Shown piece by piece: positions 1-64,000 of a stretch of DNA of 64,000 nt. This stretch comes from Branchiostoma floridae (taxonomy: Eukaryota > Chordata > Leptocardii > Amphioxiformes > Branchiostomatidae), in NCBI RefSeq assembly GCF_000003815.2, contig NC_049983.1, positions 22,062,796 through 22,126,795 on the forward strand, in the 5' to 3' direction. Both the position numbers and the translations under genes were made by a program. The notes below the pieces were generated by a model, which was not told the origin of the DNA, ran no database searches, and worked only from the letters and a program-made list of their open reading frames with translations. Position 1 is the first letter of the stretch, and every line of letters starts with the position of its first letter.

Positions 1-2706
1 GCCGGCGGCGCTCACACATTAACCAAATACACATCAGCGACAAATATCTCCTCCTCGGCAGACACGGACACGCCACTGGGATCACTAAAGTTTCCGGGTA
101 ACGCCGAAGTTCCGTCCCCGCCAAGCACGATCGGCTTTGAGTTGACGTAGCTCTCTGTAGTAACACAATAGAGCGAGTACTATGTTACTCAATCCTATGA
201 TCACTAAAGTGTGATTACACCCAAAGGGGTGCCCCCATAGCTCAACTGGTAGCAGCCTCACAGTTTAGCCTTTGTTTCCAATTAGTTCGTAACTGGAAGA
301 TTGTTTTTAAATAAATAGATTAAAGAAGAAAACTTGTGTCAAAGGTATGGTCTGTTTGCTTAAGTCAGCTCTTCACTGTCTGCGGGTACATTTACCTTGC
401 GAGCTGACGGAGGTTGATGGCGGTACGACACCCTGTGGGCTAGTGGAGGCAATGGTTGTTGTCTGCCCACCTGCAGAACGCACCTAATAATGAACAAAAA
501 GGTAAGGGTGACTGATCTTTAACTGGTTGGTTTTGTGTCGTATGCCGAAGATCATCTCGGTTCTCCTGTTTTGGATGAAACGAAGTTCAATGAGAATATG
601 ACATTAAAGCTAAGACTTCATTGTCATTGACCACTGTAATAAGATGAACTCCCATAGTTTCCTTGCAATTTTCTAAATCGTCTAGAGCAAACAGGTTATA
701 AAATAACTGTGCTAACAACATATGGGAATTGTGGTGTCTGAAAGAACGACAACAGACAACAAGAAAAAAAGCGGCTCACTGTGGGTTTGAACAAGAGATC
801 AACCATTGCCGTCCTCTCAGAAATACAGCAGCCAGGCTGACCAGGGGTGGAGGGAGAGTCCACAGCAGGATGGCCAGGGGCGCGGACAGTGTCCACAGAT
901 TTTGTCGGCTGCAGATAGGAGGAAAATTGTAATTTGTCAAAGCCGTGTGGTATCACCATTATTGATGCAGCTTCCTTTTTCAAAATATGTTGATGCTAGT
1001 AAAATTGTAAGACACATTCATTTAAATAAAAGACAACATCTTTTATTACTGCTACAGTAGTTCAAATAGAGGACCTTATGGGATGAACAAAAACAGACGC
1101 ATGCTCACCTTTTGACTATCCTGCTCGATGGTGCTGAGATACATCCCGACAAAGGCCCCACCGACGATCAGTAACACCAGAACGATGGCAATGGTCAAGG
1201 CAGTGCAAACATAGCTAGATGTACACACTGAAAAATTATCAATCTGTTATCATCTATTGTGACACCTGTAAAGAAAATGCGTGAGTATAAACACTTCGGT
1301 ACCATACCGATCGTAGGTTACAAGATTGACATCAATCCATTCAAAAAGTCCTATAATCCTTGATGGGAATGCTTAATTGACACAGTCTATTGACTATGAA
1401 CTGGCAATGAGTATAAATCTAAAGAATAGAGATACAAAATTTATCTCAAGGCTAAACTTGCTAAAGTAAACCATTATAGGATAACAAACTTGGCCCAAAA
1501 GTTGTCAAATCTACTTCTGTCATCAAGTCTCTTGAAATATGTTATATCTAAACAAAAACTTTGTATGAGTGACCCACCACAATCCGAATCTTGACCAGCG
1601 TTTGGTACTGGTGGATTTGGGTTGCCAGCGTTTTGTAAGTACATCGGATTCGGGCTCAGCCAGTTTTGCACTGGTGCCTGCAATGTGTAATCAAAGATCG
1701 AGTCTGAATCGTTGCAGCTACTTAAAGGAGTGTTTGTGTCCGTCTGTTCGTTGCTGTCGGCTTCATCCTGACCCATGTAGGCAACGGCGTATGGCGTAAT
1801 GTCGACAGCATCGTCCTCCTCCTCCCGGTATCTAACAGCATATGGCTGGCATGTGAGGTCGCCATCACCTGCGGCTGGTCTAGAGGTGGCTTCATCAGCT
1901 TCATGATTTGCAGTTGCATCCCCCTGAATACAGGAATTGTCTGAATCTAAAGCGGGTTCGGTGTGGGCATTCACTTGCTGCATTTGGGCGTTTTGTGGAT
2001 ACATCTGTTTTGGATGTTGTGAGGTACATCTTTGGGTGTCTTCGTTGGCATCGCGGGCGTTTTCAGAGCTCGTGGGATTGCAAGGTTTGTGCCCACCTGA
2101 ATCGAAGGCCGGTTCTGGGGGAACATTAGACCCGTGCATCGGTGTGCTTTGTGGATACATAGGATTGGAGTTACACGCGTTAGGCTCAAGGGTGTCTTGA
2201 TTATACGTTGGGTTTGGATCTCTGGCGTTTGTTGAGGTCTTGGGATTTTGAGAAAGGGCATCCGGTGGCTGACGAGTGGCACCCGTGTTCTGAACATCAG
2301 GCACTGAATCTCGAGTGCCACATGCTCCTAAGGTGGGAGAGATATCAGTGCGTCCTCTTGAAGCTGGCTCCGGTGTCTGGATGGGTTTCTTTTTCCTTCG
2401 CATCCCTTTTGACGCTGTCTGAATGAACACCAAGTCATCCTTGGACATGTACGCAGCTGCAAATGCTTCAACATTATGTTGCTCTTTTGACTTGACACCT
2501 CTTGGTGGTCTACTGCTCTCTTCAGCATCTCTTTTCGTAGACATGCGATAATCATCGTCCTCGTCGTCTCCCTTATAGCCAGCACTGTCAACTTGTCTTG
2601 CAGCATTTCTGCGTCTGGTTAGATGAAGTGTCACCCTGGTTTCGTCTCTCACCAATCCATTTGAGCTGTTTTCTGCGACTGTCTTTGAGGTGAGATCCTC
2701 GGCCAT
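1..2706 (-). CDS. NHL-repeat type II membrane protein, array copy A (3' part cut by window edge)
   Basis: Exons by splice sites and phase: 2706-1578 (start MAEDLTSK, 376 residues plus 1 nt), 1227-1109 (TM), 908-780 (stalk), 483-396 (Thr/Ser/Pro), and 154-1 (first part of the NHL domain, running off the edge). The cytosolic tail is acidic and low complexity, with a basic MRRKKKPIQTPE stretch, the PYAVRY and ITPYAVAYM motifs and three NPxY motifs (NPTYNQD, NPMYPQS, NPMYLQN). The TM exon encodes a Val/Leu/Ile-rich helix ending in YLSTIEQDSQK. The stalk has one SPSTPG unit. The start is chosen because MAEDL/MAEE is conserved in all five copies. The function is inferred as a cell-surface receptor with an extracellular beta-propeller; the ligand is unknown. 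The first-exon donor reads GTGGGT, where B, C, D and E have GTGAGA or GTGAGT. Confidence 0.82.
228..300 (+). repeat. tRNA-like (SINE-like) remnant in last intron of copy A
   Basis: The sequence contains an A-box-like TAGCTCAACTGGTAG (238-252) and a B-box-like AGTTCGTAACT (284-294) at tRNA-like spacing, opposite to the host gene. The same block sits at the same place in copies B, C and D. It is probably an old tRNA-derived insertion older than the duplications. No cloverleaf could be closed, so it is not called as a tRNA gene. Confidence 0.4.
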
Positions 2707-4746
2707 ACTTCTAAAACGTCTCGAAAGGCGTACGCGTTATGCTAGGCACAGGTGGTGTTGATGTCGTTATACAAGGCTACACAGTGGAGTTCATCGGCAA
2801 CAACAGACCGCTGTTTTCTAATTCAGCTATGTCGTTCTAGATGGTGATTTATTCACAAAAGTCTATTGTATGTGTACTGGCTGTTTGTTTGAATCTGTGT
2901 GGGGGTGTGCTCATGATTAAACATTATGTTTCTTTCTTGACGTTGGCAGTTATGATGAGACCAGGAAACTGGTAAAAGAACCCATTTCCAATCTAGCAAT
3001 TATTTCCCTATCTCACGTGTCAGGCAACTTCTAGCGCTGTTGTGTTTTACGCAGTGCAACGTGACTAAACTTCGTTTCTTCCATGAGTTTTTAATTTGTA
3101 CTTTGTGGCTCAGTCAACACTGTGAAAAACGCCACTTCCTCCTGGGGGAGGTGTAAACACTGTCTGTGCTTATGATGCTTTAAAGCTCCATATTAACAGT
3201 CCAGTTATTCGACCCCTTATTATTAATTGACTTGCCAGTCAACCGTCAAAGCTGGAATCCACTTCCCTACCCGTATCCCTCCATGCCCTCGTCTGTTTCT
3301 TTAATGGCGCAGGTACTTCGTTTTTCAGGACGAAAAAAATACCAAAGAGGACAAGTATCCACTTCACTATTCTTGCACATAAAGCCGCGTTTGAATCACA
3401 GAGCGATCGCCTGAAAAAAAGAGCTGTTTAACGTCTTCTCTCTTCATCATTTAGAAACACTATTAGCTTCCTTTATCAATCAATCTAAACATTCAGAACG
3501 TTTATAGCAAATAAAAGAGCAACAGAATCAGTCTATGTAGAGATGTGATCCTGCGTTACACTGGAAAAACGTCAACACTTATAACTACTTTCATCAAACC
3601 ACGAGCCGCAAAACAACGGTCACGTTTAATTTTTTTTTCAATTTTCTACTCTTATTGAAAGCAAATGGTCTGCTCAATCATGTTCATAGACCACTGCTGG
3701 GAGTTCATAATCAATAGCCATAATTACTCCACGTTCACGTGTACAATCTTGAGACAAGCATACCACATGGCCGGAAACACAATCAGAACAAAACGTTTTT
3801 TTTTTATTATGGTGATGGAAATCATAGCAACGAACGACACTGAATATTCAACCAATCAATTATTCACAAGGAGGCGGGGAAGGTTCCATCTTCACGACTA
3901 CGAGAACTCCTCATCTGAGCCATTCTTTTTCACGTTAAGAAAATAAATGACAATGACAATGACCATATTGTCCTTTGTCATGTACAATTGGCGTCAAATA
4001 AATCTTTAACCATTATAATGATAATGACAATAACGATGATAATAATAATAGTAATAATGGTGGAACTTTTTATACAATCTTAGCCACTAATGCAGATGAG
4101 CTAAGAAAATCGCACAGTCACTAGTACAGCATTACATTGCTACATATACAATGCACTCCATCTACTTTGCATGGATCAAAAACTATTTTCAAATTGGTAT
4201 TATGTACATTGTGTATTATGTACACGTTGTCATTCTAAGTGAATAAATTCGAATGAAATAAGTGTATGGGTGTAAGGAGCCCTGTATATGATCCGCCATC
4301 TTGGACTTTGGTCGATTTATTTATATCTAATTATGACAGATATTCTACATAACATAAGATTTTATTGATGTAATTAATCAGTAGTAATATATCAAATAAA
4401 TTTACTTTGTCAGAACCGAAATAAGTTTTTTTTTTTTGTCAAGAATGCCTGCGAATAAACGGTTGCCATGGCAACACGAAAATTTGGAAAATTTTCAAAA
4501 CTCTGTGAAGTTGTTGCCAACTAAAATTTAGGAAAACACACTAAATCTGGTGGCTCAAGCATAAGCCGTTCTGGGGTTATGCGACATGAAAGTTGGCGCG
4601 GCCTCGAAAGCCCCACCCTCCTCTGAATCGGGTTAAATATGTGACATGAGTACTGCATAACCACAACCTACTTTTCTCTAATTCCTCAGTGAAGACACCC
4701 GAATGAAATAAAACATGCATGTGGACAGCCCCGTATTTACACACAA
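2707..4746. other. Intergenic flank between copies A and B
   Basis: No coding sequence is recognised. The part next to gene A is alignable by eye with the upstream flanks of B, C and D, including two CACGTG boxes (3014-3019 and 3736-3741). A TTTATT in a conserved context near 3806 is a candidate poly(A) signal for copy B. ATA/ATG-rich simple sequence lies at about 4015-4075. About 4285-4690 is a segment without match in the other flanks and looks like an insertion. Confidence 0.5.
3014..3019. promoter_or_regulatory. Conserved CACGTG box upstream of copy A
   Basis: Palindromic E-box CACGTG about 310 bp upstream of the copy A start, in the conserved context TCTCACGTGTCAG. A second box lies at 3736-3741 in the context CACGTTCACGTGTACAA. 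Equivalent pairs occur upstream of B, C and D. Conservation over diverged flanks suggests a bHLH-type site, but function is inferred. Confidence 0.4.
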
Positions 4747-4870
4747 CTACTCGTCGGGAAATACTATCTGCCGTGGAAAGATTGTCTCGATGGAGGAGTG
4801 CAAGTTAGTCACCACTAACTGTCCACACGGTCCCATAGCAATACCCCACGGGTTCGTATAATTCCCAAAC
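4747..4870 (-). pseudogene. Orphan C-terminal fragment of an NHL domain
   Basis: The minus strand reads a C-terminal blade ending in IFPRQIVFPDE and a stop, matching the ends of B (IFPRPMVFPDE) and C (IFPRQMVFPDE). It also shares NYTNPWGIAMGP with the D version FTNPWAVAIGP. Homology stops abruptly at an ATG/ATA microsatellite (about 4877-4955), and no upstream propeller sequence follows before the true end of copy B at 5085. It is a remnant of a deleted copy or of unequal exchange. Confidence 0.8.
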
Positions 4871-4876
4871 GGTAAT

Positions 4877-4955
4877 AATGATAATGATAATAATTTATGA
4901 TAATGATGATGATGATGATGATGATAATTATAATACTGATAATAATAATGGCATG
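4877..4955. repeat. ATG/ATA-rich simple repeat
   Basis: Imperfect trinucleotide array (GATGATGATG and TAATAATAATG types) bordering the orphan NHL fragment. Similar ATA-rich tracts occur downstream of C, D and E (about 10139-10180, 16170-16215, 21245-21290), so the tract is part of the duplicated unit. Confidence 0.75.
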
Positions 4956-5084
4956 AATTAAAACTATTTTCAAATAGGTATTTTGTGCATTGTGTAATCA
5001 CAAGTTATTTTCCTCTGTTAATACAGTGAGTGTATAATACTGATGTTAATAACCCGACATTTACACAACAGACTCCTACTATGC

Positions 5085-8000
5085 CTACTCATCGGGAAAT
5101 ACCATCGGTCGTGGAAAGATTGTCGCGATAGAAACTGAGTCAGTCACCACCAACTGTCCACCCGGCCCCATAGTAACAGAACACGGACTTGTAACGTTCA
5201 CAACGGTGCGGACAAACTCCCCGCGGCTTGTGAACATGTCCACCCGTCCGTTTGCTGAGTCAGCCACGAAGATGTGACCAAGAGGGTCGGCACAAATGCC
5301 TAGAGGATTGCCTTTACCGACTCTCACAGTGTCGAACGCGAATGAGTACTGTCCGTCGTGATCGTACACGTGGACGCGGGAAACAGAAGTGTCCGTGACA
5401 AGAATATTCCCGTCCTTGTCTGTTGTGGCATACTGCAGTTGGGCGCCTTCTTTCCCCCCGAAACTCCCATCAAACGAGCCGTTTGGTTTGAACATCAAGA
5501 TCTCATTAGGTGTTACCACGATGATACTGTTATCGCGAGCGTTCACAGAAATTCTGGGATACCAGGCTTCTCGTGGCACATCAAACGTGGCCACCGGCAG
5601 ACCGTCCTTACTGTACTGTACCACCTGTACACCGCCGCCGGCAAAGAATTTTTTCCCCACTACCCAGATACGGCCCTCTTGGTCAATGTCCAAGCCGGTA
5701 GGGAACATTACTCTGCCATCTTCCCCCGGTGCTACTGTTCTGAAAAGTCGGAGGGAAACGCCGTTCATGTTGAAGACTTGGACGCGTTGGTTGTTCCATT
5801 CAGCGACAAATATCTCATTATCGGCAGAGACGGCAACCCCGCTTGCAACGCCAAGTTTTCCACGTGACGTTCCCTCCCCACCGAACACGATAAGCTTCAA
5901 GTTGACGTAGTCATCTGTAGTAGTACACAGTATCTAGAGTGAGTACAGTGTTACTTAGCCCTATTTTTGTTGTGTTTGCAATCAAAGGAATGCCCCTATA
6001 AGTCAAAAGGTAGCAGTCTCACAGTCGAGTTCTTGCTTCCAATTGGTTCGTTACTGGGGGATTGTGGTTAGGATGAATAAAGGACAAAACTTGTGCCAAA
6101 TGTAGGGTCTGTTTACTTCGGTCATTTCTTCTCGGTCTGATTCAGAATTGAACTACAAATTCCAACACCAAAATAGGACTACCGAAGAGGCAGTGACCTT
6201 CGAGAGCGGACCGAATATTGGACTCCAGGCTAGATTTTCTTTTCGCCATGTAGGCCAGATTGTTAAGATTTTTGAAGCATTGAGCTTAAGGACAGTGTCA
6301 TTTTTCTTTAAGTTGAGTTTGTGTTGCTGAACTTATTACACCCCCCCCCCCCCTCGCTTCCAGCCCTCTACCCACTCTGACATTGCTGGTACACTTACCT
6401 TGCGTGCTGGCGGAAGTTGTAGGCGGTACGGTACCCTGTGGGCTGGTGGAGACGATGGTTGTTGTCTGCCCACCTACAAAACGCACCTAAAAATAAAAAA
6501 AGGCAAGGGTTAATGATCTTCAATTAGTTGATTTTGAGTCGTAAGTCAAAGATTATCCATTTTCTCCTGTTTTGGATGGGACGCAGTTCAATGAGAACAT
6601 GTCATTGAAGCTAAGACTTCATTATCATTGACCAATGCACTAAGATGAATTTCCATAGTTTCCTTGCAATCTTCCAAATCGTCTAGAGCAAAGAGGCTAT
6701 AGAATAATGGTGCTGAGAACATACGGGAATTGTGGAGTCTGAAAGAACGATAACAGATAACAAGATCTAGAAATAAAGCAGCTCACCGTGGTTTTGGACG
6801 AGAGATTGACCATTGTAGTCCTCTCAGAAATGCAGCAGTCAGGCTGACCAGGGGTGGAGGGAGAGTCCATATCAGGGTGACCAGGGGCGTGGTAAGTGTC
6901 CACAGATTGTGTCGGCTGGAGAAAGGAAGATAAAATGTGGGATTAGATTTGCCAAACCTTTCGTAATCCATGGTAACATGCATGGTTCGATGTGAAACTG
7001 GTGGCCAAAGAAAGATTAGTTCAATAGTAGATGGTTTAATGTTTAAAATGCCATTGAAGTTTTCCATGTAACATACGTACTAGTATATCATGCACGAAAA
7101 ATTGGAATTACCAATAGCGGTAAATACCAGGTAAGTATTTTGATGGTTGCTTTTCGCACACACTGCATGTCAAAAATAACTCATTGGATGCAGACATGCT
7201 ACGCGAGAAGCACGATATCTTATTGATGCAGCTTCCTTTTTTTTCAAAATATGTTGATGCTTGAGTAAAAGTTAAGACACGGTCATTCAAAGAAAAGGCA
7301 AAACCAGTTAGTACTGTAGTTCAAATAGGGGACCTTATATATGGGATGAACAATGACACACGCATGCTCACCTTTTGACTATTCTGCTCGCTGGTGTTGA
7401 GATACATCCCGACAAAGGCCCCAACGACGATCAGTAACACCAGAACGATGGCAATGGTCAAGGCAGTGCAAACCCTGCTAGATGTACACACTGAAAAAAA
7501 AATCAATCTGTTATCATCTACTGTGACACCTTTTAAAAAATGCATGGATACGAACAAAACACTTAAGTGCCTTAAGTACTCCTTGATAGGGAAGCATTAT
7601 TGACACAGCAAAAGTACAGTGACTATCACACTGTTGGCTGTAAACTGCAAAAAACACTTTGTCTCACCACAATCTGCCTCTTGACCAGCGTTTGGTACTG
7701 GTGGATTCGGGTTGCCAGCGTTTTGTGCGTACATCGGATTCGGGTTCAATGCGTTCTGCAAGTACATTGGATTCGGGTTTAGCCAGCTTTGCGCGGGTGC
7801 CTGCAAGGCAATAACCGAAACGTCTGAATCGTTGCAGCTGCTTGGAGGCGTGTTAGTGTCGGTCTGTTCGCTGCTGTCGGCGTCATCTTGGCGCATATAG
7901 GCAACAGCGTACGGTGTAATATCGACAGCATCGTCCTCTTCGCGGTATCTAACGGCATAGGGCTGGCATGTGGGGTCGACGTCGCCATCACCTGAAGCTA

Positions 8001-8838
8001 GTCCAGAGGCGGCTTCATCATCTTCCTGGTTTGCTGTTGCATCCCGCTGAATACTGGGATTATCTGAATCTAAAGCGGGTTCAGGGTGGGCAGCTAGCTG
8101 CTGCATTTGGGCGTTTTGTGGATACTTCTGCTTCTGATGTTGTGAAGTACAGTTTTGCGTGTCTTCGTTGGCTTTGCGGGCGTTTCCAGAGCTCCTGGGA
8201 TTGCAGGGTTTGTCCTGACCTGAATCGAAGGCCGGTTCCGGGTGAACATTAGGTGAGCTCTGTGGATACATCGGATTGGAGTTACAAGTTTTGGGATTAA
8301 GGGTATCTTGGTTATACGTTGGGTTTTGAACCCTGGCGTTTCTAGAGCTCATGGGATTTGGAGAAAGGGCATCCGATGGACGGTGAGTTCCACCCGTGTT
8401 CTGAACATCACCCACTGAATCTGGAGTGCTAGCAGAATTTTCGGATGACCTGCATGCCCCAAAGGCGGCAGAGAAATCAATACGTCCTCTTGAAGCTGTC
8501 TCTGGTGTCTGGATGAGTTTCTTCTTTCTTCGCATCCCTTTTGACAGCGACTGAATGAACACCAAGTCATCTTTAGACATGAGCGCAGCTGCAAATGCTT
8601 CAACATCATGTTGCTCTTTTGACTTGCCACTTCTTGGTGGTCTATCGCTCTCTTCAGCATCTTTTCTAACAGACATGCGATAATCATCGTCCTCATCGTC
8701 CCCCTTATAGCCAGCACTGTCAACTTGTCTTGCAGCTTTTCTGCGTCTGGCCAAAGGAAATGTTGCCCTCGTTTCGTCTCTCGACAAACCATTTGAGCTG
8801 ATTTCTGCCACGGTCTTTGAGATGAGATCCTCGGCCAT
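5085..8838 (-). CDS. NHL-repeat type II membrane protein, array copy B (complete)
   Basis: Five exons: 8838-7668, 7490-7372, 6915-6787, 6486-6399 and 5914-5085. The total is 2337 nt, 778 aa, with all phases consistent (1, 0, 0, 1). Residues 1-390 are the cytosolic tail with four NPxY motifs (NPTYNQD, NPMYPQS, NPMYLQN, NPMYAQN). Residues 391-430 hold the TM helix, 431-473 a stalk with one SPSTPG unit, 474-502 a Thr-rich segment (GQTTTIVSTSP), and 503-778 the NHL propeller with repeated units of the kind GVAVSADNEIFVAEWNNQRV. There is no signal peptide; the TM after a charged tail suggests type II topology. NHL domains are known binding platforms (protein or glycan); any receptor role here is inference. 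The adjacent copies share promoter, introns and exon sizes. Confidence 0.88.
5990..6061 (+). repeat. tRNA-like remnant in last intron of copy B
   Basis: Same block as at 228-300, with a degraded A-box-like part (TATAAGTCAAAAGGTAGCAG) and TTGGTTCGTTACTGG downstream. It lies between the Thr-rich and NHL exons. Confidence 0.35.
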
Positions 8839-10535
8839 ACTTCTAAACGGTCTCCCAAGGCGTTATGTTAGGCACGGGTGGTGTTGATATCAGGCTGTAC
8901 AGACATTGAAGTTCATCCGCAACACCAGACTGGTTACCGCTGTTTTCTAGTTCATCTTGGTCTTTGTAGATGCTGATTTATTCAGAATACTTTACTTGAA
9001 TCTGCGTGTGGGTGTGCTCATCATTAAACATTATTCTATTCTCTTGACTTTGGCAGTTATGATGAGACCCGAACGAATGGCAGAAGAACTCATTTCCTAT
9101 CTAACAGTTTCTCACGTGCCAGACAATTTAAATCACTGTTGTGTTTTACGCGATTGCAACGTGCCCAGACATCGTATCTTGATTTATACATAAAGTACAC
9201 GCTACTTCATGGGGGGTGGGAGATAGGTACTTCAGACTGTAAAAATTGTTGCTGGCCAACAACATTACATTTTTCAATACATTATACTGTCTGTGTTTAT
9301 AATAGTTGAAATTACCGTCTTCACAGTCTTTTACAGATTCCAAATGTCCGACCCCTTCTACTGAAATCATTGATTTGCCATTTAACGATTAAACATGGAA
9401 TCCCCTTGTAGAGTCTCCCATTCTCAAATAATTAAGAAAGCTGCCATCTCCACCCACACCCCATGCAGAACCTCGAGTCTTTGAGGATGACAACATTACC
9501 GAAGAAAACAAGTATCCGCTTCGCTATCCTCTTGCATAATGTTCTGTTTGTGTCACAAAGCGATCGACTGAAGCTTAAAACCTTTTACTGTTTTACTGTC
9601 TTCCCTTTTCAACCTAATTAGAATCGTCATTAACTTCCTTTATCAGTTCAACTTTCAGAACGTTTATTGCAAATAAAAGAGCAATGAAATCAGGCGATGT
9701 GGAGATATAAATATGTGTTATTCTAGGAAAACGTCAACACTTACTTTCATCCAACCACGAGCCAAATGCGGAAATGGTTTGCTCGTGTCCATAGACCACT
9801 GCTGCGGGGTCATAATTACAAAGCCATAATCACTCCACGTTCACGTGTACAATCATGAGACAATCACACCACAACACAATCAAACACAATCAGTGCAGAA
9901 GTTTTATTGTGGTGACGGAAATAATAGCAACGAAGCAACAAAGAATATATATTAAGCAATCAATTACTCGCGAGGAGGTGGGGAAGGTTCCATTTTCACA
10001 ACTACGAGAACTCTTCACGATTCCTCATCTGTACGCCATTTTATCACGTTGATAAAATTAAAAATTAAAAGGCTTCAGATAGAATGTTACCTGCACCTGC
10101 TACTTTGTCATGTATAACTGATATCTTCAAACATATTGATAATAATAATAATGACTATAATAATATTAATGATATTGATAATGGGATTTGTATACAATCT
10201 TAGACACTAAGAAAATCGCACAGCCACTAGTACAGAATTACACGGTAGGCTTGTTACATATACAGAACGCACCATTTAAATTGTATGGATTGTAAACCTA
10301 AAGAGCATTGGGTAATCACAAATTGTTAATAAGAAGTTTATTTGCAAGTTCGTGCCCGAGGGCTAAATGCAAATACATGGTATAAACATAGTAGATATAC
10401 AAGTGACAATGGACAGTTATGAACAGTATTCTACTCTAGTACTAGTGTTGGCTATTTCTAATAATACATTCGTCTGAAAGAAGAGTACATATGTCAATAG
10501 TCCTGTACTTTCTACACGACAGACTCCTACTATGC
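8839..10535. other. Intergenic flank between copies B and C
   Basis: No gene is seen. It carries the upstream flank of B with CACGTG boxes at 9113-9118 and 9842-9847, a TTTATT in a conserved context at about 9902 and another at 10337-10342 (candidate poly(A) signals of copy C on the minus strand), and an ATA-rich tract at 10139-10180. Short frames here have no counterpart in the other copies. Confidence 0.5.
9113..9118. promoter_or_regulatory. Conserved CACGTG box upstream of copy B
   Basis: E-box in the context TTTCTCACGTGCCAGACAA, about 275 bp upstream of the B start. The distal partner is at 9842-9847. Confidence 0.4.
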
Positions 10536-13500
10536 CTACTCATCCGGAAATACCATCTGTCGTGGAAAGATTGTCGCGACAGAAACTGCGTCAGTCACCA
10601 CCAACTGTCCACCCGGCCCCACAGCAACAGCCCGCGGGTTTGTAACGTTCACAACGGTGCGGACAAACTCCCCGCGGCTTGTGAACATGTCCACTCGCAC
10701 GTTTGCCGAGTCAGCGACGAAGATGTGACCAAGAGGGTCGGTACAGATACCTCGAGGAATGCCTTTACTGACTCTCACAGTGTCGAACGAGAATGAGTAC
10801 TGTCCGTTGTGATCGTACACATGGACGCGGGAACGAGAAATGTCCGTAACAAGAATATTCCCGTCCTTGTCTGTTGTGGCGTACTGCAGTTGGGCGCCTT
10901 CTTGCTTGCCGAAACTTCCAGCAAAGGAGCCGTTTGGTTTGAACATCAAGATCTCATTAGGTGTTAGCACGATTTTACTGTTATCGCGCGCGTTCACAGA
11001 AATTCTGGGACACCAAACTTCTCGTGGCACGTCAAACGTGGACACCGGCAGGCCGTCTTTACTGTACTGTACCACCTGCACAGCACGGCCGGCAAAGAAT
11101 TTTTTCCCCACCACCCAGATACGGCCGTCTTTGTCAATGTCCAAACCGGTAGGGTACATAGCTCTGCCATCTTCCCCCGGCACAACTGTTTTAAAAAGTC
11201 GGAGGGAATCGCCGTTCATGTTGAAGACTTGGACGCGTTGGTTGCTCCATTCAGCGACAAATATCTCATTATCAGCAGACACGGCCACCCCGCTCGAACT
11301 GCCAAGTTTTCCACGTGACGTTCCTCCCCCACCGAACACGATTGGCTTCAAGTTGACGTAGTCATCTGTAATGACACACAATAGAGTGAGTAGAGTGTTA
11401 CTCAGTCCTATGTTTACTAAGCTGTGTTTGCACTCGATCAAAGGTTTGTCCCTGTAGCTCAAAAGGTAGCAGTCTCACAGCCGAGCTCCTTTTTCCAATT
11501 GGTTCGTTACTGGGAGATTGTACTAGTAAGGATGAATAAAGGACAAAACTTGTGCCAAAAGTAGGGTGTGTTTACTTTGGTCAGCTCTTCACGGTCTGAT
11601 TCAGAGTTGAACGATAACTTCCATCGCCAGAGAAAATTGGACTACCGAAGGAGTAGCGACCTTCGGGACCAGACCAAATTTTCGGCATGTAGGCCATGCT
11701 ATATATAAGATATTGGTAGTACTAAGCTTTAAGGACAGTGTCATTGTTATTAATGTTGGATTTGTGTTGCTGAACTCGTACACACCCCTAGCCTTCTATC
11801 CACTCTAATATTGCAGGTACACTTACCTTGCGAGCTGACGGAGGTTGATGGCGGTACGACACCCTGTGGGCTGGTGGAGGCAATGGTTGTTGTCTGCCCA
11901 TCTGCAGAATGCACCTAAAAATGAACAAAAAGGCAAAGGTGAATGATCTTTAACTGGTCGAATGTCGAAGATCATCCATTTTCTTCTGTTTTAGATGAAA
12001 CGAAGTTCGATGACAACATGGCATTGAAGCTAAGACTTCATTGAGCATTGTACTTCTTTCTGTTATGAAGGACAAACAGCTCTGGAGACAGAACTTTACT
12101 TGCTCCACCTCACAAGAGGATAATGGGGGGGGGGGGGGTAATGATGATGTTGATGATGATAATGTACTATGAGGTACGTCCATAGTTTCTTGTAATCTTC
12201 CAAGTTTTATGGAGCAGAGGGGCTATAAAATAATGGTGCTAAGAACCTGTGGAGTTCGAAAGGACGACAACAGACAACAAGAAATAAATTCAACTCACCG
12301 TGGGTTTGGACAAGAAATCGGCCATTGTGGTCCTCTCATCAGAGATGCAGCAGTCAGGGTGACCAGGGGTGGAGGGAGAGTCCACAGCAGGCTGACCAGG
12401 GGTGGAGGGAGAGTCCACAGCAGGGTGACCAGGGGTGGAGGGAGAGTCCATATCAGGGTGACCAGGGGTGGAGGGAGAGTCCATATCAGGGTGACCAGGG
12501 GTGGAGGGAGAGTCCATATCAGGGTGACCAGGGGTGGAGGGAGAGTCCACAGCATGGTGACCAGGGGTGGAGGGAGAGTCCATATCAGGCTGACCAGCGG
12601 TGGAGGGAGAGTTCACAGCATGGTGACCAGGGGTGCGGTCAGTGTCCACAGATTTTGTCGGCTGTAGATAGGAGGAAAATTGTAATTTGTCAAAGCCTTG
12701 TGTTATCACCATGACATCTTATTGATGCAACTTCCTTTTTTTCAAAATATGTTGATGCCAGTAAAAATTGAAGACACATCCATTCAAATAAAAGACAACA
12801 TCTTCTAGTACTGTAATTCAAATAGAGGAACTTATGGGATAAACAGTGACAGACGCATGCTCACCTTTTGACTATCCTGTTCGCTGGTGCTGAGGTACAT
12901 CCCGACAAAGGCCCCACCGACGATCAGTAACACCAGAACGATGGCAATGGTCAGGGCAGTGCAAACCCAGCTAGATGTACACACTGAAAAAAACATCAAT
13001 CTGTGACACCTTTAAAGGAAATGCGTTGATTCAAACCAAACACTTCAGTACCATACGGATCGTAGGTTACAAGATTGACATAAATCCATTCAAACAGTCC
13101 TATAATCATTGATAGGGAGGCTTTATTGACATAGTCTATTAACTATAAACTGCCACCGCCTATAAATTAAATAGAATAGAGATACAAAATTTACCGTAAG
13201 ATTCTACAGGCTAAAGTAAAACATTATAGCATAACAAACTTGTCAAATGTACTTGTGATGTCAAGTCTATTGAAATCTCAAAAATTCAAGTCTAGTGTTA
13301 CATCCAAACAAAAAATCTGAATACTTCATTACGACGTAATACATCATATCATATCATTTCATATCTAAAGTATTCATGGCAAATACACTCAGAAACAAAC
13401 ACACATACACACAGACATGCAGACACTCACACTTGCTCAACATCATTCATCAAAAGGATGTGAATCAACAAACACTTTATAGAATTGTCTCACCACAATC

Positions 13501-14625
13501 TGCCTCTTGACCAGCGTTTGGTACAGGTGGATTCGGATTGCCAGTGTTTTGTCCGTACATCGGATTCGGGTTCAATGCGTTCTGTTGGTACATTGGATTC
13601 GGGTTCAGCCAGCTTGGCGCGGGTGCCTGCATGGCAATAACCGAAACGTCTGAATCGTTGCAGCTGCTTGGATGCGTGTTCGTGTTTGTGTCCGTCTGTT
13701 CGCCTTCATCTTGGCGCATATAGGCAACAGCGTAAGGTGTAATATCGATAGGATCGTCCTCTTCCCGGTATCTAACGGCATACGGTTGGCATGTGGGGTC
13801 GCCATCACCTGCAACTGGGCTAGAGGCGGCTTCATCATCTTCACGATTTCCTGTTGCTACCCCCTGAATACTGGGATTGTCTTCATCTAAGGAGGGTTCA
13901 GTGTGGGCATTCAGCTGCTGCATTACGTGTTGTGGATACGTCTGCTTCTGGTTTTGCGAGGTTAGGTCTTGGGTGTCTTCGTTGGCATCGCGGGTGTTTT
14001 CAGAGCTCATGGAATTGCAGGGTTTGTCCTGACCGAAGGCCGGTTCCGGGTGAACATTAGGTGTGCTTTGTGGATACATCGGATTGGAGTTACAAGTGTT
14101 GGGATTAAGGGTGCCTTGGTTATACGTTGGGTTTTGATCCCTGGATTTTCTAGAGCTCATGGGATTTAGAGGAAGGGCATCCGATGGACGGTGAGTGGCA
14201 CCCGTGTTCTGAACATCACCCACTGAATCTGGAGTGCTAGTACAATTGTCGGATGACCCACATGCCCCAAAGGTGGCAGAGATATCAGCGCGTCCTCTTG
14301 AAGCTGTCTCTGGTGTCTGGATGGGTTTCTTCTGTCTTCGCATCCGTTTTGGCAGCGTATGAATGAACACCAAGTCATCCTTGGACATGAACGCAGCTTG
14401 CTCTTTTGACTTGACACGTCTAGGTGGTCTATTGCTCTCTTCAGCATCTCTTCTCACAGACATGCGATAATCATCGTCCTCGTCGTCTCCCTTATAGCCA
14501 GCACTGTCACCTTGTCTTGCAGCTTTTCTGCGTCTGGTCAAAGGAACTGTTGTCCTCGTTTCGTCTCTCACCAATCCGGTTGAGCTGCTTTCTGCGACTG
14601 TCTTTGAGGTGATATCCTCGGCCAT
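10536..14625 (-). CDS. NHL-repeat type II membrane protein, array copy C (long stalk)
   Basis: Five exons: 14625-13494, 12983-12865, 12661-12299, 11914-11827 and 11365-10536. The total is 2532 nt, 843 aa, with consistent phases. Residues 1-377 are the tail with four NPxY motifs (NPTYNQG, NPMYPQS, NPMYQQN, NPMYGQN). The TM is at 378-417, the stalk at 418-538, the Thr-rich exon at 539-567 and the NHL domain at 568-843. The stalk exon is 363 nt against 129 nt in A and B because it holds eight SPSTPG units of 33 bp. Extra proline/serine units should lift the propeller further from the membrane and may carry O-glycans (inference). The NHL exon is 830 nt, as in B, with a clean CATTACAG acceptor. 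Confidence 0.88.
11446..11520 (+). repeat. tRNA-like remnant in last intron of copy C
   Basis: A-box-like TGTAGCTCAAAAGGTAGCAG and B-box-like TTGGTTCGTTACTGG, at the same site as in A, B and D. Confidence 0.38.
12361..12624. repeat. Coding 33-bp tandem repeat in stalk exon of copy C
   Basis: Eight 33-bp units of the type GACCAGGGGTGGAGGGAGAG plus a variable part. The minus strand reads SPSTPG followed by HPDMD, QPAVD, HPAVD or HHAVD. The unit length is a multiple of three, so copy number can change without a frameshift. A, B and E have one unit and D two. Confidence 0.92.
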
Positions 14626-14892
14626 GCTTCTAAAAGGTCTCCCAAGATATTATGTTAGGTGGTGTTGAAGTCCTTGTATCAGACTGCAGGAGAGTATCTG
14701 TATCACCAGACTGGTCACCGCTATTTCTAGTTCAGCTTGGTCGTTCTAGATGCTGATTTATTCACAAAAGTCTCTCGTATGTGCATTGGCCGTTTGTTTG
14801 AATCTGTGTGTGGGTGTGCTCATTATTAAACATAATGTTACTCTCTTGACGTTGACAGTTATGATGAGACCATTTCCTATCTAACTATTTCT

Positions 14893-14898
14893 CACGTG
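14893..14898. promoter_or_regulatory. Conserved CACGTG box upstream of copy C
   Basis: E-box in the context TTTCTCACGTGTCAGACAA, about 270 bp upstream of the C start. The distal box at 15885-15890 is pushed away by the MITE inserted between them. Confidence 0.4.
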
Positions 14899-15106
14899 TC
14901 AGACAACTTCAATCGCTGTTGTGTTATACGCAGTACAACGTGACTAAGCATCGTTACTTCCACGTGTGTTTAATTTGCACGTTGTGGCTCAGTCAACACT
15001 GTGGTAAAGGTCACTTCCTCCTGGGGAGGAGTATTCAAAATGCACCAATTGTTGCTCGCCACATTTACACATTTATCTAAATATCACACTGTCTGTGTTT
15101 ATAATA

Positions 15107-15281
15107 CATTTAGAAGCCACTTAATTGCACGGCCTATTAGTCAGTGAATTCCGTGCAATTATCCGGCTGGTGCAATCATGCGAAGTTATCTTGCAGGACC
15201 AAACCGGTTTGGGATTTGGGGATTCCGTGCAGTTAACAGAAGCGTGCGTTAATCCGTTGTGCAATTAACTGGCTTCTACTG
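15107..15281. mobile_element. Tc1/mariner-like MITE, 175 bp, in the flank of copy C only
   Basis: Terminal inverted repeats of about 24 bp: the left end begins CATTTAGAAGCCACTTAATT, and the right end read in reverse begins CAGTAGAAGCCAGTTAATT. TA dinucleotides at 15105-15106 and 15282-15283 act as target duplication. The flank of copy A runs straight from GATG to CTTTAAAGCTCC where C has the insert, giving an empty-site comparison. There is no coding capacity. Confidence 0.82.
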
Positions 15282-16502
15282 TACTTTAAAGCTCCTTTTT
15301 AAAAGTTGTTTTTTACAGATTCCAGTTACTAGTATCCTACCTCTTATAATTGATTGATTTGCCAATTAACCGTTAAAGCTGGAATCCACTTCCCTATCCG
15401 CACCCCTGCCTGCCCTCGTGATGGTTTCTTCCAGGGATTCGGAACTGCGTTTTCGGGGACGAACAAAGTACCGAAAAGAACAACTACCCGCTTTTCTATC
15501 CTTTCGCATAAAGTCGTGTTTGAATCACAAAGCGATCGCCTGAATAAAGGCGCGATCTTAAAACTTTTAACTGTTGCAACGTCTTCTCTTTTCATTCATT
15601 ACTTAGAAACGCCGTTAAATTCCTTTATTAATCAATCCAACCGTTTAGAACATTTACTTCAAATAGAAGATCTTAAGAGCAAAAAAATCAGGCCACAGGT
15701 TGTGATCCATGTGTTACACTAGAAAAACTTCGACACTTACTTTCATCCAACCAGGAGCCGCAAAGAAACTGTCACGTTGAATTTTCAATCTTCTACTCTT
15801 ATTGAAAGGAAATCGTCTGCCTAATCATGTTCATAGAACAATGCTGGGGAGTTCATAAATGAAAAGTCATAATTACTCCACGTTCACGTGTACAAACAGG
15901 AGACAACTATACCACATGGCCGGAAACACAATTAGTGCAAGACGTCTTTATTGTGGTGATGGAAATAATAGCAACCAAACGACATCGCATCTGTAACCAA
16001 TCAATTACTCATGAGGAGGCAGGGAAGGTTCCATATTCACAACTACGAGAACTGTTCACGAGAACACCCGCATATGTAAGCCAATTTTTTTCACGTTAAG
16101 AAAAAGGCTTCAGTGAATATTGTCCCTGCTACTTGGTCATGTATGACCGACGTCAAACACATATTCAACCATAATAGTAACAATAATGATGATGACTACA
16201 ATAATAGTAATAATGCTGGAACTAGCACCTTTTATACGATCTAAACCACTAACACAGATGACCTAAGAAAATTGCACAATGTACTGCAGCCACAAATACA
16301 GCAGTACGCGTTAGGCTTGTTACCTAATATACAGAGCACACTATCTACATTGCATGGATTGAAAACTTTAAGAGCAATATTAACTACTTGCAAATAGGTA
16401 TTATGTGCATTGTGTGACCACATGTTGTTTTCCTCAGTGAATACATTGGTATGAAATAAGAGTAAGGATGTTAATCCTATATTTACACGACTCCTACTAT
16501 GC

Positions 16503-19500
16503 CTACTTATCTGGAAATACCATCGGTCGTGGAAAGATTGTCGCGACAGAAGCTGCGTCAGTCACAACCAACTGTCCACGCGGTCCTATAGCAACAGCCC
16601 AAGGATTTGTAAAGTTCACAACGGTGTGGACAAACTCCCCGCGGCTTGTGAACATGTCTACCCGTCCGTTTATTGAGTCAGCCACAAAGATGTGACCAAG
16701 AGAGTCGGTACAGATGCCTAGAGGTGCACCTTTACCGACGATTACAGTGTCGAACGAGAATGAGTACTGCACGTCGTGATCGTACACATGGACGCGGGAA
16801 ACAGAAATGTCCGTAACAAGAATATTTCCGTCCTCGTCTGTTGTGGCATACTCTATAGTTGGGCGCCTTCTTTCCCTCCGAAACTTCCATCAAACGAGCC
16901 GTTCGGTTTGAACATCAAGATTTCGTTCGACGCTACCACGATGATACTGTTATCGCGCGCGTTCATGGCGATTTTTGGAAACCAATCTTTTCGTGGTACG
17001 TCAAACGTGGCCACCGGCAGGCCGTCTTTACTGTACTGTACCACCCGCACAGCGCCGCTGGGAAAAGAAAACTTCCCTACCACCCAGATACGGCCGTCTT
17101 TGTCAATGTCCACATCGGTAGGGTACATCACTAGGTCATCCCGGCCCGGCACCACTGTTCTGAAAACACGGAGGGAAACGCCGTTCAGGTTGAAGACTTG
17201 GACGCGTCGGTTGAGCACCTCAACGACAAAAATCTCTTCATCATCAGACACGGCCACCCCACTGGGATCACTTAAGTTTCCGAGTAACGCCGAAGTTCCT
17301 TCCCCGCCAAGCACAATCGGTTTCGAGTTGACGTAGCTCTCTGTAGTAACACAAGAGACTAATGAGAGCGAATACTATGTTACTCAGTCCTATGATCGCT
17401 AAAATGTGATTACTCTCAAAGGCATGCCCCTATTGCTCAAATGGTAGCAGCCTCACAGTCGGGATCCCGACTACATTTAGTTCGTAACTGGACGATTATA
17501 TCTAAATAGATAAATTGAAGGAGAAAACTTGTGTCAAAGGTATGGTCTGTTTGCTTAAGTCAGCTCTTCACTGACTGAATCAGAGTTGAACTATAAGTTG
17601 CAACGGCAACATAGAAAACTGGACTACCGAAGGGGTAGCGATCTTCGGGTGCCGACCAAAGCTAAACAAGACTGGACTCCAGGCTAGATTTTCTTTTCGC
17701 CATGTAGGCCAGAATTTTAAGATCATTGGACGCACTAAGCTTAAGGACAGCGTCATTGTTCTTTGAGTCGAATTTGTGTTGCTGAACTTATACACTCCCA
17801 GCCTAGCCCTCTATCCATTCTAATATTGCGGGTACACGTACCTTGTGAGCTGTTTGAGGTTGGTGGCGGTACGGTACCCTGTGTTTTGGTGGAAGCAATG
17901 GTTGTTGTCTGCCCACCCGTATAACGTATCTAAAAAGAACAACAAGGCATAGGTGATTGGTCTTAAACTGGTTGATCATCACGTTTCCGGCGTATGTCGA
18001 ATATCACTCCGTTTCTGCTGTTTTGGATGGAACTAAGAACACGGCATTGAAGCCAAGACTTCATTGAACATTGTACTATGATGTACTTCGGAATCCAGAG
18101 TTTCCTGGCAATATTCCAAATCTTCTAGAGCAAAGAGACTATAACATAATGGTACAAATAAGTATGTGAATTGAGGAGTCCGAAAGTACGACAACAGACA
18201 ACAAGAAATAAACCAGCTCACCGTGGATATGGACAAGAGATTGACCGTTCTCACCCTCTCAGAAATGCAGCGGTCAGGCTGACCAGGGGTGGAGGGAGAG
18301 TCCACAGCAGGCTGACCAGGGGTGGAGGGAGAGTCCACATCAGGGTGACCAGGGGTGTGGTCACTGTCCATGGCTTTTGTCGGCTGTAGAGAGGAGATAT
18401 TATAATTATATATTATGTATATTTGCCAACCTGTTTTATCATCATGATAACCTTTAGCTATTAATGGTTTTTACCATACATAGTTTGATATGAAACTGGT
18501 GGCCAAAGATCGATTAGTTCAACAGTAGATGGTTTAATGTGTAAAATGTCGTTGAAGTTTGCCGAAAAGTTGGATTTACCAAAAACGGTAAATGCCAGGT
18601 AAGTATTTTGTTGGTTGCTTTTTGGCAAACTAGATCATTGGATGTGAACATGCTACGCGTGATGCCTGATATCTTATTGATTATTCTTTATTATTTATTT
18701 TGTTATTGTTTTCTTTTCTTTTCAAAATATGTTAATGCTGAAGCAAAACGTTAAGACAGTCATTCGAAGACAAGGCAAAATCTTCCAGTATTGTAGTTTA
18801 AAACAGAGGACTTTATAGGAAGAACAATAACCGACACAAGCTCACCTTTTGACTATCGTGCTCGCTTGTGTTGATATACATCCCGACAAAGGCCCCACCG
18901 ACGATCAGTAACACAAGAACGATGGCAATGGTCAAGGCAGTGCAAACCCAGCGAGATGCACACACTGAAAAATTATCAATCTGTTTAGTATCATAAATGT
19001 ATATTGTGACACCTTAAAAGAGAATGGGTGGATACAAAGGAAACACTTCAGCACATTTAAGCACTCTTTATAGGGAAGCTTTATTGACAGTAAGGTAAAA
19101 TAGAGTGAATTTCGCATTGTCGACTTTGAACAACAAAATAGAGATACAAACTAAATTCTTAACAAACTTGATTTATTAATCTATCTTGATACAATCAGTG
19201 GGGGATATATGTATGTGTCACTGCATTTCTAGTTACAAAGTACGCTTTTGTGTATTTATTTATCTTTACATTGTAAGAGCTGCTAAGTCTAAAGATATAG
19301 TTAAATATACCTATGTTGTCAAGTCTCTTGTAGTATATTGAATTTAAACAAAAATCGTGAACAATTCATTACGTACGACATCATATCTAGAGCATTCCAT
19401 GGACACACACTCACACACACACGCACACAAAAAAACACCCACACAGACACGCACACTCACACCTGCTCAACATCATTCAATGGATGTGAAAACAAACACT

Positions 19501-20559
19501 TTGTAGAAGTGACTCACCACAATCTGAATCTTGACGAGCGTTTGGTACTAGTGGGTTCGGGTTGCCAGTGTTTTGTACGTACATTGGATTCGGGTTCAAT
19601 GCGTTTTGCGGGTACATTGGATTCGGGCTCAGCCAGTATTGGGCGGGTGCCTGCAAGGTGTTATCAAAGACCGAAGCGTTTGAATCGTTGCAGCTGCTTG
19701 AAGAAGGCGTGCTTGTGTCAGTCTGTTCGTTGCTGTCGGTGTCACGCTGACCCATGTAGGCAACAGCGTACGGTGTAATGTCGACAGCGTCTTCCTCTTC
19801 CTGGTATCTAACAGCATATGGCTGGCATGTGAGGTCGCCAAAACCTGCATCCGGTTGTGAGGTACATCTTTGGGTGTCTTCGTCGGCATCGCGGGCGTTT
19901 CGAGAGCTCGTTGAAATGCAGGGTTTGTCCCCACCTGAATCGAAGGCCGGTTTCGGGGGAACATTAGACCCGTGCATCGGTGTGCTTTGTGGATACATCG
20001 GATTAGAGTTACAAGTGTTGGGATTAAGGGTATCTTGGTTATACGTTGGGTTTTGATCTCTGGCGTTTTTTGAGCTAATGGGATTTGAAGAAAGGGCATC
20101 CGATGGACGGTGAGTGCCACCCATGTTCTGAGCATCACCCACTGAATCTGGAGTGCAAGCAGAATTTTCGGATGACCTGCATGCTCCGAAGGTGACAGAG
20201 ATACCAGTGCGTCCTCTTGAAGCTGTCCCTGGTGTCTGGATGGGTTTCTTTTTTCTTCTCATCCCTTTCGACAGTGTCTGTATGAACACCAAGTCATCCT
20301 TGGACATGTACGCAGCTACAAATGCTTCAACTTTGGCATCGCCAGTGACACCCGTTGGTGGTCTATCGCTCGCTTCAGCAACTCTTCTTACAGACATGCG
20401 GTAATCATCTTTCTCATCGTCTCCCTTATAGCCAGCACTGTCAACTTGTTTTGCAGCTTTTCTGCGTCTGGTCAGAGGAACTGTTGCCCTCATTTCCTCT
20501 CAAGAGAAAACATTTGTGCTGTTTTCTGCGACTGTCTTTGAGGTGAGATCATTGGCCAT
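16503..20559 (-). pseudogene. NHL-repeat membrane protein, array copy D (two disabling lesions)
   Basis: Exons by homology: 20559-19518, 18964-18846, 18383-18222, 17929-17842 and 17340-16503. The splice sites and middle exons are intact: two SPSTPG units and four NPxY motifs (NPTYNQD, NPMYPQS, NPMYPQN, NPMYVQN). Lesion 1: in-frame TGA at 20502-20500, about codon 20, where B has AGA. Translation could restart at an in-frame ATG at 20493. Lesion 2: in the NHL exon, CTGCAG of the sisters reads CTCTATAG here (16851-16858), a net +2 frameshift that creates TAG at 16855-16853 in mid-propeller. The remaining reading frame (16787-16503) encodes the last blades. It may be a pseudogene, a truncated protein from the internal start, or partly an assembly error. 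The two lesions support real decay. Confidence 0.8.
17423..17498 (+). repeat. tRNA-like remnant in last intron of copy D
   Basis: ATTGCTCAAATGGTAGCAGC, then the small palindrome GTCGGGATCCCGAC and TTAGTTCGTAACTGG. Of the four copies this one has the best anticodon-arm-like hairpin. It is absent from the equivalent intron of E. Confidence 0.42.
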
Positions 20560-22307
20560 ACTTCTTAAAGGTCTCCAAAGGTATTATGTTAGGTGGTGTT
20601 GACGTCGTTATATCAGGCTGCAGAGTGGAGCTCATCTGCAACATCAGACTGGTTACTGTTTTTTTCTAGTTCAACTTGGTCGTTTTATATGCTGATTTAT
20701 CAGAAAAACTCTATTTGTTGTACGTGCACCACTGGCTGTTTGAATATGTGCGTGGGTGTACTCATCATAAAACATTATGTTACTGTCTTGACTTTGGCAG
20801 TTCTAATAAGACCAGGAAGAAGAGCAGAAGAACTAATTTCCTATGTATCTATTTCTCACGTGCCAGACAATTTCAATCGCTGTTGTGTTATGCCATGGTA
20901 ACGTGGCCCAACATCGTTACTTTCATGTATATTGATTTACTCCACGTTCACGTGTACAATCATAAGACAACCATACAACATGGGTAGAAACACAATCAGT
21001 GCAAAACTTTTTATTGTGGTGACGGAAACATTAGCAACAAATTGACAAGAATATGTAACCAATGAATTACTCATGATGAGGCCGGGAAGGTACCATCTTC
21101 ACAACTACGAAAACTCTTCGAGAGAACATCCTCATCTGAACGCCATTCTGTTTCCCGTTAAAAGTTAAGAAAAATCAAAATGTCTTCGGTGAATATTGTC
21201 CTTGCTACTTTGTCATGTATAACTGACGTCAAATACATCTTCAACAGTAATAACAATGAGAATGAAAATAAGAATAATAATAATAATGGGACTCTTTACA
21301 TAATCTTCAACACTAACACACTGAAGAGCTAAGAGAATTGCACAATATACTACAGTCCCCAGGACAGTTGTTACACTTGTTACATATACAGAGAACACCA
21401 TCTACATTGCATGGATTGAAAACTTTAAGAGCAGTATAGACTACTTTCAAATAGGTGTTATGTACATTGTGCAAGTTGTTTTCCTGGGTGAATACATTCG
21501 AATGAAATAAGAGTACGGATGGTCACAGCCCTGTATTTACACGACAGACTCCTACTATTCATACTCATTGAGAAATTAATGTCCTTGCTACTTTGTCATG
21601 TATAAGTGACGCCAAACACATCCTCAACGATTATGATAATGAGATAAAAAGAAAAAAACGATCCAACAGAACAAACGAGTTTCACGTTTTCAACTGGTTG
21701 TATCGCTACCAGGCAGCACTGCCTGTTGAAAAATCAGGCGAGAGAAACAGCAAAATAGACCAAACAATATACCAAATGAGTTAGTTAGCCGTACCACTTT
21801 GTCGGCAAACTCATTGGTACATCTTCAGTCTATTGGGCCCATTTTACTATTGTTCAAGTAACCAATGCAGTATGGCAGAGACTAGGATGACCGCAGGCTG
21901 CAGTCTTCGTCAAGTTAAATGCAGGATAATTTCAGACATTCAAGTTACCTTAATTACTGACACGTGGCGTCAGCAATCGATGGTCTAAAGTGATTAATCT
22001 TCTAAATAATCCTAACCACTCACAAAGATAAGCTGACAAAAAGCACAATGCACTCATACTATATCCACTGGCACAGTAGTACATAGCAGTCTTACTACAG
22101 AGGAAACCATCTTAAACTTGACCATACAAGAGTTACTGTACGTTTTGTCGTGTCAATAAAACTTGTCTAAACAGGACACGTTAAAACTAATAGTTATATA
22201 ATACTTTTGAATAAACGATATGTGTAGAGGATAGGGCACTGCAACATCCGAATGAAATGACAAGGATGTTCACAGCCCTGTATTTACACAACAGACTCAT
22301 ACTATGC
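20560..22307. other. Intergenic flank between D and E with a truncated NHL 3' end
   Basis: The two CACGTG boxes of D (20857-20862 and 20949-20954) are only about 90 bp apart against about 720-990 bp in A-C, so the D flank has lost 600 bp or more. At about 21530-21575 the end of an NHL gene (context ACGACAGACTCCTACTAT) is recognisable but breaks off at GAGAAATTAATG. It then runs into a second copy of flank sequence (TGTCCTTGCTACTTTGTCAT, also near 21197). About 21600-22250 shows nothing recognisable. Confidence 0.5.
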
Positions 22308-24845
22308 CTACTCATCCGGAAATACCATCTCTCGTGGAAAGATTGTCGCGACAGAAGCTGCGTCTGTCACCACCAACTGTCCACCCGGTCCCACAGCAAC
22401 AGCCCACGGGTTTGTAAAGTTCACAACGGTGCGGACAAACTCCCCGCGGCTTGTGAACATGTCCACCCGTCCGTTTGCCGAGTCAGCCACGAAGATGTGA
22501 CCAAGAAGGTCGGTACAGATACCTCGAGGTTTGCCTTTACCGACACTCACAGTGTCGAACGAGAATGAGTACTGCCCGACGTGATCGTACACATGGACGC
22601 GGGAAACAGAAGTGTCCGTAACAAGAATATTCCCGTCCTTGTCTGTTGTGGCGTACTGCAGTTGGACGCCTTCTTGCTTGCCGAAACTTCCATCAAGTGA
22701 GCCGTTTGGTGTGAACATCAAAATTTCGTTAGACGCTACCACGATGATACTGTTATCGCGCGCGTCCACAGAAATTCTGGGATACCACTGAGCTACACTT
22801 GGCACGTCAAACGTGGCCACCGGCAGGCCGTCTTTACTGTACTGTACCACCCGCACAGCGCCGGCGGCCGCCACCCAGATACGGCCCTCTTTGTCAACGT
22901 CCACGTCGGCAGGGTAGATTACTTTGCCTTCTCCACCCGGGACCACTGCTGGGAAAAGTCGGAGGGAAACGCCGTTCATGTTGAAGACTTGGACGCGTCG
23001 GTTGCTCCATTCGGCGACAAATATCTCATCATCATCAGACACGGCCACACCGCCTGGACTGCCGAGGTCTCCACGTGACGCTCCTTTCCCTCCGAACACG
23101 ATCGGCTTCGAGTTGACGTAGTCATCTGTAGTAGCACACAATATAGTGTTACTCTGTCTTATGATTTCTAGGTGTATTTGCACTTAAAGGGATGCTCTGG
23201 GGATGGTGACAGACGGTCACCGAAACGTCAATGTAAATAAGCGTAGGATTGTGTGAAAAGTCTTATTCAGTGACGCAACAGCCAGAAGAAGGTGTCTATT
23301 CGTGGACTGGAAGCACAAATTGATAACTTTTTTCTTCAAAAAGGTCAAATACTAATGAATCTATGGAAAGTGGCCTTGTTTCAACATTGAATTTGTAATT
23401 TGGATACAGCTAGCTGCACAAGCTTTTTCAGCCCCCTCCGTCCACTATGATATTGATCATGATTACAGTTACCTTGTGAGCTGTAGGGAGTTGATGGCGG
23501 TACGGTACCCTGTGGACTAGTGGAGGCTGTGGTTGCTGCCTGTCCGCCAAAAGGACGTATCTGTAAAAGACCAAAAGGTTATCAGCAATTGGTCGTCACC
23601 TGATCATGTGATTTTCCATAGTGGTCATCATCATCATCATGATCATCACGGTTGCCCGGACCAGGTCCACTCTCTCCTTCCAAACGTCTCTGTCCCCCAT
23701 AGCATTCTCTAAGTCCTCAACCCGCAACCCCACATCACGAGCAAGCAAGTGGTAAAGCCAGTGTACCTCAGAGTTAAAATTACCCTGCCCCTTTCTCCTG
23801 TTTTGGATGAAACGAAGTTTGGTGAGAACACGGCATTAAAACTAAGAGATATGATATACCTCCTCATTTTCCTTCCAATCTTGCAAATCATCTAGATCAG
23901 AAACGATTAGCCAGTGGCCATTAGTGCCAATAACATGTGAGTATTGTAGAGTATAGGAGGACGGCAGAAAACAAGAAATAAAGCAGCTCACCGTGGGTTT
24001 GGACAAGAGATCGGCCATTGTCGTCCTCTCATCAGAGTTGCAGCAGTCAGGCTGACCAGGGGTGGAGGGAGAGTCCACATCAGGGTGACCAGAGGTGTGG
24101 TCAGTGTTCGTAGGTGTTGTCGGCCACCCCGTCGGCTGGACAGAGGATAGAATGTTGAAAGTTTTACATTGGCGATTAATGGTCGTCAGGTATTCAAAAC
24201 TTATGTGTAAGAAGCGTTTCGATGTGTTATCAGTTACAAGTATACCAGAGGCAGATAAGTTCAACCGTAGATGGCATCTTAATGTATACAACATCGTTGG
24301 AACTTAATATTTTTAGTTCGCCTTTTATGTACATGTACGCTACGCCTGATGTCAGAAATCTTATTCTAACAGCTTCTTTTTTCATAATGTTGATACTAGA
24401 ATAAAACATTCAGACATATTGAATACGCTTAATTAGCTCATAAGCAAATACCGGCCTTTCTACGTTTCAAACTATGACATGATGCTAGAATAAAACATTC
24501 AGACCTATTCATTTGTATAAACCTTATGATCGTTAAATAGAGAAACTGTCACAAAAGAAAAGAGGAATGAAAGACACAGGCCTTGTGACTATCCTGCTCG
24601 CCGGTGTTGAGATACATTCCGGCAAAGGTTCCACCGAAGACTAGTAACACCAGAACAATGGCAGCGGATACAGAAGCGCATACCCAGCGAGATGTACACA
24701 CTGAAAAACCATCCATGACATCGGTAAAGGAAATGGATGGATTATGGATACAAACAAAATACTTCTGAATAAATACCATACGCACCATAGGTTACATGAT
24801 TGACATCAATTCAAACAGTCCTAGAGTATGATTTTACATAAAACA

Positions 24846-24907
<62 letters not shown>

Positions 24908-26157
24908 ACTTACTTACTGATACACACAAACAAAGACACCCAGAGAAGCAGAGACACGCACCCACGTTCACACGTTCACACACACCAAGATGACAACATG
25001 TACAAAGATGTGACTGAAACAAATACTTTGAAATGTAAACGTATCTCACCACAAATTGTTTCTTGTTGGGCGTTAGGCACCGGATTCGGGTTCAGCGCGT
25101 TTGGTACATACATCGGATTCGGGTTCAGTGCGTTTTGTGGGTACGTCGGATTCGGGTTCAATGCGTTTTCTCCGTACATCGGATTCGGATCCAATGCGTT
25201 ATCATCAAAGACCGAAATGTCCGTGTCGCTGGCGCTGCTTGAAGGCGTGTTTGTGTTTGTATCTGTTTGACCGGTAGTATCAGAGTCATCCTGACCCATG
25301 TAGGCAACGGCGTACGGTGTAATATCGACAGCATCGTCATCCTCCTCCCGGTATCTAACAGCATAGGGCTGGCATGTCGGGTCGCTAGGACCTGCATCTG
25401 GTCCAGAGGTGGCTTCATCATCTTCTTGATTTGCCGCTGCATCCCGCTGAATACTGAGATTGTCTAAGGCGGGTTCAGTGTGGGTATTCATCTGCTGCAT
25501 TTGGGCATTTATTGGGTGCGTCTGCTTTGGATTTTGTGGGTTTAGGGTGTGTTTGTTCGAATCGAAGGCTGCGTCCGGTTGAACGCCAGACCTCGATGTC
25601 GGTGTACTTTGCGGATACATCGGATTGGAGTTCCGAATACTGGGGTTTGGGGCATCTTGGTTATAGGTAGGGTTTGTGTCCCGGGCGTTTAGAGACCTGG
25701 TGGAATTTGGAGGAAAGATGTCCGATGGATGACGAGCGGCACCCGTGTTCCTATCTTCCCCCATAAAGGCTGGAGTGTTAGCAGTATTTTGGGATGACCC
25801 GCATTCCCGAAAGTTGGTAGAGATATCAGTGCGTCCTCTTGAAGCTGTCTCTGGTGTCTGGATGGGTTTCTTCTTTCTTCGCATCCCTTTCGACATTGTC
25901 TGAATGAACACCAAGTCATCCTTGGACATGTACGCAGCTGCAAATGCTTCAACATTGGTACCGCTAGCAGTAACACCAGTCGGTGGCCCATTGTCGTCTT
26001 CACCATCTCTTCTCACAGACATCATGTCATCATCATCGTCCTCATCGTCTCCCTTGTAGCCGGAACTGCTCACAGGTCTTACAGTGCTCCCGGATCTGAT
26101 CGGCCTCATGTTGTCGCTTGAGAAACACTTTGCGATGTCTCCAGGTTCCTCGGCCAT
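22308..26157 (-). CDS. NHL-repeat type II membrane protein, array copy E (most diverged)
   Basis: Exons: 26157-25050, 24700-24582, 24135-23992, 23560-23473 and 23125-22308. The total is 2277 nt, 758 aa, in phase throughout. The start MAEEPGD is chosen by homology; the same frame stays open upstream with an ATG at 26331, which would add 58 residues with no counterpart in A-D. The tail has five NPxY motifs (NPTYNQD, NPMYPQS, NPMYGEN, NPTYPQN, NPMYVPN), three of them in 33-bp repeats at about 25082-25200. The TM is at residues 370-409, the stalk at 410-457 with one SPSTPG unit, and the NHL domain at 487-758. The TM exon ends CACAAG followed by GCCTGT, a GC donor, where the other copies have GTGAGC. 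If that donor is not used, the protein would end shortly after the TM helix. The NHL exon is 12 nt shorter than in B and C. Confidence 0.78.
24849..24905. repeat. CA dinucleotide microsatellite
   Basis: About 28 CA units in the first intron of copy E. Confidence 0.97.
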
Positions 26158-28768
26158 GCTTCTGATCATGACAGGACTGCTTTCGGCCTTGTGGTAGGTA
26201 CTTGATAAAACCCTCTTGGGGATTGATGGTTCTGATGATGAAGGGATGTGCCGTGATGTGATCACTCGCTCCGGCTGAACAGCCAAGTTTATCTGCAACA
26301 CCAGACTGGTTACCGCTGTTTTATCGTTCACTTCAACTTTCTTCTATCCAGCCCTTTGTTTATTCACGCCGGTACTAGCCCAATGCACGTTTTGTTTGCG
26401 CGTGTACTCATGAGTTAACATCATTTTCTCGTGAATTCGGCAATTATGATCAGGCCAAGAGGAAATGTCATAATTAATTACTTCTTTGCTAAAATATAAA
26501 ACTCAATTTGTTGCCAATTGTTTCCTTTCATCAGGTGCCAGACAATTTCAGTCGATGTTTTGCTGTTGAACGTGACCCATCATCGTTTCTGTCATGTATT
26601 AGTTATTTGTAGTGCGTGGATGCGTCACTGTGACACGTGCTGCTACTTCATGGGGGTGGGGTGGCTTGCTTAATAATGACTGTACCGATGTCTTTAGCCA
26701 AGAACATTACCTTTTTATTGAATTCTATTATTCGTTGTTTCAGACATGTGTTAATCATAGTTTGAAAGACGGTCCTGATAGTCTTATTCAGATTTCAGGT
26801 ATTCACCTCTTCTTATTTTTCATTCGCCAAATCATTCATTAAAGCTGGAATCTCCTTGCAGAGCCTCCCATTCCAAGTCGCTTAACGAAGCTGCCACCCC
26901 CCTGCAGACCCTCGCGTCACTGTCGTCAAAGGGACGCTGGTCCTGCATCTTTTACGACTACGACAAAAAAGCTATTTATAGTGAAAAAGTTAAACTATAA
27001 AGTTTTAAAACATATGTCAGACACAATCAAAGCACTGGCAATTAAGGTAAGTGTCACAACAGTGCAAAGCATCCCCAAAGCATGCAGATAGCTTCCACCA
27101 GATACATTTCCATAAAAGACAACTACCTGTATGTACATGTCCAATGGGAACACGTTTCATCTAGCCATCGGTGTATGATGAGGCACAAGTATTATTATTG
27201 AAATGTGTTTCCTGTAATAAGAACCATTCATTAATACCACGAGGAGTCAGAAAACAAGGTAGACCCTTGTATCATTTATATCTACAAAGTGCTCTCAGGT
27301 TTGGAAGTTTAAATTTCCGGCACGCTTCGTTCACCTTCAGTAAAGGGTCTATAAAAGACACAACAATTGCAGAGACTTAATGGCGATCTTTGATCTGAAT
27401 TCTTTTGTACGCGGCCAAAATGACTAACGCAAGATTTTATTAAAAGTTGAAAGGAGAAAACAAACATTGACATTTTATTATCCAATGTGTTTATTCAAAT
27501 GGAAAGGTTCAAAGTGCTGCTATTTCACATAAAAGACGACAGAGTTTACCGAACACTCGACAGTCCTCACAGTTAAGTTGGAATATGTACTGACAAGCAA
27601 GTATCACCATCTGTGCTTGTGGATTCAATACCGCATGTTACGTACATGTTAAACATACAAACTTGAAGATAGAGTAACGTTACGGTGCTGGCACGAATAC
27701 AAATGTCCCATCTGGTCTTCCCACCGCAATATGCATATAGATACGAGCAGTTACCGATTTCAGACATTGCGAGATAGACGATTGCTTTTATTTGGTAACT
27801 GTTATGATAGTGCCTAGTTTGAGGTATATACGAGGCGTTTGAGGTCACAGACTTCATAACTTTAGTTTTTGCTTGTAAACATGAATTCGACTACGGGGAA
27901 ATTTGTACTACTATGTCCTACAGTGTTTTTTAATCGATACATACACTTTCTCTCTCTTTCTCTTTCTTTCTCACTCTTTCTCTCTCACACTACCTCATGC
28001 CTTGAAAATAGTTCACATTGTTCTGTATCGCAGGTAGTGAAAATGTTCAAAAGGTGGACAGAAGCTGCTTGCAAAATATACGAGAGGCATCTTTTATTAG
28101 ATCAAGCAGCTCCTTGATTAGATTCACATCAAAAGCGTGGGTCAGGAAATGAAATAATTCCGCCCATTGTTGAAAACAACTTTTTAAAAGTGGTAAGCAA
28201 GCATAATATGTACGATAGGAAAACATCACTGACATTTTGGAAAGGGCTTTACACTTGAGATTGCTACATAAGATTGCTGGTTTTTCCTCAAGCGCAGGAG
28301 TCTCGGTGAGAGCCAGGAGTCAGTGTGGGCAGTGAGTGAGCCGGCGGGAAGGAAAGGTAGGGCACCTCTTTTATCTTGTTCGTGCCACCGAAGGAGAAAA
28401 CGCTCCTTTCATTAGACATGAAATAAGAAGTGAACGAGTCTCTTGAACATACTACGGTGAACCTGTGCGAGACATTTACTTCAATTTAAAGAGGTAACCG
28501 GTAACAGAAGCGGATGTTATGGCCCTTTAGAATCCATTTAGAGAATGTAAGAACACATGATATCCAGCTTAGACGAAAAAGACTAAGTTGTGCACAATGT
28601 ACTATTCAAAGGTGGCAGAGACTAGTACCTATGGGGATATGGTTGGCTCTTTAGACTGAGCATAAATCCAGTTGCTTGATTAATTTTGTACCAAGTAATG
28701 TTTTACATGAATGCCTAACATTTGCCGATGTATAATTGATATCTATTGTTTACTTTCAATGGTTTCAG
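26158..28768. other. Gene-free stretch between the NHL array and the ApeC gene
   Basis: The part next to E keeps a weak copy of the array upstream flank, including CAGGTGCCAGACAATTTC (about 26532), in which the E-box core CACGTG has become CAGGTG. Farther right I see no gene, repeat array or homology. A TC-rich simple repeat lies at 27947-27987. The first exon (5' UTR) of the ApeC gene must lie somewhere here, because its coding exon starts after an acceptor-like TTTCAG, but I cannot place it. Confidence 0.45.
27947..27987. repeat. TC/CTTT-rich simple repeat
   Basis: Imperfect TCTCTCTTTC-type tract. Confidence 0.85.
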
Positions 28769-28773
28769 GCAAC

Positions 28774-31700
28774 ATGTCTGCCCTCAATCTCCTTGTGCTG
28801 TTGGCGACCCTCTTCCTTGTAAGTGCAGGTTGGGTCTTAGCTGACAATTTGGAGAAAACTCCAGGTAAGATCTAGGAAATGTAATCAATTAGATTATCAG
28901 GGTTAATTTGACCGTAGACATGGGGATAATTAACATGTTGGTCCTGGTTTGAAAGATCAATAAAAGTACCTCTCATGCAAATAATGCATAATATCGGTTA
29001 TATGTATGAGAAACAAAGGGACTGTAACAAGCATAACTCGGGAGCTTTTTCATCCGTATTGGATACTGATGGTGCCATTTTTCTTCTGACACTTCAATAC
29101 AGTCGATGAACTTCGTGAAAGGGGATTCCAGGTCACTGACGGCTGTGTAAACCACAAGGTATGGTCATTTAGGCTTTTCACAATAAGATACTATCTCATT
29201 GTAACTTAAATTGGTCGACAGGCACCCGACATGCAGACATGTTTTGGCTTTTGGTTTCTACATAATCATTTTCAGTGTTTATTGTACACGTCATTGGATA
29301 ACCTTGAAGAATATAGCTTCGGAGACATTCTACGCAATTGGGCAATTGGGGGTTTTGACTAACGGTAATTTATGTAAACGGACAAAGCAAATTATCAGTC
29401 AACGACTAGCTATAAGATACGTTGGACGTAATTGGTTTTGCCATCTCTATTTTAACATATAGAAGTGATGCTTATAGAACGTATTTTAATTTGAATTGTG
29501 TTGTGTTTATCAAAAAACGATGACAACAACGACTACATTGCCATGTCTTATAATTACTGTTATTTATAGCATGGAGACCAGTGGGCATCTACCACAAAGG
29601 GGCTGAACTGTGCATGCTCCAGGGGGCGCAGCCTCTGCTACCCCGTGACCTGTCTGCCAGACACTCGCCTCGCTGTATTCAAGGGCCGCTGGGACTGTGT
29701 CTTCGACGACGACGACGAATATGACAAGCACAGTGCTGGTAAGGGAATCAATGATTCAGACTCAATCAAACACCAGCTGATATTAATTTTTTTGCCCTAA
29801 TTTCTGGTACCCTTTCTTTCTTATCATTACTGTCTCCGTCCATCTCTTTACAGATTAGAATGAATATGCTCTTGTTAGATACAAATTTGTCAACAGAAAA
29901 AGTGCATAAGTTGCTATTATGTCACCTATGTTTGCAAAACCAAAACAGAGTTCCCATATTTTTTTGCATTATGGCAAGAAAATGATTATATGTACCTTGT
30001 TCTTATAGATCCACTTCCAGATCCAAAGGCCGGCCTGACACAGGAGACCCGGATGGATGCACAGCATACCGTAAGCGGCCATGAAAATATTCGAGAACGC
30101 TTCCATTGAGATATCATTTCAGTACATGTTAGGATTATGAAGGCTTCATTATTAAGTTCTTAAATATTTTCTTTATATGCTTCTCAGGTGTGTAAACATA
30201 AATTTCGATTTTACCAGACTGTCACCAACAATGATACTACTGCAATGACGCAATTTTCCATTGATGATTTCTTCTAGAAAACAGGCAATGCAAGCCCGCG
30301 AACGGGTATCACCGGTCTCGATGTCTTCTCCGCTCTCTTTGCGGTCGTCGGCGACATCGCTGACAACTTCGACCAAACAGAGGCTCAACTACAGGAGATC
30401 AAAGACAAGCTAGAAGAGCTGGACCAACAAATCAACCAACTATCATCACAAATCAGCAATCTACACGCTGCTGTGGAAGCGGGAAATCAGTGGGTGGCGG
30501 GCGTTATTCTTTACGGGCGTTATGAACAGAGGCTTCGCTTCTTGCTACACTACTTGAACGCGAGGCTGAGTGTTGACGACAACGGACAGTTTCAGCCAGA
30601 CAGTCGGGCTCAGGAATGGGCTGATGAAGTGCTAGGTCTTTCATCGGACGGGGTGGAAGAGGTAAGTAAAATGTAAATCCACTCGGCGATGCACATTCCT
30701 TACCATGAAGACCTTATGTCGAGAATTCTTCATCAAATCATTCAATGTTTTATGTAGACTCATGACTCTCTAACAAATACCGATGTGTTGACCCATGATG
30801 TGAAAAACCCAGACACAAATTTTGATTCCGTTTGCTTCTGCTGCAGATCCTTTTCCACCTACATGACATGATGATGGGCACATCGGGCCTGTTTGGGGGT
30901 AGGTCTCTTTTTCTTATCTATGAGGCCCGAATGGAGGCCGCTTCAAACCGGTACTGGAATCAGGTAAGTTGATATCAAAAATTCAACATGAAATGTAGAT
31001 GCTAATGTATCCTCAGCAGCAAAAACTAACGTCCTGACAGGAATAGACCCGGCATCAGAATGTCAACAAGAGAGCTACAAACCTCTGGAGTGCTTCCAAC
31101 TTTAGGTCAACTCTGGTATCGTTCAGTTGGCAATGCTGCGGGTGAGTCGCTCCGATTTGTCTGAAGGAGTGAAGTGGCGATATCACATAGCCTGGAGTCA
31201 AGCCTTGTTTGCTCTTGTCCTAACTTCGGGAGCGGACCAAAGGAAAAAAGGCTTGGCTAGATATCACACAGCGACGACAGTGTACATGGTTTATTTATCA
31301 ATCTTATCATGAATTCTATTTGATAGCGCCTACTAATTTGTTGTAGCAGCTCTTAATATACGTCGTGGCTTAATACATAGCTTCACTCAACATTGTCCAG
31401 GTGCATGACTTCCTTGAGTACGTCGTTTCTCTGGAGGTGTCAGGGTATGCTGCCAAAAGAACTGCTCTCCACATTAAGGGGAGATCAAGCAAGACAGCGG
31501 ACATACTGGATGTTGGCAGGGAGAGGATTCGGCAACAAGGGGCCTACCTGGATCCATTTGTGAAAGGTAACCATTTCAAGAATATAATTTTCTTGTACAT
31601 ATGTTGGCCTGTTGTATTAGTTATGCTGGCCCGTCGGACATACAGTGTGAGTATAGTATCCCACATGCTTGATGGCTCCTCCATCTGACGTGCTTCTCGG

Positions 31701-33515
31701 CACCTGACTAGCGGTGATCTTCAGCCAGAGCTCCACCCTTCACTGTACGTTTCGTCCCTTCCCTCTGGTACGCCTCTGGGTGGGGGGACGACAGGGGAGG
31801 CGTCTCCCCCTGCCTCACTGCTACTCTTACTCCTCATGTTGTTTCCTTCGCCTACCCCAGGTCTTGTCTTTTATCCTCATCCAGAGCCAAAAGCTGGATT
31901 TCTCCACCTCCTCTGCCATAGTCTATACATACTTGGTCTATATGACAATTATATTAAGTTGTTTGCTGTTTCTCATCTATTTCGTTGTTGTCTTTGACTC
32001 TACCGCAGAATGGCCAACTGGAACCTACGGCCTGCCGATGACCAACACGGGTTGCCCGGCCTTTGCAGACGTAACCTGGCACGAAGGTCAGCGCTTCCAG
32101 GACCAGGACGGGGCCTCCCTCAGCAGCTGGAGTAGCGGGCTTCACTTTCCAAGCAACACCTACTACGGCGGCCACATGATCCAGAAATTCTGCATGAAGG
32201 TATGAGAAATAAATGGCTGTGTATTTGTTATTGCCAATTCATGCCGGTGTAGTGATACGATAAAATAGAAAATGAGGCTTTAGATTTCATAACTTCATGA
32301 TTATGACTCTAAGTTAGGAAATTACCCACTCATGTTAAAAGAAAAACTGCCTTTTGTGAATCAGACTTTCAGTTACGAAGGGAGTGGTAATTGGCCGAGG
32401 GGGAGCTACTGCATTTTCCAGAAGTGGTCTTGCCCAAGCGGTAAGTCTTTCAAGGTGTTCATTTTAGACCTACGTATAGGTCAAATTTTTGTAACATGTC
32501 ATAAACCAATTAACGTAGAAGATTTTTTTTGTAATTTTCAAACTTAACTTTTGGGAAGAGGTTGACAACTAATTCAGTGCTCTATTTTTTTTCATGGAAT
32601 TGTCCAAAATTGTACTTCAAAGGAGAGCTCTGAATCTTATATCAGTATGTTATCAACAGGATTCCAAACAGGGTCTGTGTACTGGGATGATGAAGACAAT
32701 GGCAACGACAACACTGTGAGTGGATCCTACCCAGATGGCGTGTACAACACCAACACCAGGATCTACTTCTGTTGCCGCAGCGACGGCAACCGTCGGACTC
32801 CCATCCTTCTACCGTCCCGCCGACCCTTCTACCTGTTCCGCCAATCCTCATATGGATGCCAGGAGGTATGTATATACTGATGCAGAAATATGCAACAACC
32901 TGAACAAACCAGATATGCATGTTTCAGCTAGCCTGGAGGCGGTGCGAAACTCCTTCCACAGCAAACTACCTTTCTAGGCAAACTCCCTTCCACGGCAAAC
33001 TGACTTCCACGGCAAACCCCCTTTCCCGGCATTAGAGAAACTTAGCCAACTTTTAGCCAACCAGCGCCAGCCCCCCCCCCCCCCCCCCCGGAAAAAAAAA
33101 GCCCCTCATCAAAGTCTGCAAAGGAGCCTAAATATCAGTGATGTTCATGTAAATAGCGTTATTCTTATAATCCAGTACCATCGACGAATATCGGTAAGAA
33201 AAGTATAACAACAAAACATAGTTTCTCTCATGTCTAATACATCAGTCACAGTGGCACTACATTTGAATAAGCTCATGTTGTACAACAGCATGCCACACAC
33301 ATTATCTATGGTAATTTGGTCAACTGTTATTTTATTTACAAAATGTACATTATATGTACTTACAACAGGTGCTGAACATGCGAGTTACCGAAGAGTACTA
33401 CCTATGGGACGATGAGAACTCCTACAATGATGACACCAACTGGGGATCCCACCCATATGACAGCGGTGATGGTCGCAACCACAAGCTCTGGTACTGCTAC
33501 TACCAGCCTAACTAG
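28774..33515 (+). CDS. Secreted ApeC (apextrin C-terminal) domain protein
   Basis: Twelve coding exons: 28774-28864, 29103-29158, 29570-29738, 30009-30070, 30278-30661, 30847-30963, 31106-31141, 31401-31566, 32009-32199, 32365-32440, 32660-32865 and 33369-33515. The total is 1701 nt, 566 aa, all phases closing. Residues 1-23 are a signal peptide (LNLLVLLATLFLV). Residues 45-90 are a cysteine cluster (DGC, NCAC, LCYPVTC) resembling a VWC-type fold. Residues 142-175 form a coiled coil (LQEIKDKLEELDQQINQL), and 175-360 are helical with no family I recognise. Residues 361-566 are the ApeC domain: WPTGTYGLP, FCMK, WPRGSYCI, CPSGFQTGSVYWDDED, FCCRSDG, TEEYYLW. ApeC proteins of amphioxus are known secreted or intracellular bacterial-ligand recognition proteins; an immune role here is by family. 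Exon 7 (36 nt) is the least certain. Confidence 0.87.
32960..33030. repeat. Short degenerate tandem repeat in last intron of the ApeC gene
   Basis: About four units of the type CTTCCACGGCAAACT. A 19-bp poly-C run follows at about 33070-33090, a likely assembly-fragile spot. Confidence 0.7.
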
Positions 33516-33701
33516 TGAGAAACAACCAGATACCATTTACCCAAAAGAAAACTCTTTTGGCTATTCAGTGTATTCAAGCACTTTTTCTGATTAAACGTTA
33601 CATTCCAGGTGTAAAAAGATGTTGCTACATGTATGTTCGAAAACTGTCAACACTTTGACCCTGAAACTGCAAACGCTAAAAAAATGAAAGCCTACTGCGC
33701 T

Positions 33702-33711
33702 AATAAATAAA
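33702..33711 (+). terminator. Poly(A) signals of the ApeC gene
   Basis: Two overlapping AATAAA hexamers about 190 bp after the stop codon at 33513-33515. Confidence 0.65.
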
Positions 33712-33715
33712 GAGT

Positions 33716-35582
33716 ATAATACTGCAGCAGCACTTTATCTGCCTTTGTTTTCCTTACTGTGTCAGTATTTTGCACAGCAAGAAACTGTAGACACTACTAT
33801 ATAGCCAATCCCAGTGACCTCTTGCATCGTTGGAGAAGAGAATAGTCTGCGTAAAGCTGGTGTCACACATTGCTTGACTGAAATTTTTGGCAGTACAAAA
33901 TGTAATATATATATATATATATGGCCAATCTCCCCTCGACCACTGCATGACTTTTCGGATCCGCAGGTCATTAGCCCAGCCCAATGCAACAGGGTAGATC
34001 TTCAGGCGAAAAATATCCCCGACTCTGGCGAGTTAAAAATTTAGCGACCTTCTGGCAATCAACATAATTTTGGGTGAAGTGTGATGCCGGCTTGACTAAC
34101 ACAACTCTCTAGCCTGCTTAGCTCTCTGAGCCAGCTGAACAAAAGTCATCAGCAAAGTGTAAGCCCCCCCCCCCCCCCAAAGGCCCAGAAAGGCTACAAA
34201 CTCTCCATGGAGCCCCTCAAACATACCTCAAATGCCCATCACAGTCTATGCGCAAATGCTGAGTATTACGTGGTATGAAAGGGCACTGGTAGCTGATTTT
34301 TAAATCCATCACATGATTTATTACAGTCTATCACATGTTCTTCTCCAAGAATGAAAAAACATCTCCAAATGATAGCTGTATATTTCACCACAACTGTCCC
34401 AAAAGGAATGTTGCATCTTCAACTCAATCCAAAATACATCAGTACCACCATGTTCAAGTACAAAATAAGAAACACATTCTAATTCAGAAAAAAAAAGAAA
34501 CAGATCACACCACATTTTAGGAGGAATGAAGTTAAAGGGCCAGAAGAGTGGCATGAAACCTACAGGCTTTTGCCTATTTAAACATAGAGAAATGCCTGTT
34601 TCTTGATCTAGCAGGGTTTTTAAGAAAAGAAGCAGCATGAGATGGTTATTTGTCAAAACTTAAACCTCCTGCAATTCAGGATAAGTCCAGCAGCATAAAC
34701 ATACATGTAGGAGGTATCATTCATCAATTCATCACTGCCATATAATAATAATAATTTACACCACATATTTGTACTGACACCTTGACACAACATTGTTTAC
34801 AATATTACACTGACAACAATTACTATATAGATACATCACTCTTTCCCAATAACAATGTAAGATATATTCCGTTTCTTCTTTACTAATAGTTTGTATCTAT
34901 TTCTTACATGAAGATTTTTCTATAATCTGTCTAGTTCCATATTGCATATTTTCTACACATCACCTGTGCTAACATATACAGATAAATCATTTAAGGCTGC
35001 ACCAAGCTAACTATTTGGTTTGCATTCTTTTAACTACAACATAAAAAAATGGAGTGGACTTAAAAGTTAATATTTTTCATTGAAAACAGCAGGGGTGGGG
35101 AGGTTGGTGTCTGCCACCATAACTTCTCCAAGCTCACACTTAACCACTTTTTCTATTCTGCCACATTTGTAGTTATCTGTTGATGTTTGTTTGTTTGTTT
35201 ATCATTTACCATCATGGTAATTCTACTGGAAGAGAATCCCAATCTAAGTGATTAACATGATGCAGCTCACACATGTGACCACTACATCTGCTATATATAT
35301 ATATATATAATCTGCCACCTTTACAATACTGTTCTCTGTGATGTTCATCATTTATTGCAATACTTCTACTGTGAGATAATCCCAAACCAATTGACAAGCA
35401 TGATGTAGCCATCACACCTAAAAACTACATCTTCTAATCCGCCATGTTGACAGTTATCTGCTGATGTTTGCTTATTAGCTACAATAACTCTACTGGAAGA
35501 GAATCCTAAACCAAACAAGATGTAGCCAACACTACGTCTGCTATTCCAGAAACTATTTCCGCTACTCGAGACACTATGTCTG
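33716..35582. other. Gap between convergent ApeC and ATP6AP1 genes, including the ATP6AP1 3' UTR
   Basis: No coding sequence is recognised. AT microsatellites lie at about 33905-33922 and 35290-35309, and a poly-C run at about 34166-34178. About 35155-35582 consists of two to three degenerate repeats of about 150 bp (marker TTATCTGCTGATGTTTG and CTACTGGAAGAGAATCC). These reach the ATP6AP1 stop codon, and the stop-codon context TCTGCTATTCC recurs just outside it. Confidence 0.5.
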
Positions 35583-36384
35583 CTATTCCCCAGCGTTGAT
35601 GGAAATCATTTTCCCCTTGGGGTCGTCGAAGCGATCCATGGTTTTGAGGGACATGATCATCATCATGCCGAAGGCGAGGATGACTGTGAGGATGATGGAG
35701 GTCAGCAGGCCCATCCAGATCGGCGCCGTGAAGAACCCAACACACTCGTTCGCGTTGGAGAACGACCCGTTTTGTATGTCAACGGGCTGGATCTAGGAAG
35801 AAGAGAGCAAGAAGTGAGCTGTGGGTCTAGTGAAAAAGCAGCAAAAAACATTCCATTTACTTAGTCCAAGGGTTTAACTTTGGGAAGATAGCACAAGTGA
35901 GCTGTGGGCATCAAAACTCTCACTCTCTCTGTTGGGTAGTCTAGGGAACAAGCAGCAAACAGATTTTTGGTTAAAAAAAGCTCCATTTACTCTGTCAACT
36001 GGCTGGATCTAGGAATAAGAAAGCAAGATTGAGCTGTGGGTATCAAAATTTACACCTCTCTCTCTGTCAGTCAATCTAGTGAACAAGAAGCAAAACAAAA
36101 AAAATTCTGTTGAAGAAAGCTCTGTTTATCTCAGTAAGTCTAGTGAAAAAGTAGCCAAAAAAAGAAAAGATGAGCTATGTCTACTGCCTGAAACTGGGAG
36201 GGATACAGGAAAAGTGATTTGTGGATACCAAAATTTACAACTAAAAGCAGTAAAAATATTCCTGTGCAACAATGCATGGTGTATTATGTCCACTGGTTGG
36301 AGCTGGATGGAAGACAGAAAAGTTGACAAAGCAGGAATTTGCTTTTGGAATTGTCACATTTTCACAAAAACAAAACATGCCAAG

Positions 36385-36444
<60 letters not shown>

Positions 36445-39400
36445 ATATTACTGCATATATATATATATACACACGATAAAGCAAAAAAACATTCCACTTC
36501 AAAATGCTGAAAAACAAGTATTAATAAACTGGTGTGGCCTCAGACAGACGACTCACCTGTAACCCTTTAAAACTGATGACCCCTTGGGTGTTATTGTCCT
36601 TGTCCGTGCTCAACTCCCTGAACTGTTTGGGCTTGTCGCAGTGGAACGACATTTTGCGGGGGGTCGCCGTGAACTTTGGCACGAGCTTGTCGGACCCCTT
36701 TACGGTCTCCTGGTCGCTCTGGTAGTCGTACTGCAGGGTGATGTTGCCCAGCGACCACTGCCGCTTGGTGACGTCAAAAGGGATACTGTAGGGAAACAAG
36801 TACATAACTCATGAGGGTTGTCTCAGGCTTAAGATTTTTTTCTGTCCTACTCTTGTTTGGGAGCTCATGCTGTTGATTTTCAATACATTTTCAGGGCTCG
36901 AAATACTTTTTTCTGCATACCTGCACTGGTGCAGGTAACATTGAAAAATACCTGCACCAGACAAATTTTACCTGCACCACTATGAATTAAGGAAGTATGG
37001 ATCATCCTAAAATTGTTCAGGAACTATAGCTATTTTTTCTGTTATACAAAATGTACTTTATAAGTGGTAACAGTCAATGCAGCTAATAACAATCCAGATA
37101 CACCTACATCATACTATTCATAGGACATTTATGTATAAAACCCAGTACATGGACCAGTACAGGTTAGGTGCAGGTAGACGCCAGAAATACCTGCACAGTT
37201 CCAATTTTACCTGCACCAAGGTGCATATGCAGGTGGTATTTCGAGCCCTGATTTTGGTCAATATTAGCACAAATGTCATGACTTCCAACTTTTGATCTGA
37301 CCAGGTGTTTCAGTATAAATGTAAAGAGAGGATTGCATTTGATTACAAAATCAAAAAGTAGCAATAGCAAGTTTATTCTCTTCGCCAAGAAGAGTATGAG
37401 ATTGCTGACTTGGGTCTGTATGTAGGTCAACAGCATATAACTCGAGAAATTGTGGATGGAACTTTGTGATTTTTGGTAGGTGTGTAGCGGTTGTCGAAAG
37501 GAATGCCAAGTTTGAAAACGGTTTACCTGGCGTTTTCCTACGGTACTGCAGCGAGCTTGGTATGTTTTTTGCGGTTTGTTTTGGGCAGCATAAGTCAAAA
37601 TCTAGCTGGGCGATTTTCACGAAACTTGGTAGGTGTGTAGCGGTTTTGGAGAGGAAGGTGAAGTGCGAAAATGGCTTACCTGGCTCTTACCTACGGTGCT
37701 GTAGCAGGATTTGTATGTAAGTGCGTTTGTCTGTATGCAAGATAACTCGAGAACCCTTGAATGGATCCTGATTATATTTATAAGGTGGATGGGGGTTAGG
37801 AAAACGAAGGTCAAGTTCGATAATGGGCACCCTAGTGGCTGCCTAAAGTACTGCAGCAAAACTTTTAATTTTGACACTTCGTGTTCTGGACATGCTGTGG
37901 TCATGATTTTTGAGTGGTAGATAGCCCTTGGAACAGAGAGTAACTGCTGTGAGTTTGGACCCTCTAGCGGCTTTTTGGGAACTGCAGACACCGATTTCCG
38001 TTCAAACTTTGGACGAGGATAACTCGAGAACGTGTAAACGGATCATCAGGATTTTCAGTATGTAGATAGAATGAGTGATGACTTATACAATGTAATACTA
38101 ATTATGCAAATCAGTAGCTAATTTGCATAATTAATGAGGAAAGTTCATAAATCCATTCCAACAGCATATAACTCAAGAAGCTGTGTATGGATTTTCATGA
38201 TATTTAGTATTTAAGTAGCGGTTGCGGAAAGGAAGGTTGTGTTCGAAAATAGTTGACGTAGCATTTTCCGTTAGGACGGTAGCGGGCCGAGTGTGTGCGT
38301 CCGTTTGTTTGTGGAATGCATAACTCGAGAAGCCTTGAAAAAATCCTGATAATATTTGGTAGGTGGGTAGGGGTCAGGAAGACGAAGATAATATATATGA
38401 TAGTGGCCCCCCTAGCGGCTTCCTAAGGTACTGCAGCAAAACTTATTAACAGAAATAAACTGTGCTCTATATATCTCATTTTGACCTATATCTATGGACA
38501 CGGCTGTTATACAGATGTTTTGCTGGAGCTGGACGCTCTTACACTGGGGACAAAGTCTTTGACAAGCATGAAATTCTGATTGACCAGGGATGCTACCAGG
38601 TCATCTGTCAGGTCACAGTCTGGTTTTTGGTAATATCTGTGTGTTTGTGAGGAACATAGTTCATGCAGTCATTTGCTATTTAGTAATACATGAACAAGAC
38701 CTTAAAGTCTTAAATAAAGACATGATTATTTGGCGAAGAGATGGGTTCGTTGAACTCTAGTTATCTACTAATTTTGCTTTGCCCCATTCATAACTACTCT
38801 TACATAAGAAAGAGTCTTTTGAAACAGACTATTGAATATGAAACAGGGAAAGACAATTTCTCTTATCAAATCAGATGATCTAATCCCTGGTCAAATGAAC
38901 AGATCACAAAACACAGGGAACACACAGTATTTCTCCATTAGAGTCTGAGAGACACATAAATACAGAACCAGCATATAAAAGCCCCAAACTTACACCATGT
39001 CCAGGTTTTTGAGGTTGCCAACATTGCTGTACTTCAAAGCCAACCTGTTGGTATGAAAACAACAAAAAACATTCAAGATCACTTCATCTGCATAAATTTG
39101 GCATCTAAAACATAAGTAGCAATATCAGATAAGTGAAGGCAAGGCATCTTTGTTGTAAATCAGACTACAGATATAAAACTAATAGGAAATCTTCAGTGAA
39201 TGATGCATGTGAAAAAAACAATATCCATTAAAAATACCTTCTAACAAGCTCAGAAGTCAAGACCTATCTGGCCTCTGAACCCCAAAGATGGTTGAATGAC
39301 CGTTTATGATTTTGAGTTCTTATTGTTTGGAGTTATCCCGAGTTATTTGTATGGCATTCAGTGATTTCATTTCATGTTACATTATTGTGAATGCATGATT

Positions 39401-42400
39401 CATTCAGTTTATACTAAGTGATCTTCTTATCATGATTTTGAAATGTCTCAGGCCTCCCTTAAAAATCAGTTACTCAAATGAAAAAAAATAAATATATCAA
39501 TAAAATGACAAAGAATATAAGCTACTTTTTCATTTTCGCAAGTTAAAGGGACAATACCATTCGGAATGACAAAGTACATACACTATCTTCCGATTTTTAC
39601 AAGTGAACAGAACAACACCCTTTGGAAGTGACAAAGAACATACTCTACATACACCATAGTCCCATTTTAGCATGTGAAAGAGACAAAAAATGCCTTCAGT
39701 CATCAGGGACCGCCCTACAGATCCATAGATAAATAAATAAAAAAGATAAAGAACTTACTCTACGGTGCCACTGCCGCATGTGACAGTTGTGGAGGCAGGG
39801 ACCACGGCTGTCAGGTTCACCGTGTCTTCAAACTGGCCCGAGTCGCTTTGCTTGGAAACCTTGAAGCTCACATCCGTGGCGTACAGGTACACGGCGCACG
39901 AGTCGTTCTTCGTGGCATTGATGAACGTGTAGGTCGTGTTGTCGACGGCGTCAAGGTCGGCAAGAAGATGGCGTCCTGAGGACAGGGAATCATGGGAAGG
40001 CAACACCACGGACACCTGTGTATGGAAAAGTGTTGGATCTTCATGAGAAACTTCAATATATGAGTTTTCTACAGTTTGTGGTTTTCATAGTGGCCAATTG
40101 CTAGATGTGTGTATAAACACACATGTTAACACTGCATAAATTCAAATCCATATGAATTATGAGTTACATATTGACATTTTTTGGCTGAGATAAAGTTTGT
40201 TTGTCACCTTGATCCATTGTTGTGCAACCTGGTTATAAAACCAAAAAAAAGCAACTCCTTCGGCCACAAACTTTTCCTAAGACAAAAATTTTCAATATCG
40301 AATATACGCAAAAGTGAATGGGCCCTTCCATTTTATTACTTACTATTGTTTCCACCATACTATACTAGTACTCAAGATTTTGACCATGCCATGAAAGTAA
40401 AATAGTTGTTATATGTAGAATGAAAATTATCTAAATTTTGTTAGAGTGAGACTGTTACCTTGGAGGGCCTGTTTGCTGTGAGAATGACAGACTGTTACCT
40501 TGGAGGGCCTGTTTGCTGTGAGAATGATAGACTGTTACCTTGGAGGGCCTGTTTGCTGTGAGAATGATAGACTGTTACCTTGGAGGGCCTGTTTGCTGTG
40601 AGAATGATAGACTGTTACCTTGGAGGGCCTGTTTGCTGTGAGAATGATAGACTGTTACCTTGGAGGGCCTGTTTGCTGTGAGAATGACAGACTGTTACCT
40701 TGGAGGGCCTGTTTGCTGTGAGAATGATAGACTGTTACCTTGGAGGGCCTGTTTGCTGTGAGAATGATAGACTGTTACCTTGGAGGGCCTGTTTGCTGTG
40801 AGAATGACAGACTGTTACCTTGGAGGGCCTGTTTGCTGTGAGAATGACAGACTGTTACCTTGGAGGGCCTGTTTGCTGTGAGAATGACAGACTGTTACCT
40901 TGGAGGGCCTGTTTGCTGTGAGAATGATAGACTGTTACCTTGGAGGGCCTGTTTGCTGTGAGAATGACAAACTGTTACCTTGGAGGGCCTGTTTGCTGTG
41001 AGAATGACAAACTGTTACCTTGGAGGGCCTGTTTGCTGTGAGAATGACAGACTGTTACCTTGGAGGGCCTGTTTGCTGTGAGAATGACAAACTGTTACCT
41101 TGGAGGGCCTGTTTGCTGTGAGAATGATAGACTGTTACCTTGGAGGGCCTGTTTGCTGTGAGAATGATAGACTGTTACCTTGGAGGGCCTGTTTGCTGTG
41201 AGAATGATAGACTGTTACCTTGGAGGGCCTGTTTGCTGTGAGAATGATAGGCTGTTACCTTGGAGGGCCTGTTCGCTGTGAGAATGACAAACTGTTACCT
41301 TGGAGGGCCTGTTTGCTGTGAGAATGATAGACTATTACCTTGGAGGGCCTGTTTGCTGTGAGAATGATAGACTGTTACCTTGGAGGGCCTGTTTGCTGTG
41401 AGAATGATAGACTGTTACCTTGGAGGGCCTGTTTGCTGTGAGAATGATAGACTGTTACCTTGGAGGGCCTGTTTGCTGTGAGAATGATAACTGTTACCTT
41501 GGAGGGCCTGTTTGCTGTGAGAATGATAGACTGTTACCTTGGAGGGCCTGTTTGCTGTGAGAATGATAACTGTTACCTTGGAGGGCCTGTTTGCTGTGAG
41601 AATGATAACTGTTACCTTGGAGGACCTGTTTGCTGTGAGAATGACAGACTGTTACCTTGGAGGGCCTGTTTGCTGTGAGAATGATAGACTGTTACCTTGG
41701 AGGGCCTGTTTGCTGTGAGAATGACAGACTGTTACCTTGGAGGGCCTGTTTGCTATGAGAATGACAGACTGTTACCTTGGAGGGCCTGTTTGCTGTGAGA
41801 ATGATAGACTGTTACCTTGGAGGGTCTGTTTGCTGTGAGAATGATAGACTGTTACCTTGGAGGGCCTGTTTGCTGTAAGAATGATAGACTGTTACCTTGG
41901 AGGGCCTGTTTGCTGTGAGAATGATGGTGAAGTCCAGTTCTTTTGGCAGGCTCTTAATCACAGAGCCGATGATGTCATCTGGGAATAGAAAAAGGCATGT
42001 AAGATATCTATACAAAAAGTCCTATTATCTAGAGTTGATTTCAGCACTAATATTGTTGGCTTGTTTTCACTGATGAAAAACAAAATATACAATACATGCA
42101 AAGGTATACCAGATCAGTTGAAACATTCTGTGGTGGCTTTTCCTTTTCAGAGGGGACTATAAAAATGTTTCAACTTCACTGTGTGTCTCTTCCTCCTGAA
42201 TGCTTGTTTACAAAGCCAAAACATTTTACCTACCAAATTTACATAATATTGATAAAATCACCCAAAGAAATGTTTATTAAGCTACTGTAATGTGAAACAG
42301 TGAAAGCCACACTTACTGTTTCTTTTCAGGGATTCTTCAATGGACCTGAGGAGAAAAGAAGAAAAAGGATTTCATCAAGTTATTCAGGGCATTCAATATA

Positions 42401-45400
42401 CACTACACTTCTAGTGACGTTACATGCACAACACACATATTTATGTATTTTAGATTTCATTGATGAACCAGCCTTTTAGAGATGGAAACTCTCTGTGACT
42501 ACATTTAACATTTTGGACTGTACAGAGAAGACAATAACCAGTGGCCTAGTGTATGGGGAGCTTCAGGCTTGAGTTACCGACTACTTCTGTATTGGTTTTG
42601 CTCTAACACCAGCAAAATTTGCCCCTTAAAATGCAGGAAATAATGTTGCAGAGTACTAGTGTCTAGATTTCAAATTTTCCTCAGCACCCCCTAGGATCGT
42701 TGCACCTTCCACTCTCGAGCGACTTGACAGAATTTCCATTCAAAATCCAGTGGACAGAAAAAATTTCAGGCTGGCTAAAACACTGGTTCATTTTGACATG
42801 GAATGTTATGAGTGTGTTGTTGCAGTCTTGTTATAGAGGTAATCTAAAGAAAAGTCATAAAAAGGAAAGGAAAGTGATCTTGATCCAGTTTTAGCTCACT
42901 GAAGAGCTAGTCTTCCACTTATCATGACAGAGAGGACAGATGCCATGTACATTATTAAAGGTTCATTGTACCAAGGAAATTCTCCTAGCTCTTTATGACA
43001 AGCACAATGAACAGTGGACCAAGGCTTAAGGACTGCAACCTTTTCCAGGAGCGTGCATGTCGGCTGAGTGACAAAGCTAGAACTAAACTCATGGCTTCTT
43101 GGTCCAGAGTCAGGGCCACTAACCACTAGACTACGCATGTCACCATGGCATAATTTCTGACAGCCTCACCCTTCTGCCTGTGGCAGGCGCACCAGGATGA
43201 GGCAGTTCTTGTCCAGCTGGAGTTTCTTCCCGTCCGTGCGGATCTCCGTCAGACTCAGCTCCACCGGGATGACCGACCCGTCCACGCGACCCTGCAGGTA
43301 CGTGGCCACCTGGTTGCCATGGAGACCAGGTGAGGCAGGCAGCTCCGAGGACAGGACCAGGGAAGAGGAGGCGCGGTCCATGGATGACTGGAGGGGGGGA
43401 CAAGAGGGTGGACATGTTACTCTGGTCTTCACAACTTCTCATAATCATCTCACTTAACTTGATACCTGGCTCATGAATACATAAAGGCTTAAAAAACAAA
43501 AACATCTTTATACAGATACTCACCTTCAGGTTGGAGAACAGTCCACCATTGCTGTTGCCGTCGTACACATCTCCGTATTGGCTGAAGTCATCCAGGCTCA
43601 ACTGTGAAAAACACAAGAAATCAACTGATTTTGTACATTTGTAAATGCTTGGTATGATTGTAAAGATGTAAAATTTAAAGTTAACAACAGGGAGGCTATA
43701 TTATATACATATATGTGGATTTGTAGAATTGTGAGTGACACTATCTTCATGCTGACACATGTCCCAACACAGTTCCAGTGTACAAAATACTTTTCTGAGC
43801 TAGGTTGCACATTTTGCAACCTGGGGCAAAAAACTAGTTGCACAACTGAATTTCAAGTTGCACCACCTACAATTCACTAATTTCTAAAAAAAAGGTACAA
43901 TACATACATGGTTGACTGATATGAAACAGGGCTGCCTCGGTCCATTTATTTTTTCTATTAGTAAATTGAGAACAAAATCGAGTTCTGAGACTCAAAATCT
44001 GAGTTGCACCAAGCAAAAAGTGGTTGCAATGTGCAAGTGGGTGTTTTGCACCCTGAGTTCCCAGGTAGGACTTAGCACTGGTGATGCTTGATGTCTGAGA
44101 ATTACTGACAGATTCTGCTTGAGGGTTGATATTTTGGTCCAAACAATCTTCTCCATTTCCCTGGAGGTATGCTTACTCATTCACTCTCTCACTCACACTC
44201 TTACTCATTCACTCACTCACTCAGGGTTATTTTTTTAATATATTACTTATCTCCTAATTTTGTCAATGAAGGTTAGACATCCAGGTAATAAGATACGCCA
44301 AGAAGAGGTTACTCAAGCAACTGGATCATACCATATCCATCCAGTTGCTTAAGATATATAATAAGTAACTGCATTTTGGCATTTTCTTCTAAATGTTCAA
44401 GGCGAGTCTGTACCTTGTCCTGTATGAAGAGCACGATGAGCTGCGGCCGTTTGGCGATGACCATGTCCAGGTAGTCGTGCTCCAAACAATCTTCTCCATT
44501 TCTCTTGAGGCATTATCACTCCCTCCCTCACTCTCACAACTTTCTCACTCACTCACTTACTGATTGACTAACTGACTGACTGACTGACTCACTCACTCAA
44601 ACAGGGCTATTTTGCTTTACTCCTAAATGTTTGAAGCGTGGCTGTAATGTTACCTTGTCCTGTATGAAGAGCACGATGAGCTGCGGCCGTTTGGCGATGA
44701 CCGTGTCCAGGTAGTCGTGCTGCAGATCGATGGGAGACAGGCTGTGTCCGGCACGGGCCGGCGGGAGGTCGTGGAGGTAGCTGTAAAAGTAAAACTCATG
44801 GTTAGTGATACCTTAATAATGGCCAACATTATCAAAATATCAGGGATAACGTTACACTAGTCTAGAAAATATTCATGTTAACGTTACTAAAAATATGAGA
44901 ATTTCATGCCCTGTCTAGAATTAGAAACCCCCAAGCTAATCATTTACTAGTAAGCCTCATTATGCCTGAGTTTGTCTTTATGAAGTTTTATAATAAAAAA
45001 TTTGATTTGAGGGCACTTTGGAATAGGTGAACAACCGCCACTGGAGTGGCTGGAAAGATGTAGAAAATTATGCAGAAAGGACAAATTATGATTTTAGCCT
45101 TGGGGGCGGACATGTGTGACTGAGCCAAGAAGCACTAGCACTAAAATCCGCCTTTGAATCACTGAGTCAGAGCATTTCACCCAGATTCAAGTCACTAGCC
45201 AACTTTGGTTGAGTAAAATGACGTATGAAGGTGAAATTGCGGATGATACCGCCCACCTGTCCTACTTCACCTAGACATCATCAAGGTATCATCAAGGTAT
45301 AATTTGTGATCAAATTATAAAATTTTTTCGCCTAAAATCGTGCGCAAGTTTTGCCACAGTAAAACAAATCTACGGATATTCGGAACTCAGAAAATACGTC

Positions 45401-45524
45401 AGTACAATCCTTACCTCTGACTCGACCACATGATCGTTGGGACTTGCTCAGCCGCGGCTCTGGAAGCCAGAAATACGACGAACAACGACAAAATCATCCC
45501 GACCGTCATTTTTGTGTCCACCAT
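35583..45524 (-). CDS. ATP6AP1: V-type proton ATPase accessory subunit S1 (Ac45)
   Basis: Ten exons: 45524-45415, 44780-44654, 43601-43524, 43387-43170, 42345-42317, 41978-41896, 40015-39759, 39044-38994, 36785-36557 and 35792-35583. The total is 1392 nt, 463 aa, in phase, close to the roughly 470 aa of vertebrate Ac45. The N-terminal signal peptide is followed by AEQVPTIMWSS, which matches the start of the mature family domain. LIVLFIQDK and LSLDDFSQYG are typical of the luminal region, which has several N-glycosylation sequons. The C-terminal TM helix (GLLTSIILTVILAFGMMMIM) is followed by the short cytosolic tail KTMDRFDDPKGKMIS, the strongly conserved sorting tail of this family. It acts in V-ATPase assembly and acidification in ER, Golgi and secretory organelles. 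Introns carry unusual repeats (see separate entries). Confidence 0.95.
36390..36469. repeat. AT microsatellite
   Basis: Long AT run (36390-36448) and a second short run to 36469, in the last intron of ATP6AP1. Confidence 0.95.
36892..37250. mobile_element. hAT-like foldback MITE (about 360 bp) in ATP6AP1 intron
   Basis: The ends are inverted: CAGGGCTCGAAATAC on the left and GTATTTCGAGCCCTG on the right. Subterminal repeats of the type ACCTGCACCAG occur in both orientations. Both sides are flanked by ATTTT (a full 8-bp duplication is not clear). There is no open frame of interest. Confidence 0.75.
37335..38455. repeat. Interspersed degenerate repeat of about 150-bp period in ATP6AP1 intron
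   Basis: Marker ATAACTCGAGAA or a near match at 37437, 37742, 38019, 38168 and 38320; the spacings (305, 277, 149, 152) are near multiples of 150. Each unit also carries GGTAGGTGTGTAGCGGTT-like and TACTGCAGC-like blocks. No coding potential is evident. Confidence 0.75.
40451..41925. repeat. 40-bp minisatellite, 37 units, derived from an ATP6AP1 exon end
   Basis: Units begin ACTGTTACCTTGGAGGGCCT at 40451 and every 40 bp (three units are 39 bp) to 41888. The last unit is the 3' end of exon 41978-41896 with its donor. On the minus strand each unit holds TTCTCACAG, CAAACAGGCCCTCCAAG and GTAACAG, so every unit has an acceptor-like and a donor-like site. Units differ by few substitutions, implying recent expansion or homogenisation. 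Confidence 0.97.
44318..44350. repeat. Dispersed CAACTGGA...TCCAGTTG foldback repeat, copy 1
   Basis: Inverted arms CAACTGGAT and ATCCAGTTGCTT, next to a GATACGCCAAGAAG block. Related copies lie at 50765-50865, 54497-54562 and 55535-55592. Confidence 0.6.
44414..44480 (-). pseudogene. Partial tandem copy of ATP6AP1 exon 2 (3' end and donor)
   Basis: About 67 bp nearly identical to 44654-44720, with one change near 44463 and a GTACAG donor in place of GTAACA. The flanking intron (CAAACAATCTTCTCCATTTC and TCACTCACTC runs) is also duplicated at about 44140-44220 and 44484-44600, so the unit is roughly 240-350 bp. The copied exon piece has no acceptor at its upstream end and is probably not spliced. 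Confidence 0.88.
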
Positions 45525-45854
45525 TTTTAATGATGACAGGATCATGTGATGCAGGTCTGCAGTACTGTAATAAATTGACAGAAGTCGCTTTTGAAAGATT
45601 CACAATAGCATCTAAACGAAAACTAAAATGTGAACGCCATTACAGATGTTCATACCATCAATTTCAATAAAGATAATACATTGTCCTATATTTAAATATT
45701 TAAGGTATATGTACAGTAGAAATGCTATATTTATCCTATATTTAAGCTAAAAACAAACGTTAGCCACAAGAATTGCTTTGCGCGTGGAAGCGCAAGGATG
45801 ACGTAGGCGGGAAGCATGCTGGGATAGACCTCTTTCCTGAACCCAAAATCCAAG
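45525..45854. promoter_or_regulatory. Head-to-head promoter region of ATP6AP1 and RPS23
   Basis: Only 330 bp separate the two start codons. On the RPS23 side a pyrimidine tract CCTCTTTCCT at 45829-45838, just before the ATG at 45855, fits the 5' TOP start of ribosomal-protein mRNAs. GACGTAGGCGG and GGAAGCGCAAGGATG-like blocks lie just upstream. No TATA box is evident on either side. Confidence 0.6.
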
Positions 45855-49114
<3,260 letters not shown>

Positions 49115-49149
49115 GACTGCCGCGGCCGCTTCTTTGTGAAAATTCCAAA

Positions 49150-49155
49150 AATAAA
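49150..49155 (+). terminator. Poly(A) signal of RPS23
   Basis: AATAAA 36 bp after the stop codon, the short 3' UTR expected of a ribosomal-protein mRNA. Confidence 0.85.
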
Positions 49156-50366
49156 GGGAAGATGTACTCCTTAATCTTGTGTGGCGTTTTCACTTGGCAT
49201 GGATGAATGGAAACTGTCTACAAGTATTTTAAAGACATGACAAGCCCTGACTTGCCAAGTATGGCTGTATTTAACTTTTCTTTTGCATAACTTTCTGAAC
49301 TTGGATGGCTAAAACAAGTCTCTAAGTTTACTTATTGCTAACTAGATATGTGTAAGACCAGTGACAAGTGGTGTAAAACACCAGTGTTCTTTTATTCACC
49401 AAAAGAGAAGTTTAAAATCTCACACGGTCTTGGAAAATACATATATACATAAACATCATTATCAGAATCCTCCGGAAACAAACCAGAATTTATACAGTTA
49501 CTTGCCCAAATACAGAAAATATAACCACACAGACTTGTGACATACACTCCTAACTACAAAAATAGATTGTGTTTCATTTTACAGTCAACTGTGGTGATGT
49601 GAGTGCTCAGACAAATATACACTTTTAATTAGTAATATTGGCAAATTTCTTTTTCTTTCAAAATTACAATGCAAATCCAAGTGGTTGCAGACTACAGAGA
49701 ATATTTAGCAGCTAAAGAGAAATTCACTGCATGTGACGTCATCACCACTGCACTGAAGTTTCAATGTAGAATTCATCTGGACTTCGTGTCACATACATTT
49801 GTATACTTATGTTACAGACTGAGGCAGAATTCATCCTATCCACAACATTCCCGAAAGAATTTCTGATAACACATTCAATACAGCTATCTGCAATTCAATA
49901 CAACAAAAACTTTTATGCTTCATCTTATTGTTATGTACAGGGGGCATACATGTAGATATCCCCATCAATAGTGCAAAATATTGAAGTACACTCCATTAAA
50001 TTTTATATTCAGGCACAGCAGCATAGGACTTGGGTATCCAGAAAAGATGACAACTTCCCTTCTGAAGTCGACATAATTGAATGTACATCAAACATCAAAC
50101 TTGGACAGTCACCTTAATAACATGTCTAGCTCTTAAAGGTGGTGATCTTCATAATACATACAGTTTTGATAACAAAATTCCTTAATCTTTGTAGTATATC
50201 AGTTCTTATGGAGAGTCCAGTGACTGAAACACTAATGTGCAATAATGGACTTGAAAGTTTACAAAAAAGAACACTTAACATACTGTTCAATATCTTTCAC
50301 TGCATACAAATTTGTTACACAAGAAAGTGAAGTCCACGAGTAAAATTATAATATTGACAGTAAACT
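49156..50366. other. Gap between convergent RPS23 and dynein genes
   Basis: AT-rich sequence without recognised genes or repeats. It probably contains the 3' UTR of the dynein transcript. Short frames here have no family features. Confidence 0.5.
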
Positions 50367-53300
50367 CTAGTCATCCAGCTGACACAACATGGCGGCGCCA
50401 CGCTTGATCCAGTGCTGGACAGGCTTGTCGGTGGGGAGGGCGATCATCAGTACAAAGTTGGTGGAGTGTCCGGTCGTGAGGAGCACGCCGCGACGCTCCG
50501 AGGTCTTGTAGACCGGGCACTGGTAGTCTCCCCGGTCGGGGAGGTCGGCTTTAAGCGCTGGTTTCACCCAGATGATCGGGATGGGCTCGTTCAGGATCTT
50601 GGGGACCTGAGAAGGAATAACAACAAGGTGATTATAGATATAAAGAGTAAGGTATTTAATTTTAAAGTCACTGATTCAGTGAGGCAGCCAAACTATACAC
50701 AAGATAAGGGCTAGCCTGTGACATCTTAATCTTAACTTTTTTGTACTTCGATGAAGGTTTGACATCAGATTATAAGATTCGCCAAAAAGCAGTAACTGTA
50801 ATACTTCATGCAACTGGACAGTTTCCAAATCATATCCAGTTGCTTGAGTAACGGCTTTTTGGCGTGTTTTTGGTACTAATAGCATGCACATTGGGTTATA
50901 AGAACACAAACAAACTCAGCTATATGCAGGCTGGGTTTAAACCCATAAGTTTGAAGTTTAGAAGTCTGACCGCAAATGATGGTATGCTACTAGCAAGTTG
51001 CAGATTCAGTACTACACATAAGGTAAGAAGATGACATTACCTAGAACTTAGAAAATATGTAAGAAGGAACTGAATCTGCATTCTTCTGTGCATGTCAATG
51101 TTTACTACCTTCCTCTGAAACACTTCAGAACCCAAACTTTGACCCGTCAGCACGTACCTGCTCAGCCAGCACTCCCTTCTTCTTGTCCCAGCGACAGCCG
51201 TCCAGGAACAGGCCGATGACGTATACACCGTCCTCGGGCGCTGTGTCACTCGTCTCACGGGGAATCACCTGTAGGGGAAATGTACACTATTAGGATACTC
51301 CCAAAGATACTCAATTCAGTAACCCATTATCTAAAAAGAATACAACCAGTGTGCAAAACACTGTTTCAGTCTGGCATAGCTACATGTACATTATGTACAC
51401 ATTGTAAAATTTAGGAACAAATTAAGATTGACAAGCCACTGCTATTTGTTCTGATTGGTGTGCAAGTAAAATACTCCTTCTGTCTGGCATAGCTAAAGGT
51501 ACATGATTGTACATTGTAATGTTTAGGAACAAATTAAGATTAACGAGATTTATTTTACTGTAAACTTATTTTTCCAGGCTTTACAGATACACTTGTACTA
51601 TACAACATGATTTGTTTTCAACGCACAATGGAATGTAGTGAACCAAGAAAAACTAACCTTCCCTGGCCTCTAAATTATCCTTGGCCAAGATACAAGGAAT
51701 AAACAGGCCACACCTTTCCCCATAAGAAGGATGTTTAGAAACTTTACCTCAAAGTCGAAGACCAGCTTGTCGATAGCAATGGTGTACTTCCTGGCGTAGT
51801 TCTGCATGGCGCCCGTCAGGAAGGCCTGCGTGAAGAAGAACCCGGAGATCCAGAATACCATCGGCTTCCCCTTGTCCATCCAGGTCTGCAGGAAAAACAC
51901 AACAAAGTTAAGCATTACCAATACCATTGGTCTATGTATTAATACCATGGTTTCAATCTAAATAGTGTAGGGTAGGTATCTGATTAATGACTAGAATTTT
52001 ATACTAAAAACATGCTTATGGTAAAGAGATAATTCATTATATTTCCATGGTGTTTTAAGTTCACGGTTTGATATTATTTTGCAGTGCAGAAGAAATACAT
52101 ACAATCAATTGTATGTACATTCACTGCAAACATGTTAAGATCCACACCACATTTTGTATACTCCAGATGAGCTTACCAAAAAGCTAATCTACTACATGTA
52201 CCAAATTTTCTTGATTAAAGTACAAGTCACCAATGTGCTGCAGCTTCAGTGCGATTATGCATTCTAACCTGTAGGAAGACGATCCTGTTGAGGAAGTCAG
52301 CGATGTAGCTGCCCAGCGGTTTGAGGCTGGGGTAGGAGCGCTTGGCCCACATGGCGGGGACCTTCCCCACGGTCAGGCTGTGCGCCACACCCTCCAGCTC
52401 TGCCGACATCACCACCAGACCCTTGATGGCCTTCTGAAGGTTCTGCAGCGAGGACCGGATGATGTCCAACAGTCTGGGAACACAAAAATACAAGCAAGTT
52501 AGACTGGAGTCATTTTTGCATGTGTCCAACAGTCTGGGAACACAGAAATGCTCATGGGATAGGATGGAAGTACAAGTGAGTGTCTCCAAAAGTATTTGTT
52601 GGATAGGCTGTGATCATTTGTACCATTTGTCCATGTACATGTATATACAGAAATTACTTCACTTGATAAGTTGAAAACGGATTGTTATTTGTGATTCATA
52701 GCAGGAACATACAGGTACATGTATTAGAGTTATCTGTCTTTTTATTTTCCAATGTTGAAGTTTTTCATCTCAGACATCTCGCAATTCTGTCCTCTTTGTG
52801 TTGTCGCATTTACAGGCAAGTAATCTGATATTCTGTTTTCATTTGTTGATGGGAATAATCCTAAATCTGCAACCTCAAAAACCCAATTTGCCTTTCTGAA
52901 ATATCCTTCCATCAACCAAACAGCCAACCGAATTATGACACAAACAAAGCCATCTGTACTTGTTGAAAGGCTCAATTTCCTGCACCAGTACAGTGTTCAT
53001 ACTCTCCTCATAACAACCAACCAAACAAACAAAGCATTCCCTACTTGTTGAAGCGCTCCATCTCCTGCACCAGTACAGTGTTCATGCTCTCCTCATACTT
53101 GACAGGGTATTTCTCCTGGGCTTCCTCCAGGTCAAAGCTCTTGGGCAGTTTGCTGAGGATGTCTTTAGCGATCTCAAACAAGGCATTCTCCCCACCTCCT
53201 GCAACACCGCCTCCTGAGGAACCTGTGAGGGGGTTAAAGGAACTGGTAAGGGTATGCCAATGTCTTTGAAGTAGTAGTTGAAGAAGGAAGGTAACATGTA

Positions 53301-56300
53301 CTAAGTACTTAGACTTATCTATCACTTGTTCACAGTGGAGAATTGACTGAGTCCCAAAGTGCAACAGTTACTTTGTAACCCATGGCCATACCTTAACGAC
53401 CAGACTGGAACAAAATTGGTTCAAAAGAGAACATGTAGACATTAAAAGCAAGCAAACACAACAATATTGTAGCTTAATCTTTAGCCATGTAAAAGATTAT
53501 ACATTCAGGATCTTTTACTACAATTTTTGTTCAATGCTTTTGTTTGTAGCAGTGGATCAACAAGTATACATTTATATTTAAGAAAACATTCAGAACACAC
53601 ATAACTACGTATAATTTAATATGCAGCTTTTGATTGATGACGTTGGTATCAAACTAATAACAAAACAAACATGGAGAAATACTCTTGAATTAGTATAGAT
53701 ACACCTTGACCCCCTGCAAATTTAACCTTTCAACATTGCAACAACATGTTAGTACAACAATGTACAGAAAGTACCCTTACTAGGCTTTAAACCTTAATTT
53801 CCCATATGATCAATACGTACACCGTTAGTTAATGTAAACCTTAAACCTTTAACTGGAACAAACACAACAAAAACATAAAGACCATGTGTTTGATAAAATC
53901 AGATCCCCAGGAACTTAAATTTATCTGTGGGGTAATCTATATCCGTTTATCAGGTCGATGGACAATGGTTTCAAATGGCAATATTGCAAATTTATTGCAG
54001 TTAAAACCACCATCTGTCAACTTTATACACTACTGACTTACTTGGCTTACTTGACTTATGTCGGTTGTCACTAATACCATTTTTAAATACAACGGATATA
54101 GTTTACCCCACTGACAAAGGTGAACTAGCATTAGATATAAACCTTAAGAACAGATTGTTTTGTTAGTAGTTGTGATCCCAACACCAGGATACAGGAACTT
54201 TCATCATGCTGTACACCGACAAGGAAGGACATGGATTAGAACATACATGTATGGACAAGACATACATGTACATTTAAGTGTACACAGAAACATTGTTCTC
54301 ATGCTGTCCTTTCAGCTTTGTGTGAAAAAATTCACCATGACTGGTCACAGGTGTTATGATGGCCAATGGGCCTTTGACCCAATTGAAAATTTTTCAGTAA
54401 CTCTAAATATCTCCTTTCAGTTGGCAGGTCATAGGAATAATGTTCCTATGATGACCTTTTTTCTAACATGCTGACAAAAGGTAGTGGATTCTGTCTGAAA
54501 GGGCTGACCGTTTCCAACATCATACCCAGTTGTTTGTGTAATGAGTAATGACTATTTGGCGTTAATTCCCTGTCATTTTGAAGTCTAATTCCTTTTTCAT
54601 TCATCATTTTCATGACTGTATTTTCTTCATTTTCATGAATGGAGAAAAGCAGGGACAACATAAGACATCTTGTTTCTGTCTACACAGTTGCTAAAACATC
54701 TCACCAGAACCAGGTCCACTGTCCTGCGACTCTGGAAGGGGGAAAGGAAGTGAGGGCTTAAACTGGGTACTTTGTACTAATCATAACAAGAGCCTATTGA
54801 ATCATAACAAGATGTACTTACTAATAGGATGGAGTATTACCATATGGTAAAGTCCTTACAATCAAATAGATGGTTGAAATTTTTAATTGATCTCGATTGA
54901 CTTATTTGCTGAGGAAACAATAAAGGACACTTCCCCCCCCAAAAGGAATCAAAATCTCAATCTTTCAACAACAGGTGTTGCAGGCCAGAGTATACCCTTG
55001 GTAATCTACCTGGGTATATTCTAGCCAGGGGTATACTCTGGTTTGTTACACTGGATAACATTCCAGTTTAGAATTAGATTTGGAAAACAATGTTTGGAGA
55101 AGTAGTACTTTTCTGAGTAAGAGTCATGATACAAGATCAGACCAACCCCCAATCGTAAAAGAAACTTTGAACTGAGACCATAAGTTGAACAATACTTCAG
55201 GAGTGACATACATGTACATGGCAGTGTTAAGCCTTACCCTGTGTGAGGAGGATGGAGTCAAACAGCTGTCTGGTTTCCAGCAGCTCCTTGGAGATGTCGA
55301 CGTTCTCGTGCATGCCGAAGATCTCAGGGTGCTGGGAGAAGGGCAGGTTCTACAGGGGGAACACAGGTAGTGCACAATATTTATACATGGATCACAGTCA
55401 AATACTAACAACATAAATGTCAAATTTGTTAAGTCAACAATACTATTTTGATTAAATGACAAGAAGATGACCATAAGAGAACAAAAAGCTACATTGATGA
55501 AGGTTACTGATTAAAGATAGTGGGTGCTATCTGAAATGTCTGACTGCTTCCAAAATCATATCCAGTTGCTTAAATAATAATTGCTATTTGGCATAGTTTC
55601 TTTTCGCAGTTTTCAACAGAAGTGAGGCCAATAAAACAATTGCACATTGCATTTCATATTCAAAATTCTTAATAATAGAGCATCGGATGGCTAATTGTGA
55701 CACTACTTTTAAATTAGTAGCTCCTGTTGAAAGAATCCAGTCTTGCTCTTACCTTGATAAAGTTGACATAGCTTTCGTAGTCGCCCTTGGGTGGTGCAAA
55801 GTAGTTCCCGCTGGGGGAGAACTTGTACTTGCTGTCATACACGATGTCTGGTCGGTAGAAGTCGGCGAGGATCGTGAGGAGGGTGCGGCGATCCTTGTCG
55901 TCTGTCACACGGCCTCCGTAGTTACACTCGCCAGCCAGGTAGGAGATGGCAGGGAAGGGGATCTCCTCATACTCATTCAGGAACATCTGAGGAAGAGAAG
56001 TCAGTTACTTGAAAGCCTCTGAAATCTACATCTTGATTTGAATGGTTCATTGATTTTTTTCTACCCTAATTTGCAATGATTTTGTAACTGGTTGCTTGGA
56101 AATCAGTGGAATTACTAGAAAATAATGTCATCAGGTTGGTAAATCAAGGAATATGATAATAGGAGTTTTCTCAGCCACGTTTGGGATTGTGTACAGTTCG
56201 TGCCGCAAACGTGCCACCAACATCGGCTACAAATACCGGTAGCGGCTAGAAGCAGAACTCCAGTTAGAAGATCTGAGGAAAATGTCTCATAGGCATTGAA

Positions 56301-59300
56301 ATTTCAGCTAATGTGACATTAAAGGGTTGTGTAAATATTAAAGAAAACTCCTATATCCAGTGGATTAACTGGAGGGACTACCCTAGTTTCATTAATGAAT
56401 AAACAAAACATGTTTAAGCTCACAACACAAAGTCTAATACTGTAACAGTAATGTCCAAGATGCTCCAAACCTGAAGAGCACACTGATCACAAGTAATACC
56501 TTTAGCTGCCTGATACTGATGTGGAGATCCAACTCATTGTCAATGAGACAAAACTTAAGTCACAACACACTGGAGAACACTAAATACTTTTACCAAAACA
56601 GTAATGTCTACTGAAACAGCAATGTCCAAGATGCTCCAAAAGCTGAAAAGCACACTCTAACTGTACCTGTAGCTGCCTGATGCTGATGCGCAGATCGGAC
56701 TCGTTGAACCCGTACGGGATGTTCCACCCGAGGGGACCAAACTTCCTCCTCTCCTGGATCAGAGCATGGAAGAAGCAGAGCCCAAACAGCAGCTTCTCCC
56801 ACTGCAGCTCCTTCCCGGGGCAGCCCTCGAAGAACTCCGGGTCGGAGATGGGGTCGTTCAGGTAGGACTGGAGCAGGTTCATGCGCAGGCCTGTCGGAGG
56901 CTCGTTCGTCATCTTGACGCCGTTTTGAAGCACGACCACTGGGAACTGTTGGGAAAACAACAGCAAGAAAAGTGTCATTACACTGAATGGCCAGCTACAC
57001 CTTTGCACATCTTATTTTAGGCACTGTTCAAACCTACTGTATTCTTATGAGGATGCTACTGCAGCATATAATGGCAACAAGTTCCACTCCATGGCATAGT
57101 TCTCAGGGAAAAACAAATTTCTCAATTTCTCAATTCTGTGTTGATAACTCCAGTACTTAAAGGCATGGCTATTTTTCGTTCTTTCTATCAAGTTGATGGA
57201 CGGAGGCTTAAAATTGCGATATTTTCAAGCATATTCTTTAAAAATGTGATACTGAGTCTGTCAACTTGATATCCTTAACTACCCAGCTTTAAGAACAACG
57301 GATATAGGTTACCCCACAGATAAAGGTGAACTATCAATGCATGTACCTTATCCGATGGGTATGAGGTGAGCCAGAGCCTGAAGTCGGGGTTGACCACCTC
57401 GGGGTTGAAGTCCTCACAGATCTTCTCCATGGCAGGCATCCAGGAGGTGGCCAGATGGCAGTTCTGCAGGCACACCCACGTGCCGTCTTTCGTCGCATTG
57501 CTGATCAGCTTGGCAGCTATGGGGCCCTGGAAGACAATGTAAAAACATAAGTCATGACAGACAATGTTTTACTGATAATGTTTCCTTTGGCGCATTGCTG
57601 ATCAGCTTGGTAGCTATGGGGCCCTGGAAAAGATGGAAAAACATACGTTATGACAGACAATGTTTTAGTCATAACATTTTCCTCTGCAGGCACACCCACG
57701 TGCCATCCTTCGTCACGTTGCTGATCAGCTTGGCAGTTATGGGGCCCTGGAAGAGATGGAAAAACATAAATCATGACAGAAGAGGTTTATTCCTATTATT
57801 TCCTTCTCCAGGCATGCCAACATGCTGTCCTTCATCGCATTACTGAGGAGGTTGGCAACTAGGGAGCTTAAAAGTATATGAGTTTTAATCAGCTTGGTAG
57901 CTATAGGTCTATGGTAAGAAGTAAATAACCATAGAGGCCAATATTCGCTTCCAGCAGATGAAGACTTCATTGCTGATTTTTCTTAAAACATCTTATCCCA
58001 TGTCCAGACATCACAAGAAAAATGGTTAAGAAAGGTGGTTGAAAATAAAGACATTTTCTAGATTTTCACCCATTTTTGTGGATAAGATTAGAAAAAAGTA
58101 AAAGTAGAAATTAAAGAAATTAAATTCTGGATAAATCTAAGGTTTTCTGTAAAATGAAGTCATGAAACAATGCGCTCTGTAGAGATTAGGGTCAAAACAT
58201 CAATAAAAAGAGAAGGGCCAACAAACCAGGAAATAGAACTGGGAAGTGAAATAAGAATGGTTGGTGTACCTGTCCCTGTCCAAGAGAGATGGCATTAAAC
58301 TTGTCTCCACTGAAGCCCTTGTCCTCGGCAAACTTGAGCAGACTGGCCATGGGGTCCGCGCCGGGCGACAGGACGAAGATCAGGGGCGCACAGCTGTTGG
58401 AATCCACGTAACTCTTACTCAGGTCAAACGGTGGAGGTTCAACGAACTTCTTACCCAGGTTGTCTGTCACAAACGTCGTCACAATGGGTGTCACCTATGG
58501 TGTGGTGGATCAGAATTGTTGGTGTTTATTGTTTAATTTACCAAATATACCAGTGCAAAGGCCAAGTGGGTAGATTGTTTGCCTTGGCATTAAGGTAGGT
58601 CATAAGTTCAAATAATGGTACATGCTGCTTTCTATGCTTAGCATTCAGAATTTGGAAAAGAGTGTGGTATTTGACTACTCCCCTGCTGTAGTATTTCCCC
58701 CAAAGTTGTGTAGCCCTGGGTGCTGCCCTATGCACCATCTGGTGTGGAAAGGACTTATCAAATATGCTTTGGATAATTATCTCTATTGTTTGGTCTAGAT
58801 ATTTGCTACAGGTTCACAAAAAACAATTGTACCGACATCATGGAGTGTCTTGGATAAAAAATTTCTTACATTTCTCATTTATCAGTCAAAGATAATTTCA
58901 ACATATTTCCTTGACAATGACTTTGACCCTTATAATTACCTTGTCAGGTCTGATACACCTCAATACGATCATCTTGGCGAAGGAAGAAAGCTTGTCCTGC
59001 CAAGGCGAGGGCAGAAGAAACTTGTGAGGCTCCTTGGAGTCATACATCTTCCTCCAGGAGTCCACATTGTCCTGGAAGTGTTCTCTGTGAAGGAAATAGA
59101 CAAGATCAGAATTGATGACCATGCGAGCTACCAACCTTGTCAAAAATCCTGTTAAGCAATAGAACAATCACTTTCTGTTTATCTTTTTGTCAGATCTATT
59201 TCTGCATAGTGAGCGGTTCTTCACAATTATTATATTTTGTTCTGAAAAAAAATGTTTTCGCTATATTACCCTGTTACTGGGCACCTATTAGAAATTTATC

Positions 59301-62300
59301 TTTTTTCTACTGGTTCCCATGTTTGAGGCCTAGTTCTGTGAGGAAGAGACCATCATTGCCCTGGACAGCAAGCCAAGAGTTTGTGTCTGACTTAATGCCA
59401 GGCCAAACTGGAGCCGGGTTGGGAAGCTATTGGGAACAAAAGACAACAGAACACACAAAAAACACTAGTCATGAACATAATCTGTGTATATTCCTTGATG
59501 AACACTGTGACTTTGTCTGACCCTTACCTCTTTCCTCATGGCCTCAATGAAAAGCAGCCTGCAGGCCAATTTGAGCTTTCATGAATAAACAAAGGTTATA
59601 ACAAAAAACTTTTCGTTTTCACAAACACCCTGGCCGAGCCCCGGTTTGAAAATGAGATATTAGCATCATAAATCAACCAAATTCATGTCTCACCTGAAGC
59701 CACTGAAGGGCTTGAGGTCGTTGGCCCTGCAGACCTCGTCCCAGGTCTTGTCGGACACCCAGCTGGGGTCGGGGTTCTTCCGTTTGTTCTCAAGACCGAC
59801 TCCACCCGTCAGGAAAAACATGAAGGACTCACGGTCCAACTGCTCCTTAGCCCTGCAAGAACATCAGAAATCACGACTGTTAACATATATCCTTAAAGAT
59901 GTTAACACTAAGGACTCCTAGACCAGGGCTGTACTCCAACTTTGAATTTCATTATGTCCCACAGCCCATGTTATTGATTATTCAAAATTGCGGTTTATCA
60001 AAATTTTCCACAAATATGTGGTAGACAGCAAATAAAACTGTCTGTAAAGTCATATGACTCTGAAACTGGCATTTTGCAGCACTGACTTTCCTAGAAAGGT
60101 TTTTTCCAAATAAATCTTACATTTTAGTTAACACTTTAAAAAATCATTTAACATTCATATTGCAGGATACAACAGCAGCAAAGAGCATGCAATTCAAATG
60201 GATGATGCCATTTTTTTTCTTTTTTTAAAAGAATCCCAGACAAAAGGCAGTTGCTTACATGAGGATGTTGCAGCACAGCACAAAGGAGAAGAGCAGCTTG
60301 TCCTTCTCAAACAGGGAGCGGCAGACGTTGCAGTACAGCGAGTAGGTGAAGTGGTCCGACAGGTACCGCAGGCGCTTCTCCAGGATCTTGGATTTGTTAC
60401 TGTGGGAGAAACACACATGTCATGGTTTTGTCAAGTTTTTTTACAAGACAGCAAGAGTGAAAAATAACGAAAGTTCTATTACACATTAGATCTTCATTCA
60501 GTGATTATAGACACTCAAATAGAGGAACTCCTTCCAATAAGATGTCCATGGTGCTGAAAATCAGAATGTCATACGACTGACAGTAAAAGGGAAATAAGGT
60601 TTGTTCTTTCTGATTTATTATCTGATTTATTATCTGATTTATTATCAACTGAATCTCAACTAGCGATTGTATACACAGGTATGCAAAAGAAGAAAAAATC
60701 TCCTTCCACTAAGGTTTCTCCTTGGTGCTGAAACCAGACTGCTGTGAAGTTAACGAAAAGAAATGAGAGTAGTTGAAGGTTTGATTTGGTTTGGATCTGA
60801 TCACCATTAGTGACTGATCACTACTCTTCCTGGTGAATTATGTAAATCACCGTATGGCTGATAGGAGACAGAGGTTTGCCAGGCCTCCGTCCGGGTGGTT
60901 TGAAGTGAAACTTCCTGTCTGTATCTATCTATATCTATGTAGCCGGTATAACTGCCCTTCCAGCTTCACAGGCATGCGGCAGCAGCTGGTTTTATTGTGC
61001 AGAACGGCCTGTCACACCTAGCTTTTGCACATCTATCTGAAAATGCTCTGTAAAACTAACCAACAAAGGTGCCCCTATCAAAATCATCAACACGAGACAG
61101 AAGTTTTTGCACCATCACACACTGGCCGGGGCATGGCCCTTTTCTTTTTCTAAAGGTGTGGTGGGTTCTTTAAAGGTGTGTCCCACCTGTCAGCGATGGA
61201 GTTGATGAAGAGGTTGATGAACCAGGTGAGGCTGTACTGGTACATGGGGTCGATGTTGGGCAGGTCTGCAATGGAGAAGAACAGGATGGAGGAGTGGGTG
61301 GCGATGGGGCGGTACCCGGCGCGGTTCTCGTCAATCTTCTTCTCTGTCTCCTCAGCAATCTGCAGCAGAAAAAACATCACTGGTTATTCAGAGACCTGTT
61401 TCTAATATCTCAAAAATACAAATGATGAAGCTTAAAAATACATTGTACAAAGAGGTCAGTATGCCATACCTACAACATCAGCATATTTAGAAGACTTCTT
61501 TAGAAGATCACAGCTTCAGACAACTTGAGGGTTTTCTACAGCCCTATATTTTGCTCCATCTTTTCAGTAAACCAATACTTACCTGATGGCATAATTTGAT
61601 TTGAACAATTTCGACCTCAAACATGGCAATGCCAAGATAACAAAATTGCCTTAATTTTTTTCATCTGAAACAAAGCATGTCAAATGAACAAAACAGATTC
61701 AGCATATCAAGAACACCTTCAAATGCCATATGTGCTAATAGTTGCACAAAGTAGCGAGATATGTTATGCCAGCCCAGAGCAGAACAAAAAACAGTCCTGA
61801 AAACAAGATTCAGTGTTACCAACCCAGAAACAAAACAAAACAAAAACACAAAATGTACAATCAGGTGACTTATAGAGTCTTCTCCACTGACCTGTTGTTT
61901 CTTGGAGATCTCGTTGGACAGAACCTTGGAGGAGTCCAGCACCTGGATGGCCGACTCGTCTTCCAAGATGTTCCCCTCAGAGGAGGACAGTGTCTCGAGG
62001 ATCTTGTCCTCGATCTCCTTCAGTGCCTTCTTGTTGGCAGCAGACTGGAGAATGAGGGCGTTCTTCTCTTCTTCAAGATCAGGCCTGGGGAGGGGGATGG
62101 ATTAGAATGTGCATCTACCATCTCTACAGTATAAACTTATCTATAGTTAATTGCAAATTCTTGCTGGAGCGTTAATTGTAGGTCAATTATTAGTTAATTG
62201 TCATTTATTTGTATTTCTTAACTTTACATTGCAATATTGTTATTCATTTGTTCTGTACACTGCTTTGGAAATCAATCTGTGCCTGACTGCAAAGACCACC

Positions 62301-62761
62301 CAGTCGGTTCTTTAAGATGAATAAATAAAACAAAGGGAGGTAACATGAAAGGGGCAGACAAATAGGTGTTCTCCCACACTGAACTGTGACCAGGGCCACT
62401 ATCTACAACACACTTGTTCAGCCTGAGTAACTCTCAGGTCAGGTGACCCTTCAGAGCTGAAGAAACCATGCGATGGTGGATGCCTAAAGAAAGCTTCTCA
62501 TCACAACCATTCTTTGTTGTAAGTACCAGTTTAATTTTCAGATTCCTATTTTTTGTAAAGTTTCCCACCTCTCCTTGGCCACCACGATACCCAGCAGCTG
62601 GTCCTCCAGGCCCTCGGGGGTGATCATGAAGTTCAGCAGCGCCACCTTGACCTGCAGTTCCGGCAGGTAGTGCGGGTTGCGCAGCTTGGTGGTGATGTAG
62701 AAGCGGAAGTCAGCGGAGTACTCGATCACGTTCTCACCCAGACGGATACAGTCAACACCAC
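50367..62761 (-). CDS. Axonemal dynein heavy chain, DNAH3/7/12 type, C-terminal part (5' end beyond window)
   Basis: Seventeen exons: 62761-62569, 62084-61892, 61359-61187, 60399-60259, 59852-59694, 59084-58940, 58494-58270, 57526-57347, 56945-56667, 55986-55753, 55349-55238, 54731-54705, 53222-53045, 52473-52269, 51885-51748, 51268-51158 and 50606-50367. That is about 976 residues, all phases closing. It covers the end of the AAA+ ring ([67 protein letters not shown]) and the C-terminal domain (NESMNTVL-like region, [28 protein letters not shown]), ending CQLDD. It is a motor subunit of ciliary inner arms. The 27-nt exon 54731-54705 (ESQDSGPGS) is a linker that could be alternative. The 53045 donor is GTAGGG, fixed by phase and the KLLD join. 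The exact paralogue is not resolved. Confidence 0.93.
50765..50865. repeat. Dispersed CAACTGGA...TCCAGTTG foldback repeat, copy 2
   Basis: Best-preserved copy: AGATTCGCCAAAAAGC at one end and GCTTTTTGGCG at the other form outer inverted arms, with CAACTGGA and TCCAGTTG as the inner arms. It lies in a dynein intron. Confidence 0.65.
52474..52533 (-). other. Duplicated 3' splice site of a dynein exon, in frame
   Basis: The acceptor and first bases of exon 52473-52269 (TGTGTTCCCAG then ACTGTTGGACA) recur exactly 60 bp upstream, with exon border 52533. Using the distal site would add 60 nt, 20 codons without a stop, in frame. It could be an alternative acceptor; the inserted residues are not conserved dynein sequence. 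Confidence 0.7.
52960..53015 (-). pseudogene. Partial copy of the 3' end of dynein exon 53222-53045
   Basis: TTCCTGCACCAGTACAGTGT and neighbours repeat 53059-53098 with a few changes, including the exon end CAACAA and a GTACAG donor instead of GTAGGG. It lies just downstream of the real exon in transcription order. Confidence 0.85.
53919..54120. mobile_element. Foldback MITE (about 200 bp) in dynein intron
   Basis: Inverted ends: TTATCTGTGGGGTAATCTAT plus ATCCGTTT on the left, and AACGGATATAGTTTACCCCA plus CTGACAAAG on the right. A solo end of the same family is at 57296-57330 in another dynein intron. Confidence 0.72.
54497..54562. repeat. Dispersed CCAGTTG repeat, copy 3
   Basis: CTGACCGTTTCCAACATCAT, ACCCAGTTGTTT, then GACTATTTGGCG. 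A truncated relative of copy 2. Confidence 0.5.
55535..55592. repeat. Dispersed CCAGTTG repeat, copy 4
   Basis: GTCTGACTGCTTCCAAAATC, ATATCCAGTTGCTTAA and TTGCTATTTGGCA match copies 2 and 3. Confidence 0.5.
56440..56535 (-). pseudogene. Decayed copy of the 3' end of dynein exon 56945-56667
   Basis: TAGCTGCCTGATACTGATGT and the preceding intron block AATGTCCAAGATGCTCCAAA repeat the sequence at about 56610-56705 with about 15-20 percent change. The exon piece has drifted and its donor region reads ACCTTTAG, so it is not functional. Confidence 0.82.
57585..57915 (-). repeat. Three to four degenerate copies of the 5' end of dynein exon 57526-57347
   Basis: The block CATTGCTGATCAGCTTGG plus TAGCTATGGGGCCCTGGAA recurs with exon borders near 57623 and 57746, and more weakly at about 57811-57870 and 57888-57912. 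The 57680-57746 copy extends to the CACACCCACGTGCC part of the exon. Each good copy keeps a CTTTTCCAG- or TCTTCCAG-type acceptor. Intervening intron (AAAACATAAATCATGACAGA) is copied as well. Confidence 0.88.
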
Positions 62762-62835
62762 CTGGGGGAAGTAGAGAGAGGATTTTGTCAGTGTCTGTTT
62801 AACACCAATTGTAACCTGCAACTGTGCTGAGGTTT

Positions 62836-63121
62836 AGCCTGGGCATCATCCATAGTAGTAATAGCTGGCTCAATCTTTTTGCTTGCAGTGGTTAGCGTGC
62901 AAAGAGATTAAGCCAGCGGTTACTACGGAGGAGGAGGATGGTGGTACCCAGACTAGCTGAGGTATCCACCTTTGTATGTGTGGCCTCTAACCAGCTGCTA
63001 CATGTAGCTAATCAGAGAAATGGCCTTACACAAAGAAAACATCTAGGCAATTCTCTGATTGGCTGAAAGCTGGTTAGAGGCCACGCCCACAAGGGTGGAA
63101 ACCGCAGCTAGCCTTGGTACC
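62836..63121. mobile_element. Two overlapping foldback elements
   Basis: Element 1 (62836-62956): AGCCTGGGCATCATCC and TAGCTGGCTCAATC pair with AAGCCAGCGGTTACTA and GGATGGTGGTACCCAGACT. Element 2 (62943-63121): GGTACCCAGACTAGCTGAGG and GTGGCCTCTAACCAGCT pair with AGCTGGTTAGAGGCCAC and GCAGCTAGCCTTGGTACC over about 80 bp per arm. They share about 14 bp, as in a nested or chimeric MITE. Confidence 0.78.
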
Positions 63122-63418
63122 AATTCTCCATAGGCTTGGTTCAGTGTATAGAAGAATGCATGCTACATAGCTGGTGCAATTTCAGCTTCGTCCACAGTGT
63201 TCAACATTAATTTTTTACAGCACCCATTTCCTTTCTTTGCTAGTTGTAAAATCAGTCCTCCAAACAGTGTGGATTACAATCTGCAAGAAAGTGAGCATTG
63301 GTGACATTAGTTGCTAAATACATAATATTATACACACCTTAGTGCATGTACAATATCTATGTCACAAGAGATTTATACTAAATGATAAATGTTTTAATTT
63401 GTTGCATATGGACATGTG

Positions 63419-63533
63419 CTAGCCTGGTAATCATCGCTACTGTACCTGCTAAGTCTCTACTGCCCCTTTTGCTATTTGCAGGGGACAGAAGAAACATTTG
63501 GCAGCTACATTACATTGTATAATACCAGGCTAG
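63419..63533. mobile_element. Short foldback element with CTAGCCTGGTA ends
   Basis: Perfect 11-bp inverted ends CTAGCCTGGTA and TACCAGGCTAG about 115 bp apart, related to the ends of the elements at 62836-63121. Confidence 0.6.
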
Positions 63534-64000
63534 TCATGTCCATCTTGTGAATATTTTACCACCTCTGTTGATGCTGTGTCACCTTGTGTTCAGTATAGCT
63601 TACAGTGGGAATATTGTAATACTTTTAACTGTTGTACTTCTTCTATATCAATTCAGTGTTCTTACAGTTGACCAAAAGTTTATAACCAAAACTTTTGTTT
63701 CTTCTTGCCATTGAACTGAAAAGAAAAGTAAAACTTTGAATTTGTGCTAAACATGTGATGTTGCTTTAATGTCCATACTAACAGTGCCTTGTATGCAGTG
63801 TGCTGTATGTAGCTGCTACACATCTAAAATCTGTGGAGTTAGACATGTAATGAAACCGTTTTGTCATTTCTCACCCAGTCCTGTCAAGCTAGCTGTATAT
63901 TTATCTGGAAATGGAAGAACCAGTTCATAAAGTAGTTAGCTACAACACTATCATTATATGATAAAAGTCATGCCATATTCATTCAGAATGTTCATGAATG

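Follow-up and report, generated by a model that had tools for sequence, protein, structure and literature searches.

To our knowledge, animal NHL propellers are described mainly in TRIM ubiquitin ligases and teneurins. TRIM-NHL proteins (TRIM2, TRIM3, TRIM71, Thin and Brat) are cytosolic. PknD of Mycobacterium consists of a cytosolic Ser/Thr kinase, a transmembrane (TM) segment and an extracellular NHL sensor, and Hemomucin/APMAP combine a type II anchor and a short tail with a six-bladed strictosidine-synthase-like propeller. CED-1/Draper, LDLR and LRP1 are type I receptors with other ectodomains. Teneurins are described as single-pass type II proteins with an intracellular N-terminal domain and an NHL domain in the ectodomain (PMC6428715). 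The sorting signal is given the form (F/Y)XNPX(Y/F) in PMC11228867, where the NPXY motif of CED-1 is reported to bind the PTB domain of CED-6, and several receptors to have NPXY together with other signals. In amphioxus, FrLRR lacks a signal peptide, has been proposed to be a signal-anchor receptor and binds bacteria (PMC10199209), and several tail tyrosines of BbLcLRR are phosphorylated by Lck, with ITIM or ITIM-like motifs being used (PMC8211107).

We analyzed a stretch of 64,000 nucleotides from Branchiostoma floridae (the window), whose positions 1..26157 hold a tandem array of genes on the minus strand. The predicted proteins have the six-bladed NHL propeller in common with TRIM-NHL proteins, to which they are closest by both sequence and fold, but they carry a tail, a TM helix and a stalk instead of a RING or B-box, neither of which matched in spliced copy B (Pfam, E up to 0.01), and there is no CxxC in the five tails. 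With teneurins they would share the type II layout, the N-terminal intracellular domain and the ectodomain NHL. However, spliced copy B is 778 aa long, compared with about 2000 residues for the teneurin superfold, has one small stalked propeller, and gave no match to EGF, YD-repeat or kinase in a Pfam scan; the genes also stand in a tandem array. In place of the kinase of PknD, the array proteins have a disordered tail with tyrosine motifs, and we claim kinship with PknD for the propeller only. With Hemomucin/APMAP, as these are generally described, they would share the type II anchor and have a six-bladed propeller in common, the differences being the kind of propeller and the short tail. NPxY motifs are also found in the tails of CED-1/Draper, LDLR and LRP1, but the signal as cited has F or Y at Tyr-5 (PMC11228867), which none of the 20 array motifs has. 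FrLRR and BbLcLRR differ in their LRR ectodomains, and the ITIM or ITIM-like motifs of BbLcLRR have no counterpart in the array, as the pattern [ILVS]xYxx[LIV] gave 0 matches in the five tails.

A literature search (titles and abstract openings, outside most subscription journals and supplements) returned no transmembrane NHL protein with an NPxY tail among the matches listed, and four tail peptides used as a query retrieved 0 papers. Passages of a paper on TRIM diversification mention Branchiostoma TRIMs and no membrane NHL protein (PMC3503706), and the term NHL occurs 0 times in the main text of a lancelet genome paper (PMC4284660).

Layout and gene models of the array

Five collinear tandem units (A-E), all on the minus strand, were located by exon pattern search and translation. 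The exon order is tail, TM, stalk 1, stalk 2 and NHL in 5/5 units, the intron phases are 1-0-0-1 in each, and the reading frame stays open through all four junctions of every unit. GT donors are present at 19 of 20 sites, the lone exception being the donor of the TM exon of E (AAG|GC); because the search patterns themselves demanded GT at three of four donor sites and AG at acceptors, the independent evidence is the open frames and not the GT count. The common order, strand and phases bear out the tandem family claimed in a preliminary description of this DNA. Its further claim of five copies with a shared architecture holds for the exon order (5/5), whereas the complete architecture is restricted to B, C and E, the 3/5 copies in which the NHL domain is complete.

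Copies B and C are intact. In the gene model of B, exon 1 (7668..8838, 390 codons) codes for a tail with 4 NPxY motifs as well as PYAVRY and ITPYAVAYM, exon 2 (7372..7490) for the single TM helix LTIAIVLVLLIVVGAFVGM, exon 3 (6787..6915) for a Pro/Ser/Thr stalk with CC, exon 4 (6399..6486) for a Thr/Ser/Pro stalk, and exon 5 (5088..5914; Pfam PF01436, E=7.7e-23) for the six-bladed NHL propeller, where VFPDE is followed at once by the stop. In C, the tail exon (13494..14625, 4 NPxY) and TM exon (12865..12983) are followed by a first stalk exon (12299..12661) enlarged by a 33-bp minisatellite (8.5 copies, 12355-12635), a second stalk exon (11827..11914) and the NHL exon (10539..11365; Pfam E=1.1e-21). 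Copy E is open but has a GC donor (AAG|GCCTGT) at its TM exon (24582..24700); its tail (25050..26157, 5 NPxY) is the most diverged of the family, and its stalk exons (23992..24135 and 23473..23560) and NHL exon (22311..23125; Pfam E=3.5e-23) complete the unit.

The other two copies appear damaged. The tail exon of D (19518..20559, 4 NPxY) has an in-frame stop after 19 codons and is open only from the next in-frame ATG (20493); its TM exon (18846..18964) and stalk exons (18222..18383 and 17842..17929) precede an NHL exon (16506..17340) whose translation reveals a frameshift near 16856, about halfway. In A, the tail (1578..2706, 3 NPxY), TM (1109..1227) and stalk exons (780..908 and 396..483) are followed by the first 46 full codons of the NHL domain (12..154), with an in-frame stop (14-12) at the window edge. 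A decayed scrap of a sixth NHL C-terminus lies between A and B (4750..4863; tblastn, 63% identity to B residues 742-778, E=8.7e-8). Given two of the five copies damaged-looking and one non-GT donor, the array may be partly in decay. Divergence among the copies is mosaic, exon by exon.

Propeller, membrane helix and tyrosine-motif tail

Residues 503-778 of copy B had been proposed to form an NHL propeller; HMM and structure prediction agree on this, and the 778-residue model matches that numbering. The Pfam NHL scores are 79.8 (B), 80.9 (E) and 76.1 bits (C), with a cutoff of 20. The AF2 model of the copy B propeller (pLDDT 83.5, pTM 0.85) has 24 strands, which we grouped into six blades. Its best fold match by Foldseek is TRIM2/3, and a PDB sequence search also supports an NHL propeller, with TRIM-NHL proteins as the closest solved relatives. 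The Pfam SGL profile (SMP-30/gluconolactonase) scores above its cutoff of 26.3 as well (41.7, 46.1 and 37.4 bits; spliced B 36.1), at about half of the NHL scores, related propeller profiles being overlapping, and TEN_NHL stays under its cutoff (17-24 bits vs 27.1). The NHL domain contains two cysteines in B, two in C and one in E, without a conserved pair, an uncommon pattern for an animal protein domain outside the cell.

One propeller face takes a disproportionate share of the replacements among B, C and E, with 35/75 in the top loops, 9/54 in the bottom loops and 25/137 in the strands. The corresponding omega values are 0.83 (bootstrap 0.48-1.76), 0.34 (0.12-1.2) and 0.34 (0.20-0.58), with overlapping intervals; the top-face estimate is not above 1, and relaxed constraint would suffice. 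In contrast to the array copies, the same face is little changed in TRIM71, a control that consists of one orthologous pair and not of paralogues.

Each protein has one clear hydrophobic stretch (mean Kyte-Doolittle 2.34-2.97; next best window 0.85-1.32), and two stalk exons separate the TM and NHL exons in 5/5 units, in keeping with the single TM helix and Pro/Ser/Thr stalk described earlier. From the long hydrophilic N-terminus and the lack of an N-terminal hydrophobic signal, we infer a type II topology that would place the NHL domain outside the cell. The charges flanking the helix do not discriminate orientation, and sequons are about equally frequent in the tail and outside.

Recounting the NPxY motifs gave the numbers reported before, 3/4/4/4/5 in tails A/B/C/D/E; after composition shuffling, a tail has 0.07-0.11 on average. 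The number of membrane-proximal NPxY motifs tracks a 33-bp tandem repeat. Both PYAVRY and ITPYAVAYM, the latter including a YxxQ, are present in all five tails, and the AF2 model of the copy B tail (mean pLDDT 37.9) predicts disorder. Strong purifying selection acts on the named tail motifs (pN 0.006, pS 0.341; equally low random block sets, 0/5000). The idea that NPxY serves here as a canonical clathrin/PTB signal found no support: 0/20 motifs in the five tails fit (F/Y)xNPx(Y/F), none having F or Y at Tyr-5, and 19/20 lack a hydrophobic residue there, carrying D, N or S. YxxPhi and the acidic dileucine [DE]xxxL[LI] are likewise absent from the five tails. The block MSKDDLVFIQ..SKGMRR.KK is nearly invariant across the tails; its pS is also low (0.10-0.20) in comparisons with E, and its identity may come partly from recent exchange. 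The tail of copy B matched no PDB sequence at E up to 1 and found no relative among viral contigs (2 pattern matches, neither confirmed).

A candidate recognition receptor and its alternatives

A variable propeller face together with conserved tail motifs is thus present in the array (top-loop bias, TRIM71 control, motif pN 0.006). Because the tail motifs are under purifying selection and the replacements are biased to one face, we favor, with somewhat better than even confidence, a family of recognition receptors, encoded in tandem, that span the plasma membrane once in type II orientation and bear a multi-tyrosine tail. The receptor role suggested in the preliminary description is retained in this form, supported by the conserved motifs and the variable face, but without its canonical endocytic signal. 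The N-terminal tail of about 375 residues would remain cytosolic and form a disordered scaffold, its conserved tyrosines (the NPxY repeats, PYAVRY and ITPYAVAYM) docking PTB- or SH2-type adaptors, probably once phosphorylated. The single helix would anchor the protein in the membrane, and the stalk, variable in length and probably O-glycosylated, would raise the six-bladed propeller above the surface, where loops on one face would bind a ligand. Duplication would free this face to change while the tail motifs stay fixed, and exchange among copies would give the NHL exon a history distinct from that of the tail. Signals from binding or clustering would pass along the tyrosine tail, and uptake might be among the outputs.

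A cargo-uptake receptor, whose propeller would catch a soluble ligand to be internalized and whose NPxY repeats would act as clathrin/PTB sorting signals as in LDLR or CED-1, is compatible with the recognition-receptor reading, although we regard it as rather unlikely. Several NPxY motifs in the tail of a membrane protein, kept by strong purifying selection, would fit such a role, as would the CED-1/CED-6 precedent and the other NPXY receptors of PMC11228867, but the residues found at Tyr-5 and the lack of other sorting motifs argue against it. Adhesion or cell-cell recognition of the teneurin type, in which the propeller would bind a partner on a second cell while the tail connects to the cytoskeleton or is set free to enter the nucleus (conserved basic RRKKK), seems improbable. 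The general layout in common with teneurins (PMC6428715) and the nearly invariant basic block point that way; on the other side are the missing EGF and YD-repeat matches, the subthreshold TEN_NHL scores and the low pS of the block, whose identity exchange may partly explain.

It is more doubtful still that the tail/TM and NHL exons belong to separate neighboring genes, or that the array consists mostly of relics, so that the architecture would be a prediction artefact. Although the two damaged copies, the GC donor of E, the sixth NHL scrap and the attribution of novel lancelet architectures to gene-prediction errors (PMC4967905) are in line with this, the unit pattern is identical in 5/5 cases and the tail motifs are strongly constrained. 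Moreover, the NHL frames of B, C and E have no ATG from the upstream stop to the first blade, and E has no AATAAA or ATTAAA from the tail exon to the NHL stop, other copies having such hexamers in introns. The reverse topology, with a cytosolic NHL domain acting as a TRIM-NHL-like RNA- or protein-binding module, is the hardest to credit. It would agree with the nearest solved relatives, the absence of a conserved cysteine pair and the ambiguous flanking charges, but a hydrophilic N-terminus of 375 residues would need to cross the membrane without an N-terminal signal sequence, the strongly conserved tyrosine motifs would sit outside, and the Pro/Ser/Thr stalk and the lack of RING, B-box and CxxC also speak against it.

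Within the recognition-receptor reading, we tentatively suggest a previously undescribed class of innate recognition receptors that is specific to one lineage. A TRIM-like NHL propeller would have reached the cell surface through phase-1 exon shuffling, and the tandem copies would vary their binding face and exchange NHL exons, keeping a shared tyrosine-scaffold tail. If true, this class would be the propeller-based equivalent of the enlarged sets of LRR, C-type lectin and SRCR receptors in invertebrates, and small surface propeller receptors from an exon-exchanging tandem family would be a further kind of ectodomain in invertebrate recognition systems. It would also provide a test case of a ligand face and a signaling tail evolving oppositely within one exon-modular gene. 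An ApeC-domain exon lies near the array and is the one piece of contextual support for a possible role in recognizing microbes or self.

Organisation of the array and topology of its products

Five head-to-tail units lie on the minus strand from 26157 to the window start (copies A-E, with B as the reference for residue numbering), each with an identical five-exon coding plan: a long exon for the tail, one of 119 bases coding for a single transmembrane (TM) helix, two Pro/Ser/Thr-rich stalk exons and an NHL exon. With splice sites assigned from conserved consensus and reading frame, intron phases are 1-0-0-1 and all four junctions keep the frame open in all five units. Donors are GT in 19/20 (the search patterns demanded GT at 3/4 donor sites and left the TM-exon donor free), the exception being the TM-exon donor of copy E at 24582, which is GC (AAG/GCCTGT). 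The preliminary description had credited all five copies with the full architecture; the collinear five-exon units are indeed present, but only B, C and E are complete, two of them without blemish. The reading frame runs uninterrupted from start codon to stop codon in B (778 aa) and C (843 aa), and does so in E provided that its GC donor splices (758 aa when counted from the ATG at 26157; 762 aa in the script model, which started at an upstream ATG). Copy D has a stop codon after 19 tail codons and a frameshift mid-NHL, and the NHL exon of copy A reads into a stop codon in its own frame at 14-12, close to the window edge. A sixth NHL scrap was found at 4863-4750 (minus strand). The stalk is encoded by a 33-bp minisatellite in C (8.5 copies, 12355-12635) and D (2.5 copies, 18274-18357), where stalk length is set by this coding tandem repeat.

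Each protein has a single hydrophobic helix and none has an N-terminal signal, on which grounds we favour a signal-anchored type II protein; neither the charges beside the helix nor the number of sequons discriminates between topologies. FrLRR, an amphioxus LRR receptor, is described as a proposed signal-anchored receptor without a signal peptide (PMC10199209). The array proteins are a new combination of known modules, falling outside the definitions of the TRIM-NHL, teneurin and FxNPxY receptor families. The paper matches listed contain no description of such proteins, which may exist as unnamed predicted proteins in animal protein databases.

Conserved tyrosine motifs of the tail

NPxY counts of 3, 4, 4, 4 and 5 (A-E) agree with those first reported. 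Shuffles of the same residues give an expectation of 0.07-0.11 per tail; for B, C, D and E none of 20,000 shuffles each attained the observed count, and for A a fraction of 5e-5 did. The membrane-proximal NPxY sit inside a tandem repeat of 33 bp, coding for 11 residues (approximately LNPNPMYxQNA), for which Tandem Repeats Finder reported 2.3 copies in B, 2.4 in C and 3.6 in E; in A and D no repeat passed the program's reporting threshold. The varying NPxY number goes with the copy number of this repeat. Eight tyrosine columns are invariant across the five tails (Y44, Y175, Y191, Y294, Y298, Y310, Y314 and Y359 of B). Over all ten copy pairs together, the named tail motifs (31 B codons) have pS 0.341 and pN 0.006, compared with 0.290 and 0.167 for the remaining tail, and 0/5000 random block sets of equal lengths were as low. 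The combination of pN 0.006 with pS 0.341 therefore means that these motifs are held by protein-level selection, not recent exchange. The tail of B has a mean pLDDT of 37.9 (AF2) and no PDB sequence match.

The block EAFAAxxMSKDDLVFIQxxSKGMRRKKKxIQTP, at about B residues 80-119 (8601-8482), is also near-invariant in the five tails; it has low-confidence predicted helices (B 78-86 and 89-100), and its low pS versus E suggests recent exchange besides constraint.

YxxQ occurs within ITPYAVAYMxQ in all five tails and resembles a STAT docking motif. NPxY had been proposed as a clathrin-type endocytic signal. The form cited for PTB-sorted receptors, (F/Y)xNPx(Y/F) (PMC11228867), is matched by 0/20 NPxY in the five tails, the residue at Tyr-5 being D, N or S in 19 and V in one, and YxxPhi, acidic dileucine, ITIM and YxN are absent from all five. 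Judged from these motifs, the clathrin-signal reading is weakened by the non-canonical NPxY and absent sorting signals, while the reading of the tail as a putative tyrosine scaffold survives. The original observation is real, with corrections needed; support has grown for the receptor role and shrunk for a canonical endocytic one.

Variable propeller face and probable exchange of ectodomain exons

Among B, C and E, 70/275 NHL positions differ, with the changes gathered on the loops of one propeller face: 35/75 in the DA and BC loops (top of the propeller), 9/54 in the AB and CD loops (bottom), 25/137 in the strands and 1/9 in the termini (top-loop excess P=2.7e-6, termini omitted; top vs bottom p=0.0004). 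When the 5' half of D, which is still readable, is included, the counts become 43/75 at the top and 10/54 at the bottom. The TRIM-NHL control, human vs zebrafish TRIM71 in the same register, gave top 6/102, bottom 9/43 and strands 15/119, a comparison limited because it is a single orthologous pair, read from printed alignment blocks, and because the NHL of TRIM71 and Lin41 binds RNA. Omega summed over B, C and E is 0.83 (0.48-1.76) for the top, 0.34 (0.12-1.2) for the bottom and 0.34 (0.20-0.58) for the strands; the top face looks freer to change, its interval being no demonstration of positive selection.

Tail and NHL are equally diverged between B and C (dS 0.173, 0.197; p=0.61). The tail of E is distant (dS 0.652 to B, 0.586 to C) and its NHL nearer (0.228, 0.146; tail vs NHL p=7e-8, 2e-10). 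Between D and B the tail is close (0.234), the NHL 5' half far (0.630, p=2.6e-5) and the 3' half close again (0.185). The same contrast of tail with NHL 5' half is weaker for D-C (0.257, 0.442; p=0.032) and reversed, non-significantly, for D-E (0.571, 0.386; p=0.11). The NHL exon start ESYVNSKPIVLGG is common to A and D, and DDYVN to B, C and E. We read this discordance and the sharing of NHL starts as probable exchange of the ectodomain exon between copies separately from the tail, by gene conversion or unequal crossing-over.

Neighbouring genes and repeats

Beyond copy E lies an ApeC (apextrin C-terminal) exon (31708-32202, plus strand, 8.5e-14). An ORF at 30278-30676 (plus strand), with sub-cutoff coiled-coil matches only, may be the upstream part of the same gene (30278-32205, plus strand). 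ApeC proteins of amphioxus are described as binding bacteria and peptidoglycan, and ApeC-type proteins as occurring in marine and aquatic invertebrates (PMC8361754); this neighbour is a hint of an aquatic invertebrate source, but an immune function of the NHL genes does not follow from it. Dynein heavy chain exons (AAA_9, AAA_lid_11, Dynein_C) occupy about 52227-62101 on the minus strand. By self-comparison, a 1.5-kb tandem array at 40449-41925 has a period of ~40 bp and copies ~97% alike.
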